DNA from: a virus
Reading direction: 5' to 3' (one strand)
Length of the DNA stretch: 64,000 nucleotides
Virus record (IMG/VR): IMGVR_UViG_3300032220_000872
Location: 1 to 64,000 of that record
Part shown: piece by piece, positions 1-64,000 of the stretch
How the letters are laid out: every line of letters starts with the position of its first letter
Numbering within the stretch: position 1 is the first letter of the stretch
Notes under the pieces: generated by a model
The model's input: the letters and a program-made list of their open reading frames with translations, nothing else
Told to the model about the DNA's origin: nothing
Databases searched by the model: none
Made by a program: the position numbers and the translations under genes

Positions 1-305
1 AGATACTGTCTCAGGATGGTCATTTCTGAGTTGGTGGCTTTCTGTTTGAAATTCAGTTTAAAATTAGTGTCGTTTTGTTTGTTCAATTGCGAACAAAATT
101 CAGCCAGTATGTCCAAAGCAGCATTCACTTCAGAATCCATGTCCATGGTGTTGTATTGACCATATCTCTCCACTCTGTTGGGAGATCCTGAATACACATC
201 AGGCAGATAGGAACTGTAGTTGGTCTTGGCTGGTCCTGCCAAACGTCCTGTGCGAGTGTAGATCTCGTTGTCACTTACCTGATTAAAATATCTTTTCCAG
301 CTCAT
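1..305 (-). CDS. 20: Portal vertex protein gp20, N-terminal part (runs off the window)
   Basis: The first 101 codons are present, from the ATG at 305-303; the rest lies to the left of the window. The N-terminus begins MSWKRYFNQVSDNEIYTRTG and contains RVERYGQYNTMDMDSEV followed by an AALDILAEF helix. This matches the segment of T4-like portal proteins just before the clip/stem, where a D-x-D-x-E-V/I-x-x-A-L-D-I pattern is typical. The portal forms the dodecameric ring through which DNA enters the head and to which the neck binds. The start overlaps the stop of the upstream tape-measure gene by one base (TAATG), which implies translational coupling. No ribosome binding site of its own is needed. 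The call rests on a short fragment. Confidence 0.72.
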   Translation of the reverse strand, partial: MSWKRYFNQVSDNEIYTRTGRLAGPAKTNYSSYLPDVYSGSPNRVERYGQYNTMDMDSEVNAALDILAEFCSQLNKQNDTNFKLNFKQKATNSEMTILRQY

Positions 306-2470
306 TATGTTAATTCTTCTGTGTTTTCAGCAGTTCGTTTTTGATATCTTTTGCCTGTTTGTAATTCATCTAACACTGCTCTCATAGTCATATTTAACTC
401 GTCCAGCTTGTCACTAGAACTTTTGCCAGAAGCACTGATGCTTTTTGTCATGTTGTTGTTTAATCCTGCAAAAGATTCGCTCAATCCGTTCAATGCTGTA
501 GTATAGCTGTCTATTTTGTCTTTGTCAAGAGAATCCAGTGTGGCATTGATATTTTTGGCTAATGATTCACCGCCACCACCAAACAGCTTGCCAAAACCAG
601 CAGCAATGCCGCTCACACCAAAATTGGCCATGGCGCCACTTAGGGCCATTGCTCCTGATGCAACACTTTTCAAATTCTGCCCGTCGATGGAGTTAAATTT
701 TTGCATGTCATCGGCAAATTTGCCAAATGCTCCACCCATTAACCATGCTGCTCCTGCTATGCCTGCTCCTATTAATGCAATGGCTGTGCCCAATCCTGCT
801 GCTCCTAATAACACCGCGGGATTGGCAAATGCTGTCAATCCTGATGCAAATCCTTTTAAACCAGCACCCAATCCTCCACCAGATTTACCGATGCCTTCCA
901 ATACTTTACTGCCACCACCACCACCGCCTGTTGTTGTGCCACCACCACCTGTGAAAAAATTCTTAACTCCTCCTACCATGCCGCGTCCCACTGAAATCGC
1001 TTTCAAAGCCACTCCTGCTGCTACGGCTGCTCCTGCTAACCCAATCAGCACTTTGCCAACACCTTCTGACTTGCTGATCATATTAGCTAAAGCACCAACC
1101 ACGCTGGTCAAATATGAAGCAACTGCTGTCACTCCTTCTAGGAATGGTGCAAACAAGGCAATTAAACTGTTGGTGAGTTTGGTCATTTGACTGCTGAAGT
1201 CTGCCACTGACTTGCTGCCAGTTTGAGATGCTTGCATTTGAGCTTTTTCTGCTTCAGCTCTGGCATCAGCAAATTTTCCAAATTGAGCTAACTCTGCTCC
1301 CACAGTGAGAATTTCATTGCCCATGTAACCTATCAAGGCATTGTTGGCTCCCATGGCTGCTCCTTGCTCCTTGGCTCGGATGGCTGCTCTTTGTAATGCT
1401 TGAGAAAATTCTTCTTGAGAGACAGAACCATCTCGTAATCCTCTGGCCATGTTGCCTAGATTGGAATCCACCAACAGCAAACCTTTGGCAGTGTCGCTGA
1501 TAGGAGCACCACCGGTAATCACCAATTCCTTCACAGCATCTGCAATTTGTGGGCTGGTCTTGTTGATACTGGCCAACATGCCTCCCAGTTGAGCTTGTAG
1601 CTCTGCAGGCATGCTCATCATCAAACTTCTTAAATTTCTATCTTTCTGTTGAGCTTTCAATGCTTCTGATGCTTCTTTGCGACTCATGCCAGTCACACGA
1701 GCCAATAGATCCAATTCTTGAATATAATTTTTTGTGCCTTCCACCAAGTCTTCATTGCTCATCTCTTGAGCTCTGCCTAATCCTGTTTGTATTTCAAGAT
1801 AGTCAGTCATCAGATCGTTGGTTTCGCTCATGCTCAAACCCAATCTGCTGAATGTGGGTTGTAAATCTCTTTGGATCACTCGACTCATGCTTTGGAATCT
1901 TCTCACACCTGCTATGGTGCTGCCACCCAACAGTGCAAATGTGCCTGCATTGGATTCCACTTGACCTTTGAATTCTTCCAGACTCAATCCTGCATCGATA
2001 GCAGCATATCTGGACGCAAATATACTGTCGCCAAAGTCAGCACCCACCATGCTGAGCTGTCTGAATCGCACAATCTGTAAATCCAGTTCATCCACCAATC
2101 TCTGTAAACCTTGAGCCAACAGTGCATATCCAAAACCCATCTGACTGATATAACCTGTGAGACTGGAAGTGAAATCACCAAACTTGTCTGTGCCTTTGAT
2201 GATGTTGACGCTGAAATCTTGAATGGCTTCTCTGGCTGCGTTGTGTTTGACTTTGAAGTCGTTGAATGCTTTGGTGGCACCTTTGGTTTCTTTGGTGAGT
2301 TCGCCGAGAGTTTTGGGTGCTTGTTTGCCCAAATTTTGAGCAGCAGCTCCTGCAGCAGTGCCAGCTCCACCCAGTGCTTTCACCAGCTGTTGCAGTGTGG
2401 CTTCCGTGGCAGCACCTTTCAGTATAGCACCATCCAGTTCACCGCCGCCTTCTATGCGCACTTCTGCCAT
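305..2470 (-). CDS. Probable tail tape measure protein
   Basis: 721 residues. The N-terminal third is helical and Ala/Gln-rich. Residues about 440-520 and 545-585 are strongly hydrophobic Ala/Gly/Val/Leu stretches of the kind seen in tape measure proteins, separated by a Gly-Thr hinge with runs of glycine near residue 510-525. The C-terminus is a charged helix. At about 1.5 angstrom per residue the protein would span roughly 108 nm, close to a T4-type tail. It lies next to the portal gene and divergent from a tail-assembly gene with a frameshift, which fits the usual neighbourhood of tape measures. No clear Shine-Dalgarno site precedes the ATG. A TATAAATA box on this strand (2548-2541) would drive it with a leader of about 65 nt. 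T4 gp29 is the functional counterpart, but I see no direct similarity to it. Confidence 0.6.
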   Translation of the reverse strand: MAEVRIEGGGELDGAILKGAATEATLQQLVKALGGAGTAAGAAAQNLGKQAPKTLGELTKETKGATKAFNDFKVKHNAAREAIQDFSVNIIKGTDKFGDFTSSLTGYISQMGFGYALLAQGLQRLVDELDLQIVRFRQLSMVGADFGDSIFASRYAAIDAGLSLEEFKGQVESNAGTFALLGGSTIAGVRRFQSMSRVIQRDLQPTFSRLGLSMSETNDLMTDYLEIQTGLGRAQEMSNEDLVEGTKNYIQELDLLARVTGMSRKEASEALKAQQKDRNLRSLMMSMPAELQAQLGGMLASINKTSPQIADAVKELVITGGAPISDTAKGLLLVDSNLGNMARGLRDGSVSQEEFSQALQRAAIRAKEQGAAMGANNALIGYMGNEILTVGAELAQFGKFADARAEAEKAQMQASQTGSKSVADFSSQMTKLTNSLIALFAPFLEGVTAVASYLTSVVGALANMISKSEGVGKVLIGLAGAAVAAGVALKAISVGRGMVGGVKNFFTGGGGTTTGGGGGGSKVLEGIGKSGGGLGAGLKGFASGLTAFANPAVLLGAAGLGTAIALIGAGIAGAAWLMGGAFGKFADDMQKFNSIDGQNLKSVASGAMALSGAMANFGVSGIAAGFGKLFGGGGESLAKNINATLDSLDKDKIDSYTTALNGLSESFAGLNNNMTKSISASGKSSSDKLDELNMTMRAVLDELQTGKRYQKRTAENTEELT

Positions 2471-2496
2471 TAATTAAATACCCAGTTAATTCCGAC

Positions 2497-2504
2497 TATA
2501 AATA
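2497..2504 (+). promoter_or_regulatory. Late promoter box TATAAATA for the gp26-like gene
   Basis: This is an exact match to the T4 late -10 box. Transcription would start near 2510, 50 nt before the chosen ATG at 2560. It faces right, crossing the leftward promoter at 2541-2548. Confidence 0.75.
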
Positions 2505-2521
2505 TACACACATTATACAAG

Positions 2522-2540
2522 AGTGTGTGAATCACACACT
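2522..2540. repeat. 19-bp perfect palindrome between two late promoters
   Basis: AGTGTGTGA-A-TCACACACT is a perfect inverted repeat with a single central base. It lies exactly between the rightward late box (2497-2504) and the leftward one (2541-2548), within the expected 5' leaders of both transcripts. It could be an operator or a short RNA hairpin; the sequence does not decide which. Confidence 0.6.
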
Positions 2541-2548
2541 TATTTATA
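2541..2548 (-). promoter_or_regulatory. Late promoter box TATAAATA for the tape measure and portal genes
   Basis: The plus strand reads TATTTATA, so the minus strand carries an exact TATAAATA. The expected start is near 2535. The leader to the tape measure ATG (2470) would be about 65 nt and would be antisense to the start of the rightward transcript. Confidence 0.72.
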
Positions 2549-2559
2549 CGGAGGTAATA

Positions 2560-3426
2560 ATGCCAGAAAATCAAGTCAAACAGGGTGCAAATCCTTTACA
2601 GAAGTATTTTAGACAGCCCAAGAATTATGTGCGATTGCCCAGCAGAGGCAAATATTACCCCGCGGGCGCTTTGGATTTACCAGTCACAGGAGAACTGCCT
2701 GTGTATGCCATGACAGCCAAGGACGAATTGACTTTTAAAACTCCAGATGCACTGATGAATGGTCAGGCCACAGTGGATGTGATACAAAGCTGTGTGCCCA
2801 ATATCAAAAATGCTTGGCTCATGCCCAGCATAGACTTGGATGCTGTGCTGATTGCCATTCGTGTTGCCACCTACGGTGAAAGCATGGATGTCAGCATCAC
2901 TGTGCCCAATACCACCATCAAGCGAGACTACAGCATGGATCTGCGCAGAGCATTGGATGATCTGATGTTGGGAAAATTTTCGGACTCGTTGATGATTGGC
3001 TCAATGAAAGTGAACATACGCCCAATCAATTACAAAGAATTCACTGACGGTGCTGTGAAAACATTTGAAGAACAAAGAATTTACAATGTGGTCAACGACA
3101 ACAAGATTGATGATCAAACCAAACTGGACATGTTTCATCAGAGTTTTAGAAAGCTCACTGACATCACAATCAGCATGGTGAGCAACAGCGTGGTCAGCAT
3201 CGAAGTGGATGGGGAAACAGTGACTGATTCCAATCACATCCGAGAATTCATTGCCAATGCAGACAAAAATTTCTATTCCGCAGTGATGGAACACGTGACC
3301 AAACAGCGTGAATCTTTCAGCATCAAACCCATTAGAGTCACCAGCACACCCGACGACATCAAAGCGGGTGCACCTGCCACTTTTGAAGTGCCTGTGACAT
3401 TTGATCAATCAAATTTTTTCGCATAA
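2560..3426 (+). CDS. 26: Baseplate hub / tail assembly chaperone, gp26-like (pre-frameshift product)
   Basis: 288 residues from ATG 2560. An in-frame ATG exists at 2527, but 2560 has a strong GGAGGT site five bases upstream and the product then begins MPENQVKQGANPLQKYFRQP, like gp26 homologues of marine T4-like phages. Near the N-terminus is the family signature R-L-P-S-R-G-K-Y-Y-P. In T4, gp26 is needed for baseplate hub assembly, probably as a chaperone. The position opposite the tape measure gene and the slippery site at its 3' end recall the lambda gpG/gpGT tail chaperone pair. The stop comes two codons after the slippery heptamer, so most ribosomes would make this shorter form. Confidence 0.68.
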   Translation: MPENQVKQGANPLQKYFRQPKNYVRLPSRGKYYPAGALDLPVTGELPVYAMTAKDELTFKTPDALMNGQATVDVIQSCVPNIKNAWLMPSIDLDAVLIAIRVATYGESMDVSITVPNTTIKRDYSMDLRRALDDLMLGKFSDSLMIGSMKVNIRPINYKEFTDGAVKTFEEQRIYNVVNDNKIDDQTKLDMFHQSFRKLTDITISMVSNSVVSIEVDGETVTDSNHIREFIANADKNFYSAVMEHVTKQRESFSIKPIRVTSTPDDIKAGAPATFEVPVTFDQSNFFA

Positions 3427-3650
3427 AAATCTTACCTCGCTCTCTGCCGGATATTCTGAAAGAAGTCCGGGACATGGAGGGTGAAACCAAAAATTTCAAG
3501 ATGGATCTGTTCAAAATGTGCTGGTACATGCGCGGCAGCATGACAGTGGAAGAGGCATTCATCACCACAGCGGAAGATCGTGAGATCATCAGTCGTATCA
3601 TCAAAGAAAACCTGGAAACTGCCAAAAAAACTGGTTTGCCATTCTTTTAA
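3405..3650 (+). CDS. 51: gp51-like hub assembly ORF, probably reached by -1 frameshift from the gp26-like gene
   Basis: The -1 frame relative to the gp26-like gene opens after a TGA at 3402-3404 and stays open to TAA at 3648-3650. From the slip point it reads RIKILPRSLPDILKEV, then an acidic segment, then KMCWYMRGSMTVEEAF and a C-terminus ending NLETAKKTGLPFF. That C-terminus resembles the small gp51-type baseplate hub assembly proteins of cyanophages. The only ATG candidates are internal (3474 first) and lack a good ribosome binding site, while protein-like sequence extends upstream of them. The likely product is a 363-residue fusion: 287 residues of the upstream protein plus 76 residues. 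The alternative is a 58-residue protein started at 3474. Confidence 0.62.
   Translation, partial: SIKFFRIKILPRSLPDILKEVRDMEGETKNFKMDLFKMCWYMRGSMTVEEAFITTAEDREIISRIIKENLETAKKTGLPFF
3414..3420 (+). promoter_or_regulatory. Programmed -1 ribosomal frameshift site U UUU UUC
   Basis: In the upstream frame the codons are AAT TTT TTC GCA TAA, so the heptamer is T TTT TTC with the correct X XXY YYZ phasing. It lies inside the 22-nt window in which both frames are open (3405-3426). A hairpin CCGGA...TCCGG (3447-3451 with 3466-3470, inner TTCT/AGAA) follows, but it begins 26 nt downstream, farther than usual stimulators. I saw no upstream Shine-Dalgarno-like stimulator. Confidence 0.65.
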
Positions 3651-3705
3651 TCGCCCAGCACGGCATCTAAAACCAAATAATATATTTTAATCACCACACT
3701 GTGAC

Positions 3706-3713
3706 ATTAAATA
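3706..3713 (+). promoter_or_regulatory. Possible late promoter box ATTAAATA
   Basis: A degenerate late box eight bases before the ATG at 3722. The same spacing and lack of a Shine-Dalgarno site are seen before the structural gene at 39291. Weak on its own. Confidence 0.35.
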
Positions 3714-3721
3714 ATCTTACG

Positions 3722-4297
3722 ATGAGAGTGTTTACACAGTCAAACGTGAATCACACCATACCGGACGGGGACATTTGGTTGCCCTGTATCACCACTGAAT
3801 CTGTGGCACATGATCCTGCTGTGGCTCAGCCACTGCTGATCACACACATCGCTGCCATACAACACTATCAACATTCACTCACAGAATTATTGAATCAACC
3901 CATACAATGTGTGGGACGTCACACAGCAGAACGCCTGCGTGACTGTGGATTCCGTCACATACGCTGCAGACTGAGAGCTGCGGATGTGATGATCAGTGGC
4001 CACACCACGTGGTTGCGTGGCTGCCACTACGCCCGAAATTTTTCACTGTATCCAGAAGTCACTGAGATTCAAACCTATCGCAGCACACTGAATCTGCACA
4101 ACATTGAAAAATTATTGCGGGAGAATCCTCACAGCATCCATGTGTACAGTGCTGCTGTGTTGCAAGCATTGGAAACTCGTGCATGGCCTCACACTGAGTT
4201 GTACACAGTGCCATCGGCACCTGCCGCCGAAAATTTATGGCGCACTGTGCATGAGTTTGATCCTAGCGATGCCCACAATCAACTGATCACACACTGA
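3722..4297 (+). CDS. HemD-like protein (uroporphyrinogen-III synthase fold), unknown role
   Basis: 191 residues from ATG 3722; a GTG at 3701 would add seven. The layout recalls uroporphyrinogen-III synthase: an early strand, then PLLITHIAAIQHY where HemD has its TS-x-x-A helix. Next come QCVGRHTAERLRDCGF (HemD: x-V-G-x-x-T-A-x-x-L-x-x-x-G-F), a TWLRGCHYARNF strand-turn in the place of the L-R-G loop, VTEIQTYRS, and a final domain with IHVYSAAVLQALE. HemD closes hydroxymethylbilane to uroporphyrinogen III in tetrapyrrole synthesis. No other haem gene is nearby, and the gene sits between tail-assembly genes and tiny ORFs, so the fold may be borrowed for another task. The resemblance is by eye only. 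Confidence 0.42.
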   Translation: MRVFTQSNVNHTIPDGDIWLPCITTESVAHDPAVAQPLLITHIAAIQHYQHSLTELLNQPIQCVGRHTAERLRDCGFRHIRCRLRAADVMISGHTTWLRGCHYARNFSLYPEVTEIQTYRSTLNLHNIEKLLRENPHSIHVYSAAVLQALETRAWPHTELYTVPSAPAAENLWRTVHEFDPSDAHNQLITH

Positions 4298-4307
4298 AAG
4301 CACTGAT

Positions 4308-4376
4308 ATGGAAATAATTTTGGGAATTTTTGTGATTGCGATGGCTGCTTACATAATATTCAGAAACGAAGATTAA
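4308..4376 (+). CDS. 22-residue membrane micro-protein
   Basis: ATG 4308 to TAA 4374-4376 encodes MEIILGIFVIAMAAYIIFRNED. This is a single hydrophobic segment of about 17 residues followed by a short charged tail (RNED), typical of tiny phage membrane proteins. It begins ten bases after the stop of the HemD-like gene. The ribosome binding site is poor (GAAAGCACTGAT upstream). The function is unknown. Confidence 0.45.
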   Translation: MEIILGIFVIAMAAYIIFRNED

Positions 4377-4394
4377 CCCACAGAGGACAACACC

Positions 4395-4514
4395 ATGATA
4401 GAACATATACTGACCATATCTACCTTGTTGCTGATCATAGCAGTGGCCTTGCATATTGTGGACTCCGACACTGATAAAACCACAAACAGAAAAGATCAAT
4501 CTCGTATCAAGTAG
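4395..4514 (+). CDS. 39-residue single-pass membrane protein
   Basis: ATG 4395 is preceded by AGAGGA with 7 nt spacing, a good ribosome binding site. The product starts with MIEHILTISTLLLIIAVALH, one transmembrane helix, followed by a hydrophilic, lysine/arginine-containing tail of about 18 residues ending in SRIK. It would sit in the host inner membrane with the tail on one side. It lies 18 nt after the 22-residue ORF, so the two may act together, for example in lysis control; that is inference. A 9-bp hairpin starts right at the stop codon. Confidence 0.55.
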   Translation: MIEHILTISTLLLIIAVALHIVDSDTDKTTNRKDQSRIK

Positions 4515-4534
4515 TGGACGAACCCGTTCGTCCA
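4515..4534 (+). terminator. Hairpin directly after the 39-residue gene
   Basis: TGGACGAAC-CC-GTTCGTCCA is a perfect 9-bp inverted repeat that begins one base after the stop codon at 4512-4514. There is no T-tract on either side, so it is not a classic intrinsic terminator. It could protect a 3' end or end convergent transcription in another way. Confidence 0.4.
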
Positions 4535-4590
4535 AGTGATCGCTGCGCTCTCACTGTTTGAATCAATCAAGTTGCGAAGCAACTGCTCGC

Positions 4591-4722
4591 TCATACAGAT
4601 AGTGGATCCATACTTCTCCCAGAATCGGGAGAAGTGGTGACGTCATACGAGATGAGCACGCCATCTTGAACAGCCATTTCACTGCGGGGCGGTAGCCCTA
4701 TACCCCTCTTGGCTGACTTCAT
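4591..4722 (-). CDS. Possible 43-residue micro-protein
   Basis: ATG at 4722 to TGA at 4593-4591. The peptide begins MKSAKRGIGLPPRSEMAVQD and ends SMDPLSV. It is balanced in composition and not obviously a shadow, since no gene lies on the other strand. There is no convincing ribosome binding site and I recognise no family. Two hairpins of the surrounding region fall inside it, which argues equally for an RNA. Confidence 0.25.
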   Translation of the reverse strand: MKSAKRGIGLPPRSEMAVQDGVLISYDVTTSPDSGRSMDPLSV

Positions 4723-4874
4723 TGCTACGGAACACGGGATCAGCGGTTCAAGCCACTGATCTGTGTGGGTGTTGTGTCTTTTTCACAGAGCACCATCCTT
4801 TTTGCCTCCAGTGCAACTCAGGATTCACTTTCCCTTGCGGGCGCATTTCCTGGATCTCACGATCACCATTGTTG

Positions 4875-5309
4875 CTATGATTTTGCCTTGAGCCTTTTTA
4901 ATTCTTCTCTCAGTAAATTGCTGCCGCCTATGCGTACATTGATGATGCCATTGTAGTATTCATCTGATTCCAACACTCCACGTTCAAACTGTTCCAAAGC
5001 CTCCAAATAGCCCATCACGCCTCGGCTGCGACAAATGTACAGTATTTCTCGGGTGAATTGATCCTGGCCCAAACGCTGCACATCCATCATCAACACATCG
5101 TTGCTGCCCCAATAGTCTCTCCAGTCACTCTCCACCAGACTGCGACGTCTGTTGGTGCGACCTTTCAAAGGTGGACGTGATTTTTTGAACTGTGCCAATT
5201 TTTTGCCCACGTACTTGCGACCTGTTTGAAGATTGGTGATGAGATACACAAATCCCACTGTGCCTTCCGGCAGAGAATCTATGGCTTGACCTTGATACAT
5301 CCATGGCAT
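4875..5309 (-). CDS. GIY-YIG-like nuclease domain protein
   Basis: 144 residues. The N-terminal half has GFVYLITNLQTGRKYVGKK (residues 19-37), which fits the GIY-YIG core (x-V-Y-x-I-x-N-x-x-x-G-x-x-Y-V-G-x). A central SDWRDYWGSN follows, then an EYYNGIINVRIGG segment near the C-terminus supplying the conserved asparagine. GIY-YIG domains cut DNA and occur in homing and repair nucleases. Similar short proteins are common in T4-like marine phages beside recombination genes, so a cellular-type nuclease is as likely as a homing enzyme. The start is uncertain: MPWMYQGQ offers ATGs at 5309 and 5300, neither with a clear Shine-Dalgarno site. It is the last gene of the early minus-strand set. Confidence 0.55.
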   Translation of the reverse strand: MPWMYQGQAIDSLPEGTVGFVYLITNLQTGRKYVGKKLAQFKKSRPPLKGRTNRRRSLVESDWRDYWGSNDVLMMDVQRLGQDQFTREILYICRSRGVMGYLEALEQFERGVLESDEYYNGIINVRIGGSNLLREELKRLKAKS

Positions 5310-5474
5310 GCAGCTACTTACATGAGTGAGATTTCATTAGGCAGAGTCTTGGATCTTTGTGATATTTTGGTAGTGAATGAAATATTTTGGTAGTGTGAGA
5401 AGTCAAAAAATTTTTTGTGCCGCAGCTTTGTACTTCGTACAAACTGTAGCGTCTGCCGCAGCGGCTGCGCCGTG
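5310..5474. other. Intergenic region with paired repeats and hairpins upstream of the GIY-YIG-like gene
   Basis: 165 bases. Two direct copies of ATATTTTGGTAGTG lie at 5362-5375 and 5382-5395 (20-bp period, two helical turns). A hairpin TTTGTAC-TTC-GTACAAA is at 5427-5443, and TGCCGCAGC occurs twice (5418-5426, 5454-5462), able to pair with GCTGCG at 5464-5469. On the minus strand a weak TTGACT-N16-TATTTC overlaps the repeats. It looks like a regulated promoter with operator-like sites, but no consensus is strong. Confidence 0.45.
5362..5395. repeat. Two 14-bp direct repeats, 20 bp apart
   Basis: ATATTTTGGTAGTG at 5362-5375 and again at 5382-5395. The spacing puts both on the same face of the helix, as expected for a dimeric repressor or activator. 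They lie 50-90 bases upstream of the GIY-YIG-like gene start on the minus strand. Confidence 0.6.
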
Positions 5475-5675
5475 CTACTGGCTGCGATTCTTCTCTTTGT
5501 GCTGTTTGTATTCGCGAGCAATCTCCGCTCGGCGTGTGCGACTGAGTTTGCGTATCTCACTCAGCCATTTGCGTGAATGTATTTTGCTTTGACGACTGGG
5601 TCTTTTGGCAAACTTTTCATTGTATTTGAAATAGTTCATGTAGGCTTTGGTCAACTGATCATGTGTGTCATCCAT
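5475..5675 (-). CDS. Small basic conserved phage protein
   Basis: 66 residues. AGGAG stands five bases before the ATG at 5675. The protein is helical and lysine/arginine-rich in its C-terminal half (SRKWLSEIRKLSRTRRAEI). It resembles a family of small T4-like phage proteins with an N-terminal A-Y-x-x-Y-x-x-x-x-E-K-F motif and a K-A-L-x-E-I-x-K-L-x-x-x-R-R-x-E-I tail, sometimes described as histone H1-like. A nucleic-acid-binding role is plausible but unproven. It lies 8 bases downstream of gp46 in the same operon. Confidence 0.5.
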   Translation of the reverse strand: MDDTHDQLTKAYMNYFKYNEKFAKRPSRQSKIHSRKWLSEIRKLSRTRRAEIAREYKQHKEKNRSQ

Positions 5676-5683
5676 AAATGCTC

Positions 5684-7462
5684 CTAGATTTCATGCACTT
5701 CCATAGCATTGCTGTAGGAAGTGAATCCATTCTCTTTGATCACTTTCAATGTGTTGTTCACTCTACCCATCAATTCATCTTTGTGACTGATCAAATATAT
5801 GCTCTTGCCACGCTCTCTGCTCATGCGTTTCAATATGGCCAAGGATGATTCCACACCTGCTGTGTCCAAACCAGAATCTATCAATTCATCTATGAACAAC
5901 AGGTTGATATCCTGATACAAACTCTCCCAAACATCGCGGAAAGCAAAGCTCAATCCTAATATCAATCTATTACGCTCACCTCTGCTGAGATTGTCAAAGT
6001 CCAAATCCTGACCCAATAGAGTGATTTCCACACTCAAATCGTTTTTGAATGTGACTGTGTGTGGCAAGCCCAGTGCTGTGAGATAGTGTGTTAATCTGTT
6101 GTTTAAGAATGCCAAGTTTTGATCTATGATCTTCTTTCTTATGAAACTGTCTTTGTTGGTCAACAGTTTTAATAAAAATTCTTGATGATCTTTGAATGTT
6201 TGCAAACGATTCACTTCGCTCCAATCCAATTCTTGCAGTGCTTCTGTGCTCAATTCCGTGATTTGATCCACATAAGGATTCTGTTCTGCTTTTTTGTTTT
6301 TTAAAGTGCTTTTGTAAGTTTCCAAATACTGTCTGTGTTCATAGGCTTCTTTGACGGTGTTGTAAAATGTTTCAGGACGCTGTGCTTGTGTGCCCAGCAG
6401 TTTGATTGCTTCTTCTATCACAGCAATTTCATCCACAATGCTCATGCTGTAATTCACAGCATCACCATATTCTTCTTCCAGTTTGCGTTGTATTTCACAA
6501 AATTTATCATTGTGTAATTCTTGACCACAAGCATAACAAGTGGCTTTGTCATGCAGTTTGTCCAGATCCTGTCCCACTTTGTTCACAGTTTTGTCTGATT
6601 GCAACAGTGTCATTTCCAAACTGTTCTTGTCTTTTTGTAATTGTTTCAGTTCATTGCTGAATTTGGTCCATTCTTCCAACTGTTGATGTGCTTCCAGTTC
6701 TTGTTCAATATTAACTGCTTCCAACTCTGTGATGGACTTTTTAAGTTTTTCAATGTCTAAATTCTTTTGTGTGTTCCAAATTTTTTCTTTGTTGCTCAAT
6801 GAATTGATGGTTTCTTTGATCTTCTCATTGCTCATTTTGAGACCTTCCAAACGAGCATTTTCCATGGCCATGTCTTCTTTGCTGATTCTAATTTTGTCTT
6901 TGAGCAATTCTGCCTTCTCGCTCAGCAGTGTTATGCCCAGCAATTGTTCAATGATGTCTTTTTGTTCATTGGCACTCATGCTTAAAAACGGTTCAGTGTA
7001 AGTGTTCAATGCCAATATGTGTTTGAACATGGAATGTGACAATCCCAACATGTGATTGATAGCAGCCTGAGTCATACGACTGTCTCCTTGACTCTCATCT
7101 GTGATCTCTTGTTCAGAGTCATTGATAAAGTATCTCAAAGTATTAGGGCGTCTTCCCCTCTCAATACGATATTTCACACCATCTTTTTCAAAAGTTAATG
7201 TGACCAACATGTTTTTGTTGTTGGTTTTATTGACCAAATTTTCTCTGCGTATTTTTGTCAGTGCTTCTCCAAACAAACCATAACTCAATGCATTGATCAG
7301 TGTGGTTTTACCAGTGCCGTTTCTGCTGCCAGCATCATCTCCACCTTGATCCAAATTTTCTCCCAACACCAATGTGAGTCTTTGATTGTCAAAATCCACT
7401 CCTTGAGTTTGATTGCCCACACTCATGAAATTTTTAACTGTTAGACTCTTGATTTTTATCAT
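5684..7462 (-). CDS. 46: Recombination endonuclease subunit gp46 (Rad50/SbcC-like ATPase)
   Basis: 592 residues. It has a Walker A motif GSRNGTGKTT at 45-54, a long coiled-coil region from about 180 to 400, and a zinc-hook-like CYAC at 309-312. The ABC signature LSRGERNRL is near 492, followed by Walker B LLFIDEL and the D-loop SGLD near 520-535, and a histidine switch ISHKDE near 558. With gp47 it forms the Mre11-Rad50-type complex that resects DNA ends for recombination-dependent replication and helps degrade host DNA. The start overlaps the end of gp47 by four bases (ATGA), so the two are coupled. The family is usually about 560 residues, so this one is complete. Confidence 0.93.
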   Translation of the reverse strand: MIKIKSLTVKNFMSVGNQTQGVDFDNQRLTLVLGENLDQGGDDAGSRNGTGKTTLINALSYGLFGEALTKIRRENLVNKTNNKNMLVTLTFEKDGVKYRIERGRRPNTLRYFINDSEQEITDESQGDSRMTQAAINHMLGLSHSMFKHILALNTYTEPFLSMSANEQKDIIEQLLGITLLSEKAELLKDKIRISKEDMAMENARLEGLKMSNEKIKETINSLSNKEKIWNTQKNLDIEKLKKSITELEAVNIEQELEAHQQLEEWTKFSNELKQLQKDKNSLEMTLLQSDKTVNKVGQDLDKLHDKATCYACGQELHNDKFCEIQRKLEEEYGDAVNYSMSIVDEIAVIEEAIKLLGTQAQRPETFYNTVKEAYEHRQYLETYKSTLKNKKAEQNPYVDQITELSTEALQELDWSEVNRLQTFKDHQEFLLKLLTNKDSFIRKKIIDQNLAFLNNRLTHYLTALGLPHTVTFKNDLSVEITLLGQDLDFDNLSRGERNRLILGLSFAFRDVWESLYQDINLLFIDELIDSGLDTAGVESSLAILKRMSRERGKSIYLISHKDELMGRVNNTLKVIKENGFTSYSNAMEVHEI

Positions 7463-8469
7463 TGTAGATCTCTGTAAATTTCCAGCAGTGTGTTTTTGTT
7501 GTAACTGTCTGATTCTATGGCATTGATCTCTTTGCTAACTATTTCATCCACAGATTCAAAACGTGTGATATCCAATGTACTGGTTAATTCATCATCTTTT
7601 TTGCCTGGTATCAGCACAATTTCTCTACAGTTGTAATCTTTTATGAAAGTTTCTTTGATAAAACTGGCTTCTTCATAGCTGATATCTATGTCCAGAGTGA
7701 CTTGCAAATGCATTTTGGGTTTGATAATGTTTTTGGCATCATTTAATAATTCACCAAGATTAACTTTTAGATATCTAGGACAATTGTACCAATTGATGTA
7801 TCTGGGAGTGCCACCATGTTCCATAATCATCATGCCTCGTTGATCATCATTCACATCAGCATAGTTGTGCGGCATGGGATTGCCTATGTAATGTATATTT
7901 TTTGCTGTTTGACGTTTGTGGAAGTGTCCTGTGAACACATATTCTTGATTCACAAAGTCTCCAGTCTGTATCAATCCAGTGTCTGGCATTTCTATCATAG
8001 CATTCATTAAGAAGTGAGGCAATTCAAAATGACCAAACATGTATCTACTTTTGACTTTTTTGATCTGTTTGTATTCATCTCCCACCAACCAAGGCACCAA
8101 AGTCACATCATCTATGGTGGTGGTTTCTGTGATCACAGTGATACCCGGAATAAATCTAGCAAACTCCACTGAATGAATGTCTCGTTTATCTTTGTAATAC
8201 AAATCGTGATTGCCAGGAAAGAAATAGAATTTTTCAAATGCTTTGCCCAATTTTTCCAAACATTTGATGGAAACATCCATGGTCATCAAATTTAATGAAT
8301 TTCTATTGTGATGCCAGTCACCACAGAATATGCCTGTTTCGCAATTGTTTTGTTTGGCTTGTTCTATGAACCAATCCACGAATTCTTCACAATCTTGATT
8401 GTGAATCACGCTGTTGCTCTTCAAGCCAAAATGTATGTCAGTAAAGACTGCTGCTTTTTTAAACATCAA
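7459..8469 (-). CDS. 47: Recombination endonuclease subunit gp47 (Mre11/SbcD-like)
   Basis: 336 residues, full length for gp47. Metallophosphoesterase motifs appear in order: FTDIHFG (residues 9-15, D-x-H), GDWHHNR (50-56), GNHD (86-89) and, near 179, GHFHKRQ. These bind two metal ions for the 3'-5' exonuclease and endonuclease activity of the gp46/47 complex. Two adjacent ATGs open the frame; either could be used. The gene is preceded by a TTGACT-N17-TACAAT promoter and followed with overlap by gp46, so it heads an early operon with gp46 and the small basic protein. Confidence 0.93.
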   Translation of the reverse strand: MMFKKAAVFTDIHFGLKSNSVIHNQDCEEFVDWFIEQAKQNNCETGIFCGDWHHNRNSLNLMTMDVSIKCLEKLGKAFEKFYFFPGNHDLYYKDKRDIHSVEFARFIPGITVITETTTIDDVTLVPWLVGDEYKQIKKVKSRYMFGHFELPHFLMNAMIEMPDTGLIQTGDFVNQEYVFTGHFHKRQTAKNIHYIGNPMPHNYADVNDDQRGMMIMEHGGTPRYINWYNCPRYLKVNLGELLNDAKNIIKPKMHLQVTLDIDISYEEASFIKETFIKDYNCREIVLIPGKKDDELTSTLDITRFESVDEIVSKEINAIESDSYNKNTLLEIYRDLQ

Positions 8470-8489
8470 ATATAAATTTCCAAGACTTC

Positions 8490-8518
8490 ATTGTAAACAA
8501 AAAATTGAATAAAGTCAA
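8490..8518 (-). promoter_or_regulatory. Sigma-70-type promoter for gp47-gp46
   Basis: On the minus strand, TTGACT (8518-8513) is separated by exactly 17 bases from TACAAT (8495-8490). Transcription would start near 8484, giving a leader of about 15 bases before the gp47 ATG at 8469. This is a host-polymerase early/middle promoter. Confidence 0.72.
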
Positions 8519-8522
8519 TAAC

Positions 8523-9347
8523 TTAAATTTTCTTTTTGAATTCCCTGTCCACAGCATTTTGATATGCTTCTGCGTTTTGACGTGTGTGACTGGGCATCAT
8601 GTCATTCATTTCCAGAATGTCATCTCTGATATTTTGATTTCTTTTTTCGATATTGATGATTCTCACAAATGAATTGGTCACTGCTGCTGTATAATAAGCA
8701 AATGGATTATTGGATTTGCTCTCATCAAATTGTAAACCAATCTGAGTTAATTGTAATATGGCTTGCCCTTGCATTTCGTCATTGTAGGTATAACCTCTCA
8801 CATTGCCTCGAGTGGCATAACGTTCACACAGTTTCATCCACATCATAGCCAGTTTGGCTGTGGGCTTGCCGCCCTCCTTATTAAACTTGCCATTGTGCAT
8901 GCCGCCTTCCCAGTGACTCTTACCCACACATGAAAGATTGTCTTTCTCGTCATACTTCCAATGTTGGAAAGCAGGAAAGTTCACTTTGATCTTGGAATCT
9001 GCAGAACTTTTGGGATTTTTTTTGCGACCTGGTTCATTGGGTATGTGTTCATAAGTCATCACTCTAAACACCAAGTCTTCTTTTTTAATTTTTTTATAAT
9101 CCACCTCACACTCAGACAATTTAACTTTGGGATCCACTGCTTTGCGTTTTTCAAACTCTTCCTGAGCTAATCTTTTAGCTCTAGCACGTTTGGCTTCTGC
9201 TATGGTTCTAACATTGATACGTTCCAAAGATGACACAATAGCATCGTATCTATGATGCTCGTCTTTGGTGTAGCTGCAATAGCTGTTCTTGGATTTGTGT
9301 ATCTCTTCCAACAGATCTTTGTTGTTTAGATAGTTGATTTTTTTCAT
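8523..9347 (-). CDS. 55: Late-transcription sigma factor gp55
   Basis: 274 residues. The N-terminal half is charged and helical. The C-terminal half holds the sigma core region: ATRGNVRGYTYNDEMQGQAI, then FDESKSNNPFAYYTAAVTNS and FVRIINIEKR. This closely follows T4 gp55 (Y-T-F-K-D-E-M ... F-D-P-E-K-S-N-N-P-F-A-Y-F-T ... F-V-R). gp55 replaces sigma-70 region 2 and directs host RNA polymerase to TATAAATA late promoters, which are present in this window. It is longer than T4 gp55 (185 residues) because of the N-terminal extension. AAAGGA precedes the ATG. Its promoter is TTGACA-N17-TATACT, so it is made early, before the promoters it serves. Confidence 0.88.
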   Translation of the reverse strand: MKKINYLNNKDLLEEIHKSKNSYCSYTKDEHHRYDAIVSSLERINVRTIAEAKRARAKRLAQEEFEKRKAVDPKVKLSECEVDYKKIKKEDLVFRVMTYEHIPNEPGRKKNPKSSADSKIKVNFPAFQHWKYDEKDNLSCVGKSHWEGGMHNGKFNKEGGKPTAKLAMMWMKLCERYATRGNVRGYTYNDEMQGQAILQLTQIGLQFDESKSNNPFAYYTAAVTNSFVRIINIEKRNQNIRDDILEMNDMMPSHTRQNAEAYQNAVDREFKKKI

Positions 9348-9371
9348 TGAATTCCTTTGTAATTAGCCTTC

Positions 9372-9400
9372 AGTATAAACTACGCAGTTAATTTTGTCAA
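9372..9400 (-). promoter_or_regulatory. Near-consensus sigma-70 promoter for gp55
   Basis: On the minus strand TTGACA (9400-9395) is followed after 17 bases by TATACT (9377-9372). The start would be near 9365, about 18 bases before the gp55 ATG. The -35 element overlaps the rightward late box at 9399-9406. Confidence 0.8.
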
Positions 9401-9406
9401 TAAATA
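9399..9406 (+). promoter_or_regulatory. Late promoter box AATAAATA for the baseplate operon
   Basis: CAATAAATAC, the same ten bases as at 32902-32911. The expected start is near 9412, giving a leader of about 12 bases before the ATG at 9424. It overlaps the -35 of the divergent gp55 promoter. Confidence 0.65.
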
Positions 9407-9423
9407 CTTGATATATTTGACAT

Positions 9424-10281
9424 ATGGCAGATTTATCAAACCAATATTCTCAAAAAGATGCACAGAACTCGGTGTCCGACCTTCTGGGCAGTGATGCCAG
9501 CATCACAGGTTTTGTGAGCAAAGCAGCAGCTACAACGGTGGATTTTGCCAATCCAGCAAAATTTGGTTCTGCTCTCAGATCTAAATTTTTACCAAAAGAC
9601 GGCATGAGTGCAGCCAAGACATTCACACAGGGTGAATCAGCCAGCAAGCCTGGCGAAAAAGACTGGCGTGTGAGATTGAGCGTGCCAGACAACTTCAAAG
9701 AGAATAGTTTTTTGTTGCCATTGCTCAGCACTGGTGGTTTGGTTTTTCCATACACTCCCAGCATTCTTATGAGTCACACAGCCAACTACACTCCAACTAA
9801 TCCCACTCATACCAACTACGCAATGAATTCTTTCAACTACAGCACAGTGGACAACATTCAAATCAACGGTGATTTTTTTGTGCAGAACGGTTTGGAAGCG
9901 CGATACTGGGTGGCAGCAGTGCATTATTTGAGAAGCATCACAAAGATGCGTTATGGTGAAGCCAGCACTGACGCAGGATCACCACCACCAGTGGTGTTGT
10001 TGAATGGCTACGGAGATTTTGTTTTTAAAAATGTACCTGTGGTGGTCACAAGTTTCAACGTGGAATTGCCTCAGGATGTGGATTACATCAGTTGTGGACT
10101 CAATGCAGAAGCTCAAGGAGATTTTGATGAAGGCACATATAAAAATGTGGCTTGGGCACCAGCACAGAGTCAACTCACTGTGCAATTGATGCCACAATAC
10201 AGCAGAACGGCCATATCACAATTTAACATGAATGATTTTGTCAAAGGCAACTACATCAAAGGTGACGGAGGATACATCTAA
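9424..10281 (+). CDS. 48: Baseplate/tail tube junction protein, gp48-like
   Basis: 285 residues. After a flexible, Ser/Ala-rich N-terminus of about 75 residues it becomes a beta-rich domain: DWRVRLSVPDNF, LVFPYTPSILMSHTANY, and NGYGDFVFKNVPVVVTSFNV with ELPQDVDYI. The pattern is that of tail-tube-fold proteins that cap the baseplate hub and start tube polymerisation (T4 gp48 and gp54). The order (this gene, gp53, hub, gp5, gp25, gp6) is that of marine T4-like phages, in which gp48 stands here. gp54 is the alternative. It is the first gene of the late baseplate operon and ends in a one-base stop/start overlap with gp53. Confidence 0.55.
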   Translation: MADLSNQYSQKDAQNSVSDLLGSDASITGFVSKAAATTVDFANPAKFGSALRSKFLPKDGMSAAKTFTQGESASKPGEKDWRVRLSVPDNFKENSFLLPLLSTGGLVFPYTPSILMSHTANYTPTNPTHTNYAMNSFNYSTVDNIQINGDFFVQNGLEARYWVAAVHYLRSITKMRYGEASTDAGSPPPVVLLNGYGDFVFKNVPVVVTSFNVELPQDVDYISCGLNAEAQGDFDEGTYKNVAWAPAQSQLTVQLMPQYSRTAISQFNMNDFVKGNYIKGDGGYI

Positions 10282-10583
10282 TGGCAAATTACAGAATAGA
10301 AAGTCCTTGGACAGCCACACCCATAGTGAATGATCAATATTTGGATCTGTTGTCCATCAGACCCATCCCAGCCACCGCTGATGATGTGTTGTACACAGTA
10401 GGAGTGCAGTACACACACAGACCGGATCTGTTAGCGTATGATTTGTACGGATCTTCAAAATTATGGTGGGTGTTTGCACAAAGAAATATGGACACAATCA
10501 AAGATCCCATATATGATTTGGTTGCAGGTGTAAAAATTTATCTTCCACAAGGACCTAAATTGAGACAATCTTTAGGAATATAA
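10281..10583 (+). CDS. 53: Baseplate wedge subunit gp53
   Basis: 100 residues. The central segment LLAYDLYGSSKLWWVFAQRN matches the gp53 signature (L-A-x-x-I-Y-G-N-P-x-L-Y-W-V-L-x-x-x-N). It is followed by IKDPIYDLVAGVKIYLP, a short LysM-like strand pattern. gp53 joins the wedge to the central hub in T4. The protein is about half the length of T4 gp53 (196 residues), as in cyanophages. The ATG overlaps the stop of the gp48-like gene. Confidence 0.75.
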   Translation: MANYRIESPWTATPIVNDQYLDLLSIRPIPATADDVLYTVGVQYTHRPDLLAYDLYGSSKLWWVFAQRNMDTIKDPIYDLVAGVKIYLPQGPKLRQSLGI

Positions 10584-10586
10584 ACT

Positions 10587-12800
10587 ATGCCTACAGATAC
10601 TCGCAACAATATACAAGTTAGATCATCCGACGATACATTTGGATCTTCCACAGCAGACGATATTCAAAGATCCACATATGACGCCAATAACACTGTGTTG
10701 TTTCCAAATAAAATTCCCAATCCTCTGCACAATTATAATTCATTCAACACCATATTCACTCTGGCCTGTCTCACTCCGGAAGAACTGAATTTTCCTTACA
10801 GATTGCGTGTGAAATCTCCCACAGTGACTATTTTACGCAGTGGTGGATCTGGAACTTCCAAATACAAAACATTGTATGATCTGGATTTTAATGGTGGAGG
10901 ATCCAACACAAGAATTGCCAGAGAATATTTTATCAACAATGTTCAAATACAAACAGTGATGTCACCCAACAAAAACAGCATGACCAATGCCACCAAAGTG
11001 AATTTCTCTGTGTTTGAACCCTACAGCATGGGCACTTTTATAGAGACTATCAAAGCTGCAGGAGCCCAAGCAGGTTATAAAAATTACGCCCAAGCACCTT
11101 TTTGTCTCATCATGGAATTTGTAGGCACAGATCTCAGCAATAAGACAGTGAACATCACAGATCAAAACAATCGTCCCACCAAAAGAATTCTGCCCATACT
11201 GTTCACAGGCATAAATTTTTCAGCGGATCAAGCAGGTGCTACCTATCAAGTGGATGCTGTGGCACAACCCGAATACAGCATGCGTCGCAGTGTACAATCA
11301 TTGAACACTGATGTCACTATCAGAGGCACCACTGTGCAACAATTCTTGCAAAACAGCCTGCAGGAAGAACTGAACAAAAACAAAAAATCCAAAAACAAAG
11401 AAGGCGATAAAAAATACACAGTGATAGATGACATTATTGTAAATTTTCCCAAACTGGATCAATTGAATCAGCAGAGTCAAAGAACTGCATTCACAGATCA
11501 AAAAGCCACATATGATCCCAATGAACAGAGAACACAATTGGTAGGCACGGGATCACAAGTGCTCAGCACTCCCAGCAGCATTTCCTATGAACAGTCATAT
11601 GCTTCCATGAATGACATAGGCAAGTCTTTGATGAATTTCACTGACAATCAGTTAAAAAATGTGCTCAACGATGATGATAAAAAATTTTATGACAGCAAAA
11701 AGAAAATAATAACCAAACAAAAAATAATCAATCAAAGACTGGGAGAGTTGTCATTCAAAGCAGGTACATCCATAGAAAACATCATAACCAACGTGATACT
11801 GTACAGTGATTACACAAAATTTTTGTTGGCAGACAGTGATGTTAATGGTTTTAAAAAATGGTTTAAAGTGGTTCCTCGAGTGTTTTTGATCAACGATGCT
11901 GAAATTTTAGAAAAAACTGGAGCCTATGCTAGATTGATCGTGTTTGATGTGATAGAACACATGGTGCATGAATCTTTGTTTGTGAAACCCAATGTTAAAA
12001 CCGACACAGTGAAAATCAATAACTTTGTGGTGAAAGAATATGATTATCTTTTCACAGGAAAAAATTTAGACGTTTTAAAGTTTGACATCCAAATCAATAA
12101 TTCTTTACTGGCTCAATTGCCCAGTGATCAGGCGGATTCCAAAGAAGATCCCAACAAAAAATCTAAAGCGGAAAAAGAAAAAAAATCACAAATTGATGAC
12201 AGCAAAGGTGACACAGCTGACAGCAAGACTGCATCAGCACAAACCACTACCAATTATTTTTACAGTCCCACAAAAAACACCATGGAATCTGTGGGAGAAT
12301 TGAGCACTGAACAAAAAATGGCTTTGGAATTCCATGATTTTATAACCACAGGTCAGGTAGCCTTTGTCAAAGCAGACTTGAGCATATTGGGTGATCCATA
12401 TTTTATTGCTGACAGCGGCACCGGCAATTACTATTCACAAATAGAAACAGACCCTAAAACAGGCAACCCTAAATTTATCAACAAAGACGGCAGCATGGAG
12501 CCCACATTTGCCGGAGTGTATGTGGTTTTAAATTTCCGCACACCTATAGATTATGCCAGCAATGGTCAGATGATATTCAAAGACACTGCCAGTCAACTGA
12601 ATAAAAATTTTGTTAAACTAGCTCAGTTCAGTGGAGTTTTCCAAGTGGTGCAAGTGGAAAACATTTTTGAAAATGGTGTTTTTAGGCAAGAATTGCAACT
12701 GACTAGAATTCCCAATCAAGAAGTTAAAAAAGAAAAAGGAAAATCCACAGGTTCTTTTTTAAAAGATAATATTCCAACAATTGATAACACAGGTGCATAA
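10587..12800 (+). CDS. Baseplate hub-region structural protein (gp27-position, not firmly identified)
   Basis: 737 residues. It is beta-rich at the N-terminus and has repeated Asn/Asp/Ser-rich stretches. A basic, low-complexity linker near residues 515-555 (PNKKSKAEKEKKSQIDDSKG) separates an N-terminal module of about 500 residues from a C-terminal beta module. Residues 200-240 (ILPILFTGINFSADQAGATY) and YSMRRSVQSLNTDVTIRGTT recall hub proteins of the VgrG/gp27 kind, but I cannot point to a decisive motif. It lies immediately before gp5, the partner of gp27 in T4. Similar large proteins occur at this place in cyanophages as virion structural proteins. Confidence 0.5.
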   Translation: MPTDTRNNIQVRSSDDTFGSSTADDIQRSTYDANNTVLFPNKIPNPLHNYNSFNTIFTLACLTPEELNFPYRLRVKSPTVTILRSGGSGTSKYKTLYDLDFNGGGSNTRIAREYFINNVQIQTVMSPNKNSMTNATKVNFSVFEPYSMGTFIETIKAAGAQAGYKNYAQAPFCLIMEFVGTDLSNKTVNITDQNNRPTKRILPILFTGINFSADQAGATYQVDAVAQPEYSMRRSVQSLNTDVTIRGTTVQQFLQNSLQEELNKNKKSKNKEGDKKYTVIDDIIVNFPKLDQLNQQSQRTAFTDQKATYDPNEQRTQLVGTGSQVLSTPSSISYEQSYASMNDIGKSLMNFTDNQLKNVLNDDDKKFYDSKKKIITKQKIINQRLGELSFKAGTSIENIITNVILYSDYTKFLLADSDVNGFKKWFKVVPRVFLINDAEILEKTGAYARLIVFDVIEHMVHESLFVKPNVKTDTVKINNFVVKEYDYLFTGKNLDVLKFDIQINNSLLAQLPSDQADSKEDPNKKSKAEKEKKSQIDDSKGDTADSKTASAQTTTNYFYSPTKNTMESVGELSTEQKMALEFHDFITTGQVAFVKADLSILGDPYFIADSGTGNYYSQIETDPKTGNPKFINKDGSMEPTFAGVYVVLNFRTPIDYASNGQMIFKDTASQLNKNFVKLAQFSGVFQVVQVENIFENGVFRQELQLTRIPNQEVKKEKGKSTGSFLKDNIPTIDNTGA

Positions 12801-14281
12801 TGTTTTCTATAGATAAAAGATCCAGCAAAAATTCAACAATGAAAAATCCTGGACCCTACGAGGCTAGAGTAACCAGTCATTTGGACAGCAAGTATTCAGG
12901 CACGCTGGAAGTAGAACTTTTGAGATCCAACGATCCCAGTATGGATTCATTGGAACCCAATCAACGTGTGCAGGTGAGATATCTCAGTCCATTCTATGGT
13001 GTGACCAACTATGATGGTGTGACCAAAAATCATGACTATGCCAGCAGCCAACAGAGCTACGGCATGTGGTTTATACCACCTGATGTGGGCAACACAGTGC
13101 TGGTAATATTTGTGGAAGGCAACATCAACAAAGGCTATTGGTTCGGTTGTGTGCAGGCAGAAAATCAAAACTTTATGTTGCCAGATGGTAGAGCAGTCAC
13201 CACATTTACCGACACCAATGAAGATCCCGCACAGAGTGGTAAAAAATTACCAGTGGGTGAATACAACAAAGAATTACTGGTGAATTTGAGAAATCTCACA
13301 GACTCTACTAAAAATTTAAAACCCATCAATCAGCAGTTTGTGGACATACTCAACAATCAAGGATTGTTAGAAGATGAAACCAGAGGCTTGACCACATCAA
13401 GTGCTAGACGTGAAGCACCTAGCAGCGTGTTTGGAGTCAGCACTCCAGGACCTTTGGACAAACGTGGCAATACTCGAGGCAAAGGTGGCAGATACTATTC
13501 AAGATTGGGTGGCAGCAGTATTGTGATGGATGATGGTGATGACAAATTTTTACGCAAGACATCAGCAGCCACAGGACCATCAGAATATGTGAATAAAATC
13601 ACAGACGATATAACTCCAGCAGATGAAACTATACCTCACAATGAATTGGTGCGTATTAGAACCAGAACAGGTCATCAAATATTGTTGCACAATTCAGAAG
13701 ATTTGATCTACATTGGCAATTCAAAAGGCACCACGTGGGTGGAATTAACAGCCAATGGAAAAATTGATATCTATGCTGAAGACAGTGTGAGTATTCATAC
13801 CAAACAAGATTTTAATTTTAAAGCGGACAGAGATGTGAACATAGAAGCAGGCAGAAACGTTAATATTAAATCTGCTTTGAATACAAATATTGAAAGTGCT
13901 GAATTATCGTTGAAAGCCAACAGCAATGGTTATATCACAGTGGGCAGTCAACTGCATGAAAACATTGGAACAGATTATTTTTTCACTTTGGGCGGTGACA
14001 GTCACACAGTCAAAGCTGATGGCAAAACAGATCACGCCACACCTTCCTCTAGAAGTAGCAGTACCAGTGCTACCACTGCCACTAGTGTGGTCAATTTAAC
14101 AACTTTTGTTCTACCAGAAACAGAAAGTATTATGAAAAGAGTGCCACAACACGAGCCTTGGCCACAGCATGAAAATTTAAATCCTAACAATGTCAGCAGT
14201 GATTTAACAGATAGAGAAAATCCTAATAATATCATTGATTCTTCTCTCAATCAAATAAATGACACATTTGCAAAAAATTAA
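12800..14281 (+). CDS. 5: Baseplate central spike/hub protein gp5, without a visible lysozyme domain
   Basis: 493 residues. The N-terminal part is an OB-fold domain (PYEARVTSHLDSKYSGTLEV, then GMWFIPPDVGNTVLVIFVEG and GYWFGCVQ), as in gp5 and VgrG. The C-terminal part carries short octad-like repeats of a needle beta-helix (residues about 322-385: GKIDIYAEDSVSIHTKQDF, VNIEAGRNVNIKS). Between them, where T4 gp5 has its lysozyme, is a low-complexity linker with no catalytic E-x8-D/T-x5-T pattern that I can see. The spike would puncture the outer membrane. The ATG overlaps the preceding stop (TAATG). Confidence 0.8.
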   Translation: MFSIDKRSSKNSTMKNPGPYEARVTSHLDSKYSGTLEVELLRSNDPSMDSLEPNQRVQVRYLSPFYGVTNYDGVTKNHDYASSQQSYGMWFIPPDVGNTVLVIFVEGNINKGYWFGCVQAENQNFMLPDGRAVTTFTDTNEDPAQSGKKLPVGEYNKELLVNLRNLTDSTKNLKPINQQFVDILNNQGLLEDETRGLTTSSARREAPSSVFGVSTPGPLDKRGNTRGKGGRYYSRLGGSSIVMDDGDDKFLRKTSAATGPSEYVNKITDDITPADETIPHNELVRIRTRTGHQILLHNSEDLIYIGNSKGTTWVELTANGKIDIYAEDSVSIHTKQDFNFKADRDVNIEAGRNVNIKSALNTNIESAELSLKANSNGYITVGSQLHENIGTDYFFTLGGDSHTVKADGKTDHATPSSRSSSTSATTATSVVNLTTFVLPETESIMKRVPQHEPWPQHENLNPNNVSSDLTDRENPNNIIDSSLNQINDTFAKN

Positions 14282-14283
14282 CG

Positions 14284-14291
14284 AATAAATA
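14284..14291 (+). promoter_or_regulatory. Late promoter box AATAAATA abutting the gp25 start
   Basis: The box ends five bases before the gp25 ATG (14297). With T4 geometry the first transcribed base would be the A of ATG, so the mRNA would be leaderless. No Shine-Dalgarno site is present. Confidence 0.55.
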
Positions 14292-14296
14292 TTAAT

Positions 14297-14743
14297 ATGA
14301 GCACACAAGAGAAAAAATTATACAAGGACATTGTTCTTAAATCCAAAAAAACTTCCAACAGTCCGTTGGGTGCTAGAGCCTACAAAGGCATCAGCACAGT
14401 GGATCCCAATGCCAACAGTTTCAATCTGTATGATATTGCTCTGATCAAACAAGATCTGTTGAATCACTTCCACATTCGTCAAGGAGAAAAGCTGGAAAAT
14501 CCAGAGTTTGGCACTATCATTTGGGACGCATTGTTTGAGCCTCTCACAGAGGGCATGAAACAAGCCATTGTTGAAAATGTCACACAGATTGTGAATTACG
14601 ATCCCAGAGTACAAGTTAATTCGGTCACTGTGGATACCTATGAAAGCGGCATCCAAATTGAGTGCGATCTCACCTATCTACCCTATAATATTTCCGAAAG
14701 CATGCGTCTTAAATTTGATGAAAGTCAGGGATTAATCAGCTAG
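14297..14743 (+). CDS. 25: Baseplate wedge subunit gp25
   Basis: 148 residues. It contains the gp25/TssE core: DIALIKQDLLNHFHIRQGEK, NPEFGTIIWDALFEPL and, at the C-terminus, IQIECDLTYLPYN. gp25 starts sheath polymerisation and holds the wedge core together with gp6 and gp53. T4 gp25 has 132 residues; the extra length is an N-terminal tail of about 30 residues. The EPR motif of type VI secretion TssE proteins appears here as EPL. The gene starts 15 bases after gp5 and has no ribosome binding site. Confidence 0.88.
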   Translation: MSTQEKKLYKDIVLKSKKTSNSPLGARAYKGISTVDPNANSFNLYDIALIKQDLLNHFHIRQGEKLENPEFGTIIWDALFEPLTEGMKQAIVENVTQIVNYDPRVQVNSVTVDTYESGIQIECDLTYLPYNISESMRLKFDESQGLIS

Positions 14744-14769
14744 AATTAACTGAGCATTTAATCAAACAT

Positions 14770-14777
14770 AATAAATA
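14770..14777 (+). promoter_or_regulatory. Late promoter box AATAAATA for gp6
   Basis: The expected start is near 14783. AGGAA lies a few bases before the ATG at 14798, so this transcript would carry an ordinary, short leader. Confidence 0.62.
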
Positions 14778-14797
14778 AGTTCATACAACAGGAACTT

Positions 14798-17700
14798 ATG
14801 TCATCCACAGATAGATTAAACAAATTATTGTTGGCTGAAGACTGGAAAAAGGTCTATCAGAGCTTCCGCAATGCGGACTTCAAAAGTTACGATTTTGACA
14901 ATCTACGTAGATCCATGATCAGTTATCTGCGTCAGAACTATCCTGAAGATTTCAATGACTATTTGGAAAGCAGTGAATATCTTGCTTTGATTGATTTGAT
15001 CGCTTTCTTAGGACAAAACATTGCTTTTAGAATTGACCTAAACGCTAGAGAAAATTTCATCGAGTTGGCTGAACGTAGAGAATCTGTGCTGAGACTGGCT
15101 AGATTATTGAGCTACAATGCCAAAAGAAATCAATGTGCCAATGGATTGTTAAAAATAGATTCAGTCAGCACTTCAGAGGAAATCATCGACAGCAACAATG
15201 TGAATCTCAGCAATCAAACCATCTTGTGGAATGATCCCAGCAATGAAGATTGGTATGAACAATTTGTAAAAGTACTCAATGCAGTGTTGCCTGTGAATAC
15301 CAAAGTGGGCAGACCCAACAAGACAGACACAGTGGATGGAATACCTGTGGAGTTGTATCAATTCAATTCTGATTTACAATCAGTACCAGTTTTTAGTTTT
15401 TCCAAAAGTATTGATGGCAGAAACACTCAATTTGAAATCGTGAGCGTGGATCTAAACAATGGCGCTGTGGAAGAATTGTCTCCATTACCCACCAACAAAC
15501 TATCATTTATTCACAAAGATGACGGCAGAGGAAATGCCAGCAGCAACACAGGATTCTTTTTTCATTTTAGACAAGGTGTACTTCAACAGGGAGAATTCAC
15601 AGTGGACTTGCCCACTCCCAATCAGATTGTGTCCATAGATGCTTCTAATATCAATCAATCAGATGTGTGGTTGTATTCGTTAGATACCAATCAAGCAGAA
15701 AAAGAATTATGGACCAAAGTGAGTGCTACCGAAGGCAACAACGTGATCTACAACAGCACTGCCAAGTCAATCAGAAATATCTACAGCGTGATCACCAGAA
15801 CTGAAGACAGAATCAATCTACAGTTTGCTGACGGCACTTTTGGCAATTTACCTAAAGGCGGATTTAGAATCTATTACAGAACCAGCGATAACAGACAGTT
15901 TAAAATTGTACCAAGTGACATGAGCAATATTCAGATTGTTATACCTTACGTGAGCACCGCAGGCAAAGACGAAACACTCACTATCAGTTTGGCACTGCAG
16001 TACACTGTGGATAATGCAACCAATTCTGAATCAGATGATTCAATTAAAACAAATGCACCATCCACATATTACACACAAAACAGAATGATCACTGGAGAAG
16101 ATTATAATGTAGCTCCTCTGTCTGTGAATCAAGAAATTATAAAAATCAAATCAGTGAATCGAGTATCCAGCGGCATATCGCGATATTTTGATCTGTTGGA
16201 TGCCACAGGCAAATACAGCAATACCAATCTGTACGGTGCTGATGGTATAATCTACAAAGAAACTGTGGACAACAGCATCACATTCAGCTATGTGACTCGC
16301 ACAGACATTGAAGGTATCATTAACAATACCATTGAACCTTTGATTTCAGACAAAAAACTTTTTAATTTTTATTTGAATAATTTTCCCAAAATACTAACCA
16401 CTGACACGGCGTATGTGTGGAATCAAAGCAGTCAAGGCAGCAATATTTCCACTGGATATTTCACAGACGAAGACACGAATAAATTAGAAGTGGGGTCATT
16501 CACAGAAAGTTCTTTGAAATATTTAGAAATTGGTGCTCTTTTAAAATTCACAGCACCTTCAGGCAAATATTTCAATCAAGATGGAGAACTGGAGTTGGGT
16601 ACACCTTCACAATTGGGCGACAACACTGTGAAATGGACCACTGTGGTGAATGTGATTGACAATGGCACTGTGATACAAAATGACAACAGCGGCCCTATAA
16701 TTTTCAACGATCAAATACCTTCATCTGCTGTATTGACACAAATAGTGCCTAAATTTACCAAAGCTCTATCTTCGGATGTGAAATTACAGATGTTGGATCA
16801 AATATTTGCCAACAGCACATTTGGATTGAGATACAATGTGTCTGATAGAGATTGGGCAGTGATTGATGAAAACAATCTTAATATCTACGGTGATTTCAGC
16901 ACAGGTAAAACAGGTGACACCAGCAATCAACAGTTGGATGCCAGCTGGTTATTGTTGTTTACCACAGACACAGAGCTGTACACAGTGACCTATAGAGGAG
17001 TGCGTTATGTATTTGAAAGCGACCAAGAAATTCGTTTCTATTACGACAGTGGCGACAAAAATTACAACAACAACAGCGGCAAAGTGATCAAAGACAAAAT
17101 CACAGTGCTGTCTATTAATACAGCGCCAGCATCATCCAATCCTTTGCTGTATGACGTGGATTGGCAAGTGGTTGAAGAGTACAGAGACAGTCAAGGATAC
17201 GTGGACAGCAAAAAAATTGAAATCACAAACTTTGATTCAGATGATGATGGATTAATGGACAATCCTGAATCTTTTGAAAATTTAGTATCAGCCAACACAT
17301 ATATCTATCAGAAAAAAGTTATCACAGAAGGTGTGGAGGATTTCAACTATGTGAATGCTGCTGATGAAAATATTGTAACCATCACCAGTGAAAATCAAAT
17401 AGGTGCTTATAGTTCTTATGATACCAACACCATATTTTACAACAGCACCACAGATATTTTTAAAATATTAGATGTGTCCACAGACACATTGAGTGTCACA
17501 ACGGATTACAAAGCACATTTAGGCAGAAGTGAATTAAAATTCCATTATGTTCACAGCACAGACAGTTCCAATAGAATAGACCCCAGCGTGAGCAATATCA
17601 TTGACATATTTGTATTGACCAGAACCTATGACACAGACTTTAGATCTTGGTTGGATGGCAATGTGGAATCCAAACCATTGCCCATGAGTACAGATGCCAT

Positions 17701-18211
17701 GTATCAAAATTTTGGCAAGCAAATCAATCTAATCAAATCCATCAGCGATGAAGTGATCTATCATCCAGTCAAATACAAAATATTGTTTGGTGACAAAGCA
17801 GATGTTAAATTTCAAGCAGTGTTCAAAATAGTTAAGAACAGCAATGAAGTGGTGAATGATGATGATGTCAAAGTGCGAGTGATACAAGCCATCAACGAAT
17901 ACTTTGCTTTGGAAAATTGGGACTTTGGAGATACATTTTATTTCTCAGAACTCAGCACCTATGTGATGACTCAACTGGCTCCAGACATTGTGACATTTAT
18001 AATGGTTCCTGATCAAAGTTCACAATCTTTTGGCAGCTTGTATGAAATTAAATCCGAAAGCGATGAAATTTTTATTAGTGGTGCCACAGTGTTTGATGTA
18101 GAAATAATTGACGCTGTCACAGCTTCTAAATTAAAAGCCAGTGGTTCAGTGATCACTGCCACTTCCACAGTTAACACAGGTATTAACAGTACTGCTTACA
18201 GTGGGAATTAA
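14798..18211 (+). CDS. 6: Baseplate wedge subunit gp6
   Basis: 1,137 residues. The N-terminal 110 residues (a LLLAEDWKKVYQSFRNADFK helix, SYLRQNYPEDFNDYLESSEY, and LIDLIAFLGQNIAFRIDLNA) are those of gp6, which forms the iris ring around the baseplate hub. The C-terminus has the second conserved part, including HPVKYKILFGDKADVKFQAV and EYFALENWDFGDTFYFSELS. T4 gp6 has 660 residues; the surplus lies in the middle as beta-rich insertions, as in marine relatives. It is separated by two bases from the giant gene, so the two are co-translated. Confidence 0.86.
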   Translation: MSSTDRLNKLLLAEDWKKVYQSFRNADFKSYDFDNLRRSMISYLRQNYPEDFNDYLESSEYLALIDLIAFLGQNIAFRIDLNARENFIELAERRESVLRLARLLSYNAKRNQCANGLLKIDSVSTSEEIIDSNNVNLSNQTILWNDPSNEDWYEQFVKVLNAVLPVNTKVGRPNKTDTVDGIPVELYQFNSDLQSVPVFSFSKSIDGRNTQFEIVSVDLNNGAVEELSPLPTNKLSFIHKDDGRGNASSNTGFFFHFRQGVLQQGEFTVDLPTPNQIVSIDASNINQSDVWLYSLDTNQAEKELWTKVSATEGNNVIYNSTAKSIRNIYSVITRTEDRINLQFADGTFGNLPKGGFRIYYRTSDNRQFKIVPSDMSNIQIVIPYVSTAGKDETLTISLALQYTVDNATNSESDDSIKTNAPSTYYTQNRMITGEDYNVAPLSVNQEIIKIKSVNRVSSGISRYFDLLDATGKYSNTNLYGADGIIYKETVDNSITFSYVTRTDIEGIINNTIEPLISDKKLFNFYLNNFPKILTTDTAYVWNQSSQGSNISTGYFTDEDTNKLEVGSFTESSLKYLEIGALLKFTAPSGKYFNQDGELELGTPSQLGDNTVKWTTVVNVIDNGTVIQNDNSGPIIFNDQIPSSAVLTQIVPKFTKALSSDVKLQMLDQIFANSTFGLRYNVSDRDWAVIDENNLNIYGDFSTGKTGDTSNQQLDASWLLLFTTDTELYTVTYRGVRYVFESDQEIRFYYDSGDKNYNNNSGKVIKDKITVLSINTAPASSNPLLYDVDWQVVEEYRDSQGYVDSKKIEITNFDSDDDGLMDNPESFENLVSANTYIYQKKVITEGVEDFNYVNAADENIVTITSENQIGAYSSYDTNTIFYNSTTDIFKILDVSTDTLSVTTDYKAHLGRSELKFHYVHSTDSSNRIDPSVSNIIDIFVLTRTYDTDFRSWLDGNVESKPLPMSTDAMYQNFGKQINLIKSISDEVIYHPVKYKILFGDKADVKFQAVFKIVKNSNEVVNDDDVKVRVIQAINEYFALENWDFGDTFYFSELSTYVMTQLAPDIVTFIMVPDQSSQSFGSLYEIKSESDEIFISGATVFDVEIIDAVTASKLKASGSVITATSTVNTGINSTAYSGN

Positions 18212-18213
18212 TA

Positions 18214-21200
18214 ATGGCTTACGATAACAATCAAGAAGAATCTGCTCTACCAATCGGATCAGATAACTCCACCGATAGAAAATCCAGCAATCTACTGCCA
18301 AGATATTTTAGAACTCCTACCAACAATAAATTTTTATACAGCACACTGGATCAATTATTGAATCCAGGCACAGTGCAAAAGATCAGTGCTTTCTATGGAA
18401 GAAAAACAGCCAAAGCATTTGTGCCCAATGATAGTTACATAGAAGAAGTCAGCGACGATAGGCAAAACTATCAGTTGGAACCTGTGGTGGTGCGCAGAGA
18501 CAATCTCAACAACGTGGTATTTTACAAAGACTATGTGGACTACATCAACCAGATCAAAAGTTTGGGTGGCAATGTGGACAACCACAGCGTGTTGAATGCA
18601 CAAGAATACTACAGTTGGAACCCCAACATTGACTGGGACAAGTTTGTAAATTTTAGAGAGTACTACTGGTTAACCTATGGTCCAGATCCCATAACTATCA
18701 CAGGATTGCAGCAGCAGGTACAAAGTACCTACACAGTCACACTGAGTGACAATCAGGACAACTATGCCTATCTATTGACACCAGATGGTCAGACAGTTAA
18801 TGCAACTATCACATTGTACAGAGGTATCACTTATCGTTTTGAAATTAATACTCCAGGCTTGCCATTCACTATTAAAACTGCTAGAACTTTGGATGAAGAT
18901 TTTTTATTTGCTGAATCTCCCAATGGTGTAAGTGATCAGAACATAGAGCAAGGCGTGATAACTTTTGTGGTGGATCAAAACACACCAGACACTTTATATT
19001 ATGTGGCTGCTAATGATATCAATGCTTATGGATTGATACAAGTAGCAAACATTGAGGAAAACAGTGAAATAGATGTGGAAAAAGAGATCATAGGCAAAAA
19101 AGATTTCACATTAAACAACGGTATTGCTCTTTCCAACGGTATGAAAGTGAATTTTAAAGGCAATGTTACTCCTGCAAAATATGCACAAAATGATTGGTAT
19201 GTGGAAGGTGTGGGCAAATCCATTCAATTGATCAATGAACAGGACCTAGCAGTGCCCAATGACATTGCAGATGAAAATTTAGATCAGTTTGATGATGCAG
19301 AAGGCTTTGACAGAGCAACTTATGACATTGACGACACTGCTGCAGATCAGAAAGATTACATAACAATTAAAAAAAACTCTTTGGATCGAAATCCCTGGTC
19401 TCGAGCCAATAAATGGACACACAAATCAGTGCTGCAAGCAGTGGCCACCTATAATGGTGTTACTTTGGATGTGGATGAAACATTAAGAGCCAAACGACCT
19501 ATCATAGAATTTGATGCTGGACTAAAATTGCATCGCTTTGGTACATTTGCCAAACAATATGTGGATGTGGTGGACACATTCACCACTGATGTGTTTTCCG
19601 ACATAGAAGGAGCCACAGGCTACAACGTGGATGGCGTGGACCTAGTAGACGGCATGAGAATATTAGTGACTGCAGACACAGATGTACTGGTCAAAAATAG
19701 AATATTTCAAGTTAACATTATAAACTTTGGCGGAGACGGTGATCCCACCAATAAACAAATTTCATTGACTGAACCCACTGATTCACAGCCATTAGAGAAC
19801 GAAGTTGTGTTGATTTTAAGCGGGCAAGCGAATCAAGGCAAGATGTTCTATTACAATGGTGCCACGTGGCAAGAAGCACAAGCAAAAAACACAGTGAACC
19901 AAGCACCTCTGTTTGATGTGTTTGATGATGAAGGTGAAAGTTTTTCTAATGCAGCAAAATACTTCAGTACGAATTTTTTAGGCAACAAAGTTTTCAGTTA
20001 TAGAGTGGGCACAGGCACAGCAGACACAGAATTAGGATTTGCACTTTCTTACAGGAACGTGAACAATGTGGGTGACATTGTGTATGATTTCAATCTTCTC
20101 AAAGATTCATTCAGCTATCAGTTGGAGAATGAAATAGTAGATCAATCCACAGACGTGGGATTTTTAAAACAATACAGTGATAGAACCACGTTTGAAAATG
20201 TGCATGGATGGACCAAAGCCAAAAGTTTCAGCAAACAAATGGTGATAAGACAATATCTTGGTTCTGAACAAACCAATGATTTTGCAGTGGATGTGTATGA
20301 TCGCAGTGGCACATTAAGTGATTTAATTTTAAAAGTTTATGTGGATAATAAACTGTTGAATGCCAGCAATTATGAAACAGTCAGCATCAATGACATATTA
20401 TATGTGCAGTTGGATCTAGATCTTAACAGCGATCAGAGTATTATTTTAAAAACACACAGCAGTGCTGTGAAAAATTCAAATGGATATTATGAAATCCCCA
20501 TCAATTTAGAGAGCAATCCATTGAATGCCAATCTCAATGATTTTACTTTTGGAGAAGTAGTCAATCATGTGGACAGCATCATTGAACAACTGGATTCTTT
20601 TGTGGGTATCAACCCAGGTGCAAATAATTTGAGAGATTTGGGCAATCTTACTGCTTACGGAACCAAGTTCGTACAACACAGTGCTCCTATAAATCTTGCT
20701 CTATATCATATCACAGAAAAACAAAACAATGTGATCAAGTCTGTGGCATTTGCTCAAAAGGAATACGACAAATTCAAAAAAACATTCTTACAAGTGGCAG
20801 AAAATTCAGGATTCAGCGGCACCACACGTGAGCACGTGGATAAAATCATGCACATCATCAACGAAGACAAAAACAACAACATGCCATTCTATTTCAGCGA
20901 TATGATTCCTTATGGTGCTGCTAAAAAATTATCTTTCACTGTGTTTGATGACAGCAACATATATTTTGCTTTGAGTCGAGGATTCAGCATGAGCACGTTG
21001 AGTACCAAAGCAGTACAAGTGTATTTGAATGGTGAACAATTGTATCACGGCATTGATTACACATTCAACACAGATGGTTTTTGCGTAATTTCTAAAGCAT
21101 TGGTTGTGAATGATGTGGTGGAGATATTTGAATATGAAAGCACAGTTGGTAATCATGTACCACCCACTCCTACCAAGTTGGGTTTATATCCCAAATACAA

Positions 21201-24200
21201 ACCTGAAATCTACACAGACAACACACTATTAGATCCAGTGGAAGTAATACAAGGTCATGACGGCAGCATCATGGTGGCTTATGATGATTACAGAGATGAT
21301 CTATTATTGGAATTAGAAAAAAGAATCTACAACAACATAAAAATTTCATATGATAAAGACATAAGAAACATTTTTGACTTTGTTCCAGGTGAAAACAGAA
21401 ATACTGGATACAACATAAACAACATTAATCAATCCATGTCTGCTGATTTCATTAGATGGAACAGCATGGCTGGCACATTGGATTACACAGATAATTTTTT
21501 CTATGATAGCGCAGACAATTTCACATACAATCATTCTCACATGCTGTCATTTGCTGGCACACCATTACCAGGATTTTGGAGAGCCATTTACAAACAAGCC
21601 TATGACACAGATAGACCACACAGTCATCCTTGGGAGATGTTGGGCTTCAGCGAGCAGCCCACTTGGTGGAACCAAGTGTATGGTCCAGCACCATACACAC
21701 GTGACAACTTGATTCTTTGGGAAGACCTTCAGGCTGGTGTGATTAGAGAACCAGGCAAAAAATTAGTGTATGACAGCAGATACAAACGCACTGATTTATT
21801 AAAACACTTACCAGTGGATGAAGATGGAGCATTGCTGAGCCCCATTAACAGCAATTATGCTAAAAATTTAATAATAACATTGTCTGACGACCAATTCAAA
21901 TATGGTGATCAAGCACCAGTAGAGACTGCTTGGAGACGCAGTTCTAACTATCCTTTTGCTCTATTAAAATCCATGCTGTTGAATAGACCTGCTCACACCA
22001 TGGGTGTAAATTTTGATGCCAGCAGAATACAAAAAAATATTGCAGATGAAATTGTATACACTGACACTAAAAAAAGAATCACACTGTCTGATCTAGCATT
22101 TCCCAACAGCAGAACTGATGAAAATTTGATATTAACTTCTGGTTTGATCAATTACGTTTCCAATTATATCAAAACTGATGTGTTGAGCAATTACACAGAT
22201 TATCAAACTGCTCTAAAAGGATTAACTCAACAATTGGGCTTTAAAGTGAAAGGGTTCACTGAAAAAGAAAAATTTAAACTGTTATTGGACAGCAGATCAC
22301 CTTTGAACAAAAGCAATGTGTTCGTGCCGGATGAAAACTATGACATACATTTAAACACCAGTTCACCCATTGATGTTTTGGTGTACAGTGGTGTGATAGT
22401 GGAAAAATTACCTGCAGGATTCCTTGTTAAAGGATATGATCTAACATCTCCTCAATTTAAATATTTTGCTCCATTGCGAAAACAAGATGATCCTGTGAAA
22501 CGAGTAGGTGGAGTGAGCCAATCGTTTATTAAATGGATCAGTGATAAAGTTTACACTGCTGGACAAATTGTGCAGTATCAAAATCAATTCTATCAAACAA
22601 AAATAGATCACCTTAGTGCAAGTAAATTTGACGTGACCAAGTTCACCAAATTGGTTTCATTGCCTATGGAAGGTGGAGTCACGGCTGTGTTCAGTAGAAA
22701 TTTTGAAAAAACTACCAGCGTGATGAATTATGGCACAGTGCTGCCCACTCAGCAAGAAGTGGTGGATTTTATTTTGGGTTATGCCAAGTATCTTGAATCC
22801 AAAGGATTTGTGTTTGATAATTTCAATAGAGACATCAACACTGTGGAAAATTGGAACTTGAGTGCTCAAGAATTCATGTTCTGGACCACACAAAACTGGA
22901 AAGAAGGAGCAGTGTTGAGCATGAGTCCCAGCGCCAACAAACTGAAACTGCAAACATCTTATTCCACAGCAGACAATGTATTTGATAATTTTTATGACTA
23001 TGCTGTGTTGAAAGCAGATGGCACAAAAATAGCCAGAGACAAATTGAGTGTAGTGCGTCAAAACAATGATTTTACATTGAGTGTAAAAAACACCAGTGAT
23101 GGCATATATTTTGTTAAGATTCCGTTGATACAAAAAGAACATGTGGTTTTGATTGATAATGTCACAGTGTTCAATGACGTGATCTATGATCAAGCGCCAG
23201 GCTACAGACAAGACAGAATCAAAGTTATAGGTTATGTAGTGAGTGACTGGAACGGTTCTTTAAACATACCAGGATTTGTGTATGACGAAGTAAAAATTAG
23301 AGAATGGCAAGCATTCACAGATTACAATATGAGTGACGTGGTCAAATACAAACAATTTTATTACAGTGCCAACGATCATATCACAGGCAGCAGCACTTTC
23401 AAAGATAGTGAATGGAGTCAACTAACAGAGAAACCAGTATCATCTCTCAAACCCAACTTTGAATACAAAACCAATCAGTTTGGAGATTTTTATGATTTGG
23501 ACACAGATAATTTTGATGTGGAGCAGCAAAAACTTGCTCAACATTTGATAGGATATCAAAAGAGAGAATATTTGCAGAATATCATCAATGATGATGTGGC
23601 ACAGTACAAATTCTATCAAGGATTTTTACAGGACAAAGGCACCAAGAATGCTTTGGAAAAATTATTCAATTCATTGGCCAGTGCCAATAAAGACAGCATT
23701 GAATTCTATGAAGAATGGGCCATTAGAACCGGACAATATGGAGCAGCCAAAGGTTTTGATGAAGTGGAATATCTTTTGGACGAAACACAATTCAAATTGA
23801 ATCCTCAGCCAATCGCATTGACTAATTCACCCAATCCTACTGATCCTGATTTTGTTTATAGAATCAAATCAGACCAGACTTATTTGACATCAGAAAATTA
23901 CACGCATAATCCTTTTCCATTGAAAACCAACAGCGAAGAATATATTAAAACAGCAGGTTTTGTGGATCCAGCAGATGTAAATTTTGTGCTGAAGAACTAT
24001 GATGAAATATTAAACATTAACACTGCTGAATTAAAATTTGATCAGTATGTTTGGATTGGATTCTATAAACAGAGCTGGCAGGTATACAAACACGTCAAAA
24101 CAGAATATAAAGTATTAACAGTGTCTGAAGCCAACAACTTGGTCACTGTGACCACAAATTTATATTCCAATGTCAATGTGGATGATATCATATCAGTGAC

Positions 24201-27200
24201 TATTCCACAACAAAATTCTGTGCAATTATTCAAAGTAAAAAGTGTGGCATTGGATCAGATCGTATGTCACAAGAATGGCAACACAGTGCTCACTGCAAAT
24301 GATGGATCTTCCTATGGATATTTGGGTAGATTTGTCAGCAACAAAATTGCAAATTTAGAATTGATTAATGTCAAAGCTTCTGAACAGCAAGGCTTCAAAG
24401 ACAATGATTTGTTTTGGGTAGAAAACAACAATCAAGGCGATTGGGTCACATTAAAAAATAAAAAAGTATATGCACAGCATCAAGACATTGCCAACTTTAA
24501 CACAGTTTCAGATGGAACTTATGGCACAGCAGTGGCAGTGGACAGCAGCAACAACATCATGGTGGTGTCAGATTTAAATCTAGGAATTTATGTGTACAAA
24601 AGAGAATCCGATGCAGGACAATTCACACTGAGACAAGTGATTGATCCACCACAAAACATATGGACCGGCACTGCTGATTTTGGAGCAGCACTGGACATCA
24701 GTCCTGATGGCAAATACATCGTTGTTGGTGCTCCCAAAGCATCCAATGTGAAAACCTATTACAAAGGAGCCTATAACTCCAGCACTGCTTACGATGTGGG
24801 TGATATTGTGCAGCACAATGAACAGTTATGGCAAGTGTCAAATCCTGTGTTGGGCGCAGATCCTTCTGTGGATTTCACCACATTTGATGCTGCGAGTTTT
24901 TGGAGTGAAGCAGAATTTGATGTGAGTGAAAATGAATATCCTGTGATCAAACAGATGATCACGGGCAATTACACTTTTGTAGGTGTGGGCGCTGATCACA
25001 TTTTAATCAGAGCCAGCACAGATCAATACAGAGGCAGTGCAGTGGGTGACACTTTAGTATTGTATTGGAACAATCTAACCACAGAATATCCCACAGGCAA
25101 CACACCATTCAACGGCACAGCCACAGGCATTGACAAGACATTCATTGATGGTGCTCATACCATACAGGAGAAAGTGGATGAAATCATCAGTATAGATTTG
25201 CTCATAATCACACCCACAGTGGGAGACACATTGAGCACTGATGACGCAGTGGGCACAGTAAGTTACATCTTCACACAAGGAACACAAGCTATCATTTATT
25301 TGAGCAACGTGGAAGGCAATTTAGCAGATGCAGATCAGATTAGATTGGGACCTATTCCTGTGGGAGATTACGTTAGAGAAATCACAGAAGATTACGACAG
25401 TGTGGCCGGATGGTGGAAGATAGATGTGTCATCACCAGGCACAACTTCAGGCCAGACAGATAGCAAACGATCACTAGTGGTGAGAGACATCATCAAAGCA
25501 GGTGACCCACGCACAGCTTTCTTGTATTTCAATAGTTTAGACACACAACTATCACAATCAGTATTGCCAACTATTATCACACCTGCCAGTCAGTTAAGCA
25601 TACTGACCTATGACAAACAATTCACTATTCCAGGTTACAGTGCATTCACAGGCACCATTGACGACAACAGATATTTGATCAGAGCACCCAAAGCAATGAG
25701 TGATGTGCTGCCCACTGCTACCTATGATGAAGTGGGAGTTTGGTTCAACACCATACAGACAGGAGCTCCTCTATCGGTAATAGAACCCACTGCTTTGGAT
25801 CTACCTTTTGAAGATCTCAATGGTGTGAAAGAAATAATTGATGTATGGAATGGTTTTTTAAGAGTGCTGGCACAGCCAGATGGTTTGGGAACATTCTATG
25901 TGCCCACAGTGGGTGACACAGTGCAGGATGATGCCACAGGCAGTCAAGCAGAAGTTACCTATGTTAAAGTGGTGGGCTTTAATATATTACAGATTTATGT
26001 CAAAAATAAAACTGGATCTTTCAGTGCGGGTACTGACTTTGGTGCTCCGGTTAATTTGACTTTGATTGGCACACCCAATAGAACTGTGGGAGTGATTCAA
26101 CGCAGTGAATTGGAAGACTCAGTGGTGGGCTCTTTGTTTGTGTTTGATCATGGATCTGCTCTGGCTCCTACCAGCAGCAGTGCTTATCATTATTTGAACG
26201 GATTGGAATACTATTTGTATCAAGATATCACTCAAGATGGAGTGAGTAGATCAGCCAGTGTGCCATCATCTGTGAATAGAGATTACACACAAGTGTTCAA
26301 TATACCTGCGGGACTGGGATATCCGTCAGCATTCACCAATCAAGGATTGTTTTTGGTGTATGAACGTTTGACCAATGGCAATTATGTTTTGAACAGTTCT
26401 TACACTGTGCCAGAACAAGACAACAACACACAATTAGGATCAAAAATTATCCTTAGACAGAAAGACGCAGTGACCACTCTGTATGTCAGCAGCACTGTAA
26501 CTGTTACAGATTCAGGCAAAATTTATTTCATTAAAAAATCTAGCACACAAAATTGGCATCTCAGTGTGGATCCTCATTACACAGGATTGTTTGATCCAAG
26601 CAGAGTGTACTACACCAATGACTTGGTGGCCTACAATGACGTGATATTCAAAAGTTTAACCAATCAAGGACCTGGTGCTTTCATTGCTACGTTTTGGGAA
26701 GAACAACCAGAAGGCATAGACTATTTGGGTTTTGTGCCTCACAATCCTACAGACGATTCTACTCCCACATTGATGGGAGACAGCACAGTCAACATCAATC
26801 AGTTGCAAAATTTTGGATACACATTTGATGTGAATGATTCAGGATCAGTGTTGGCAGTGTCTGTGATAGATTTTATTGACAGCAGCACACCTACTCAAAA
26901 CAAAGTGGTGGTGTATAGATTGGTATCAGGCAGATATCAGTATTCACAAACATTAACTTCACCAGACAGTGGTGAAGACAACACAGAATTTGCCAATAGA
27001 GTGGCCATCAGCGGTGACGGAATGTTCATTGCTGTGGGCAGTCCACAAGCAGATCAAGTAACCACAGATGCCGGAGTGGTGTATGTGTTCAAACAAGTGA
27101 ACGGAGTGTATGTGAACACTCAAACACTCACCAGTCCACAACCTCAAACCACAGAAAAATTTGGAACCAATTTAGATTTCGACGGTGACACATTAATTAT

Positions 27201-30200
27201 TTCCAGCCTTAATGGTGATATGGAGATTAATTTTTCTTTGGACAACAATGTCACATATTTTGATGCAGGAGCTACCACATTCAATAGCAAAATATTAGAC
27301 ACTGGCTCTGTGTATGTGTATGAAAATTACAATGATGTGATGATATATGCTGATGAATTCAGTGTGAACGATCAGGATCTTACAAATTTTGGAAAAAATG
27401 TTAAAATTGTGGACAATCATGTGTATGTTTCGTTGCCTAACTATTTGAACAACATTGGTTCTCCCATGACAGAGGGATTAATTTTTAATTTTAGAAAACC
27501 TCATCAGAGCAAAACTTGGACAGCACACAAGAGTCCTATAGGAGCTGTTGATATCAGCAAAATCAAAGAAATATTTTTATACAACACAAAAAATAAAAAA
27601 TTATTGCAGAGATTGGATTATATTGATCCTGTGCAAGGTAAAATTGCTGGCATAGCTGAGCAAGAATTGTATTATAAAACATCATACGATCCTGCTGTTT
27701 ATTCCATAGGCACTGCTGGATTGAGTGCGGATGCTAAAAACAGTTGGGGTTCAGAACAAGTGGGTAGATTGTGGTGGGATCTCAGCACAGTGAAGTTTTA
27801 TCTAGCCAATCAGAACAATATTATATTTGCTACCAATTATTGGAATAAAATATTTCCAGGCTCTTCAGTGGACGTGTATGAATGGGTAGAATCCAAATAC
27901 TTGCCACAAGAATGGAATACTCTATCACAAAACAACACACTAGCTGCTGTGAGTGCAGGTATCAGTGGCACAACCAAATACAACAATTCAGTGTATGTGG
28001 TCAAACAAGTGTATGATTTTATTTCCAATAGTTTCAGCAACAAATATTACTATTGGGTCAAAAATAAAAAGACATTACCCAATGTAGAAGGTAGAAAATT
28101 AAATGCCTATGATGTGTCTAGATTGATTGAAGATCCTCGCAAACAATCTTATAGATTTGTGGCATTGTTGTCCACCAATCAATTTGCTGTGAATAATGTG
28201 AGTACTCTGTTGGAAAACAAAGATGTGGCAATTAATTTTAAAGTGTGGACCATTGCAAATCAAAACATTAATATTCACAACGAATATCAGTTGATCAGCG
28301 ACGGCGTTAGTTACAGTAGACCTAAAACTGAAATAGAATCAGTATGGTTCAACAGTTTAATAGGATATGATGAACAGTTTAGACCAGTGCCAGACGAAAA
28401 TCTCAGTGCCAAATACAGATACGGCACACTGAGAAAACCTCGTCAAGGATGGTTTGTGAATCGCATTGAAGCACTCAAACAAGTGATAGAGAGAATAAAC
28501 TCCATTTGCAAAAAAAATCTAATTGCTTATACCTATGACATCAGCAGACTGTCTGAATTGGAAGATGCTCCCAGCACTATTACCAGATTGTATGATTTGA
28601 CTAAAGACACATTTGCTGATCTAGCTTTTGTGGGCACTGCCAATGTGGAACAAGCAGTGTTGAACCCTATAATTGTGGAAGGCAAAATAGTTGATGTGTT
28701 TATTGCTAATCCTGGCAGAGGTTACAGAGTGGTTCCCACTTACAAAATCACTGATCCTAACCAATCTGGCTCTGGTGCAGAATTTACTCTAGAAATTAAC
28801 TTGTCAGGACAGATCACATCAGTCACAGTGAACAAACAAGGCAACAATTACAGTACCAACACAAGAATTGAAGTGAGAAAATTCAGTGTGCTGATACAGT
28901 CAGATTCTGTGATCAATGGCAAATGGTCTGTGCATAGTTGGGATGATGCAGCAGAAGAATGGCAACGTATATTATCACAAAGTTACAACGTGAATCAGTA
29001 TTGGAATTATGTGGATTGGTATATGGACGGTTACAATCAATTCACCGAAATAGATCACAACATATCAGACAGTTATAAATTGCAATTGCTGGATGATGAC
29101 ATAGGCGATATTGTAAAAATTGAAACTGTAGGCACTGGAGGCTGGTTGTTGCTGGAAAAAATAGACAATCAAGAAAATGTGGACTACACAATCAATTACA
29201 AAACCATAGGTAGACAGAATGGAACTATTCAATTCTCATCAGCATTGTATAATTTTGCTCAATCCACTGTGGGATTCAACAGTACCAGTTATGACGTGTC
29301 GATCTATGACAATCAACCTATCACAGAGACCAGAATCATATTGGAGACCATAAGAGATTACATTTTTGTGGACGAGTTGGAAACTGAGTACAATCAATTA
29401 TTTTTTGCCAGTTTGCGATATGTATTTTCTGAACAATCTTCAGTGGACTGGGCATTTAAAACTAGTTTTGTCAAAGGCAAACACAATGTGGGAGAATTAT
29501 TGCAAAAAACATTGTATAGAAATGACAATTTAGAAAATTATCAAGATTATATTGACGAAGTTAAACCTTACAAAACTAAAGTGAGAGAATATATCAGTGC
29601 TTATGAATCCATTGACAATTCTTCCACCAGTGTGACAGACTTTGATTTACCGGCCACTTATAATCCTGTAACCAAAAAAATCGAAGTAAGTTATGCCAAA
29701 GTGATCAACAATCAGATTGTGGGATCTAATCTTACTGATGCTTATCCTAACAAACACTGGTTGGATCATGTGGGATTTAAAATAACAGAAATTAAAATTT
29801 TCAACGGTGGAAGTGGATATTTGGGTATTCCAGTGATCACTATCACAGGTGGTGGTGGCACAGGAGCCACAGCTCAAGCATTTGTGACCAACGGCAGAGT
29901 GACCAAAATTAAATTGATCAATCAAGGTAGTGGGTACGTTTCTGCACCCACAGTGACCATACAAGGCACATTAAACACCAACGGTGTGCAAGCCAAAGCA
30001 GTAGCTATATTGGGAGATTCATTGGTTAAATCCACTCACATCAGAGTTAAATTTGATAGAACCACAGGAACTTTGTTAATAACCAATTTGAACAGAACAG
30101 AAAATTTTGTGGGCACTGGCAACAGATTAAAATTTCAATTGAAATGGCCTATCAATCTTAGATCCAACAAGATTTCAGTGACTGTGAATCAAAGAACAGC

Positions 30201-32907
30201 ATTGTACAGTGAATATGTGTACAACAATGAAGAAAACAACAGTTTGTCATATTTGAGAAACAAAGGTTTTGTAACATTTAATCAGCCTCCAGCATTGGGC
30301 AGTGCAATTCAAATACAGTATGAAATAGATTCCAATGTGTTACAAACACAGGATAGAGTAAATCTACTGTATGAACCCACCACAGGACAGTTAGGTCAGG
30401 ATCTGGCTCAATTGATTGATGGTATAGACTACGGTGGAGTAGAAGTGCGCAGTTTGGACTTTGGCGGTGGCACAGGTTGGGACGCAGAACCTTATTTCAC
30501 CACCACTTGGGATACCTATGACACCACATATGAAGATGAAGTGTTCAGATTGGATGGCAGCACCAATACTTTTGTTTTGAGTCAACCATTGGCATCAGGA
30601 GTCAATTATAACATTTACAAAAACGGCGTAAGAATAGACGATCCTAACTATGGCACACCTCAACCAGTGACCAATCCTAATGCGCTGATGAAAACTATTG
30701 TGGGTGATGGCAGTACCACCGTGATACAGATTGACGAGCAAGTGATAACCACAGTGGCCAATGATTTAATTGTGATACGCAAATCCACCAGTGATGGCAG
30801 TTTCTTACCTGATCCAGATGCTTACGACACATTATTGTCAGGTGGTAACTTGGCCTACAGCACAGCAACAGGAATTTTAGCACAGGACATCATTGTGGAT
30901 GGTGATGGGTTTGTGACACCTACCACCAGCAAAGGACCAGAAGAGTTGGTTCCTGGACAGGTTTTAGACACAGTGGACATACAGGTGTATGACAGATCAG
31001 GTGAAACTGGTAGCAGAATCAACAGTTACAACTACAAAGGTGATGGCAGCACGGCTGTGTTTGCTATAGACTCATTGCCACAAAGTCAAGAAGGTGTGTT
31101 TGTCAAAGTGAACAATCAGATATTGGATAATTCAGCATTCACCACAAACTTTGCCAACAAAACAGTGGTATTAAACAGTGTGCCAGCCAACAATACTCAA
31201 ATCAATATCATCACTATGAGTATCAACGGTGAAAAAATTGTGGACACAGATGTGTTCACTGGTGATGGCAGCACATTTATATTTGTGACCAGAGCTGTGT
31301 ATGACGTTAATCAAATTTCTTACGTCAAAGTAAATGGACAATTTGCAACTTATGTTACAGAGGCTACTGACAGTGGTTATCAGTATGTGAATAGAACATT
31401 GATAAAATTTGCAGTGCCTCCAGCAGTGGGCAGCGTGATCACTTATGTGATCTACAACAGCACTAGCAAATCATTCAGTGAAGTGACTTATGATGATTTC
31501 ACTGGTGATGGCAGTACTGCTGTGTTTGCACTGAGTACAACTCCTTTCAATCAAGAACCACTCACACACAATGTGATAGTGAAAGTGGGCAATAATATAT
31601 TGAATGCTGGCTACAACGAAAGATTTAATGTTACTGCTTTGAGAGAATATGCTCTCAACAGTTGGCAACAACCTTTTGGCACAGTGTTGTACACAGATGT
31701 GCGAGTATTTTTAAACGGAGTAGAACTAGTCAGTCCTCAGTACACATGGAACAGTCCTAACAGCAGCGTGATTCTAGAAGCTGGTGTGGGCACAGTGGGT
31801 GATGTTTTAAAAGTGTATGTGATTTCAGATGGAGACTACACAGTGGTGGGTGATGTTTTAACTTTAGACACTGCTCCAACATTAGGTCAAACAATAAAAG
31901 TTTGGCAGTTTACCAATCATGATGTTTTAGAAATAGAACGTATCAACTATGATATTATTGCCAGAGACACTGTAGTAGTCAACACAGAAAATTATTTTGA
32001 ATATCAAAATCTTACCAATGGTATTGTAAGATTAAGACAGAGCGCAGCAGATGCACAGTATGTTTGGGTTTCAGTGAACGGTGTGATGTTGTCTCCTAGC
32101 GTGGATTACAAAGTTTCCAATGATCAACAATATTTAAAAATTAAAAAAGTTCTACAACAGAATGATGTGTTGGACATTGTGCATTTTACAGCACCCAAAT
32201 ACACAACAAAATTTGGATTTAGACAGTTCAAAGACATGTTGAATCGTACCACATACAAACGTTTGGGCAATGATAACAAATATTTCCTTGCTCAAAATTT
32301 AAATTGGAGCAGCCAAGAAATATTTTTAGATTCCACAGAAGGATTAACTGAACCCAATGTGAATTTGGGCAGACCTGGAGTGTTGTTTATTGAGGGTGAA
32401 AGAATTGAATATTTCTTAAAATACAGCAACAGAGTGGGTCAATTAAGACGAGGCACATTGGGCACTGGTATTAAGTCCACTTATGCTGCAGGCACTGAAG
32501 TTTTTGACCAATCAGCGTCGCAAACTGTGCCATACAAAGATGAAATTATCACTGAAATATTCACCAGCGATGGATCCACAGAAAATATCACTCTCAGCTG
32601 GATACCTCAATCGGTGAACGAGTTTGAAGTGTTTGTGAATGGTAGAAGATTGAGAAAAAACAGCATCAGCAGCTACAATGCCACTTTGGGCATGGATAGT
32701 CCTGAAGCAGATGTGGTATTACCCGCTGAATTCAGTGTGACGGGCACAACCACTACCTGTACTTTGTTGGTAGCACCACCAATAAATACCAAAATTATAG
32801 TGGTGCGCAAAATAGGCAAACTGTGGAATACGGACACTCCTTTAAGCCAAACTGAGAATGACATAGCAAGATTCTTACGAGCAAAAGAAGTGAGTTTGCC
32901 GCAATAA
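18214..32907 (+). CDS. Giant baseplate/virion structural protein, 4,897 residues (gp7 position)
   Basis: One uninterrupted 14.7-kb frame. The N-terminal 170 residues (SNLLPRYFRTPTNNKFLYST, LDQLLNPGTVQKISAFYGRK, REYYWLTYGPDPI) are conserved in large virion proteins of marine T4-like phages encoded after gp6, where T4 has gp7. By eye I see four modules of the type Y-x-x-G/N-D-x-V-x-Y...W near residues 1444, 1698, 2183 and 2789, like carbohydrate-binding modules 5/12. FG-GAP-like propeller blades lie at about 2100-2180 and 2865-3080, Gly-rich GSGY modules near 3487 and 3880, and a C-terminal array of GDGST-type beta modules (about 4109-4790). It probably forms the outer wedge and reaches toward the host surface. 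The gp7 assignment is from position. Confidence 0.7.
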   Translation: MAYDNNQEESALPIGSDNSTDRKSSNLLPRYFRTPTNNKFLYSTLDQLLNPGTVQKISAFYGRKTAKAFVPNDSYIEEVSDDRQNYQLEPVVVRRDNLNNVVFYKDYVDYINQIKSLGGNVDNHSVLNAQEYYSWNPNIDWDKFVNFREYYWLTYGPDPITITGLQQQVQSTYTVTLSDNQDNYAYLLTPDGQTVNATITLYRGITYRFEINTPGLPFTIKTARTLDEDFLFAESPNGVSDQNIEQGVITFVVDQNTPDTLYYVAANDINAYGLIQVANIEENSEIDVEKEIIGKKDFTLNNGIALSNGMKVNFKGNVTPAKYAQNDWYVEGVGKSIQLINEQDLAVPNDIADENLDQFDDAEGFDRATYDIDDTAADQKDYITIKKNSLDRNPWSRANKWTHKSVLQAVATYNGVTLDVDETLRAKRPIIEFDAGLKLHRFGTFAKQYVDVVDTFTTDVFSDIEGATGYNVDGVDLVDGMRILVTADTDVLVKNRIFQVNIINFGGDGDPTNKQISLTEPTDSQPLENEVVLILSGQANQGKMFYYNGATWQEAQAKNTVNQAPLFDVFDDEGESFSNAAKYFSTNFLGNKVFSYRVGTGTADTELGFALSYRNVNNVGDIVYDFNLLKDSFSYQLENEIVDQSTDVGFLKQYSDRTTFENVHGWTKAKSFSKQMVIRQYLGSEQTNDFAVDVYDRSGTLSDLILKVYVDNKLLNASNYETVSINDILYVQLDLDLNSDQSIILKTHSSAVKNSNGYYEIPINLESNPLNANLNDFTFGEVVNHVDSIIEQLDSFVGINPGANNLRDLGNLTAYGTKFVQHSAPINLALYHITEKQNNVIKSVAFAQKEYDKFKKTFLQVAENSGFSGTTREHVDKIMHIINEDKNNNMPFYFSDMIPYGAAKKLSFTVFDDSNIYFALSRGFSMSTLSTKAVQVYLNGEQLYHGIDYTFNTDGFCVISKALVVNDVVEIFEYESTVGNHVPPTPTKLGLYPKYKPEIYTDNTLLDPVEVIQGHDGSIMVAYDDYRDDLLLELEKRIYNNIKISYDKDIRNIFDFVPGENRNTGYNINNINQSMSADFIRWNSMAGTLDYTDNFFYDSADNFTYNHSHMLSFAGTPLPGFWRAIYKQAYDTDRPHSHPWEMLGFSEQPTWWNQVYGPAPYTRDNLILWEDLQAGVIREPGKKLVYDSRYKRTDLLKHLPVDEDGALLSPINSNYAKNLIITLSDDQFKYGDQAPVETAWRRSSNYPFALLKSMLLNRPAHTMGVNFDASRIQKNIADEIVYTDTKKRITLSDLAFPNSRTDENLILTSGLINYVSNYIKTDVLSNYTDYQTALKGLTQQLGFKVKGFTEKEKFKLLLDSRSPLNKSNVFVPDENYDIHLNTSSPIDVLVYSGVIVEKLPAGFLVKGYDLTSPQFKYFAPLRKQDDPVKRVGGVSQSFIKWISDKVYTAGQIVQYQNQFYQTKIDHLSASKFDVTKFTKLVSLPMEGGVTAVFSRNFEKTTSVMNYGTVLPTQQEVVDFILGYAKYLESKGFVFDNFNRDINTVENWNLSAQEFMFWTTQNWKEGAVLSMSPSANKLKLQTSYSTADNVFDNFYDYAVLKADGTKIARDKLSVVRQNNDFTLSVKNTSDGIYFVKIPLIQKEHVVLIDNVTVFNDVIYDQAPGYRQDRIKVIGYVVSDWNGSLNIPGFVYDEVKIREWQAFTDYNMSDVVKYKQFYYSANDHITGSSTFKDSEWSQLTEKPVSSLKPNFEYKTNQFGDFYDLDTDNFDVEQQKLAQHLIGYQKREYLQNIINDDVAQYKFYQGFLQDKGTKNALEKLFNSLASANKDSIEFYEEWAIRTGQYGAAKGFDEVEYLLDETQFKLNPQPIALTNSPNPTDPDFVYRIKSDQTYLTSENYTHNPFPLKTNSEEYIKTAGFVDPADVNFVLKNYDEILNINTAELKFDQYVWIGFYKQSWQVYKHVKTEYKVLTVSEANNLVTVTTNLYSNVNVDDIISVTIPQQNSVQLFKVKSVALDQIVCHKNGNTVLTANDGSSYGYLGRFVSNKIANLELINVKASEQQGFKDNDLFWVENNNQGDWVTLKNKKVYAQHQDIANFNTVSDGTYGTAVAVDSSNNIMVVSDLNLGIYVYKRESDAGQFTLRQVIDPPQNIWTGTADFGAALDISPDGKYIVVGAPKASNVKTYYKGAYNSSTAYDVGDIVQHNEQLWQVSNPVLGADPSVDFTTFDAASFWSEAEFDVSENEYPVIKQMITGNYTFVGVGADHILIRASTDQYRGSAVGDTLVLYWNNLTTEYPTGNTPFNGTATGIDKTFIDGAHTIQEKVDEIISIDLLIITPTVGDTLSTDDAVGTVSYIFTQGTQAIIYLSNVEGNLADADQIRLGPIPVGDYVREITEDYDSVAGWWKIDVSSPGTTSGQTDSKRSLVVRDIIKAGDPRTAFLYFNSLDTQLSQSVLPTIITPASQLSILTYDKQFTIPGYSAFTGTIDDNRYLIRAPKAMSDVLPTATYDEVGVWFNTIQTGAPLSVIEPTALDLPFEDLNGVKEIIDVWNGFLRVLAQPDGLGTFYVPTVGDTVQDDATGSQAEVTYVKVVGFNILQIYVKNKTGSFSAGTDFGAPVNLTLIGTPNRTVGVIQRSELEDSVVGSLFVFDHGSALAPTSSSAYHYLNGLEYYLYQDITQDGVSRSASVPSSVNRDYTQVFNIPAGLGYPSAFTNQGLFLVYERLTNGNYVLNSSYTVPEQDNNTQLGSKIILRQKDAVTTLYVSSTVTVTDSGKIYFIKKSSTQNWHLSVDPHYTGLFDPSRVYYTNDLVAYNDVIFKSLTNQGPGAFIATFWEEQPEGIDYLGFVPHNPTDDSTPTLMGDSTVNINQLQNFGYTFDVNDSGSVLAVSVIDFIDSSTPTQNKVVVYRLVSGRYQYSQTLTSPDSGEDNTEFANRVAISGDGMFIAVGSPQADQVTTDAGVVYVFKQVNGVYVNTQTLTSPQPQTTEKFGTNLDFDGDTLIISSLNGDMEINFSLDNNVTYFDAGATTFNSKILDTGSVYVYENYNDVMIYADEFSVNDQDLTNFGKNVKIVDNHVYVSLPNYLNNIGSPMTEGLIFNFRKPHQSKTWTAHKSPIGAVDISKIKEIFLYNTKNKKLLQRLDYIDPVQGKIAGIAEQELYYKTSYDPAVYSIGTAGLSADAKNSWGSEQVGRLWWDLSTVKFYLANQNNIIFATNYWNKIFPGSSVDVYEWVESKYLPQEWNTLSQNNTLAAVSAGISGTTKYNNSVYVVKQVYDFISNSFSNKYYYWVKNKKTLPNVEGRKLNAYDVSRLIEDPRKQSYRFVALLSTNQFAVNNVSTLLENKDVAINFKVWTIANQNINIHNEYQLISDGVSYSRPKTEIESVWFNSLIGYDEQFRPVPDENLSAKYRYGTLRKPRQGWFVNRIEALKQVIERINSICKKNLIAYTYDISRLSELEDAPSTITRLYDLTKDTFADLAFVGTANVEQAVLNPIIVEGKIVDVFIANPGRGYRVVPTYKITDPNQSGSGAEFTLEINLSGQITSVTVNKQGNNYSTNTRIEVRKFSVLIQSDSVINGKWSVHSWDDAAEEWQRILSQSYNVNQYWNYVDWYMDGYNQFTEIDHNISDSYKLQLLDDDIGDIVKIETVGTGGWLLLEKIDNQENVDYTINYKTIGRQNGTIQFSSALYNFAQSTVGFNSTSYDVSIYDNQPITETRIILETIRDYIFVDELETEYNQLFFASLRYVFSEQSSVDWAFKTSFVKGKHNVGELLQKTLYRNDNLENYQDYIDEVKPYKTKVREYISAYESIDNSSTSVTDFDLPATYNPVTKKIEVSYAKVINNQIVGSNLTDAYPNKHWLDHVGFKITEIKIFNGGSGYLGIPVITITGGGGTGATAQAFVTNGRVTKIKLINQGSGYVSAPTVTIQGTLNTNGVQAKAVAILGDSLVKSTHIRVKFDRTTGTLLITNLNRTENFVGTGNRLKFQLKWPINLRSNKISVTVNQRTALYSEYVYNNEENNSLSYLRNKGFVTFNQPPALGSAIQIQYEIDSNVLQTQDRVNLLYEPTTGQLGQDLAQLIDGIDYGGVEVRSLDFGGGTGWDAEPYFTTTWDTYDTTYEDEVFRLDGSTNTFVLSQPLASGVNYNIYKNGVRIDDPNYGTPQPVTNPNALMKTIVGDGSTTVIQIDEQVITTVANDLIVIRKSTSDGSFLPDPDAYDTLLSGGNLAYSTATGILAQDIIVDGDGFVTPTTSKGPEELVPGQVLDTVDIQVYDRSGETGSRINSYNYKGDGSTAVFAIDSLPQSQEGVFVKVNNQILDNSAFTTNFANKTVVLNSVPANNTQINIITMSINGEKIVDTDVFTGDGSTFIFVTRAVYDVNQISYVKVNGQFATYVTEATDSGYQYVNRTLIKFAVPPAVGSVITYVIYNSTSKSFSEVTYDDFTGDGSTAVFALSTTPFNQEPLTHNVIVKVGNNILNAGYNERFNVTALREYALNSWQQPFGTVLYTDVRVFLNGVELVSPQYTWNSPNSSVILEAGVGTVGDVLKVYVISDGDYTVVGDVLTLDTAPTLGQTIKVWQFTNHDVLEIERINYDIIARDTVVVNTENYFEYQNLTNGIVRLRQSAADAQYVWVSVNGVMLSPSVDYKVSNDQQYLKIKKVLQQNDVLDIVHFTAPKYTTKFGFRQFKDMLNRTTYKRLGNDNKYFLAQNLNWSSQEIFLDSTEGLTEPNVNLGRPGVLFIEGERIEYFLKYSNRVGQLRRGTLGTGIKSTYAAGTEVFDQSASQTVPYKDEIITEIFTSDGSTENITLSWIPQSVNEFEVFVNGRRLRKNSISSYNATLGMDSPEADVVLPAEFSVTGTTTTCTLLVAPPINTKIIVVRKIGKLWNTDTPLSQTENDIARFLRAKEVSLPQ

Positions 32908-32910
32908 ATA
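32903..32910 (+). promoter_or_regulatory. Late promoter box AATAAATA (CAATAAATAC)
   Basis: Overlaps the last codons of the giant gene. Transcription would start near 32916, and AAGGA (32921-32925) precedes the ATG at 32933. The ten-base context is identical to that at 9398-9407. Confidence 0.65.
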
Positions 32911-32932
32911 CACTGTACAAAAGGATAATGTA

Positions 32933-33544
32933 ATGAACAAACTGAATGAACACAACGGCACGCTGATACAAGGACACATCAAAATACACGACCCTAAAAC
33001 GGGCGAAATATTTGTCAACAAACGCAACGCCATACACTATGAAAACATGAGCATAGCATTGGCAGAAAGTTTGGCCAATGAAGGACAAGGATTTATCAAC
33101 TCTATGGTGTTCGGTACAGGTGGAACCTACATTGACCCCACAGGTATTGTGACCTATCTTACTCCCAACAGCACAGGGACTAATGCCACATTATACAATC
33201 AGACATTCAGTAAAGTGGTAGATGACAGATCAGTCAGCAACACAGATCCAGTGAGAAACAAAATTGAAACACGTCACGTGAATGGAACCAATTACACAGA
33301 TATTTTAGTCACGTGTTTGTTGGACTACGGTGAACCCAGCGGTCAAGATGCTGTGGACAATGCCACAGGCACAGAAAGTTTGTATGTGTTTGATGAATTA
33401 GGATTACAAAGTTATTCTAGTTCAGGCACAGGAAGATTATTGACACACGTGATCTTTCATCCAGTGCAAAAAAGTTTAAACAGATTAATTCAAATAGATT
33501 ACACAGTAAGAATACAAAGTTTATCAGGTTTTAACGAGGTTTAA
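32933..33544 (+). CDS. Virion structural protein of the gp8 position, unidentified
   Basis: 203 residues. It starts MNKLNEHNGTLIQGHIKIHD and has a conserved-looking segment DPKTGEIFVNKRNAIHYENM, followed by FINSMVFGTGGT and a beta-rich C-terminus ending in a VRIQSLSGF strand. It has no signal peptide or membrane segment. Proteins of this kind are found between the wedge genes and the fibre genes in marine T4-like phages and are counted as virion proteins. Its place corresponds to T4 gp8, but I cannot claim homology. It has its own late promoter and a good ribosome binding site, and stands three bases before the first fibre gene. Confidence 0.55.
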   Translation: MNKLNEHNGTLIQGHIKIHDPKTGEIFVNKRNAIHYENMSIALAESLANEGQGFINSMVFGTGGTYIDPTGIVTYLTPNSTGTNATLYNQTFSKVVDDRSVSNTDPVRNKIETRHVNGTNYTDILVTCLLDYGEPSGQDAVDNATGTESLYVFDELGLQSYSSSGTGRLLTHVIFHPVQKSLNRLIQIDYTVRIQSLSGFNEV

Positions 33545-33547
33545 CGG

Positions 33548-35572
33548 ATGTCTTACACAGTTAATAGAACAGACGTGGTCAACAACGGCACAATCACAGT
33601 TGATGACGGCACGGTGAATCAACAGACCAGTTTGTCTTTGCCTGGACGTAATACCACATCGTATGGTACCATCATAGCAGAAAATTTTATACATCTTTTA
33701 GAAAATTTTGCCAAGAACACTGCTCCTGTGAACGCCATTGAAGGCCAATTATGGTATGACACCACAGTGGGTGTGGATCAATTAAAAGTTTATGACGGCA
33801 CACAGTGGGTAGCAGCAGGCGGATTAAAAAAAGCACTCACTCAACCAGCAGCTGGAGAGAGCGTGGTGGGTGACCTTTGGGTGGACACAGACAATCAACA
33901 ACTGTATCTTTTCACAGGATCAGGTTGGGTATTGGTAGGACCAGAATTCAGTCAAGGATTAAGCACAGGAACCAAACCCTACACCATCACCGGCACAGAC
34001 AATTTAGAATACACAGTGGTATTGATTGAAGTTCAAGCCAAACCAGTGGCTATCATCAGCACCAAGGCCTTTACTCCCAAAGCTGCCATCACAGGATTTT
34101 CTGTCATACAACCAGGATTTAATCTCAGCTCTGCCAACATTGAAGGCTCAGGAGTGGGTAAATTTTATGGCACAGCACAAAAAGCTGAAGCATTGATTGC
34201 TGCCAACAATGAAGTGGTTTCAGGTTCAAATTTTTTAAGAAAAGACAAAGACAATATTGCTGATTTTTCTTTGACTATCAACAACAATGATGGTTTAGAT
34301 GTGGGCAACAGTGCCACACTGAACATTGGTATTGAAGGTCAAGCCGGCATCATCAGTCATAAAACTGCAGGAGCCAACATAGATTTTAGAGTGAATGATC
34401 AAGGTGTCACTCGCACAGTGATGAGAATAGATTCCACTACCAATGTAGGTATCAATAATTTAGCACCAGCTGAAGCATTAGATGTCACAGGCAATATCAA
34501 AACCAGTGGTGAACTGTATGTGGATGCAGTGACTGATGCCAACAGCGTGAGCACAGGTGCAATGATAGTGAAGGGTGGAGTAGGCATTGCAAAAAAATTA
34601 TATGTGGGAGATGATGCAACATTTCAAGACAACATCACTGCCAGAGACATCATGCCCAACAGCAACAATACCTACAACATCGGCACAGTCAACAATAGAT
34701 ATTTGAACATATATGCCAACTCATTTGTGGGCAACGTGGTGGGTAACATCACAGGCACAGTGAGCGGAGCATCTGGAACCAGCAACAAATTAACCAGTCT
34801 GACCACATTTGAAATGAGTGGTGATGTGAGTGCTCCAAGTTTCACATTTGATGGTCAAACAGGCGGCACAGTAAAAAGTTTTGTGACTTCGGTCAGCAAC
34901 AGTTTTATTGCCAGCAAAACTGCTCAAGCTAGTTCTTTATCCAGTGATGAATTTATTTTTAATAGAGTTTCAGGCACCACAGGAGTTTTTAAAATCAATA
35001 GAGATAATCTATTCAACGCCATTGCTAAAATACCCACAGGCAGCGTTTTCCCTTATGCTGGATCCTCAGCGCCAGCATATTGGCTATTGTGTGATGGATC
35101 AGAAGTGTTGAGATCCACTTATCCAGAATTATTTGCAGTGATAGGCACCAGCTTTGGTACACCTCCCAGTGGAGGATCTTATTTTTTACTGCCAGACATG
35201 AGAGGCAGATTGCCTTTGGGCAAAGACAACATGGGTGGCACCGGAGCCAACAGAGTAACTGCTTCAGCTGCAGACTCAGTGGGTGGATTTGGTGGTACAG
35301 AAAGCAAAGTTATTCCCATACAAAATTTACCTGAACACGAACATGATTTGCAAGGAGCAGCAGGTGCTCAATACTATGCTATTAGAGACGTGCCAGGCAT
35401 AGGCGCAGGCGAAGTCACAGCAATCACTTATGATGCTCCCACAGGTGCAGGACAAGGTTCAGCTATCGCTACCAGCGGTGGAGTGAATAATCCTACATTG
35501 GGTCAAGCACAAGACGTGATGAACCCTTATTTGACTATGAATTATATAATTTACACAGGACAAACACCATAA
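33548..35572 (+). CDS. Tail fibre protein with C-terminal collar domain
   Basis: 674 residues. The N-terminal module (T-V-D-D-G-T-V-N-Q-Q-T...GRN...YG...ENF...LLENFA...GQLWYDT) is shared with the next two genes and presumably attaches to the baseplate. The middle is a repetitive beta trunk with DVTGNIKTSGELYVD and TYNIGTVNNRYLNIYANSF. From about residue 493 (PTGSVFPYAGSSAPAYWLLCDG then FLLPDMRGRLPLGKDN) there is a phage tail collar domain as in T4 gp12, followed by NLPEHEHDL and a glycine-rich tip. It is a likely receptor-binding fibre. GAGG stands ahead of the ATG, and the stop overlaps the next ATG by one base. Confidence 0.78.
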   Translation: MSYTVNRTDVVNNGTITVDDGTVNQQTSLSLPGRNTTSYGTIIAENFIHLLENFAKNTAPVNAIEGQLWYDTTVGVDQLKVYDGTQWVAAGGLKKALTQPAAGESVVGDLWVDTDNQQLYLFTGSGWVLVGPEFSQGLSTGTKPYTITGTDNLEYTVVLIEVQAKPVAIISTKAFTPKAAITGFSVIQPGFNLSSANIEGSGVGKFYGTAQKAEALIAANNEVVSGSNFLRKDKDNIADFSLTINNNDGLDVGNSATLNIGIEGQAGIISHKTAGANIDFRVNDQGVTRTVMRIDSTTNVGINNLAPAEALDVTGNIKTSGELYVDAVTDANSVSTGAMIVKGGVGIAKKLYVGDDATFQDNITARDIMPNSNNTYNIGTVNNRYLNIYANSFVGNVVGNITGTVSGASGTSNKLTSLTTFEMSGDVSAPSFTFDGQTGGTVKSFVTSVSNSFIASKTAQASSLSSDEFIFNRVSGTTGVFKINRDNLFNAIAKIPTGSVFPYAGSSAPAYWLLCDGSEVLRSTYPELFAVIGTSFGTPPSGGSYFLLPDMRGRLPLGKDNMGGTGANRVTASAADSVGGFGGTESKVIPIQNLPEHEHDLQGAAGAQYYAIRDVPGIGAGEVTAITYDAPTGAGQGSAIATSGGVNNPTLGQAQDVMNPYLTMNYIIYTGQTP

Positions 35573-37764
35573 TGAGTTACAAAATAAACAAAACAGATGG
35601 TACATTGTTGGTAGATTTGATTGACGGCACAATCAATACTGAATCAACTGATATCACACTGATTGGAAGAAACTACAAAGGCTTTGGTGAACTGATCAAC
35701 GAAAACTTTGTGAAGATGCTGGAAAATTTTGCTAGCTCATCTGCTCCAGCCAATCCTTTGCGTGGACAATTATGGTATGACACATCAGAAAGCAGATTGA
35801 AAGTTTACAATGGTACAGAATTTGCCACCAATGGTATTATTGTAGCCAGCACACAACCTAATTTAGCCACTGGAGATATTTGGCTCAACAGTCTCACCAA
35901 TCAGATGAGTTTCTTTGACGGCACTGATCTGGTGTTGGTTGGACCAGTGCATACTGCAGCACAAGGCGTGTCAGGATTTGTGTCACAAAGCATACTGGAC
36001 ACACAAAATCAAACCAAGACTGTGCTGAAATTTTTTGTGGGCAACACACTGATAGGTGTGTGGAGTGCTGCACAATTTACTCCAGTTTCTGCTCAATTGA
36101 TTACTGAATTAGTTTCAGGAAGTAATCCCACAGGCACAATCTATCAAGGATTCAACACCACTAATACAGCCTACAAATACAGAGGCATTGCCACACTGGC
36201 AGAAGGATTGATTGATGGATTAGGAACCACCATATTGGCTGATTCATTTTTGCGCAGTGATGCCAACGACATCACCACAGGCAGTTTAAAAATACAAAAT
36301 AATTCAGGATTGACTTTGGGATTGAATGACAGTCTTCAATTAAAATTTGGCAGTGTGACTCTGCCCAACACTAACATTATTGTGAGCAATGTGAGCAATG
36401 CTGATATCGCTATCAATGCTAAAAATCCTGCAGAATACACAGCCATATTTGTGGATGGCAGTGCTGCACGAGTGGGCATATTCAATACCACTCCTGCGTA
36501 CTCATTGGACATCACAGGAGATGTGAGAATACAAGGTAATTTAATCACCAGCGGCAGCAGCACAGCAGTCACAGCAGAAGATTTAAGAGTGGAAGACAAA
36601 ACCATTCAATTGGCCACCATCACTGGATCAGCCATAGGCAACGATGCCTATATAGATGGAGGTGGAATAATAATCAAGTCCACAGTGTCAGACAAATCAT
36701 TGTTGTGGGAAGATTCCACAGATTCTTGGAAAAGTTCAGAACATTTTAATCTAGCCACTGGCAAAGAATACAAGATCAATGGTACCAGCGTGTTGAGCAG
36801 CACCACATTGGGTGCTACAGTGATCAACGCTCCTGGTTTAACCAGCATAGGCACGTTGACCAGTTTGAATGTGGGCAATTTATCACTGTCAGGTATCACT
36901 ATCAGCGCCACAGGAAATTTACAATTACAAACCAGCACCAACATTATCAGCATACAAGGTTCAGCCCGAATCACTGGATTAGGTTTGCCCACTGCGGCTT
37001 CAGATGCCACCAGAAAAGATTATGTGGATGGATACTTGCCTATCAGTCTAGTGGCAGACATCACAGGATTTTCCGCATTGTCAAATGGAGTGAATGGCAG
37101 CATCATAAGATTATTGAATGATCTTTACCCAGTGGCTGGATATGCTGGAGCAGGATTAGGAATACCCGCAAGTGCCACAGGTAGAATAGCTAGAGTACAC
37201 ACAGTGGAGTCAGGTTCATTGAACGTGAATATTCCTGGAGCAAATTTAGAATCAGGATTAGATGAATCATTCACAGCAGTGGATCAAACATTGAGCACTG
37301 CTCCCAACACAGTGCAGACCATTCAAACTTATCTCAGCGGTGCAGCATTGTTGGATCCAGGACACATTAGAATTACCACCCCATCAGGACATTTTTATGA
37401 AGTGGGCAACACAGTGACCATTTCAGGTTGTAACGGATCAGGAGTATTTGCTCCCACAGGATTTGATGGCACATACACAGTGGCCAAAGTGATAGAAAAT
37501 GCCACTCCCAGCACACAATTTGACATAAACATTTCAGCCACTATACCCGGCATAGATTCAGTGTCAGGTGCACTGTACAACACCAGCAGTGCTGCTGTGG
37601 TAAGAACACCAGCTTTGGGCAATTCTAACAAAACTGTGCTGCAAGATATTGCTTTCAGTACTGTGACAGGTACTGTGACTGCTGTGGTTAACAGAGGTCT
37701 CAAACAATTCATAGTTTCAGGGGGTGCTTGGACTTTTCACAGCGATTTAACATCCACTGTGTAA
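35572..37764 (+). CDS. Tail fibre protein, second paralogue
   Basis: 730 residues. The N-terminus repeats the module of the preceding gene (DGTINTESTDITLIGRNYKG, ENFVKMLENFASSSAPANPL, RGQLWYDT). The trunk contains DITGDVRIQGNLITSGSSTA and GYLPISLVADITGFSALSNG. The C-terminus lacks the collar domain; it has instead a beta module of about 200 residues with PGHIRITTPSGHFYEVGNTV. The two fibres may therefore differ in target or position. Start and stop overlap (TAATG) with the upstream gene, so stoichiometry is likely coupled. Confidence 0.72.
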   Translation: MSYKINKTDGTLLVDLIDGTINTESTDITLIGRNYKGFGELINENFVKMLENFASSSAPANPLRGQLWYDTSESRLKVYNGTEFATNGIIVASTQPNLATGDIWLNSLTNQMSFFDGTDLVLVGPVHTAAQGVSGFVSQSILDTQNQTKTVLKFFVGNTLIGVWSAAQFTPVSAQLITELVSGSNPTGTIYQGFNTTNTAYKYRGIATLAEGLIDGLGTTILADSFLRSDANDITTGSLKIQNNSGLTLGLNDSLQLKFGSVTLPNTNIIVSNVSNADIAINAKNPAEYTAIFVDGSAARVGIFNTTPAYSLDITGDVRIQGNLITSGSSTAVTAEDLRVEDKTIQLATITGSAIGNDAYIDGGGIIIKSTVSDKSLLWEDSTDSWKSSEHFNLATGKEYKINGTSVLSSTTLGATVINAPGLTSIGTLTSLNVGNLSLSGITISATGNLQLQTSTNIISIQGSARITGLGLPTAASDATRKDYVDGYLPISLVADITGFSALSNGVNGSIIRLLNDLYPVAGYAGAGLGIPASATGRIARVHTVESGSLNVNIPGANLESGLDESFTAVDQTLSTAPNTVQTIQTYLSGAALLDPGHIRITTPSGHFYEVGNTVTISGCNGSGVFAPTGFDGTYTVAKVIENATPSTQFDINISATIPGIDSVSGALYNTSSAAVVRTPALGNSNKTVLQDIAFSTVTGTVTAVVNRGLKQFIVSGGAWTFHSDLTSTV

Positions 37765-37772
37765 GATAAATA
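37765..37772 (+). promoter_or_regulatory. Late promoter box GATAAATA
   Basis: Begins at the end of the second fibre gene, with start expected near 37778. AGAGGA (37781-37786) gives a ribosome binding site before the ATG at 37794. Confidence 0.6.
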
Positions 37773-37793
37773 AACTTGTAAGAGGAAAAAAAT

Positions 37794-39230
37794 ATGCCAT
37801 ATCAAATAGATAGATACGCAGGTACTACACTAACAACAGTGCAAGACGGCACAGTAGACCAGACCACCAACCTAAAATTAGTGGGAAAAAACTACGCTGG
37901 CTACGGAGAAATTCAAAACGAAAATTTTGTACATTTATTAGAAAATTTTGCAGGAGCCAATCAGCCCAGCAGACCTCTTTCAGGACAGTTATGGTACGAC
38001 AGTGCTGCTAACAAATTAAAATTTTATGATGGTGTTAAATTTAGAACCACAGGTGGGGCTGAAGTAGGAACCTCACAACCAGCTGGATTAACCACTGGAG
38101 ATTTTTGGTGGGACACTGCCAATGATCAGTTGTATGCTTACAATGGCACAGGATTTGTACTAGTAGGACCACAAGGAGTAGGAGCCACAGTTACTCAATT
38201 AAAAAGTCGCACAGTGAAAGATACATTCAATGTGGATCAACCTATCATTGAAGCATTGGTGGATGATGAAGTGATTTTCATAGTGAGCGGCACAGAATTC
38301 ACCATCAACACAGTGGATCCTTTGCAGGCTATCACAGGATTTAATGCAATCAAAAAAGGTATCACTATGGTGAACACCTTGGCAGCTGCCAACGGAGTTA
38401 CCACCACAGATCATAGATTTTGGGGCACAGCAGCCAACGCACTAAAATTAGGCGGAGTAGATGCTGCTAACTTTTTACAAGTGGGTGGCAATACCAGTTT
38501 CAATGACACAGGTTTCACAGTAGGTACTGGCAATGATCTTAGAGTGAGCATCATCAATGGTAACGAAGGTAGAATTATCAACGAAGTAGGTTCAGTGATC
38601 AAAATGGGAGCCAGCAACACTCACACAGTGAGCGTGACTGCAACAGGCTTTGAACCTAGAATAGACAGCACTTATGATATTGGAACCAATGGCAACAGAT
38701 TTGCCAATGTGTTTGCTGACAATTTTTATGGACTATCAGAAAAAGCCACCAACATCACAGTGGGTGTGACCAACTATTCAGGATCCACAGCATCAGGAGT
38801 GAACACAGTGGCATTACGAGATGCTTCAGGAAATTTATCAGCCAATATTTTCAATGGCGTGGCCACTCAAGCAAGATATGCGGATTTGGCAGAGAAATAT
38901 TTGGCAGACGGCAATTGGCCCATTGGCACAGTGATGAGCATAGGCGGTGCAAAAGAAATTCAAAAAGCCACTGAAGGCAGCATAGTGGTGGGTGTGGTGA
39001 GCGGTGCTCCAGCATATTTGATGAACGCTGAATTACAAGGCGGCACTGCTGTGGCCATCAAAGGCAGAGTGCCAGTTTTGGTAACAGGCACAGTAACCAA
39101 AGGTGATAAAATTGGAGTCAGCAGCACAGCAGGAATTGGTATCAAAGTCACAGAAGGTGATTATTTTGCAGTGGCTTTGGAAGCTGACAGCAGATCAGGC
39201 GTCAAACTGGTTGAGTGCTATATCAAATAA
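37794..39230 (+). CDS. Tail fibre protein, third paralogue, with peptidase-G2-like C-terminus
   Basis: 478 residues. It has the same N-terminal module as the two preceding genes (DGTVDQTTNLKLVGKNYAGY, ENFVHLLENFAGANQPSRPL, SGQLWYDS), a short trunk (TYDIGTNGNRFANVFADNFY), and a C-terminal domain with ADLAEKYLADGNWPIGTVMS, VVGVVSGAPAYLMN and KGRVPVLVTGTVTKGDKIGV. That last domain resembles the C-terminal chaperone or autoprocessing domains of phage fibres (peptidase G2 type). It may trimerise the fibre or be cut off after folding; no catalytic residue can be assigned by eye. It has its own late promoter. Confidence 0.7.
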   Translation: MPYQIDRYAGTTLTTVQDGTVDQTTNLKLVGKNYAGYGEIQNENFVHLLENFAGANQPSRPLSGQLWYDSAANKLKFYDGVKFRTTGGAEVGTSQPAGLTTGDFWWDTANDQLYAYNGTGFVLVGPQGVGATVTQLKSRTVKDTFNVDQPIIEALVDDEVIFIVSGTEFTINTVDPLQAITGFNAIKKGITMVNTLAAANGVTTTDHRFWGTAANALKLGGVDAANFLQVGGNTSFNDTGFTVGTGNDLRVSIINGNEGRIINEVGSVIKMGASNTHTVSVTATGFEPRIDSTYDIGTNGNRFANVFADNFYGLSEKATNITVGVTNYSGSTASGVNTVALRDASGNLSANIFNGVATQARYADLAEKYLADGNWPIGTVMSIGGAKEIQKATEGSIVVGVVSGAPAYLMNAELQGGTAVAIKGRVPVLVTGTVTKGDKIGVSSTAGIGIKVTEGDYFAVALEADSRSGVKLVECYIK

Positions 39231-39274
39231 TAATCAATATGATGTCTAAAATATTCATGGGACAGTTCAACCCA

Positions 39275-39282
39275 ACTAAATA
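39275..39282 (+). promoter_or_regulatory. Late promoter variant ACTAAATA
   Basis: Lies eight bases before the ATG at 39291. No Shine-Dalgarno site is present, so the leader would be only about two bases. The same variant occurs on the minus strand at 62608-62615. Confidence 0.45.
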
Positions 39283-39290
39283 CTTTTAAT

Positions 39291-40190
39291 ATGGCAGTAG
39301 GTGATCTAATAACAGCAGCAAGGTACAACGTGATTCAATCCACAGTGGCCAATGTGCTGAGCACAGGATCAGGAGATTCTGGTTATGGTCAAGCACTGCA
39401 AAGTTCGCAAGTGGCACAAAATCAGTTGATTGAAGACGATCACATGAACACTTTGAGATTGGACATTCGCAAAGCCTATCTGCATCAGAACAATTCATAT
39501 CCCACACTCACAACAGTGAGCACTGCAGACACAGTGACTGATAACACACTAAACAATTCATATGCAACTTTTGAAACATTGGCCACCAACATCAACACCA
39601 ATAGAAACACCATCAGTGCCAGCAGATTGACCACAGGCAACACTGCTTCCAGTTATGTGAGAACCACCACTTGGAATGCCACACGTGTGGGCAATTTCAC
39701 AGTGACTTTTGCCAGCACCACTGCTGCTAGACATTTTTTTAATTCAGGCGGAGCTGTGCAGATTGATATGAACATATCCGGCAGCACCACTGCTAAGGTC
39801 AACGATTGGAACACATTGTTTGGAACCAATATGGGCACACTAACTTTTGCCAATCTAGCTTCCAGCAGATCAGGATCAGCTGGCACACTGTCTTCATCAG
39901 TGGCCTATACCACACTGACCACCACGTTCCAAACTGTGTACACCACCAGTGCTGCAGGCACTTACAGTTCCAACAATTTTAATATTCAAGTGCGATTCAC
40001 TGATGTTTCTAATCTAGTGATAGAGTTTCAAATCACCCTGAATGATGCTGCTGCAGGCACCGTGGACGAAGATGTGAATGGCAATCTCAACATCAACGTG
40101 AATAGACGTATTGCCAACGGGGCACTGAGTGATCCTATCACCATCACGGAACCTGTTTTTGGTGCCATGAGCGGCACTGTGACTGCCTAA
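39291..40190 (+). CDS. Virion structural protein, beta-rich, unidentified
   Basis: 299 residues. The N-terminus MAVGDLITAARYNVIQSTVA followed by TGSGDSGYGQ is a pattern I know from structural proteins of cyanophages. The middle is a Thr/Ser/Asn-rich beta region with a likely jelly-roll (VGNFTVTFASTTAARHFFNS, GGAVQIDMNISGST). The C-terminus is NINVNRRIANG with GAMSGTVTA. It may be a neck or tail fibre, or a head decoration protein. It closes the late structural operon. The late box ends eight bases before its ATG and there is no ribosome binding site. Confidence 0.55.
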   Translation: MAVGDLITAARYNVIQSTVANVLSTGSGDSGYGQALQSSQVAQNQLIEDDHMNTLRLDIRKAYLHQNNSYPTLTTVSTADTVTDNTLNNSYATFETLATNINTNRNTISASRLTTGNTASSYVRTTTWNATRVGNFTVTFASTTAARHFFNSGGAVQIDMNISGSTTAKVNDWNTLFGTNMGTLTFANLASSRSGSAGTLSSSVAYTTLTTTFQTVYTTSAAGTYSSNNFNIQVRFTDVSNLVIEFQITLNDAAAGTVDEDVNGNLNINVNRRIANGALSDPITITEPVFGAMSGTVTA

Positions 40191-40221
40191 ACCATTTCAC
40201 CAATCACCAAAACCTAATCTA

Positions 40222-40229
40222 TCTAAATA
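40222..40229 (+). promoter_or_regulatory. Weak late-type box TCTAAATA
   Basis: Sits 56 bases before the ATG at 40285, just upstream of the sigma-70 promoter at 40240-40268. It could provide late expression of the accessory block, but the match is poor. Confidence 0.25.
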
Positions 40230-40239
40230 TCAACAGCAG

Positions 40240-40268
40240 TTGACTTTTGGCTGAAAATCTTATATAAT
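40240..40268 (+). promoter_or_regulatory. Near-consensus sigma-70 promoter of the accessory island
   Basis: TTGACT (40240-40245), a 17-base spacer, and a perfect TATAAT (40263-40268). The start is expected near 40275, just before AGGAG and the ATG at 40285. It is as good as any early promoter in the window and implies expression by unmodified host polymerase. Confidence 0.8.
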
Positions 40269-40284
40269 TTCAACTAGGAGAATC

Positions 40285-40623
40285 ATGAATATGACAGACA
40301 TAGAAGATAGACTCAGTGCAGTCAATCAAATGGAAAATTTTAATAATCAGTTGCAGTTATTAAAAGACAAATTTGTGGACAGCAATATTTTGTTTTATCA
40401 AGGACATCAGTTCACAGTCACGGGCAATCTGTTGAGCTTGTGCAAGTCATACATAGACCTACATAGAACCAAAGATGTAGTATTATTGGATGACTATCAA
40501 ACACCAGTTTTGGTGAACAATTTGGAAGAATATAACTCTGCTGCTTGGCACACATATCAAACCAATCTCAATCAATATTACACAGAATATCAAACGCTGA
40601 TCAAAAATAAAGGACAGATTTAA
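40285..40623 (+). CDS. Small helical protein of unknown function
   Basis: 112 residues, first gene behind the sigma-70 promoter. AGGAG lies four bases before the ATG at 40285; a second ATG two codons later (40291) is an alternative. The protein is acidic and probably helical at both ends (DRLSAVNQMENFNNQLQLLK; WHTYQTNLNQYYTEYQTLIK), with a beta hairpin between (ILFYQGHQFTVTG, KDVVLLDDYQTPVLVNN). No family recognised. It is followed after three bases by the first glycosyltransferase-like gene. Confidence 0.6.
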   Translation: MNMTDIEDRLSAVNQMENFNNQLQLLKDKFVDSNILFYQGHQFTVTGNLLSLCKSYIDLHRTKDVVLLDDYQTPVLVNNLEEYNSAAWHTYQTNLNQYYTEYQTLIKNKGQI

Positions 40624-40626
40624 GCC

Positions 40627-41478
40627 ATGAAATCTCAAGGCATTGTGATGTTTGCTCACAACAATGAAACAGTTGATTACGTGAAGCAGGCTATTTTTGC
40701 TGCTGTGCAGGTCAAAAAACATCTACATCTACCAGTGACTTTGATCACTTCCAATCAAGCACATCTCAATAACAAATATAAAAAACAAGCCACAGTGTTT
40801 GATCAAGTGATAGATATCAATGAGCATCAAACTCATCAGACCAAAGATTTTTACAATGGTATGGAACACAAGATTAAAGATGTTTGGAAAAATCATTTGA
40901 GATCCACTGCTTATGAACTGACTCCATATGATGAAACCATTGTGATGGACACTGACTATATAGTGGGCAATGCCAATTTACTAAGATGTTTTCACAGCAA
41001 AGAAGATTTTTTAATACATCAGAAATCCATTTATATCAATTATTTCAATCAACCCGAATGGAAAATCAAATACATCAGTGAAACAGGCATGGAAATGTAT
41101 TGGGCCACTGTGTTCTATTTCAAAAAAACTCACAGAGTCAAACAATTGTTTGATCTGATTGCACACATTAAAAATCATTGGGACTTTTATAGATTCACAT
41201 GGCAGATACATGAACCAAATTTTAGAAATGATTTTGCTTTCAGCATGGCCATACACATGTTGAATGGATATTGCAAAGGTGCATGGCCACAACGCTTGCC
41301 AGATTCGTTGTATTATATCACTGACCGAGACAAAGCCGACAATTTCGACCAGGACTGTTGGACTGTTTCATTGTACAACACCCAAGGATATACAAAAACT
41401 TTAGCCAAACACATTAATCTACACGTGATGAACAAATTTAGTTTGGACCACATCATTGATCAGGAGTTTTCCAAATGA
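40627..41478 (+). CDS. GT-A fold glycosyltransferase-like protein
   Basis: 283 residues. The N-terminus (GIVMFAHNNETVDYVKQAIF) and YDETIVMDTDYIVGN, with D108-x-D110, show a nucleotide-sugar-binding GT-A fold like family GT8 and relatives; the D-x-D binds the metal and the sugar nucleotide. The next gene encodes a paralogue with the same plan. The C-terminal part with HINLHVMNK supplies a late histidine seen in retaining GT-A enzymes. Donor and acceptor are unknown. Membrane segments are absent, so it works in the cytoplasm. Its stop overlaps the next start by four bases. Confidence 0.58.
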   Translation: MKSQGIVMFAHNNETVDYVKQAIFAAVQVKKHLHLPVTLITSNQAHLNNKYKKQATVFDQVIDINEHQTHQTKDFYNGMEHKIKDVWKNHLRSTAYELTPYDETIVMDTDYIVGNANLLRCFHSKEDFLIHQKSIYINYFNQPEWKIKYISETGMEMYWATVFYFKKTHRVKQLFDLIAHIKNHWDFYRFTWQIHEPNFRNDFAFSMAIHMLNGYCKGAWPQRLPDSLYYITDRDKADNFDQDCWTVSLYNTQGYTKTLAKHINLHVMNKFSLDHIIDQEFSK

Positions 41479-42323
41479 TAGAACAAGGATTCTGTGTGTT
41501 TGCACAGCAAAATGAACAAGTGGACTATGTGAGACAAGCACATGCATTGGCCATGAGCATCAAAACGCACATGCCTCACAGCAAAATATGTTTGATCACA
41601 AATGTTAACATCACAAAAGCTGTGTCCTCAGTATTTGATCATGTGGTGGATATTCCTGGCATGGATGAAGCTGTGGATCAAGATTGGAAAATACAGAATA
41701 GATATAAAATTTACACAGCTACTCCTTTCAAACATTCAATAATATTGGATGCAGATATGTTGGTGTTGAATGATATCAGTCATTGGTGGAAGTTTTTAAA
41801 AAACTACAAAATGTATTTCACCAGTGCAGTTAAAAATTACAGAGATGAATTCAATCACAGTGATCACTATCGCAAAACTTTCACAAGCAATAGTCTACCT
41901 AATCTTTACTGTGGTGTGCATTACTATCAAAGATGCAAAGAAAATGATCAGTTTGTGGAACTTTTACGAGATATAGTGAGAAATCACACATTGTTCTATG
42001 ACAGATTCACTCCCAAACACACTCAAAAATGGTGCAGCATGGATGTGAGTGTGGCGCTGGCCAGTAAACTATTGGGTATCACTGAAAAAATTACCAGCCG
42101 AACACCTTACATCACATTCACTCATATGAAACCTCATCTTCAAGACTGGAAAACAGTGCCAGATCATTGGATGAAAAAAGTAAATGTGTATCATGACATG
42201 GAAGGTCATATTAAAATTGACAATTTTCGTCAACGTGGAGTATTGCATTATGTGGAGAATGAATTTTTAACTGATGAATTGTTTGAAATTATTGAAAAAA
42301 AATATTATGAATCAAACCAATAA
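41475..42323 (+). CDS. GT-A fold glycosyltransferase-like protein, paralogue of the preceding
   Basis: 282 residues. It shares GFCVFAQQNEQVDYVRQAHA at the N-terminus with the previous gene and has HSIILDADMLVLND with D92-A-D94, a typical GT-A metal site. A later ITFTHMKPHLQDW offers the C-terminal histidine. The pair probably arose by tandem duplication and diverged. It may act in successive sugar transfers. The start is coupled by ATGA overlap. Confidence 0.6.
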   Translation: MIEQGFCVFAQQNEQVDYVRQAHALAMSIKTHMPHSKICLITNVNITKAVSSVFDHVVDIPGMDEAVDQDWKIQNRYKIYTATPFKHSIILDADMLVLNDISHWWKFLKNYKMYFTSAVKNYRDEFNHSDHYRKTFTSNSLPNLYCGVHYYQRCKENDQFVELLRDIVRNHTLFYDRFTPKHTQKWCSMDVSVALASKLLGITEKITSRTPYITFTHMKPHLQDWKTVPDHWMKKVNVYHDMEGHIKIDNFRQRGVLHYVENEFLTDELFEIIEKKYYESNQ

Positions 42324-42885
42324 TTATATGTACGTGACATTTGATCCAGAATCAGGAAAAATTTTAGGCTGTTCAGGTAGCAAAACCAACAACAGTCTGG
42401 CCATAGATACTGCTTTAGGTGAAAAATTTATCATGGGTGCAGAGTCCATACACAAATACAAGGTGATATATCATAATGGTCAATATCAAATTCAAAAACA
42501 TGGAGTGTTAAACCCCGTGGAAAACGTAATTCATTCTAAAAAAACTGAAATAATCAATCAGAATATTTACAAAATTCCTAATAAAATTAAAACTCACAGT
42601 GGCATACAAATAAAATTGCATTTGAATCAAAACAAAATTGAATTTGTTGCGGACAAAATATTCAAAAAAACTTTGGAGACCATAGTTTCCAAAGAAAACC
42701 ATCGTACCCATAAGTTTTATTGTTGTAAACTCAACGATGCCACACAACTGATTCAAACATTGGATCTAAATCTTTATGAATTACTTACTCAAGACAGTGT
42801 GCAGATCGATATGAATGCAAAAACAAACATGGACATTTACTGTAGAAAGATTTTTGATTACTCTATTGAAAGGATTTATGCATAA
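42307..42885 (+). CDS. Unrecognised protein within the glycosyltransferase block
   Basis: 192 residues from ATG 42307, overlapping the preceding gene by 17 bases. The frame can be extended upstream, but only into the previous gene. The N-terminus MYVTFDPESGKILGCSGSKT (from residue 8) is a beta hairpin seen in some phage structural proteins. The rest is lysine/asparagine-rich with alternating strands (THSGIQIKLHLNQNKIEFVA). No catalytic motif is visible. It might be an acceptor or scaffold rather than an enzyme. Confidence 0.5.
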   Translation: MNQTNNYMYVTFDPESGKILGCSGSKTNNSLAIDTALGEKFIMGAESIHKYKVIYHNGQYQIQKHGVLNPVENVIHSKKTEIINQNIYKIPNKIKTHSGIQIKLHLNQNKIEFVADKIFKKTLETIVSKENHRTHKFYCCKLNDATQLIQTLDLNLYELLTQDSVQIDMNAKTNMDIYCRKIFDYSIERIYA

Positions 42886-43786
42886 GATTGCTATCAAAGA
42901 TTGTGATATTATATTTTTAAGTTATGATGAGCCCAATGCTGACAGAAATTATGCAGATTTAAAAAGAAAAATACCTTGGGCTAAAAGAGTTCACGGCGTG
43001 GAAGGGTCAGATGCTGCACACAAAGCCTGTGCTGCTGTGTCTGACACAGAATATTTTTTAACTGTGGATGGAGACACACAAATAGATTCTAAATTTCTTA
43101 ATGTTCAACTGGATCTCAACAGCATGGGCATGGATGATTCATACATCTTCAGCTGGTGTGGACATACCAATGTGAATGGATTGAAGTATGGCAATGGCAG
43201 TTTAAAGTTATGGACTAAAACTTTTGTGAATGAGATGAAAACACATGAAAATTACTCTGGTAAGGATAACAATGAGATAGAATTTTGTTATTTTGATAAA
43301 CTATTTCAATTCAATGAAAATTATTCTACCAGTTACATCAATAGCACACCCAAACAAGCATGGCGAGCTGGATTTAGAGAAGGCGTCAAAATGAGTTTGT
43401 ACAAAAATTTTAAAATACAGTCGTTGGACCAACTGTGGTGGCAAAATTATCATAGATTATTGATTTGGATGACTGTGGGTCAGGATGTGGAATATGGTAT
43501 TTGGGCTATTGCGGGAGCCAGAGAAGGATGCTACAGAACACTTTGCACCACATGGGATTTCAAACAAGTGAGAGATTTTAAAATTTTAGAACAATTATGG
43601 ATCAGTACCAGCAACAATAACAGCATGAATGCACAGGATGTCAAACAAAAATGTGTTTCTTTGGGCAAAATGATCAAAGAAAAATTCCAAATGGAATTTC
43701 CCACTGAACCATATGATGCAGAAAGCAGTGCATTTTTCAAAAAGGTATATATTAATTCACCTAGAACTATTAGAAAGACCATATGA
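42878..43786 (+). CDS. GT-A-like protein with V-D-G-D motif
   Basis: 302 residues from ATG 42878, chosen because AAGGA precedes it and because the paralogue downstream begins at the same point (DIIFLSYDEPNADRNYADLK against DIFFISYNEPNADQNYALLK). The sequence KRVHGVEGSDAAHKACA is followed by YFLTVDGDTQID with D64-G-D66, a nucleotide-sugar-binding D-x-D. The family is known from cyanophages and other marine phages without proven function. The end has a helical extension of about 60 residues. It overlaps the preceding gene by eight bases. Confidence 0.58.
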   Translation: MHKIAIKDCDIIFLSYDEPNADRNYADLKRKIPWAKRVHGVEGSDAAHKACAAVSDTEYFLTVDGDTQIDSKFLNVQLDLNSMGMDDSYIFSWCGHTNVNGLKYGNGSLKLWTKTFVNEMKTHENYSGKDNNEIEFCYFDKLFQFNENYSTSYINSTPKQAWRAGFREGVKMSLYKNFKIQSLDQLWWQNYHRLLIWMTVGQDVEYGIWAIAGAREGCYRTLCTTWDFKQVRDFKILEQLWISTSNNNSMNAQDVKQKCVSLGKMIKEKFQMEFPTEPYDAESSAFFKKVYINSPRTIRKTI

Positions 43787-44490
43787 TGTACGATATATTT
43801 TTTATCAGTTACAATGAACCCAACGCAGATCAAAATTATGCTCTGTTAAAACAAAGATTTCCATTGGCACAAAGAGTTCACGGTGTAAAAGGCATTCAAC
43901 AAGCACACATTAGAGCTGCCACGTTGAGTTTAACTCAAATGTTTTGGGTAGTGGACGGTGATGCTGTGGTTAAAGATGATTTTCAGTTTGATTATGAAGT
44001 GCCTGACAGAGACATGGATGCTGTGCATGTGTGGAGGAGTTCAAATCCCATCAACGAATTAGAATATGGTTACGGTGGAGTAAAATTATTGCCTAAAAAA
44101 TTAACCATGCATATGGATCCTAACAGAATAGACATGACCACCAGCATATCCAATAGATTTAGAGCCATGTACGAAGTATCCAACAGCACAGATTTCAACA
44201 CAGATCCATTCAACACATGGAAAAGTGCTTTCAGAGAGTGTGTCAAACTCAGCAGCAAAGTGATTGATCGTCAAGTGGACAAAGAAACTGAAAAAAGATT
44301 ATTGATCTGGTGCACAGTGGGTGCAGATCAACCATATGGAGAATATGCCATTGCTGGAGCACTGGCAGGCAGAGTGTATGGCACAGACAACAGAAGTAAT
44401 TCAGATGCTTTAAGAATGATCAATAATTTTGAATGGTTGCGATTGGCGTTTGTGGGACAATTTCCATACATGGAGAAAGAAATATTATGA
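43783..44490 (+). CDS. GT-A-like protein with V-D-G-D motif, paralogue
   Basis: 235 residues. It parallels the upstream gene: the N-terminal SYNEPNADQNYALLKQRFPL, AQRVHGVKG, FWVVDGDAVV (D58-G-D60), FNTWKSAFRECVKLS and RLLIWCTVGADQPYGEYAIA correspond in order. It lacks the C-terminal extension. Two ATGs (43783, 43786) are possible and overlap the upstream stop. With the pair at 40627 and 41475 this makes four GT-A-like proteins in two families, which suggests a multi-sugar product or several acceptors. Confidence 0.58.
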   Translation: MMYDIFFISYNEPNADQNYALLKQRFPLAQRVHGVKGIQQAHIRAATLSLTQMFWVVDGDAVVKDDFQFDYEVPDRDMDAVHVWRSSNPINELEYGYGGVKLLPKKLTMHMDPNRIDMTTSISNRFRAMYEVSNSTDFNTDPFNTWKSAFRECVKLSSKVIDRQVDKETEKRLLIWCTVGADQPYGEYAIAGALAGRVYGTDNRSNSDALRMINNFEWLRLAFVGQFPYMEKEIL

Positions 44491-45488
44491 TAGATTCTAA
44501 CATTCCATTTGATAAAATCATAAACTTTGGTCAACGCACCATGCTGGACAGCAAATTGTTTTCTGTGAGTTGGATCTTGGCTCGTTTTTGCAACTATGAT
44601 TGTTCTTATTGCTGGCCTTATGCCAAAAGCAAACAGAAAGATCACAGACCATTGTCAGTTTACACAGCAGTGGTGGATGAAATCAAGCGCCAGGCTAGAC
44701 TGAATGGATTCACAGACTATCATTTCAGTTTTTCAGGTGGAGAACCCACTGCCTACAAAGATTTTTTACAATTGGTACAGCATTACAGTGCTGATTCTGC
44801 TCCAGAATATCAGAGTATTCACATGACCACTAACCTAAGTCCTTCAGAAAAATGGTGGGAAAGATGGTTAGAAGCCACAAAATCATTAAACCGTCGCAGC
44901 ATCACTGCAAGTTTTCATGCTGAATTTGCTGATGAACAAAAATTTGGAGATAAAATATTACTGTTGATGAAGAACAATGTGTTTGTCACAATCAATCAAG
45001 TGATGGTGCCTAATAGATTCACAGAATACTATGACAGGTGTGCAAGATTTAATTCCAGAGGTATCAATGTCACACTCAAACCACAGAGTGATCCCACAGC
45101 AAGTTTTGTTGTTGAAGGTTATACTCCGGATCAACTGAATACTTTACAAACAGGTTTCCCTCAACGCATACAAGAAGGTGAAAATTACAAAAATTTATTT
45201 CAAATTGAAATGACGGATGCTCAAGGCAACAAGTATTACATGGATCAAGCAGAGAGATTTAATGCTTTTGGCTTTAATAAATTCAAAGGATGGCACTGTA
45301 ATGCTGGATATCAAAGTTGTGTCATAAGAGAACCAGGTGGAGAAGTCAAAAGAAGTTACAGTTGTCATGATGAACCACTGGGCAGCATAGAACAAGGATT
45401 TAAACTGTTTGATAAACCAAGAATTTGCATAACTCCCACTTGTGTGAGTTCAGCAGATTCAAAAATTCCCAAGGCCAAACATGTATAG
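44487..45488 (+). CDS. Radical SAM protein with SPASM-like C-terminus (family A)
   Basis: 333 residues from ATG 44487, with GGAGA upstream; earlier starts fall within the previous gene. The C-x3-C-x2-C cluster site is CNYDCSYC (C35, C39, C42), and the GGEP motif follows (FSGGEPTAYKD). The C-terminal part has GWHCNAGYQSC and further cysteines ending CITPTCVSS, as for auxiliary Fe-S clusters. Radical SAM enzymes cleave S-adenosylmethionine to a 5'-deoxyadenosyl radical. It shares its plan with the genes at 48322, 49214 and 53029-54075. Substrate unknown. Confidence 0.75.
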   Translation: MIDSNIPFDKIINFGQRTMLDSKLFSVSWILARFCNYDCSYCWPYAKSKQKDHRPLSVYTAVVDEIKRQARLNGFTDYHFSFSGGEPTAYKDFLQLVQHYSADSAPEYQSIHMTTNLSPSEKWWERWLEATKSLNRRSITASFHAEFADEQKFGDKILLLMKNNVFVTINQVMVPNRFTEYYDRCARFNSRGINVTLKPQSDPTASFVVEGYTPDQLNTLQTGFPQRIQEGENYKNLFQIEMTDAQGNKYYMDQAERFNAFGFNKFKGWHCNAGYQSCVIREPGGEVKRSYSCHDEPLGSIEQGFKLFDKPRICITPTCVSSADSKIPKAKHV

Positions 45489-46470
45489 ATATCAAGATAT
45501 AAAAGATATTCATTTGGAAATCACCAGCAAGTGTCAAGCCCGATGTCCTATGTGTCCCAGAAGAATCAGTGGAGGACCATTGAATCCATTTATCAAACTG
45601 GATGAGATAACTTTGGATGTATTTAAAAAATGGTTTGAACTGGATTTTATAAAACAATTGGACAGTTTGTTTATGTGCGGTAATTTGGGAGATCCTATCA
45701 TATCCAAAGACACATTGGAAATATATCAGTATTTGCGTGAAGCGAATCCCAATATTAGATTGGCCATGCACACCAACGGCAGTGCTAGAGATCCAGAATG
45801 GTGGCAAAGATTGGCTCAATTGAAAGTGAAAGTAACATTTGGCATTGATGGCCTGGCTGATACTCATCATCTTTATAGGATCAGTACAGATTTTAACAAA
45901 ATAATTGAAAATGCTCAAGCATTTATCTCAGCAGGTGGAGTGGCCAAATGGCACATGCTGGTGTTTGCTCACAATGAACATCAGATTGAAGAAGCAAGAA
46001 CTATGAGTAAACAAATGGGCTTTGTGGATTTTTCAATCAAACACACTTCTAGATTCAAACAAGATTATCTGCAAGTGATTGATGATATGGGTAGACCCAC
46101 ACACAGAATTCAACCCACTCAAACCAGTTTGGACATGATTCCTTTGGCTGAAGCAGCACAAAAAGAAGTCAAACCACACATTGTTTGTAAGGCACAAAAA
46201 TACAAACAGTTGTATGTGAGTGCGTGTGGCAATGTATCACCTTGCTGTTGGTTGGATATGGAATGGATACCTCCCATGCAAGAATCTAGAATAGATTACA
46301 TGGAAAAAATTTCAGAATTTCCCAACTTGCATCGTAAAACATTGAAAGAAATATTTGACGGTGGATTTTTTTCAAAAATAGAAGCACAATGGAGTACAGT
46401 GGGATTGAAAGAATGCACCAAACAATGCGGTTCATTTGATAAACTAGGAGTACAATTTGTTGAAAATTAA
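45481..46470 (+). CDS. Radical SAM/SPASM protein (family B)
   Basis: 329 residues. The cluster site CQARCPMC (C18, C22, C25) follows an EITSKC start, the form found in SPASM proteins of the MoaA/PqqE/anSME kind. In the middle is FMCGNLGDPIISKD, a variant of the GGEP loop, and later AMHTNGSARDPEWW. The C-terminus carries VSACGNVSPCCWLDMEW and CTKQCGSFD, enough cysteines for one or two auxiliary clusters. It begins inside the end of the preceding radical SAM gene (8-base overlap). Possible roles are peptide or sugar modification. Confidence 0.75.
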   Translation: MYRYQDIKDIHLEITSKCQARCPMCPRRISGGPLNPFIKLDEITLDVFKKWFELDFIKQLDSLFMCGNLGDPIISKDTLEIYQYLREANPNIRLAMHTNGSARDPEWWQRLAQLKVKVTFGIDGLADTHHLYRISTDFNKIIENAQAFISAGGVAKWHMLVFAHNEHQIEEARTMSKQMGFVDFSIKHTSRFKQDYLQVIDDMGRPTHRIQPTQTSLDMIPLAEAAQKEVKPHIVCKAQKYKQLYVSACGNVSPCCWLDMEWIPPMQESRIDYMEKISEFPNLHRKTLKEIFDGGFFSKIEAQWSTVGLKECTKQCGSFDKLGVQFVEN

Positions 46471-47071
46471 TATACAAGACGTTTTATTTTGGATGGATGC
46501 TATCAGACAATCTGATGATAGATATCGCACACTGGAAAGTTTTTGGAAAGGTCAAATCAACAGCAAAGTATGGTTGATTGAACAATTAAAAAAATTACCC
46601 AGAGCACACAGTATGGATATTTTAATTTGTGGTGGATGGTATGGAGTGATGGCCACACTTTTATTCAACAGTGATCTGTATGTGAACAAAATAACCAGCA
46701 TGGACATAGACAGCAAGTGTGAAAACACAGCAAACACCATGAACAAACAGTATGAAATCGCTGGAAGATTCCGTGCTGTCACTCAAGACATGATGACTTA
46801 TAAAGATTATGATCGTTATGACATGATTATTAACACAGTGTGTGAGCATTTGACAACAGAACAATACAATGAATGGTTGAATTTAATACCCAAAGACAAA
46901 ATTATTGTGTTGCAAAGCAATGACTATGTGATTCCTGAACATGTGAATCCCATGAAAGATTTAAATCAGTTTGTTTCACAAAGCAAACTGTATCCTATAA
47001 TGGAACCCAGCGAATTACAAACAGAAAAATACAAAAGATTTATGATTGTAGGAAAGAAAAATGAAAAATAA
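46457..47071 (+). CDS. Class I SAM-dependent methyltransferase-like protein
   Basis: 204 residues starting at TTG 46457, supported by AGGAG six bases upstream (46446-46450); no nearby ATG is possible. Motif I is MDILICGGWYGVMATLLF (residues 53-70). An acidic SMDIDSKCENTANTM follows for ribose binding, then YDMIINTVCEHL as motif IV. The fold fits a small-molecule or protein N/O-methyltransferase. It lies between two radical SAM genes and overlaps both, so its substrate is probably a pathway intermediate. Confidence 0.68.
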   Translation: MLKINIQDVLFWMDAIRQSDDRYRTLESFWKGQINSKVWLIEQLKKLPRAHSMDILICGGWYGVMATLLFNSDLYVNKITSMDIDSKCENTANTMNKQYEIAGRFRAVTQDMMTYKDYDRYDMIINTVCEHLTTEQYNEWLNLIPKDKIIVLQSNDYVIPEHVNPMKDLNQFVSQSKLYPIMEPSELQTEKYKRFMIVGKKNEK

Positions 47072-48329
47072 AAGTTGTACATTTTGTATGCATCCATTCA
47101 CAGGATTGGCCACCAGAGAAGATGGTGCTATCAAGGTGTGTTGCAGAAGTTTACCCATCAGTAACATACAAAATGAAACCATAGAACAAGCATGGAACAA
47201 TGAAAAAATGCGTGAAGTGCGACGTCAAGTGTTGAACAATGAGCGACCCGATGTGTGTGCACCTTGTTTTGATTTGGAAGATCAAGGAGTGCAAAGTTTG
47301 CGACAAAGACACATCAGTGACAATATTCCAGAATCAAGGATCAATCTTTATCCCACAGCACTGGACAGTTTAAAAGAAGATTACACCATGCCTTTTGAAT
47401 TGCCCACTATGGAAATTAAAATTAATAACTTGTGTAATTTAAAATGTCGTATGTGTAATCCATTGGACAGTACTCAATGGAAAGATTGGAACAGCATAGT
47501 GGATCATTACAAGAAAGAAAACAATTACTTGGTCAAAGCAGTGGAAGATCTTGGTTTGACACAGGCACCACACGTGGATCTTTTCGAAGATAAACCACAC
47601 TTTTGGGACAATTTAAAAAAACTTATTCCTCATTTTAAACGTGTGGAGTTTGCTGGTGGTGAACCTCTGATGGATCCCACACATTACAAAATATTAGACC
47701 TATTAAGCACCAATGGATCCAACATTGAAATCAAATATGCCACCAATGGCACAGTGTTGGGAATCAAAGGTGGAAGAACCATACAAGACTACTGGCCTAA
47801 ATTCAAAAGTGTGGCAGTGAATGTGAGCATTGACGGAATCTTTGACACTTATGAATATATCCGAGGCAATGGCAAGTTTATGGATGTGGTCAACAACATA
47901 AAAATAATGAAACAAATACCCACAGTGAGTAGAATAGTGGGAGCATTCACAGTGCAAGCCAACAATATTATGCAAATAGACCGTGTGATTGATTACTTTT
48001 TAAATGATTTGGGCATTGTGTTTTACAGTCACAGAGTAAACTATCCCCGAGCATTGAGTGCTCAAGTGTTGCCTACAAAATTAAAAAATCAAGTGATAGA
48101 CAAACTGGAAGCAATGAAACCTCGAATTAAAGATTATGCATTGGTCCAACAGCATCCAATATTGGAAAAAATTACTCTACAACAAATACAGGACAACATT
48201 AATTTTTTAAAAGCCAGAGATCTTAATCAATACTGGATGGATTGTGTGGACTTTAATCGTAAATTAGACATCACAAGAAATCAAGGACCTTTTGAAAAAA
48301 TAAATCCGGAGTTTGCTGATTATGTTTAA
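47061..48329 (+). CDS. Twitch-domain radical SAM protein (family C)
   Basis: 422 residues. An N-terminal twitch/SPASM-like domain holds CTFCMHPFTGLATREDGAIK then VCCRS, and VCAPCFDLEDQG. The radical SAM core follows: NNLCNLKCRMCNP (C125, C129, C132), FAGGEPLMDP (GGEP near 199-202) and VNVSIDGIFDTYEYIRG. The order, auxiliary-cluster domain first, is that of the twitch-domain radical SAM proteins frequent in marine phage and bacterial surface-polysaccharide loci. The minus-strand gene at 50810-52228 has the same plan. Confidence 0.75.
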   Translation: MKNKSCTFCMHPFTGLATREDGAIKVCCRSLPISNIQNETIEQAWNNEKMREVRRQVLNNERPDVCAPCFDLEDQGVQSLRQRHISDNIPESRINLYPTALDSLKEDYTMPFELPTMEIKINNLCNLKCRMCNPLDSTQWKDWNSIVDHYKKENNYLVKAVEDLGLTQAPHVDLFEDKPHFWDNLKKLIPHFKRVEFAGGEPLMDPTHYKILDLLSTNGSNIEIKYATNGTVLGIKGGRTIQDYWPKFKSVAVNVSIDGIFDTYEYIRGNGKFMDVVNNIKIMKQIPTVSRIVGAFTVQANNIMQIDRVIDYFLNDLGIVFYSHRVNYPRALSAQVLPTKLKNQVIDKLEAMKPRIKDYALVQQHPILEKITLQQIQDNINFLKARDLNQYWMDCVDFNRKLDITRNQGPFEKINPEFADYV

Positions 48330-49224
48330 GGTAGAACATTTACATCCTCATATTAGAAACAGTGTCAAAGTGGAATGGAATCTTGGCAAACGATGCAATT
48401 TGGATTGCAGCTATTGTCCAGCTGAAATACATGACAATCACAGTGAACACACTGATATAAAAATACTGAAACGCACTGTGGACACATTGAGCGTCATACC
48501 CAATGTGAGAATCAGTTTGACTGGCGGTGAACCTTGTGTGCATCCACACATAGAACAGTTATTACAACATGCTAAAAATAAAATTGGTTGGATCAATGTC
48601 ACCACCAATGGTACCAGAACTGTGGAATTCTACCAAAATATTTTGGAAAATTATATCAATCACATTGTGTTCAGTGTGCATTTCGAATCTGATTGGCTGA
48701 AGGTGATAAACACAATTATCAAGGTTTACACACAGTCTGCCAACAAAAATGTTCTAGTGCATATGATGATGCTACCAGGGCGTTTAAAAGACGTTAAAGA
48801 CGCTTGCAAGGCTCTTTTAGATGCGGGCATACGCTATGCATTAAGACCCATACGCTGGACCAAAACACACGATGATTTTGAAGACATGATTCATTACAGT
48901 GAAGAAGAGAAAGAATTTTTGGCAGTAAGCAATCACACACCACCAAAAAATACTCTTATAGACAACACAGTGGAATGCAATGTGAATGATTTGCTGATCA
49001 ACAAAACCAATCAATTCCAAGGATGGAGTTGTATGGCTGGTGTGGAAAGTTTAATGATCAATTGGGATGGTGAAGTTCACCGAGCCACTTGTAGAGTGGG
49101 TGGCAGTTTGGGCAACATTTATCAAGACACTTTTATAAAACCCACAACCTCAGTTGACTGCACTCGCACATGGTGCACTTGTGCTGCAGACATAAACATA
49201 ACCAAGTTGAACAATGCTGATTGA
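48322..49224 (+). CDS. Radical SAM protein (family A)
   Basis: 300 residues from ATG 48322, overlapping the previous gene by eight bases. The cluster site is CNLDCSYC (C25, C29, C32), followed by SLTGGEPCVHPHIEQLL. The C-terminus shows GWSCMAGVESLMINWDGEVH, ATCRVGGSLGN and TRTWCTCAAD, the same arrangement as in the neighbours at 44487 and 49214. An IRYALRPIRW strand may belong to the barrel end. Substrate unknown. Confidence 0.73.
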   Translation: MFKVEHLHPHIRNSVKVEWNLGKRCNLDCSYCPAEIHDNHSEHTDIKILKRTVDTLSVIPNVRISLTGGEPCVHPHIEQLLQHAKNKIGWINVTTNGTRTVEFYQNILENYINHIVFSVHFESDWLKVINTIIKVYTQSANKNVLVHMMMLPGRLKDVKDACKALLDAGIRYALRPIRWTKTHDDFEDMIHYSEEEKEFLAVSNHTPPKNTLIDNTVECNVNDLLINKTNQFQGWSCMAGVESLMINWDGEVHRATCRVGGSLGNIYQDTFIKPTTSVDCTRTWCTCAADINITKLNNAD

Positions 49225-50194
49225 AAAAATAGATTATAAATTTAAAGAATTTAATCGTGTGCTGCAGATTGAATGGACACTGGGCAACACTTGCAATTAC
49301 AATTGTTCATACTGCCTGCCCATACTGCACAACAATAGTTTTCCTTGGATAAACTTGGATGAAAGCAAAACATTCATAGACAAGTTGCACAATCATTACA
49401 GCAACCTAGGTATCACAGATTACATTTGGAAATTTGGTGGAGGTGAACCCACGCTATACAAAGATTTTGCCGAATTGTGTGCCTACATAAATTCCAAATC
49501 CAACAATTATATCATACCCATTACCAATGGCAGTAGAAAATTACACTGGTGGCAGGAGCATGCTAAAAACTTTTTTGCTGTGCATTTCAGCATTCATCCA
49601 GAATTTGTGGATCCCAATCACATTGTGGCAGTGTGTGATAATTTGATAGAACAAAAAATCGACAGCATCTGTCATGTGATGATGAAGCCCAACGATTGGA
49701 ATAAATGTTTGGAAATAGTAGAAGTATTAAAAAACAGTCAACACAAACAATGGGGCATACAAGCCAAGCCTTTACATCACACTTGGGAATCAGACACTGC
49801 AGAAGAAAGAGATTTATATCCTTACACTGCAGAACAAAAACAAATTTTTCAAGCTCCTATCAGAGCACAAAGCAGAATCAGTCCAAGAGTGGATTCTAAA
49901 TTGAATAGAGACATGTACATGGTCACTGAGGAAGGCATCAAAGATTTTGATCCTTATTGGGCAGTCACTCATGACATTGTGGACTGGAGTGGGTTCAAAT
50001 GCGACGCAGGCATCAATAGAATATACATAAATTATGACAAACGTATGTATTTGGGAGCAGGCTGTAGAGTTGAATTAAATAATTTTGTTGGAAAAAAATA
50101 CAATGAAGAATTTGAATTTCCCACAAAATCAATCATTTGTAATCAAAGGAGATGTGTATGTATCGCGGACGTGCAGGTGCCCAAAAACAGATAG
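49214..50194 (+). CDS. Radical SAM protein (family A)
   Basis: 326 residues. It has CNYNCSYC at C27/C31/C34, then FGGGEPTLYKD, TNGSRKLHWWQEH and HFSIHPEFVDPNHIVAVCDN. The gene at 53029-54075 repeats these with NGSRTLRWWEEYGHYND and CHHERVDVPHIVAVADLL. The C-terminus has KCDAGINRIYIN and CNQRRCVCIAD. The two are close paralogues on opposite strands, which suggests paired or sequential steps. It overlaps the start of the SGNH gene by 37 bases. Confidence 0.75.
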   Translation: MLIEKIDYKFKEFNRVLQIEWTLGNTCNYNCSYCLPILHNNSFPWINLDESKTFIDKLHNHYSNLGITDYIWKFGGGEPTLYKDFAELCAYINSKSNNYIIPITNGSRKLHWWQEHAKNFFAVHFSIHPEFVDPNHIVAVCDNLIEQKIDSICHVMMKPNDWNKCLEIVEVLKNSQHKQWGIQAKPLHHTWESDTAEERDLYPYTAEQKQIFQAPIRAQSRISPRVDSKLNRDMYMVTEEGIKDFDPYWAVTHDIVDWSGFKCDAGINRIYINYDKRMYLGAGCRVELNNFVGKKYNEEFEFPTKSIICNQRRCVCIADVQVPKNR

Positions 50195-50844
50195 GATTTT
50201 TTGGAGATAGTTTTTGTTCCTATGCTGAAAAACACAATTGGATGGGACAATTAGCAGATCATTTTGACAGCAAAGTTGTACATAACGGTATAGGTGGATC
50301 CAGTTACTGGACCACTGTGATAGACTACACAAAAAACTTTGATCAATACAAAAATTTAGATTACACAGTGTTCTGCTGGACCGAACCTTACAGAATATAT
50401 CATCACAAAGGAGATTTTACAGGTCCTAAAGCATACAAAAAAGACGATCCTAGATCTAAAGCAGCACAGATGTACATAGAACATTTGCGTGATTGGAACA
50501 AAGAAAGGATGGAATTCACAGCCACAGCATATTGGTTGGATCATGAATATCTCAGCAAAGTGTCTGGAAAAATCATACACCTTTGGAGTTTTGGAGATAT
50601 ACGCATACATGATTGGCCCAAAGCAGAATTAAAAGACATTAAATTTTTACATGATTGGAAACACGGAGTGGAGATGCGTACACCTTTGTTTTATATCAGT
50701 TGTAGAACAGATTCTTTTAGACACAAATTTGAAAATCACTGGTTGAATGATATATTTCATTTCACAGTGAATCACATGGGACCAGAAGGTGATGCCTGGG
50801 TGTTTAAGGCTATAAAAGATGTGCTAACTCAGGAAAAATTTTAG
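50158..50844 (+). CDS. SGNH/GDSL hydrolase-like protein
   Basis: 228 residues from ATG 50158; AAGGAG lies seven bases upstream, while the earlier ATG (50152) is too close to it. Block I is IGFFGDSFC (G16-D17-S18, S18 as nucleophile), block II VVHNGIGGSS, and near the C-terminus NHMGPEGDAW provides the catalytic histidine region. Such proteins add or remove acetyl or other acyl groups on sugars and glycans. Its 3' end overlaps the convergent radical SAM gene by 35 bases. Confidence 0.6.
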   Translation: MYRGRAGAQKQIGFFGDSFCSYAEKHNWMGQLADHFDSKVVHNGIGGSSYWTTVIDYTKNFDQYKNLDYTVFCWTEPYRIYHHKGDFTGPKAYKKDDPRSKAAQMYIEHLRDWNKERMEFTATAYWLDHEYLSKVSGKIIHLWSFGDIRIHDWPKAELKDIKFLHDWKHGVEMRTPLFYISCRTDSFRHKFENHWLNDIFHFTVNHMGPEGDAWVFKAIKDVLTQEKF

Positions 50845-52228
50845 CAGCACTCAATCCTCTGATAGCGTCCAATTTATTCACGTACTCTTTGAATCCAGGC
50901 AGCAGTCTAGAATTATCTTTGGCTTCCATGTGCATCAACACTGCTTCCCAACGTCTCCATCCATAAGGATTAGTTTTCCAAAAATCATCGTCCTGTCTAT
51001 AATTGTGCCTCAACCAATCTTTAAAATCCATAAACAGTTCTCTTATTTGTTGTTTGTCTTCTCGGGGTAATATTTGTATGCTTAAAAAAGTTGGTATGTA
51101 TAATAAATGCATGTTAACCAATCCACCACCCATTTGTACTCCACCAGGCACTGTGCCCACATTTAATTTTTTAAATCCGCTCTGTATTTTCCATTTCATA
51201 AAATCAGGCAAGTGTTTGATATTGAAAATTTGTATGGCAGTGGCTAAACTCACTTGTATGTTGTCAGGAGTATTGTCCAACATGTGTAAATTTTTTTCCA
51301 CTGTGGCCCATTGTGTGGGAAAACGTATGTATTCATCACGCTGATGTGTGGCGTCCATGCTCACAGCAAATTTAACTTTTTTAAATTTACTCCATAACTG
51401 GATTAAATCTTCATCCACTAATATACCATTGGAATTGTAACGCAACAATATACGATCTTGATAACCTTGACGTATGATTTCTTCAATAAATGTTTTATGC
51501 TCTTTGATCATCAGTGGTTCGCCACCAGCAAAATACACCTGTTTTAAATTGGGTATCTGACGGTACATCTCCTGCCAGAATGTGTCCTTCTCATGCCAGA
51601 AGTTGTTGAATTCTTTGCGATCCCATTGGATTTGATCTTTGACTTCTTTGTTTTGTAATTGTGGCATCAGTTGTTGCCAGTCATTCACCCATTTGCTGCT
51701 GTCGTGTGGAGAACACATCACACATTTGATATTACAAGTGTGTCCCAAACGCAGATCCAAATACAATAATTTTTCAGGCACTGTGCCATCTTCTTTGGTC
51801 TGTCGTATCAGTTCAGGCACGTCCACACCATCACGATACCAAGTGCCAGTCTCCCAAATTCTTTTGCTCACCACTCCCACACGTTCTTCATCAAAACACT
51901 TGCGACAACTGGCAGGTATCTCGCCTTTCAGCATGGTGGTACGCACACTTTTCATATAATCATTGTTCCAAGCGCTCATGGGAGTATCCACTCCAAAGTT
52001 GGCAGGTGTGCCATCTTCTTTTTTAATAATACCCACTGTGTGATCTGATCCAGCACCACTGGCGTTGGCTGAACAACACAGCCTCATGTCACCATTGGGC
52101 CTGGTGGCAAAATGTATCCAAGGCAATATGCAATAGGTGGGTGTGCCTGTGACAGATTCTATTTCTCTCTGCCATTTGCCCAGTTGTGAATCTTCTGGAT
52201 TCATCCAATATTCATTATGATCTGACAC
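50810..52228 (-). CDS. Twitch-domain radical SAM protein (family C)
   Basis: 472 residues. The N-terminal domain has PTYCILPWIHFATRPNGDMR, LCCSA and PASCRKCFDEER. The core has LGHTCNIKCVMCSP (C165, C169, C172), FAGGEPLMIKEHKTF and AVSMDATHQRDEYI. It is the paralogue of the gene at 47061 on the other strand and has a longer insert between the two domains. It is last in a three-gene minus-strand block; its start overlaps the PP-loop gene by 14 bases. Likely substrates are those of surface-glycan or peptide modification; unproven. Confidence 0.75.
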   Translation of the reverse strand: MSDHNEYWMNPEDSQLGKWQREIESVTGTPTYCILPWIHFATRPNGDMRLCCSANASGAGSDHTVGIIKKEDGTPANFGVDTPMSAWNNDYMKSVRTTMLKGEIPASCRKCFDEERVGVVSKRIWETGTWYRDGVDVPELIRQTKEDGTVPEKLLYLDLRLGHTCNIKCVMCSPHDSSKWVNDWQQLMPQLQNKEVKDQIQWDRKEFNNFWHEKDTFWQEMYRQIPNLKQVYFAGGEPLMIKEHKTFIEEIIRQGYQDRILLRYNSNGILVDEDLIQLWSKFKKVKFAVSMDATHQRDEYIRFPTQWATVEKNLHMLDNTPDNIQVSLATAIQIFNIKHLPDFMKWKIQSGFKKLNVGTVPGGVQMGGGLVNMHLLYIPTFLSIQILPREDKQQIRELFMDFKDWLRHNYRQDDDFWKTNPYGWRRWEAVLMHMEAKDNSRLLPGFKEYVNKLDAIRGLSAAKIFPELAHLL

Positions 52229-53036
52229 TGTCTACTCCCCATTGTCGCTCTTGACACCAAAAACATTTTCCACACACAGGCACGGGCTGCCCTGGCACAT
52301 AAGTCCTGTAGTCCAAGTCTCCAAAGATTTCAGGTGATGTGTCACGGTCACCTTCACAACTGCGAGTGAGATTGAATAGGTCCATTATGCCTAATTTTTT
52401 GTATTGGGCAACTATCCAATCTTTCTGCACATAAGTGAAAGGGTGACAAGCATAGCCGCCCATGTGTGCTTTGATTAATCTGTCCAGCACTGTGTCAGAT
52501 AATGTGTCGAGCAACACATCTCTGTCAGTGAGACGATGATCAAATTCTTTATCGGGATTCTTGGTCACTCCACAGTACCAAGCATCTAATTTTTTTGTGT
52601 GAGCCACATATTCAGCATGTGCTCTTAACTCTATTTGATTACCACTCTTTAATCTACCGTATTCATCCACAATGGTAGGTCCTTTTGATCCCCATTCTAA
52701 TTCAGGAGCAATGAAATTTTCGTGTCTTTTAAATTTTATGCTTTTAAATTCATCAGTCAACCAATCATAAACTTCCATACTGTTGTGACGTTGCCAAGGT
52801 CTGGTTTTCCAACATCTAACATTGGTAATAATATGAACAGTGATATTCAATTGATTTTTTACAATCAAATCGCACAGCAGATATGCCATTAGAGCACTGT
52901 CAGCACCACCACTCACACTGACGCCAATATTTTTCCATTGGCTGGACAAAGGAAAATACACATCATCAATGAGATGCAGTATGTTTTTGAATACACTGGT
53001 TTCGTAAATTGTTTTTAATTGTGCTGTGTTACTCAT
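52215..53036 (-). CDS. QueC-like PP-loop ATPase with zinc-finger cysteines
   Basis: 273 residues from ATG 53036; longer frames start inside the upstream gene. The PP-loop is GVSVSGGADSALMAYLL (SGGADS at 42-47), which binds ATP and adenylates a carboxyl or thio substrate. The C-terminus has C227 and then C255-x2-C258-x2-C261 (VCGKCFWCQER). QueC (7-cyano-7-deazaguanine synthase) has the same C...C-x2-C-x2-C set but with eight residues in the first gap, where this protein has 27. N-acetyl sugar amidotransferases are another option. It is translated between two radical SAM genes. Confidence 0.6.
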   Translation of the reverse strand: MSNTAQLKTIYETSVFKNILHLIDDVYFPLSSQWKNIGVSVSGGADSALMAYLLCDLIVKNQLNITVHIITNVRCWKTRPWQRHNSMEVYDWLTDEFKSIKFKRHENFIAPELEWGSKGPTIVDEYGRLKSGNQIELRAHAEYVAHTKKLDAWYCGVTKNPDKEFDHRLTDRDVLLDTLSDTVLDRLIKAHMGGYACHPFTYVQKDWIVAQYKKLGIMDLFNLTRSCEGDRDTSPEIFGDLDYRTYVPGQPVPVCGKCFWCQERQWGVDSVRS

Positions 53037-54075
53037 AAATTTTTTTATTACAGTTGATTTCGGGTTGACATTTGCAACGTTCTCTTTCGCAGATTGTGGG
53101 CACAATATCAGGGTAAAAGTTATCAGTAAAATCATGGTTAAACAGATTGAATGAACGATTCAAATTATAAAGACGATTGCCACAAGAACCTTTGATCAAT
53201 CCATGTTTGTCGATCTGTATGGTGTCTACACCCACGTTACATTGCCATCCTTTAAAATTGTTCATACCATTTAATGAAAGATAATTTTGCAATACTCTTT
53301 TCTTTTTCTTATTGTTAAAATGCAATGTGGGAGTGGAATTAAATTTTTCAAATCTTCTTTTTTTCCAGTTAAACAGTTCAAAAAATGATGGATTTCTTTT
53401 GTTACAATCACTGAGATATTTCTTTTGTTCTTCATTGTAATTTACGGTGCTGTGATAAATTTCTAATACATTTATGGCCCATTTTTTTCGGCTGGATTTT
53501 AACTGCTCCACTATGGCCACACATTTATCCCAAGCATGTGGATCCATCAGCACGTTAGCATCCACGCTGACTCCTTTTTTGTACAACAGATCTGCCACAG
53601 CAACAATATGTGGCACGTCCACTCTTTCATGATGACAGCTCAGCATCACAATGTCATTGTAATGACCATATTCTTCCCACCATCTCAGTGTGCGTGATCC
53701 ATTGGTGCTCATGCTGATCAAACAGTTGAATTGTTCTTTGAAATATTTGGTAAATTCTCCAAAATCTTTCCATATGGTTGGTTCACCTCCTATGAGGTGC
53801 AGATAGAAATCTTTTTTGCCAATATTTTTTTTGTAATGTTCAATGAGATGGGAAAGATTCTTTTTGATCATTTCAAGATTGGGCCAACCATGTGTGCCTT
53901 CATTGGATCCAGGAAAACAATACCAACACTTGTAATTGCATCTGTTGCTGAGGAATAACTCTATCCTAAAACTATCTTTTTTTTGGTTGCTCTGTATTCT
54001 AATTAACTGTTCAGATGATTGGCCATCACTGGCTGATGATACATCACTGGAATTTGACTGCTCGAAATTGGACAT
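53029..54075 (-). CDS. Radical SAM protein (family A)
   Basis: 348 residues from ATG 54075. A longer frame starts at 54114, but a late box (54096-54089) lies inside that stretch and would start the mRNA near 54083. After a Ser-rich leader of about 35 residues comes CNYKCWYC (C46, C50, C53), LIGGEPTIWKDF, STNGSRTLRWWEEYGHYND and HPAW-type segments as in the gene at 49214. The C-terminus has GWQCNVGVDTIQI and CERERCKCQPEINC. It is first of the leftward three-gene block. Confidence 0.73.
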   Translation of the reverse strand: MSNFEQSNSSDVSSASDGQSSEQLIRIQSNQKKDSFRIELFLSNRCNYKCWYCFPGSNEGTHGWPNLEMIKKNLSHLIEHYKKNIGKKDFYLHLIGGEPTIWKDFGEFTKYFKEQFNCLISMSTNGSRTLRWWEEYGHYNDIVMLSCHHERVDVPHIVAVADLLYKKGVSVDANVLMDPHAWDKCVAIVEQLKSSRKKWAINVLEIYHSTVNYNEEQKKYLSDCNKRNPSFFELFNWKKRRFEKFNSTPTLHFNNKKKKRVLQNYLSLNGMNNFKGWQCNVGVDTIQIDKHGLIKGSCGNRLYNLNRSFNLFNHDFTDNFYPDIVPTICERERCKCQPEINCNKKIYE

Positions 54076-54088
54076 AGTATGGACAGAG

Positions 54089-54096
54089 TATTTATC
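54089..54096 (-). promoter_or_regulatory. Late promoter box GATAAATA (leftward)
   Basis: The plus strand reads TATTTATC. Transcription would begin near 54083, eight bases before the ATG at 54075. It stands back to back with the rightward box at 54125-54132. Confidence 0.55.
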
Positions 54097-54124
54097 GTAA
54101 TTAAATACCCACATAATATTTTGC

Positions 54125-54132
54125 GATAAATA
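54125..54132 (+). promoter_or_regulatory. Late promoter box GATAAATA abutting the ATG
   Basis: Five bases separate the box from the ATG at 54138, the same spacing as before gp25 and before the gene at 62602. No Shine-Dalgarno site is present, so a leaderless mRNA is expected. Confidence 0.52.
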
Positions 54133-54137
54133 TCAAT

Positions 54138-54833
54138 ATGCTCCAAAAATTAGATGTCAAATTTTCATCAGATGACATTTTGAAAACTCTCACAAACATT
54201 CATTTGGAACAAGATTCAGAAGATCTTATGCACAAAATTGAGATCAATGCTCCCAGCGGAAATTGGTTTTACGATCCTTGGCATTTAAAAACGGAATTTC
54301 AAAATACCAATTTAATTTCATTGTTTGATCAATTGGGACCAGTGGGTCAAGCAAGAATAGTGATGATCAAACCCGGTTGTAATTACACAGCCCATGCAGA
54401 TATAGACGACAGATATCATATCAATCTGCAGGGTGAACACAGTTATTTGATTGACTTGGACAATACAAAAATGTATCCTACATTGGTGGACAATTATTGT
54501 TATCTTATGGACACATCACGCATACACACTGCCGTAAATTTTGGTTATTTAGATAGAATTCAATTGGTCATAAGGAAATTACTGAACAGAAGTCAGTTAC
54601 AAAATCCAACACATGTTAAAATTAAAGCCATAGATGCACCTTATAATTTAAGATATCTTTTTGATCAAACTTTTTCTATTTGGTTAAACAAAGCAAATAA
54701 GAAAAAAATTATTGATAACTTTAAACCAATCACAGATGAAGAAATAGATCTTGATTTGGAACGAGAATATTTGGAAGAATTAAAAAACATTTCTTTGAAT
54801 TGTGGATTTAAAGTTGAGATCAATCATGATTGA
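54138..54833 (+). CDS. Aspartyl hydroxylase-like 2-oxoglutarate/Fe(II) oxygenase
   Basis: 231 residues. The double-stranded beta-helix core has MIKPGCNYTAHADIDDRYHI with H86-A-D88, then SYLIDLDNTKMYPTLVDNYC, SRIHTAVNFG with H130, and R140 to bind 2-oxoglutarate. This is the order of aspartyl/asparaginyl beta-hydroxylase-like enzymes. A helical C-terminal tail of about 85 residues, rich in charge, has no counterpart I know. It starts a rightward block of six genes. Confidence 0.6.
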   Translation: MLQKLDVKFSSDDILKTLTNIHLEQDSEDLMHKIEINAPSGNWFYDPWHLKTEFQNTNLISLFDQLGPVGQARIVMIKPGCNYTAHADIDDRYHINLQGEHSYLIDLDNTKMYPTLVDNYCYLMDTSRIHTAVNFGYLDRIQLVIRKLLNRSQLQNPTHVKIKAIDAPYNLRYLFDQTFSIWLNKANKKKIIDNFKPITDEEIDLDLEREYLEELKNISLNCGFKVEINHD

Positions 54834-55461
54834 ATATTGGAATAATTTTTATAAACATGAATTAGGCACATTAGCCATTGCCAACATGGTGTATGAGCCA
54901 TTGATTAATCCTGACAAAGATATATTTAAAATGAATTTTAACAGTAATCAATATTTTGTTAATCCCAATATGACGGATGACTTTAGACAAAATTGGTTTT
55001 CAAGAGAAATCAATTATATAGAAAAATTAAAACACAAATCATATGCTCCTGAAATCAACAACATTGATCACAGAAATAGAACTGTGGAATTCAAATGGTA
55101 TGATCGTAGTCTAAGCAAACTCATACACACAGGCGAAATATTCGCAGTGCCCAACTGGCAACAACAGATCAAAGATATTTTGTTAGACTTATTGTCAATG
55201 AATATACGCAAATCTAATTTGTATCCACACACATTTTATTTGGATGATAAAAACAAAGTTCGCATAATGGATCTTTACGGTTGTACCTGTGACGAAGATA
55301 GATACGTGTCCAAAGAATTGTTGACTTCCATATTGTTTGATCCCACCCATCCTAGATTTGCTCAAAGTCTTGTGGGTGAATTATATGACACATTTAAATT
55401 GTATGAATTAACTGTGAAACTGAATTATGGCAATTGGCCAGGAGATTTTTTAAATGCTTGA
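54826..55461 (+). CDS. Kinase-like protein with degenerate catalytic loop
   Basis: 211 residues from ATG 54826, overlapping the preceding stop by eight bases. It has an RNRTVEFKWYDRSLSKLI strand pair resembling a kinase N-lobe, and NLYPHTFYLDDKNKVRIMDL in the place of the catalytic and magnesium loops (x-H-x-x-N-x-x-x-D...I-x-D-F). The usual H-x-D of the loop is replaced by YPHTFY, so it may not phosphorylate protein; sugar or lipid kinases are equally altered. The resemblance is modest. The stop overlaps the next start by eight bases. Confidence 0.4.
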   Translation: MIEYWNNFYKHELGTLAIANMVYEPLINPDKDIFKMNFNSNQYFVNPNMTDDFRQNWFSREINYIEKLKHKSYAPEINNIDHRNRTVEFKWYDRSLSKLIHTGEIFAVPNWQQQIKDILLDLLSMNIRKSNLYPHTFYLDDKNKVRIMDLYGCTCDEDRYVSKELLTSILFDPTHPRFAQSLVGELYDTFKLYELTVKLNYGNWPGDFLNA

Positions 55462-56002
55462 ATATGTGGGTAATTGCAAAGACGTGATTGATTGGCACAG
55501 TGTTATAGAAAGCATTGAAGATCAGCAGAGTGCTTACATAGGACCAAGACATGATGTGGGGCATCATGTGCCAGGAGTGGAAGAAGTGGCCAAACCATTG
55601 CGTGAAGCTGGCTATAAAATGAAACACGAAGGCGGCAATGCCAGTTGGGACATGTACCTACCAGGCACAAATTTTGATAAAAAGATAGCGGAAAAGTTTT
55701 GTGAATGGGTGGGAATGAGCAGTTACATCAATGCTTGGATCAGCAGAGTAAAACCTGGTGACGTAGCACCTTGGCATTGGGATATAACTGATGATGAAAA
55801 AACTTTAGAACACAAAAAAGAAATAGTTCGATATCATTGCCACATAAGTCCACCAGCACCAGGACATGTTTTAATTGTGGAAGATCATTGTCTATACAAT
55901 CAAGAGATGGGCGCTACCTGGAAATGGCCTCGACGCACTGCATGGCATGCAGGATCCAATGCAGGATTAGTGCCCAAATATATTTTTAACATATGGGGAT
56001 AA
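55454..56002 (+). CDS. 2-oxoglutarate/Fe(II) oxygenase-like protein
   Basis: 182 residues. The motif VAPWHWDITDDE gives H108-x-D110. The strands RYHCHISPPAPGHVLIVEDH and TWKWPRRTAWHAGSNAGLVP follow, with H165 as third ligand and K175 in the position of the usual arginine that holds 2-oxoglutarate. The length is short for the family. It probably hydroxylates a small substrate or a peptide side chain. It is coupled to its upstream neighbour by an eight-base overlap and is one base from the next gene. Confidence 0.57.
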   Translation: MLEYVGNCKDVIDWHSVIESIEDQQSAYIGPRHDVGHHVPGVEEVAKPLREAGYKMKHEGGNASWDMYLPGTNFDKKIAEKFCEWVGMSSYINAWISRVKPGDVAPWHWDITDDEKTLEHKKEIVRYHCHISPPAPGHVLIVEDHCLYNQEMGATWKWPRRTAWHAGSNAGLVPKYIFNIWG

Positions 56003-56003
56003 T

Positions 56004-56759
56004 ATGAAAGGTGTTTACGGCAAACCATACATCTGTATGGATTCTTATGTGAATATACAACAATTAAAAGATATCTCAAAAGATGTGAATTATGGTATTG
56101 GCAAAGCTCATGCATTTATTAGATTAAATTATGGTATAGAAAATCATAAAGAATATACAGACGATATCAGAGGAGCTTATAATTATTGGCGTGACAAAGA
56201 AACAGACCCTAAACTAAAACAGTATGGTGTAGAGTTAGAAAAAAATGATAAAGTAGGGTTTCACTATTGGTTAATGTATCAGTATCCTGTGTATGAATCA
56301 CTGAATTATCTTGTGATAAGAGAATTTGATAGATGCATCAATGATCCGTGTGTGCCTTATGATGCAAATAAAAATCCAGTGTATGACTGTAGATGGACAG
56401 AAGAATCCAAATATTTTCCATCACTAGTGGATTGGGCTAAAAAACTGCCATTTGAACCATTGGGACCAATCATACTATTGTTGAAAAATTCTGGATTAAA
56501 AACTATCAAACACAGAGATTGTTTTTTACAGATGGAACCTTATGAGCATGAAGAGCATTTCATATGGTTTGACCCTATGAATGACCGATCTTTGTATGTG
56601 GAAAATGGAGACGAAAAAATACACATGAAACCTGGCAACTCATTCTATTGGAACAATCATGATTGGCACGGCGGATTAGAAAACACCAACAAAGTCAGTT
56701 GGTCCATGAGAATAGAAGGTATTTTTACTAAAGAACTGGTGGCACAATTAAAACAATGA
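56004..56759 (+). CDS. 2-oxoglutarate/Fe(II) oxygenase-like protein, paralogue of 61796-62602
   Basis: 251 residues. Shared blocks with the gene at 61796: KGVYGKPYICMD at the start, WTEESKYFPSLVDWAKKL, KHRDCFLQM (H170-R-D172), FYWNNHDWHGG (H222) and R236. The order fits a cupin-type oxygenase with H-x-D...H...R. The N-terminal 130 residues are helical and belong to this family only. The two paralogues lie on opposite strands and bracket the amidinotransferase/aminotransferase genes. The stop overlaps the next start by four bases. Confidence 0.58.
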   Translation: MKGVYGKPYICMDSYVNIQQLKDISKDVNYGIGKAHAFIRLNYGIENHKEYTDDIRGAYNYWRDKETDPKLKQYGVELEKNDKVGFHYWLMYQYPVYESLNYLVIREFDRCINDPCVPYDANKNPVYDCRWTEESKYFPSLVDWAKKLPFEPLGPIILLLKNSGLKTIKHRDCFLQMEPYEHEEHFIWFDPMNDRSLYVENGDEKIHMKPGNSFYWNNHDWHGGLENTNKVSWSMRIEGIFTKELVAQLKQ

Positions 56760-57337
56760 AAAAAACATTACAGTTTGATTATTTTCCAGTGATGCGTTCT
56801 TCTTATGTACCCAATGAACTGGTTGCTGAAGGCAAACTGCAGGATCAATTAACACTACAATGGAACAATTCTGCTCTGTTTGATACCATAGAATTAAGCA
56901 AGGAAACTGCTGAAAAAAAAAGCATAAACAGAAGCGCTGAAATTGTTTTACAAAAAAATAATAACACATTGGTGTTACAAAATAAACAAAGTTGGCATGA
57001 TGACAAACACATAGAACTCACAGCACAGATTGATTTAATTTATAAAGACGCAGACTGGTGGTTGTGTAAATTTATCTACAATTTATCACTGTGTGATGCA
57101 CAATCATTGCAATCATTCAATGACAAGTTTGGTATCAGTCAGGAGTACTTTCATTTTAAATTGAATGGCGAAACACTGATACACAATCAACCAGTGCAGG
57201 CAGGCACTGCCTTGAGTGCAGAAAAAGAATTCTATTGGCAAGGACACAATCCCATAATGTTCGAACTAGAGGAGTATGGCAATGGAGCCAACACGGACAG
57301 TAGATTTATTCAAATTGTAAGGTTCACAGTGTTATGA
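56756..57337 (+). CDS. Beta-rich protein of unknown function
   Basis: 193 residues, coupled on both sides by four-base overlaps. It starts MKKTLQFDYFPVMRSSYVPN and runs as alternating strands (WWLCKFIYNLSLCDAQSLQS; EYFHFKLNGETLIHNQPVQA) to a C-terminal FIQIVRFTVL. There is no membrane segment, cysteine pair or catalytic motif I can name. A binding or chaperone role for the adjacent oxygenase is a guess. Confidence 0.5.
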   Translation: MKKTLQFDYFPVMRSSYVPNELVAEGKLQDQLTLQWNNSALFDTIELSKETAEKKSINRSAEIVLQKNNNTLVLQNKQSWHDDKHIELTAQIDLIYKDADWWLCKFIYNLSLCDAQSLQSFNDKFGISQEYFHFKLNGETLIHNQPVQAGTALSAEKEFYWQGHNPIMFELEEYGNGANTDSRFIQIVRFTVL

Positions 57338-57882
57338 AAATATTAATGACAGGGCATACATCTCCCATAGGTTCGGCGTTGTATGAACATTTTAAACATC
57401 AGGCACACGGTTGCAGTAGATCCAATGGTTATGACTTGACTCAACTGCAAGACATAGAGAAGATAGCTGAACTCAGCCTACAATACGATCATTTTTTAAA
57501 TTTAGCCCATGTGGGCACAGCTCAAACTCAATTGCTTAACTTGATACACAAGTCATGGACAAATAATAATAAGTGTGGTAAAATTGTTTCTTTTGGAACC
57601 TTAGGTACTGAATTGCCTTTAAAAATTTTACAAACTTTCAATACTCCAATGGAATATTTCAAACAAAAACAAACATTGGAAGCTGTGCATAGACGTTTGT
57701 GTGTTGAAAAACCATTTGGCCCACAACCACAAAGCATATTAATACGAATAATGAATTACGGTGTAAAAGTGGGTGAAAGATCTGGAGAGCCCAGTTGTGA
57801 CAGCAAAGATATCATACGTACTGTTGAATATGTGTTGAATGAATCTTGTTATATCAGCACAATTGATTTAAGAAAAATTTAA
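57334..57882 (+). CDS. Short-chain dehydrogenase/epimerase-like protein (NAD(P)-binding)
   Basis: 182 residues, short for the family. The N-terminal MKILMTGHTSPIGSALYEHF holds the Rossmann Gly-rich loop (G7...G13). FLNLAHVG corresponds to the N-A-G strand end, KIVSFGTLGTE to the serine strand, and Y108-x3-K112 (EYFKQKQTLE) to the catalytic pair. It would oxidise or reduce a hydroxyl/keto group, or epimerise a sugar. It is last in its rightward block and meets the convergent amidinotransferase gene with a four-base overlap. Confidence 0.6.
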   Translation: MKILMTGHTSPIGSALYEHFKHQAHGCSRSNGYDLTQLQDIEKIAELSLQYDHFLNLAHVGTAQTQLLNLIHKSWTNNNKCGKIVSFGTLGTELPLKILQTFNTPMEYFKQKQTLEAVHRRLCVEKPFGPQPQSILIRIMNYGVKVGERSGEPSCDSKDIIRTVEYVLNESCYISTIDLRKI

Positions 57883-58949
57883 ACTATTTGTCTTTTGGTT
57901 CCTTTGCGTTTGGTATCCAATGTAAAACAATGAATCCCACCTTCCCAATATACCTGATGTCTCTGATTGACCACGTGACATTCAATGCCTAAGGTTTTTA
58001 AATATCTAAAAAGTTCAGGAATATGTCTGCCAAACAATACATTTTTAGAATCCAATACCACCACATTTAAATCAAAACAAACTTCTTGATTGTATCCTCT
58101 CCAATTATTAAGATATTTTTCCAGCCATAACTCAGAATATTTTCCATCTGTGCTGACATAATCTTTCACATAATTGTCTATGTACACTTCTGAAACATAC
58201 TGTGAAATATCAATTAATTTCTTATTTTGTAATATTGTTGGAACCCATTTTAATCCACAATGCACCACAGTGTCGTCGTCCAGCATAAAAAATCCGTGAT
58301 CAATGTGCCCATAATTTTTAAATATGTTTTCAGGCAAATTGGGAATAAATTTATAAGAAGCATATATTTTTTTAATCCATTCATACCCCAATTGAGTTCC
58401 AGGACCTGCAGAATTCACAATAACGCTGTCGCCCAATTTATACATGGTAGCAGTGTGCCACAACAATTGTTCTTTATATGTGTCTTTGTAAATTTTATCT
58501 GATATAAACCAACTTTCTTCTGCGGTAATATTTCTCAATTGAGGAGCGGGCTGACAGTGTATTTGATAATTTTGTTCAGCAAAATAACTGAATATTTGTT
58601 TGTAACACAATACATCCAAATATCTATCAGAATAACTGGTATATGTTTGAGAGAATGTATTATCCATTACAAAATATTGATCACGTGGCACTATAGGACA
58701 CATAGGTACAGATATTTTTAAATCTCCTATTATTACAGGTGTATCGTATCTCAACACTGTGGGTCTAAGAACTTTTATGTTAGAATCTGTAAAAAATTTT
58801 GCTAAAGCATCAAGATCCTGTTTCGTTTCTTCAAGAATAAGATTAAATTTTTTTAAACAAGGTTGAGGTAAAAAATTATCTAAATCACCTGGTAGATAAC
58901 TGTCACCTACTATGATTTCCTGTAATTTATCATATTCGGTGAATATCAT
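57879..58949 (-). CDS. Amidinotransferase-family enzyme (glycine/inosamine amidinotransferase-like)
   Basis: 356 residues, the usual length of the family. It begins with EYDKLQEIIVGDS, then has CPIVPRDQYFVMDN (PRD 88-90) where the family has P-R-D. The catalytic set is GHIDHGFFMLDDDT (H215/H218, D217) and a C-terminal WEGGIHCFTLDTKRKG with C341 in the G-G-x-H-C-x-T context. L-arginine:glycine amidinotransferase and StrB-type inosamine-phosphate amidinotransferase move an amidino group through that cysteine. The acceptor cannot be told. Phages seldom carry such a gene. It ends a leftward block of six genes. Confidence 0.72.
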   Translation of the reverse strand: MIFTEYDKLQEIIVGDSYLPGDLDNFLPQPCLKKFNLILEETKQDLDALAKFFTDSNIKVLRPTVLRYDTPVIIGDLKISVPMCPIVPRDQYFVMDNTFSQTYTSYSDRYLDVLCYKQIFSYFAEQNYQIHCQPAPQLRNITAEESWFISDKIYKDTYKEQLLWHTATMYKLGDSVIVNSAGPGTQLGYEWIKKIYASYKFIPNLPENIFKNYGHIDHGFFMLDDDTVVHCGLKWVPTILQNKKLIDISQYVSEVYIDNYVKDYVSTDGKYSELWLEKYLNNWRGYNQEVCFDLNVVVLDSKNVLFGRHIPELFRYLKTLGIECHVVNQRHQVYWEGGIHCFTLDTKRKGTKRQIV

Positions 58950-59554
58950 TGTATTAGATGTGCATGATTGATAAACATCTGCAAAGAATATCTGGTCACT
59001 GTGCTGTTGGAAATTTGTGTGACTGCATGCACTTGGTCTTTAGAATTGATTATTATTCTATTTTTTTTAGGTTCTACAAATATTCCTTGTGTGTCATTAT
59101 CTTGTTCTTTGTACACAAATAATCCACCGTTGTCCGAATTCCAATCATTTAAAAATATTGTTATGCCAACATAATCCACACCACCGTCTTTTTCATAAAG
59201 TCCATCTTTGTGCCATGTGGCTCTGTAAGGAGCAGTGTTCACATGATATCTCAACATGCAGTCTTTGGATTTAAACCCTTCCTCTGTTAGATGTTTTTTA
59301 TCATATAAATTTTTTAAAATAATATCCACTGCGGTATTTTTTAAAAGATAATATCTGCAATTATCCAATCCAAAATGTTCATTTTCTATTAACAATAAAT
59401 TTTTATCTTCGAGTCCATCATGATCACTTTCCGTTGGAGCATGATGTTGTTCTTTGTAGAACAATTCACGATTTTCCATTGTGATTTCGTTGTCAATAAC
59501 TTGCTTCAACTGTTCTAATGTCTGCTCATCAAAAAAATTATCTATTATTTTCAT
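58946..59554 (-). CDS. Prolyl-4-hydroxylase-like 2-oxoglutarate/Fe(II) oxygenase
   Basis: 202 residues. The motif YRATWHKDGLYEKDGG gives H115-K-D117, then VGITIFLNDWNSDNGGLFVY, NRIIINSKDQVHAVTQI (H176) and R188 in TRYSLQMF. This is the standard order for the 2OG-FeII_Oxy family. It has no signal peptide and is soluble. Possible substrates are free amino acids, peptides or nucleotides. It overlaps both neighbours by four bases, which ties it to the amidinotransferase and aminotransferase. Confidence 0.75.
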   Translation of the reverse strand: MKIIDNFFDEQTLEQLKQVIDNEITMENRELFYKEQHHAPTESDHDGLEDKNLLLIENEHFGLDNCRYYLLKNTAVDIILKNLYDKKHLTEEGFKSKDCMLRYHVNTAPYRATWHKDGLYEKDGGVDYVGITIFLNDWNSDNGGLFVYKEQDNDTQGIFVEPKKNRIIINSKDQVHAVTQISNSTVTRYSLQMFINHAHLIQ

Positions 59555-60657
59555 AAATTACTCAAGTCGTTTGCTAATATTTTAAAATATTCTTTGTTAG
59601 CATTCAAAGGCATCTGATATAGATTTTTATATTCTCTTTTTTGAACCATGTACATACTGCCGTATGTGTTCAGTATAGTAACTCCATTGTTTTTAAAACA
59701 TTCAGTGGCTTGCTGTTGCACTTGTTTAAAATTGGACAATGTTTGTTCTTTCTGCAGTATATCAATGTATTTCAAAGCACTGTAGACACCTGATAGACTG
59801 AAATTGTATGTGAATCCGTGATCCCAATCAAAGTCTTTGGGCAGCACCTCATGCAGTTTTTCATTGTACAGCATCATGCTGAGTGGAAAATATCCTGCAG
59901 TAATGGCCTTGCCCATGGTGAATATGTCCGGCTGCAAAGGTATACTGTGATATCCAAAATAGTCACCTGTTTTTCCACCACCCACAAATATATCATCCAA
60001 GATAATCAACACGTCATGTTCTTGTTGTAGATGTTGTAGTTTTTTCCAAAACTCCACTGAGTTGGATTCCATATTGCCACCATAAGAACAGGTTTCCACA
60101 ACCACTGCCATCACTTCACTCCAATCGGTATGAGTGATATCAAAAGATCGTGGCAATCTTTGGATGGCTGAATATTTGGGCAGATTATAAAATGGATTTT
60201 TAAATAGTAAATCACCCATGTTATAATTTAAAAACGTGCTGCCGTGATAACTGCCTTCAAAACTGATTATTTTTGTTTTTTTTATATTTTTTTTAATATG
60301 ATGATAGGCAGCTGCCAACTTTACGGCACCTTCATTGGCATCACTGCCACTGAGAGCAAATACACTTCTGTAGCCATTGCTCATAGAGTATAAAGTGCTG
60401 CTCAATTGATAGGTGGCATCGTTCAATCTTAATTTTTCGTACTCCAGCACTGATTCAGCTATTTCAGGTTTTTTATTTTTCATTTCATTGCACACATAAT
60501 CCACTATATCGTCACGCTGAAATCCCAACACAAAGCAGCCATAATGCAACAAAGGATCCACAGTTTTACAATTATTTTCAATCACACCAAATTGCCAGTG
60601 TGCTGCTTCTTTGTGTGTAGACTGCTGTCTGCCAGGTATAAGTCCTTTGAGAGTCAT
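59551..60657 (-). CDS. Class III PLP-dependent aminotransferase
   Basis: 368 residues. Motifs in order: ALSGSDANEGAVKLAAAYHH (phosphate-binding S-G-S-D-A-N-E), EGSYHGST, VLIILDDIFVGGGKTGDYFG (D221/D222 for the pyridine nitrogen) and MGKAITAGYFPLSMM with K250 as Schiff-base lysine. These define the omega/ornithine-type aminotransferases, including glutamate-1-semialdehyde 2,1-aminomutase. The protein lacks about 50 residues at the N-terminus compared with typical 420-residue members. It would interconvert a carbonyl and an amine in the pathway product. Confidence 0.82.
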   Translation of the reverse strand: MTLKGLIPGRQQSTHKEAAHWQFGVIENNCKTVDPLLHYGCFVLGFQRDDIVDYVCNEMKNKKPEIAESVLEYEKLRLNDATYQLSSTLYSMSNGYRSVFALSGSDANEGAVKLAAAYHHIKKNIKKTKIISFEGSYHGSTFLNYNMGDLLFKNPFYNLPKYSAIQRLPRSFDITHTDWSEVMAVVVETCSYGGNMESNSVEFWKKLQHLQQEHDVLIILDDIFVGGGKTGDYFGYHSIPLQPDIFTMGKAITAGYFPLSMMLYNEKLHEVLPKDFDWDHGFTYNFSLSGVYSALKYIDILQKEQTLSNFKQVQQQATECFKNNGVTILNTYGSMYMVQKREYKNLYQMPLNANKEYFKILANDLSNL

Positions 60658-60665
60658 ATTTTTAA

Positions 60666-61208
60666 TTATAGTATTTCAAATTGCAATTGATCGTATGTGA
60701 TGACAGAAGTGTTATCAAAAACTTTTTTGGTTTGCACACTGAAACAACAATAACCGCTGGCATCTATTAGATCCTTGAAATTTATGTTTTGATTTTGCCC
60801 TTGATGATATTCTTTGCCCACTGTGTGAGTGTATTGATTACATTTTACTGTGATGCAATAGTCATCCGACACATGTTCACTGCCTTGCACACCGTTCAGT
60901 CTGATCAACTGCACATGACTTTGATACAGATAGTTTATTGGTTTGAGACTCCATATAATTTTAGCCTGCTCTTCAACCGAATGAAATTTAATATCATAAT
61001 GGAATTCAAAAACATTGATAATATTTTTATCCAACACAATAGACTTTTCTAATATTATAGGTAGATTTTCCTCTGCATCATCAATATTGGTGAATATTTT
61101 TTGTGTGTTATGGTAAACGTCTAACTTGTTGATGTAATTGTCGTGTTGACGAGACATGTATCTTTTGTTAAGATCTTTGGGGCAGGTAATACGCACGGTT
61201 CTATTCAT
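60666..61208 (-). CDS. Unrecognised beta-rich protein in the amidinotransferase block
   Basis: 180 residues from ATG 61208, overlapping the previous stop by eight bases; the longer frame lies within that gene. It starts MNRTVRITCPKDLNKRYMSR and has strands (IINVFEFHYDIKFHSVEEQA; IIWSLKPINYLYQSHVQLI). Two cysteines (YCCFS) and no catalytic motif are evident. It is separated by eight bases from the aminotransferase gene downstream. Confidence 0.48.
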   Translation of the reverse strand: MNRTVRITCPKDLNKRYMSRQHDNYINKLDVYHNTQKIFTNIDDAEENLPIILEKSIVLDKNIINVFEFHYDIKFHSVEEQAKIIWSLKPINYLYQSHVQLIRLNGVQGSEHVSDDYCITVKCNQYTHTVGKEYHQGQNQNINFKDLIDASGYCCFSVQTKKVFDNTSVITYDQLQFEIL

Positions 61209-61794
61209 GGATATAATCTTTGAATATTTGCACAGCTTCTTCAAATTGTAGATGTGTGTTATCTAATTTTAATAGAGTAAAGCATAATGTCCAACGATCT
61301 TCAGTCATGTTGGGATTGAATGTGCTGTGCAATTGTCCTATGTTCATTAGGCTGGGTTGATTGATCACTTGTTCATGCATCAGATCACAATCTTCTTCAC
61401 GTGCTGTATAAGCATCTGTGATCACTATATCGGACACTAACCCTGCAGCTGATATGTGACGATTGTCTGGTTTGACTGGTTTTAGATATTCTGGTTGTTT
61501 CACACGCCACCATCTGGTTACACTGTTGTCTGGACCCCAAGTAAAATTTATTTTAGTAGCATTACACAGTGTGGGGGTGTCATTATGCATGGGTATCTTC
61601 CCACCATTTGTGGGAGTATAAAATCCTTCCATAAGATTGGAAACCTTTACACCGTGCAGTTGAATCCAATCGATAACACGTGTGTCAACGTATTGTGAAT
61701 CTACCAACACAATATCAGCATGATCTAAAGTTTTAAAACAATCAGGTTTTTTCACTGTGAAAGGCAGTTGTAGATATCTATGATAGATGTTCAT
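61201..61794 (-). CDS. 2-oxoglutarate/Fe(II) oxygenase-like protein, small
   Basis: 197 residues. The possible metal site is KIPMHNDTPTLCNATKINF (H70-N-D72), followed far on by NIGQLHSTFNPNMTEDRWTL (H156 and R167). It has the H-x-D...H...R order with a beta-helix between. A run KPVKPDNRHISAAGLVSDIV is unusual. The assignment is less sure than for its neighbours. The start is one base after the preceding gene. Confidence 0.48.
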   Translation of the reverse strand: MNIYHRYLQLPFTVKKPDCFKTLDHADIVLVDSQYVDTRVIDWIQLHGVKVSNLMEGFYTPTNGGKIPMHNDTPTLCNATKINFTWGPDNSVTRWWRVKQPEYLKPVKPDNRHISAAGLVSDIVITDAYTAREEDCDLMHEQVINQPSLMNIGQLHSTFNPNMTEDRWTLCFTLLKLDNTHLQFEEAVQIFKDYIHE

Positions 61795-61795
61795 T

Positions 61796-62602
61796 TTAGT
61801 AATTTTGTAGATGTTCTATGCCTAATTTTTTTCTAAATTCATCTGTGAACACACAATCAATTCGTAATCCGTACTCTTGTTCACGATTGATTTCACCACC
61901 ATGCCAGTCTTGGTCGTTCCAGAAAGCTGCATTGGCATTGATGTAGGTTTTGTTCTTGGACTCAGGATCCCAAATATAGAATCCTCTTTTAGTATTGTGA
62001 CGTATGTGTATGAACTCATTGCGATGATCACTGTAGCCTTGTTGATCGCCCAGTTTACCATCCAAATCTCTGTGTTCAAAAGGCTGTCCGTCATGCTCAC
62101 AGTGAAAGAATATCACTCTACCTATCTGACTAATAATGTTTTGATTCATAAGATTTTTAACCCATGTGACTAATCCAGGAAAGTATTTGGATTCTTCTGT
62201 GAGATTTCTTTCTGAATTTCTATGATCCCAATCTCCTTCGTTCCATAAAAAATAATATATGTAAGGATCTTTAGCACCCAGCACTGCTTTGAGATAGCGT
62301 GTGAATTGATTGCGTGTGCGATAGTCTTTGATGTTGTTCATCAAATCATCACCGTGCTGTCTTATGGGATGATTCTCTGGCAAGGCTTTGTATTCTGCCA
62401 GTGCTTGATAGATTGGTTTCCAATTGAGAGTATAGCTCATGTCTTTGATGTTGAATCCTGGTGACATCCATGTGCCTTCTTTGGCATATTCTCTAGCCAA
62501 AGCAAATCCTCGACAAATTTCAGGATGTAATTTCCTAAAACCTTCTATATCCAAATGTGGAGTTAAATCAATATATGGTCGACCACCAATTCCTCTTATC
62601 AT
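61796..62602 (-). CDS. 2-oxoglutarate/Fe(II) oxygenase-like protein, paralogue of 56004-56759
   Basis: 268 residues. It shares IRGIGGRPYIDL with KGVYGKPYICMD, TEESKYFPGLVTWVKNL with TEESKYFPSLVDWAKKL, FEHRDLDG (H177-R-D179) with KHRD, AFWNDQDWHGG (H234) with FYWNNHDWHGG, and R247. It heads the leftward block 62602-57879. A late-type box ACTAAATA ends five bases before its ATG and there is no ribosome binding site. Confidence 0.58.
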   Translation of the reverse strand: MIRGIGGRPYIDLTPHLDIEGFRKLHPEICRGFALAREYAKEGTWMSPGFNIKDMSYTLNWKPIYQALAEYKALPENHPIRQHGDDLMNNIKDYRTRNQFTRYLKAVLGAKDPYIYYFLWNEGDWDHRNSERNLTEESKYFPGLVTWVKNLMNQNIISQIGRVIFFHCEHDGQPFEHRDLDGKLGDQQGYSDHRNEFIHIRHNTKRGFYIWDPESKNKTYINANAAFWNDQDWHGGEINREQEYGLRIDCVFTDEFRKKLGIEHLQNY

Positions 62603-62605
62603 TCA

Positions 62606-62625
62606 AATATTTAGTGTTAAATATT
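62606..62625. promoter_or_regulatory. Palindromic divergent promoter region
   Basis: AATATTTA-GTGT-TAAATATT, two 8-base arms and a 4-base spacer. The left arm read leftward gives ACTAAATA (62615-62608) for the oxygenase gene at 62602; the right arm gives GTTAAATA (62616-62623) for the gene starting at 62642. Both are late-like boxes. Confidence 0.45.
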
Positions 62626-62641
62626 GTGGACAAAAATATTT

Positions 62642-63214
62642 ATGAATTACAAATTGGTACCATATTCTGAATCAATTGATTTGACAGAATTTTATCTTCA
62701 AGCGGAATCCAAAGGGTTCAAAAACAACAGCAGCAAAAAAATGTTGGTGGACAGTGTCTCCACAGAACGACTTTCACGTGTCTGGATTCTCTATTACAAC
62801 AATGAAATAGTTGGTACCACTGCTGCTCACAGTTTTGATGAAATGGGACCAAATTGTTTTCGTATTGCTGTGAGATCTTGTGCGTTCACAGATCGTATGC
62901 CCATTAAAAGAGTAAGAACCCGAACGGGAATAGTCGAACATCAGCATGTGAGTCCACAATTTTTTATGACTGCTGGCATAGAATGGGCAGGCAAAGATAA
63001 AAATTTTTATATCACTTCAAACAAAAACAGCTGGGGCACTCAACAGAGAGTTCACAGAACTTGGGCTCCCATATTGGCCAAAACAGGTTGTTTGGAGCAC
63101 TGTGGTGAAATGTTTTACAGAGGAACCGAACAAACCATTTGGAAAGTGAACGTAGAAGTGTTCTATCAACAATTGGATCAATACGGCAGATGGCCTATTG
63201 ATTGGACTTTATAA
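62642..63214 (+). CDS. Acetyltransferase-like (GNAT-resembling) protein of unknown function
   Basis: 190 residues from ATG 62642; a TTG at 62624 would extend it by six residues into the promoter arm. The sequence WILYYNNEIVGTTAAHSF looks like strands 2-4 of a GNAT fold, and RIAVRSCAFTDRMPIKRVRT might hold the phosphate loop, but the usual R/Q-x-x-G-x-G/A is absent. The rest (NFYITSNKNSWGTQQRVHRT) is unlike GNATs. I have seen similar frames in marine phages, without function. Its end overlaps the convergent desaturase by 20 bases. Confidence 0.45.
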   Translation: MNYKLVPYSESIDLTEFYLQAESKGFKNNSSKKMLVDSVSTERLSRVWILYYNNEIVGTTAAHSFDEMGPNCFRIAVRSCAFTDRMPIKRVRTRTGIVEHQHVSPQFFMTAGIEWAGKDKNFYITSNKNSWGTQQRVHRTWAPILAKTGCLEHCGEMFYRGTEQTIWKVNVEVFYQQLDQYGRWPIDWTL

Positions 63215-63902
63215 GTCGAATAAAAAATCCAGACAAATCCGGAAAAGGATTACGCCAAGCAGTGGAATTGATGTGATGATATTTGTGCCATCCTTCACCA
63301 GCCACAGTCCATGCTATTAATTTGCTGTCAGACACTTCACCATTCCAATGATTGAAAACATTCACTATGCCACCCATGACCACACTCAACACTGTGGGAA
63401 ACACCCACAAAGGAAAAATCAATATGGGGTTAATAATAGCCAATAATACAATATAAAAAGATAACAGTTTAAAATAATGTTTATGAACAAATTTATGTTC
63501 AGAATATTTTAAAAGTCTTGCTGCATATCTAGGTTCCACATCATAAGCATCAAAGAAATATCCAAAAAATACTTTGAAGTGTCCTTTGAATTTGGGAGAG
63601 TGTGAATCTTGTTCAGTGTCAGAAAATCTATGATGTTTCAAATGCACAGCAGTCCACGCCACAGTGGAACCTAAGGTGACTATGCTGCTGCAGAACAATA
63701 AAAAATAATGCCAAAATTTATTTGTGTTGAAACTTTTATGAGTGAAGTATCTGTGCAGTCCTATGATGTGTCCAAACACTGCCAGCAAATAGCCAATGAT
63801 TAAACAGTATATCAGTGTGACAAGTGGTAAAAAAACAAGACTGATAAAAAATAAAAACCATCCGATAGAATGAAATACCAATAATTTTTTATTGTCTGAC
63901 AT
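63195..63902 (-). CDS. Fatty acid (acyl-CoA delta-9 type) desaturase
   Basis: 235 residues. Three histidine boxes are present: LHRYFTH (H50-x4-H55), HLKHH (87-91) and HKYHH (206-210). Two pairs of membrane spans lie before box 1, between 60 and 85, and between 145 and 182. These bind the di-iron centre that inserts a double bond in acyl chains. The protein lacks the long cytoplasmic tail of cellular enzymes and is somewhat short. It may change membrane fluidity of the infected cell or act on an acyl group of the pathway product. Confidence 0.85.
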   Translation of the reverse strand: MSDNKKLLVFHSIGWFLFFISLVFLPLVTLIYCLIIGYLLAVFGHIIGLHRYFTHKSFNTNKFWHYFLLFCSSIVTLGSTVAWTAVHLKHHRFSDTEQDSHSPKFKGHFKVFFGYFFDAYDVEPRYAARLLKYSEHKFVHKHYFKLLSFYIVLLAIINPILIFPLWVFPTVLSVVMGGIVNVFNHWNGEVSDSKLIAWTVAGEGWHKYHHINSTAWRNPFPDLSGFFIRLIKSNQ

Positions 63903-63952
63903 GATGTATTACTTATGTGTGAACACATTTATTTTTGGACCTTTTGAATGAC

Positions 63953-63960
63953 CATAAATA
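63953..63960 (+). promoter_or_regulatory. Late promoter box CATAAATA
   Basis: CATAAATACTTG, with start expected near 63966, 16 bases before an ATG at 63982. It drives the gene that leaves the window on the right. Confidence 0.5.
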
Positions 63961-63981
63961 CTTGCACAAACACGCTCTAAT

Positions 63982-64000
63982 ATGAAACCAAATTATCATT
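63982..64000 (+). CDS. Start of a gene running off the window (MKPNYH...)
   Basis: Only six codons are visible after ATG 63982, so no product can be named. Support comes from the late box 22 bases upstream of the ATG and from the strand change after the desaturase. Confidence 0.3.

What the first reader, a model, noticed from the sequence alone, without database searches (positions are those of the whole stretch)
3405..3650. Programmed -1 frameshift joining gp26-like and gp51-like hub genes
The -1 frame opens at 3405, directly after a TGA at 3402-3404, and the upstream gene stops at 3426. The slippery heptamer U UUU UUC (3414-3420) lies in that 22-nt overlap in correct phase. The downstream frame has no good start but encodes protein-like sequence from the slip point onward. 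This resembles the lambda gpG/gpGT tail chaperone arrangement; I do not know of it being described for gp26/gp51 of T4-like phages, and the tape measure gene lies opposite.
Basis: partly seen in the sequence, partly recalled or inferred. Interest (0 to 1): 0.8.

Follow-up and report, generated by a model that had tools for sequence, protein, structure and literature searches.

The report
Hidden frameshift in T4-like tail gene
In a very wide range of T4-related viruses of bacteria, one tail-building gene appears to be read in two ways, because the ribosome slips back one letter at a fixed spot; this explains two puzzling proteins of the model virus T4 (gp26 and gp51) as the short and long forms of one tail-assembly helper.

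Summary
The gp26-like gene (2560-3426, PF12322) ends over a -1 frame (3405-3650), with T TTT TTC (3414-3420) in the correct phase. The same heptamer, at the same place and phase, occurs in 179/179 complete IMG/VR junctions. It also occurs in cultured cyanophages, KVP40-like, Aeh1, Moby, Rhizobium, PA5oct-like, RaK2/121Q/CBB-like, Atu_ph07, Phosso and SCTP-2 phages (12 clusters at 40% protein identity). Three others have T TTT TTT. The -1 frame is open for 56-77 residues past the slip, under codon-level constraint before any usable start. Many relatives (not clearly this window) carry a hairpin 5 nt downstream. The extension is the C-terminus of T4 gp51. T4, 44RR and leB, which have a separate full-length gp51, lack the slip site. 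On a tree gp26 and gp51 group together beside frameshifted KVP40/Aeh1. So T4 gp26 and gp51 most likely are the short and long products of one ancestral frameshifted gene, split by duplication. Position by the tape-measure gene and fold resemblance to known chaperones suggest tail assembly chaperones working like lambda gpG/gpGT. No paper describing this was found. Frameshifting itself is untested.

The parts
2550..2554 (+). ribosome binding site GGAGG of the gp26-like gene
   Evidence: sequence read directly
2560..3426 (+). gp26-like gene, 0-frame (short) product of 288 aa, PF12322 / phrog_150
   Evidence: E 3e-10, 2e-12; only PF12322 match in the 83.8-kb record; AlphaFold model pLDDT 84
3414..3420 (+). 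slippery heptamer T TTT TTC in 0-phase; the P-site and A-site Phe codons slip back one base
   Evidence: invariant in 179/179 IMG/VR junctions
3420..3650 (+). -1 frame extension of 76 aa (RIKILPRSL...GLPFF), joined to gp26 by the frameshift to give a 363-aa long product
   Evidence: purifying selection in this frame before the first conserved Met; homologous to the cyanophage gp51 ORFs
3424..3426 (+). 0-frame stop TAA, one codon after the slip site
   Evidence: the same spacing (one codon) in 171 of 179 relatives
3447..3470 (+). weak candidate hairpin (CCGGAUAUUC...GAAGUCCGG) 26 nt past the heptamer; not conserved in the closest relative and not better than shuffles (z -0.9), so probably not a stimulator
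305..2470 (-). candidate tape measure protein (721 aa), divergent neighbour of gp26
   Evidence: weak similarity to the RaK2 and Phosso neighbours, the RaK2 one noted as similar to a tape measure protein; a long divergent ORF sits here in 45 of 47 relatives

Best explanation
The gene makes two proteins from one message. Most ribosomes stop at 3426 and give the short gp26-like protein. A minority slip back one base on T TTT TTC and read on to 3650, giving a long form with a gp51-like C-terminal domain. By analogy with lambda gpG/gpGT, both are tail assembly chaperones: the shared domain coats and chaperones the tape measure protein, and the extra domain of the minor long form brings in the tail tube. 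T4 itself replaced the frameshift by duplication: gp26 is the short form and gp51 the long form, now separate genes. Shown by comparison: the conserved site, the coding extension, its identity with the gp51 C-terminus in the cyanophage/KVP40/Aeh1 branch, and the tree. Inferred: that slippage is ribosomal, its efficiency, and the chaperone mechanism.
For: The heptamer is invariant and in phase in 179/179 loci and in 21 cultured phages, with the -1 frame open 56-77 aa past it. Between the stop and the first conserved Met, substitutions follow -1-frame codons (third positions 1152 changes vs 683 and 405; synonymous 557 vs 164 and 73 in the other frames). The first ATG is not in a fixed place and 33 of 139 have none in the first 20 codons. 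A hairpin starts 5 nt after the heptamer in two groups (68.5% and 66% of cells paired vs 28-48% when slid; 0/500 shuffles; L091 z -4.2, L132 z -3.1). T4 gp51 is PF12322 over residues 1-201 plus a tail matching phrog_634 at E 1e-23; cyanophage, KVP40 and Aeh1 extensions match the same profile at 1e-14 to 1e-32. hhalign places the slip point at gp51 residue 199. Phages with a full gp51 gene lack the slip site (T4; 44RR, leB). Tree: gp26+gp51 form one clade (94/93) beside frameshifted Aeh1/KVP40. The gene neighbours the tape measure candidate in both arrangements. Fold resemblance to HK97 tail assembly chaperone 2ob9 over 101 of 107 residues and to siphophage tail assembly chaperones (prob 0.98-0.99).
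Against: No experiment shows a fused product. The window itself lacks the conserved stimulatory hairpin and has no upstream Shine-Dalgarno-like element. The fold match to HK97 has Z 6.3, below what counts as clear, and the siphophage matches have E 0.05-0.08. The PDB Foldseek search had no significant match. T4 gp26 has been reported by some as a hub component rather than a chaperone (PMC3004832). Here the tape measure candidate is divergent, not downstream as in lambda. Kuttervirus PM10 has the extension without the heptamer.
Confidence: 0.86

Rival explanations
1. The downstream ORF is a separate small gene, translated by re-initiation or coupling at a start codon after the gp26 stop, as database records annotate it.
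For: Annotators call it as its own CDS in most records. 22 of 139 relatives have a start codon with an SD-like run in the first 20 codons.
Against: The heptamer is invariant although Phe codons elsewhere vary. The residues before any usable start are conserved as protein (FFRxxLL). Start codons are not conserved in position and 21 of 139 have none of ATG/GTG/TTG early on. T4 gp51 carries the same sequence fused in frame.
Confidence: 0.05
2. The frame change comes from RNA polymerase slipping on the run of six U (transcriptional slippage), not from the ribosome.
For: The site is a homopolymer; three phages have seven T.
Against: Six U is shorter than the runs known to slip efficiently in bacteria (own knowledge). 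The run is fixed at six plus C and always in X XXY YYZ phase. A hairpin at the usual distance for ribosomal frameshifting is conserved in many relatives.
Confidence: 0.05
3. The frameshift is real, but gp26 and its long form are structural baseplate hub proteins rather than tape-measure chaperones.
For: Family names (baseplate hub), and genetic reports that T4 gp26 is in the hub, cited in PMC3004832.
Against: gp51 is required but absent from the particle, and gp26 is tabulated as a hub assembly chaperone, in the same review. Position beside the tape measure candidate and fold resemblance to tail assembly chaperones point to a chaperone.
Confidence: 0.12
4. The frame break is an assembly or sequencing error in one gene.
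For: One-base errors in T runs are common in general.
Against: The identical arrangement is in 179 contigs and in finished genomes of cultured phages.
Confidence: 0.003

Closest known systems
lambda gpG/gpGT tail assembly chaperones (-1 frameshift) and the HK97 tail assembly chaperone fold (PDB 2ob9)
   Same: One gene makes a short and a minor long form by a -1 slip near the end of the first frame; it sits beside the tape measure gene; the predicted fold aligns with 101 of 107 residues of the HK97 chaperone (Z 6.3).
   Different: No sequence similarity detected; other heptamer; in the window type the tape measure candidate lies divergently upstream; the short form is longer (about 232-308 aa).
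Phage T4 gp26 and gp51 (PF12322, phrog_150, phrog_634)
   Same: Homologous over the shared domain; the gp51 C-terminal tail corresponds to the -1 frame extension; gp26 ends (KEFFELL) where the slip would occur.
   Different: In T4 two separate, divergent genes and no slip site; here one gene with a slip site and no second PF12322 gene in the 83.8-kb record.
Cyanophage and KVP40 'gp51 baseplate hub assembly catalyst' small ORFs
   Same: Exactly this -1 ORF behind the same heptamer. Sullivan et al. 2010 (PMC3037559) noted that these gp51 lack the first ~200 residues and that Aeh1 lacks gp51; the frameshift explains both.
   Different: Annotated until now as a stand-alone truncated protein; a long ORF (tape measure position) follows directly downstream.

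Membership tests
PF12322 T4_baseplate (gp26 family) | profile match above the curated cut-off | tested here: met
   40.6 bits vs cut-off 24.5; model matches T4-like gp26 models in BFVD, E 7e-22
Programmed -1 frameshift | X XXY YYZ heptamer in 0-phase inside the overlap of the two frames | tested here: met
   conserved in 179/179
Programmed -1 frameshift | downstream frame coding from the slip point on | tested here: met
   codon-position and synonymous-change test
Programmed -1 frameshift | stimulatory structure 5-9 nt downstream or SD upstream | tested here: inconclusive
   Conserved hairpin in many relatives, but not formed well in the window
Programmed -1 frameshift | fused protein made | not testable with these tools
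   needs reporter or mass spectrometry
Tail assembly chaperone (lambda gpG/gpGT type) | short and long forms sharing the N-terminal part | tested here: met
   by sequence only:
Tail assembly chaperone (lambda gpG/gpGT type) | adjacent to the tape measure gene | tested here: inconclusive
   A long ORF follows in 47/47 cyanophage-type loci and lies divergently in 45/47 window-type loci, but its identity as tape measure is only weakly supported
Tail assembly chaperone (lambda gpG/gpGT type) | chaperone fold (HK97 2ob9) | tested here: inconclusive
   2ob9 Z 6.3, rmsd 5.0, 101 of 107 residues; siphophage TAC models prob 0.98-0.99 but E 0.05-0.08
Tail assembly chaperone (lambda gpG/gpGT type) | absent from the virion, binds the tape measure protein | not testable with these tools
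   T4 gp51 is reported absent from the particle (PMC3004832)
T4 gp51 | C-terminal extension homologous to the -1 frame product | tested here: inconclusive
   Met for cyanophage, KVP40 and Aeh1 extensions; for the window only through profiles (E 8e-5), direct comparison failed

The most novel reading that the evidence does not exclude
The G/GT frameshift logic of tail assembly chaperones is general in the T4 superfamily (cyanophages, KVP40/Aeh1, many jumbo phages), and T4 itself is the exception. In the T4/44RR/leB branch one frameshifted gene was duplicated and split into gp26 (short) and gp51 (long), so that two genes now set by separate expression the ratio that slippage sets elsewhere.
Probability: 0.78. 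Interest if true: 0.82.

Novelty: new variant of a known kind. Interest (0 to 1): 0.76.

Why it matters
[quoted passage not shown] Reading them as the long and short forms of one tail assembly chaperone gives a testable role. It also explains why cyanophage gp51 looked truncated and why Aeh1 seemed to lack it (PMC3037559), and shows a case where a recoding event was replaced by gene duplication. In practice, the long product is missing from every annotated record read here, for a gene found in many marine and jumbo myoviruses.

Tried and rejected
Single-sequence structure prediction failed (pLDDT 38) and was replaced by an aligned run. The Foldseek PDB search gave nothing significant. Direct search of the window extension in Pfam and PHROGs gave no family (for its relative L145), and phrog_634 does not ring in the window's record. 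The window's own hairpin at 3447-3470 was rejected as a stimulator (not in L001, z -0.9). An upstream Shine-Dalgarno-like stimulator was considered, but SD-like runs occur upstream in only 74 of 139, in cyanophages as part of a conserved Glu-Gly codon pair, so it is undecided. The idea that cyanophage gp51 has its own start was rejected. The CBB paper was read for virion proteomics of this gene and did not settle it. Ten literature searches found no report of this frameshift; subscription papers and preprints are not held, so novelty is not certain.

Full report
OBSERVATION. The gp26-like gene runs from ATG 2560 (RBS GGAGG at 2550-2554) to TAA 3424-3426. The -1 frame is open from 3405, just after the TGA at 3402-3404, to 3650. 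T TTT TTC at 3414-3420 is read AAT TTT TTC GCA TAA in the 0 frame, so the heptamer is in canonical X XXY YYZ phase. The -1 frame has no start codon until ATG 3474, which has no Shine-Dalgarno match. The fused product would be 287 + 76 = 363 residues, junction SNFF-RIK.

IDENTITY. The 0-frame protein matches PF12322 T4_baseplate (3e-10) and phrog_150 baseplate hub (2e-12). It is the only PF12322 match in the 83,837-base virus record that holds the window (the record may be a fragment). The divergent 721-aa ORF at 305-2470 is a tape measure candidate: it is weakly similar to the corresponding ORFs of RaK2 and Phosso, and the RaK2 one is noted as similar to a tape measure protein.

CONSERVATION. 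IMG/VR scans (plus 67) gave relatives with gp26 identity to the window down to 15-20%. In all 179 with a complete junction the last FF is written T TTT TTC in phase. The 0-frame stop follows one codon (171) or four codons (8) later, and the -1 frame is open 57-76 residues past the slip. This is 156 distinct sequences; with the cultured phages it makes 66, 19 and 12 clusters at 70, 50 and 40% identity. Elsewhere in the same genes Phe is TTT:TTC 1439:475 and FF is TTT TTC in 14 of 137 cases. With a T-ending codon before it this is roughly a 6% chance per independent lineage (my inference), so 19 lineages by chance is out of the question. Cultured phages agree. T TTT TTC occurs in Phosso, CBB, Atu_ph07, PAC2 (PA5oct-like), Munch, 121Q, BF, Vibrio 2.275.O, RaK2, SCTP-2, XaC1, GAP32, Hallingskeid and Kaldavass. 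It also occurs in S-RIM50, ACG-2014f, Aeh1, Moby and KVP40-like TCU-VP04, and in P-HM1 and Rhizobium IC12. XacN1, Stenotrophomonas CM1 and Ochrobactrum OC have T TTT TTT. No annotated record read here joins the two frames.

THE EXTENSION IS CODING FROM THE SLIP POINT. Window-type extensions are all 76 aa without gaps. In pairs at most 35% divergent, codons 3-17 (after the 0-frame stop, before the first conserved Met) show 683, 405 and 1152 changes at positions 1, 2 and 3. Synonymous changes there are 557 in this frame against 164 and 73 in the other two. Start codons are not conserved: 33 of 139 have no ATG in the first 20 codons and 21 have none of ATG, GTG or TTG.

STIMULATOR. Mean folding z-score is lowest just downstream of the heptamer (-1.25 at offset 0 with a 40-nt window, mostly between -0.4 and 0.2 elsewhere). 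In window-type relatives a stem pairs nt +6..+16 with +27..+37 (68.5% of cells paired, 32-48% in slid registers, 0/500 shuffles as high). In a cyanophage group +6..+16 pairs with +26..+36 (66% vs 28-47%), with exchanges such as GGCTCA/TGAGTC, GGCGCA/TGCGTC and GGCACA/TGTGTC. Single examples fold with z -2.4 to -4.2. The window has a poor version; its own hairpin lies 26 nt away, is not better than shuffles (z -0.9) and is missing in L001 (sequence). So a stimulator is supported for the group, not for the window. The number of pairs with changes on both sides does not exceed shuffles, so the support rests on paired cells and covariation score.

RELATION TO T4. T4 gp26 (208 aa) and gp51 (249 aa) are both PF12322 over the full profile (9e-64, 4e-52). 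They are divergent neighbours. gp51 has a C-terminal tail that, with the end of the domain, matches phrog_634 (1e-23). The -1 extensions of S-RIM50, ACG-2014f, KVP40 and Aeh1 match the same profile (7e-30, 2e-32, 1e-21, 2e-14). Joined to gp26 they cover phrog_150 almost end to end. hhalign aligns the extension to gp51 residues 199-244, beginning at the slip point (P 5e-4, probability 33%). T4 gp26 ends ...KEFFELL at that place, with codons GAG TTC TTT GAG, no heptamer. 44RR (divergent 26/51) and leB (tandem 51-26) have separate full-length gp51 genes and no slip site. On a maximum-likelihood tree the gp26 and gp51 of these three phages form one clade (94/93), next to the frameshifted Aeh1 and KVP40-like genes (67/82, weak) and apart from all other frameshifted genes. 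That is the pattern expected if one frameshifted gene was duplicated and split in this branch; the root is not fixed and deep supports are moderate. The window's own extension joins this family only by profile (A8 vs A7, E 8e-5, probability 60%, aligned from FFR onward) and not by direct comparison with T4 gp51.

FUNCTION. Cyanophage-type loci have the order gp26, extension, long ORF on one strand in 47 of 47, as in lambda G-T-H; window-type loci have a long divergent ORF in 45 of 47. The predicted fold (pLDDT 84) matches other gp26-like models, then siphophage 'tail assembly chaperone' models: K1H, and both the short and long Kitkat entries (prob 0.98-0.99, E 0.05-0.08). Among solved structures VIA-align lists the HK97 tail assembly chaperone 2ob9 with 101 of 107 residues (Z 6.3, rmsd 5.0); most rows above it match only one or two long helices. 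Z is below 8, so this is support and not proof. [quoted passage not shown]

NOVELTY. The library searched holds no paper that describes this frameshift. Sullivan et al. 2010 (PMC3037559) recorded that cyanophage and vibriophage gp51 lack the first ~200 residues and that Aeh1 lacks gp51; both are explained here. Subscription papers and preprints were not searchable. Frameshifted tail assembly chaperones are a known kind; the new points are the family, the breadth, and the split into two genes in T4.

Noticed in passing
window 3701-4297 +: ORF of 198 aa after the frameshifted gene with weak matches to uroporphyrinogen-III synthase (HemD) models (Pfam E 0.0095, NCBIfam E 0.001), no PDB match.
   Followed up: partly
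window 4875-5309 -: SegE-type GIY-YIG homing endonuclease (PF19835, E 1e-31) just before the gp46-like gene.
   Followed up: no
window 5684-8469 -: gp46/gp47-like recombination nuclease pair (phrog_77; weak SbcD match); the order TMP candidate - gp26 - ... - gp46 is shared with RaK2-like jumbo phages, and gp26 - ... - gp46 with Atu_ph07.
   Followed up: partly
L042 2441-3405 (Kuttervirus PM10): gp26-like gene with an unannotated -1 ORF matching the gp51 tail (phrog_634 E 0.003, phrog_9633) but no canonical heptamer (GAG ATT TTC ATT TAA); how it is expressed is unexplained.
   Followed up: partly
L210 1687-1896, L033 4268-4528, L038 after 3501: Ochrobactrum OC, XacN1 and CM1 have T TTT TTT instead of T TTT TTC at the slip place.
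   Followed up: partly
L209 1163-2456 (Pseudotevenvirus leB): gp51-like and gp26-like genes lie in tandem on one strand, overlapping by 8 nt, as after a tandem duplication.
   Followed up: partly
cyanophage loci, about 10-14 nt upstream of the heptamer (for example L041): GAGGG/GAAGG run in the conserved Glu-Gly codons, a possible internal Shine-Dalgarno stimulator as in dnaX.
   Followed up: no

What the first reader, a model, noticed from the sequence alone, without database searches (positions are those of the whole stretch)
40285..63902. Dense phage-borne biosynthetic island of unknown product
More than 20 enzyme-like genes in 23.6 kb, mostly with overlapping starts and stops: four glycosyltransferase-like, seven radical SAM, six 2-oxoglutarate oxygenase-like, methyltransferase, SGNH hydrolase, PP-loop ATPase, kinase-like, dehydrogenase, aminotransferase, amidinotransferase and desaturase. 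Such a combination is known from natural-product and surface-glycan loci, not as a whole from phages. It may remodel the host surface, decorate the virion or make a small molecule.
Basis: partly seen in the sequence, partly recalled or inferred. Interest (0 to 1): 0.85.

Follow-up and report, generated by a model that had tools for sequence, protein, structure and literature searches.

The report
Jumbo-phage radical-SAM biosynthetic module
Many uncultured giant bacterial viruses carry the same tightly packed block of about 20 enzymes of unusual chemistry, part of which also sits in chromosomes of predatory-type bacteria; it probably builds and attaches an unusual sugar-like decoration on the cell surface or the virus, but the product is unknown.

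Summary
The island is real, runs past the window end to ~65.8 kb, and is under purifying selection. The record (83.8 kb) is a fragment of a jumbo myophage of the Atu_ph07/RaK2 lineage. Seven radical-SAM (rSAM) genes in the window are confirmed, with an eighth just beyond. Also supported: six 2OG oxygenases, a true amidinotransferase, a class-III aminotransferase and GT-A glycosyltransferases. The two 'kinases' lack kinase catalytic residues.

The genes are not a random collection. A core (rA-MT-rB-rG-rF | rD-rC | OX1-K1-OX2 ... OX6-K2-u5) recurs, largely collinear, in most of 15 related phage contigs. In 62 loci found with OX6 alone, K2 accompanies it in all 62. The block sits behind tail fibres plus GT1-4 in some phages and elsewhere in others. 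Its rA-rB-rG-GT3/GT4-MT subset also forms small cassettes in Bdellovibrionota chromosomes.

Best explanation: a dedicated glycan-type pathway that radically modifies and transfers a sugar-like group, for host-surface or receptor remodelling (virion decoration is the main rival). The product is unproven. Phage rSAM/amidinotransferase modules have precedents (Campylobacter phages, pelagimyophages, an Aeromonas jumbo phage), so this is a new, larger, conserved variant of a known kind.

The parts
33548..40190 (+). four tail-fibre-like genes TF1-TF4 immediately upstream (context)
   Evidence: PHROGs tail/tail fibre hits for TF1 (33548-35572) and TF3 (37794-39230); TF2 paralogous to TF1; TF4 precedes u1-GT1 in relatives
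40285..40623 (+). u1, 112-aa protein between TF4 and GT1, position conserved
   Evidence: no family
40627..42323 (+). GT1 and GT2 (40627-41478, 41475-42323), paralogous GT8-like glycosyltransferases with DxD
   Evidence: profile weakly matches glycogenin, E 0.006; phrog_1903 for GT2
42274..42885 (+). u2, unknown, only in nearest relatives
42815..44490 (+). GT3 and GT4 (likely start of GT3 at 42878), paralogous GT-A glycosyltransferases; homologues sit in Bdellovibrionota rA-rB-rG cassettes
   Evidence: AF2 pLDDT 87.2; Foldseek: PBCV-1 glycosyltransferase 2p6w E 7.5e-5 prob 1.00, SunS/ThuS, WrtF
44433..45488 (+). rA, radical SAM enzyme (likely start 44487), signature CNYxCSYCWPYA
   Evidence: PF04055 51.4 bits; 59% identity or more in 13 other phage contigs; 22/369 Bdellovibrionota
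45481..46470 (+). rB, radical SAM/SPASM
   Evidence: PF04055 + SPASM; in 34/35 rF-seeded loci
46457..47071 (+). MT, methyltransferase-like, conserved next to rA
   Evidence: motifs only; alignment A1; rA-MT within 2 genes in 12/13 contigs
47061..48329 (+). rC, N-terminal-twitch radical SAM (NF033640)
   Evidence: 321.5 bits vs cut-off 170
48313..49224 (+). rD, radical SAM
   Evidence: 59.6 bits; rD-rC adjacent in 14/14 contigs
49214..50194 (+). rE, radical SAM, paralogue of rF, only in nearest relatives
   Evidence: 39.8 bits
50152..50844 (+). SGNH-hydrolase-like protein, accessory
   Evidence: motif only
50810..52228 (-). rG, N-terminal-twitch radical SAM (NF033640)
   Evidence: 387 bits vs cut-off 170; in all 16 contigs
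52215..53135 (-). PPL, PP-loop ATPase with C-terminal CGxCFWCxER (likely start 53036)
   Evidence: alignment A6; relatives match PP-loop family weakly; QueC phrog E 2.4e-5 but not Pfam QueC
53029..54114 (-). rF, radical SAM
   Evidence: 48.8 bits; 58 viral loci
54138..54833 (+). OX1, Asp/Asn beta-hydroxylase-like 2OG oxygenase
   Evidence: PDB beta-hydroxylase 7v4f E 5.5e-19; HxD..H in 13/13
54802..55461 (+). K1, protein related to K2 (kinase-fold, apparently inactive)
   Evidence: blastp to K2 25%; alignment A8
55454..56002 (+). OX2, 2OG-oxygenase-like
   Evidence: HxD..H in 19/19; no family hit
56004..56759 (+). OX3, 2OG-oxygenase-like, paralogue of OX6
56756..57337 (+). u3, unknown, only in nearest relative
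57334..57882 (+). SDR-type dehydrogenase-like
   Evidence: motif; in 53/62 OX6 loci
57879..58949 (-). AGAT, amidinotransferase (Cys-His-Asp residues invariant)
   Evidence: StrB1 1bwd E 4.8e-71; A9
58946..59554 (-). OX4, 2OG-Fe(II) oxygenase
   Evidence: PF13640 E 3.8e-9
59551..60657 (-). AT, class-III aminotransferase, paired with AGAT in all 6 contigs having both
   Evidence: PF00202 E 3e-41
60666..61794 (-). u4 (60666-61244, unknown) and OX5 (61201-61794, 2OG-like)
61796..62602 (-). OX6, strongly conserved phage-only 2OG-oxygenase-like protein
   Evidence: 59-68% identity in distant phages (A4); 405 viral stretches; 0/369 Bdellovibrionota
62624..63214 (+). u5, unknown conserved partner of K2
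   Evidence: K2-u5 within 2 genes in 11/11 contigs
63195..63902 (-). DES, fatty-acid-desaturase-like (His boxes), accessory
   Evidence: motif; only W, G012, G014
63982..64000 (+). K2, kinase-fold protein lacking kinase catalytic residues; starts here, continues to record 64671, followed by rH (rSAM, HMPTM zinc ribbon) to record 65822
   Evidence: AF2 pLDDT 88.8, Foldseek kinase fold prob 1.00; rH PF04055 + PF23545

Best explanation
The block is one dedicated biosynthetic module of a widespread jumbo-myophage lineage. During infection its radical-SAM, 2OG-oxygenase, methyltransferase and nitrogen-adding enzymes (class-III aminotransferase, amidinotransferase, PP-loop ATPase) build or remodel a sugar-like group. 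GT-A glycosyltransferases encoded next to the tail fibres attach it to a glycan, most likely on the host envelope, changing the receptor or excluding other phages. Shown: gene identities as graded above, conserved co-occurrence and order, purifying selection, retained rSAM and 2OG metal-binding motifs, a cellular counterpart of the core (rA, rB, rG, GT3/GT4, MT) in Bdellovibrionota, and no peptide precursor gene seen inside the block. Inferred: that the enzymes act in one pathway, that the substrate is a glycan, that the target is the host surface, and that the kinase-like proteins are inactive scaffold or binding proteins.
For: Conserved module in most of 15 related contigs, 7 or more rSAM genes in nearly all of them; module genes more conserved than the baseplate wedge (e.g. 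rA 65-66% and OX6 60-68% vs gp6 46% in G006/G012). OX6-seeded loci: K2 62/62, OX2 58, OX1 57; dereplicated 31/31, 29, 28. rF-seeded loci: rB, rD, rG, MT 34/35, rA 32/35. Tail fibre-GT1-GT2 always adjacent where present. Bdellovibrionota cassettes pair rA-rB-rG with GT3/GT4 and MT; some lie near further GT2 glycosyltransferases or a QueC-like PP-loop gene. GT3 has a GT-A fold. Catalytic motifs kept in all rSAM and in OX1/OX2/OX6 families; dN/dS low. Precedent of GT+rSAM cassettes in host-recognition clusters of pelagimyophages (PMC7029224).
Against: In several phages (G006, G008, G010, G016, G021, G022) the rSAM block lies away from tail fibres and GTs on the fetched sequence, and in G006 GT1-4 stay with the tail fibres 70 kb off. 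No nucleotide-sugar synthesis, flippase or polymerase gene was recognised in the block. No enzyme has a substrate assigned; four oxygenases, MT, SGNH and SDR rest on motifs. Similar rSAM-rich modules in Campylobacter phages were not linked to glycans (PMC2853527).
Confidence: 0.4

Rival explanations
1. Virion decoration: the enzymes modify and glycosylate the phage's own tail fibres or other virion proteins, altering adsorption or shielding.
For: TF4-u1-GT1-GT2 adjacency in every contig that has them, with GT4-rA within two genes in six of eight. The best fold match of GT3 is a viral glycosyltransferase described as acting on the PBCV-1 major capsid, and SunS/ThuS are peptide glycosyltransferases, though all similarities are weak. 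SPASM/twitch rSAM and Asp beta-hydroxylases often act on proteins (general knowledge).
Against: The rSAM block is separated from tail genes in several phages, and its core exists in Bdellovibrionota chromosomes among housekeeping genes with no phage tail.
Confidence: 0.22
2. A soluble small molecule (for example a guanidino or amino-sugar compound) that acts on host metabolism or competitors.
For: Amidinotransferase closest to StrB1/HsvA/SxtG natural-product enzymes; AT-AGAT pair in 6 of 6 contigs with both; radical and 2OG tailoring chemistry.
Against: AT and AGAT are absent from about half of the contigs while the core stays; no NRPS/PKS, exporter or resistance gene was recognised in the block; no RiPP precursor.
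Confidence: 0.15
3. Peptide or protein modification outside the virion (RiPP-like or host protein), with rSAM/SPASM and twitch enzymes as maturases and kinase-fold proteins as leader or substrate binders.
For: Three SPASM/twitch rSAM enzymes and two kinase-fold proteins without catalytic residues.
Against: No ORF under 120 aa and no large gap in the module of W, G002, G008 or G022; G005 has one 613-nt gap. No rSAM here reaches any RiPP maturase cut-off among the listed hits.
Confidence: 0.1
4. Nucleic-acid hypermodification to evade host defence (7-deazaguanine-like chemistry).
For: FolE and QueE lie about 10 kb downstream, a QueD-like gene occurs in G006, G008 and G012, PPL resembles QueC weakly.
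Against: No Pfam QueC in seven records; PPL is absent from G012, which has QueD; FolE/QueE lie outside the module and rA/rB/rG/GT also form cellular cassettes.
Confidence: 0.08
5. A hypervariable cargo region in which unrelated enzymes accumulate without a joint function.
For: Accessory genes (AT, AGAT, SGNH, DES, u3, u4, rE) come and go between close relatives; such regions are described as hypervariable in T4-like marine phages.
Against: Core families co-occur and keep order in most contigs and evolve under strong constraint.
Confidence: 0.05

Closest known systems
Interchangeable radical-SAM/amidinotransferase module of Campylobacter phages CP220, CPt10 (PMC2853527) and F379
   Same: several tandem rSAM genes plus one amidinotransferase (F379 also a nucleotide-sugar-transferase-like gene) near tail genes; function unknown; first noted as highly unusual
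   Different: rSAM proteins only superfamily-related (18-85 bits against the HMMs; in-family scores are several hundred); no OX6, K1/K2, u5 or twitch rSAM detected; smaller
Host recognition cluster of pelagimyophages and cyanomyophages (PMC7029224)
   Same: large island next to tail fibres with glycosyltransferases and rSAM gene cassettes; proposed surface change and coinfection avoidance
   Different: different phage lineage, T4-like flanks (VrlC-gp14) not seen here; GT3, K2, OX6 and rA have no match in 50,697 phage records
Aeromonas jumbo phage vB_AerVM_332-Vera (PMC12390700) and Vibrio phage K566
   Same: jumbo phages with several clustered rSAM genes; in 332-Vera they lie in a structural-gene cluster
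   Different: 332-Vera is assigned to the Chimallinviridae family in the paper; K566 rSAMs score only 47-87 bits and no other module gene was detected there
Bdellovibrionota chromosomal cassettes rA-rB-rG-GT3/GT4-MT
   Same: orthologous core enzymes at about 49-58% identity (rA), often adjacent, sometimes with a QueC-like PP-loop gene
   Different: OX6 not found; small and cellular; found in about 6% of the phylum's genomes searched
NCBIfam NF033640 twitch domain-containing radical SAM protein
   Same: rC and rG are full members by score
   Different: the family has no assigned function; the other six rSAMs fall below its cut-off or are not listed as matches

Membership tests
NF033640 N_Twi_rSAM | score above curated cut-off 170 over the full model | tested here: met
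   rC 321.5 bits, rG 387 bits; rA, rB, rE, rF below cut-off, rD and rH without a listed match
Radical SAM superfamily (PF04055) | CX3CX2C cluster motif and score over cut-off | tested here: met
   7 in window + 1 beyond; motif in every family member examined
Amidinotransferase (AGAT/StrB1) | sequence homology over the domain with Cys-His-Asp catalytic residues | tested here: met
   E 4.8e-71 to 1bwd; H215, D217, C341 invariant
Active protein kinase | catalytic Asp (HRD) and DFG Asp | tested here: not met
   fold met, but aligned residues are Ser and Asn in K2
Pelagimyophage host recognition cluster | variable island with tail fibres and glycosyltransferases | tested here: met
Pelagimyophage host recognition cluster | location between VrlC and neck gene gp14 in a T4-like pelagimyophage | tested here: not met
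   right flank is tail-fibre-like, VWA, AAA and exonuclease genes; nearest baseplate wedge is in Atu_ph07/RaK2-type jumbo phages
Campylobacter-phage rSAM/amidinotransferase module | several rSAM genes clustered with an amidinotransferase near tail genes | tested here: met
Campylobacter-phage rSAM/amidinotransferase module | orthologous rSAM enzymes | tested here: not met
   only superfamily-level scores; the amidinotransferase is related (122 bits)
RiPP gene cluster | precursor peptide gene in the cluster | tested here: not met
   no ORF of 60-119 aa in the module of five contigs; largest gap 79 nt in the window, one 613-nt gap in G005; a precursor elsewhere or under 60 aa is not excluded
7-deazaguanine DNA modification | FolE, QueD, QueE, QueC set | tested here: inconclusive
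   FolE and QueE in the record, QueD in three relatives, QueC in none
7-deazaguanine DNA modification | DNA transglycosylase DpdA and modified virion DNA | not tested
   records are fragments; chemistry not testable here
Surface-glycan biosynthesis locus | glycosyltransferases clustered with sugar-modifying enzymes | tested here: inconclusive
   GTs supported but no nucleotide-sugar, flippase or polymerase gene recognised; substrates unknown

The most novel reading that the evidence does not exclude
A conserved jumbo-phage-specific pathway makes a previously undescribed glycan or conjugate by serial radical-SAM and 2OG chemistry, with kinase-fold proteins lacking catalytic residues as dedicated scaffolds. 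Its core is shared with Bdellovibrionota, which may be hosts of these phages or the other partner in gene exchange.
Probability: 0.25. Interest if true: 0.85.

Novelty: new variant of a known kind. Interest (0 to 1): 0.63.

Why it matters
Clustered radical-SAM genes in phages have been noted since 2010 without explanation. This case gives a defined, conserved gene set with a minimal core (rA, rB, rG, GT3/GT4, MT) that also exists in bacterial chromosomes, so a long-standing puzzle can be tested with five or six proteins instead of a whole phage. If the glycan reading holds, it would be a new radical-chemistry route to surface or virion decoration in widespread aquatic giant phages, and it points to Bdellovibrionota as a lineage linked to them.

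Tried and rejected
Pfam and PHROGs left most non-rSAM genes unnamed, and Pfam on relatives did not help. PDB profile searches for u5, OX6, OX2 and GT3/4 gave nothing usable. RiPP cluster rejected for lack of a precursor, with the limits stated. QueC identity of the PP-loop protein not supported by Pfam. 'Kinase' as an active enzyme rejected. 'Random cargo' rejected for the core. Host assignment from the five non-Bdellovibrionota MAG hits was rejected: L192 carries phage genes (s1, s2, VWA at 507 bits) and L180, L187, L188, L190 group with it in the rA tree, so they look like binned-in phage contigs. Bdellovibrionota as hosts was considered, but no OX6 was found in 369 genomes (the empty answer had no positive control) and the rA tree does not give a direction of transfer, so it stays a hypothesis. 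Literature searches for jumbo phages of Bdellovibrio or for twitch rSAM in phages returned nothing relevant.


Full report
What was checked. The window is bases 1-64000 of an 83,837-base IMG/VR virus record. I read the remaining 20 kb as L009 and L010. The block does not stop at 63902: a kinase-like gene (K2, record 63982-64671) and an eighth radical-SAM gene (rH, 64674-65822) follow before a tail-fibre-like gene on the other strand. 23 of 31 junctions overlap and the largest gap is 79 nt.

What the virus is. The left part of the record carries gp46/gp47-like recombination genes, the late sigma factor gp55, a tail lysozyme/hub protein and a baseplate wedge protein. That wedge protein matches jumbo phages Atu_ph07, Salicola SCTP-2, XaC1 and RaK2-type phages at about 34-36% identity over most of its length. 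The record is therefore a fragment of a jumbo myophage, probably several hundred kilobases when whole; a relative contig carrying the module, G012, is 353 kb.

Gene identities. Seven radical-SAM genes in the window exceed the Pfam cut-off. rC and rG are members of NF033640, radical-SAM proteins with an N-terminal twitch domain and no known function. rH carries the zinc ribbon of HMPTM-type enzymes. The amidinotransferase is firm (StrB1 E 5e-71) and the class-III aminotransferase is firm (E 3e-41). OX1 matches a solved beta-hydroxylase (E 5.5e-19) and OX4 matches PF13640; the other four oxygenases are called from the HxD...H motif. GT3 was modelled with pLDDT 87 and its best structural neighbours are GT-A glycosyltransferases, led by a chlorovirus PBCV-1 enzyme. 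GT1/GT2 are weakly like glycogenin. K2 was modelled with pLDDT 88.8 and has a protein-kinase fold, but the residues aligned to the catalytic Asp and the DFG Asp of TTK are Ser and Asn, so I call K2, and by homology K1, apparently inactive kinase-fold proteins. Methyltransferase, SGNH, SDR and desaturase rest on motifs alone.

Is it a unit? A search with rF alone brought 58 viral loci. Of the 22 large contigs behind them that were searched, 21 carry 7-13 radical-SAM matches and one carries two. I fetched 15 of these contigs, in whole or in large part, called ORFs with a simple script and assigned them with profiles built from reciprocal best hits. The same core recurs with conserved order: rA, MT, rB, rG, rF, then rD and rC, then OX1, K1, OX2, and further on OX6, K2, u5, often rH. 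rD-rC are neighbours in 14 of 14 contigs, K2-u5 in 11 of 11, rA-MT in 12 of 13, AT-AGAT in 6 of 6. An independent search with OX6 alone found 405 viral stretches. Among the 62 retrieved loci of at least 15 kb, K2 is present in 62, OX2 in 58, OX1 in 57, SDR in 53, u5 in 52, K1 and rC in 51, PPL in 49; after dereplication at 90% identity the picture is unchanged (31 loci). Conservation is unusually high for a phage 'cargo' region: rA is 65-66% and OX6 60-68% identical to G006/G012, whose baseplate wedge is only 46% identical. dN/dS against the nearest relatives is 0.03-0.27 for every gene tested and catalytic motifs are kept.

Two modules, not one. Wherever both are present, tail fibre TF4 is followed by GT1 and GT2, and GT3 follows GT2. 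In the window's closest relatives and in G012 the rSAM block begins directly behind GT4; in G006 the tail fibres and GT1-4 are at 63-77 kb and the rSAM block at 145-161 kb. In G009, G010, G016, G021 and G022 the block sits beside a gene for translation initiation factor IF-1. So the rSAM block is a unit that can occupy different places, and the tail-fibre/GT unit is separable from it.

A cellular counterpart. A scan of 84,980 bacterial and archaeal species with the rA alignment gave 23 loci. Seventeen are labelled as Bdellovibrionota (Bdellovibrionales, Bdellovibrionia, Bacteriovoracaceae, Halobacteriovoraceae, Oligoflexia), one (L174) is an unnamed bacterium that groups with Halobacteriovoraceae and Bacteriovoracaceae in the rA tree, and five are marine MAG contigs labelled otherwise that look like binned-in phage DNA (L192 carries this phage lineage's VWA gene). 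In chromosomal loci the neighbours of rA are rB and rG, with GT3/GT4 and MT, in short cassettes among ordinary genes: for example L179 has GT4-rG-rA-rB beside unrelated chromosomal genes, and L182 has rA-rB-(inserted transposase-like gene)-rG-GT4-GT3. L171 adds a QueC-like PP-loop gene and a family-2 glycosyltransferase. A direct survey found rA in 22 of 369 Bdellovibrionota genomes and in 1 of 398 Pseudomonadota genomes, the one being a suspected phage-containing MAG used as the centre of that search; some of the 22 are the genomes that seeded the search. OX6 was not found in the phylum. The rA tree separates most phage sequences from the Bdellovibrionota group, which has the marine-MAG (phage-like) group inside or beside it; supports are moderate and the root is not fixed, so the direction of exchange is open.

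How it most likely works. Because GT3/GT4 stay with rA-rB-rG in bacteria and with tail fibres in phages, a glycan-type pathway is the most economical reading: radical-SAM and oxygenase steps alter a sugar-like group, optional aminotransferase and amidinotransferase add nitrogen functions, and GT-A enzymes transfer it. The target may be the host envelope (receptor change, exclusion of other phages) or the virion. The absence of any ORF of 60-119 aa, and of large gaps except one of 613 nt in G005, speaks against a peptide natural product encoded in the block. A nucleic-acid role is not favoured: FolE and QueE lie outside the block and QueC was not detected in seven records. None of these steps is biochemically shown.

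Comparison with what is known. Campylobacter phages CP220 and CPt10 have an interchangeable cluster with five rSAM genes and a putative glycine amidinotransferase (PMC2853527), and F379 shows a similar layout near tail genes; their rSAMs are only superfamily-level relatives (F379 tested). Pelagimyophages have a host recognition cluster with glycosyltransferases and rSAM cassettes (PMC7029224). Aeromonas phage 332-Vera has eight rSAM genes inside a structural cluster, called highly unusual (PMC12390700). rA, OX6, GT2, GT3 and K2 have no match in 50,697 phage records. The kind is therefore known but unexplained; this is a larger, more conserved variant with a cellular core.

Limits. Contigs are fragments, gene starts were not curated, profile families of paralogous rSAMs can be confused at low scores, some MAG labels may be wrong, and all function is inferred from sequence.

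Noticed in passing
window 18214-32907: A 14.7-kb gene for a 4897-aa protein between the baseplate wedge and tail fibres carries a chitin-type carbohydrate-binding module (PF02839, two stretches) and an FG-GAP repeat; possibly a giant receptor-binding or tail protein.
   Followed up: partly
L009:11391-13304 (record 74390-76303): QueE-like and FolE genes in the record; a QueD-like (PTPS) gene in G006, G008 and G012, but no QueC in seven records: an incomplete 7-deazaguanine set.
   Followed up: partly
L162:6606-6824 (G022) and homologues in G009, G010, G016, G021, G012, G013: Phage-encoded translation initiation factor IF-1 (PF01176 E 3e-18 in G022), in five contigs next to the rSAM block.
   Followed up: partly
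L009:17977-19765 (record 80976-82764): Overlapping pair of a GroES-like alcohol dehydrogenase and a Gfo/Idh/MocA oxidoreductase, conserved in G001, G002 and G006.
   Followed up: no
L180, L187, L188, L190, L192: Contigs of marine MAGs labelled Rickettsiales, Gammaproteobacteria, Chloroflexi and Acidimicrobiaceae carry rSAM genes, several in large arrays; L192 also carries phage genes, so these are probably mis-binned jumbo-phage DNA.
   Followed up: partly
L171, L186, L189: Bdellovibrionota chromosomes contain their own larger clusters of twitch rSAM paralogues beside the rA-rB-rG cassette, with glycosyltransferase, aminotransferase-like or SGNH-like genes nearby.
   Followed up: no
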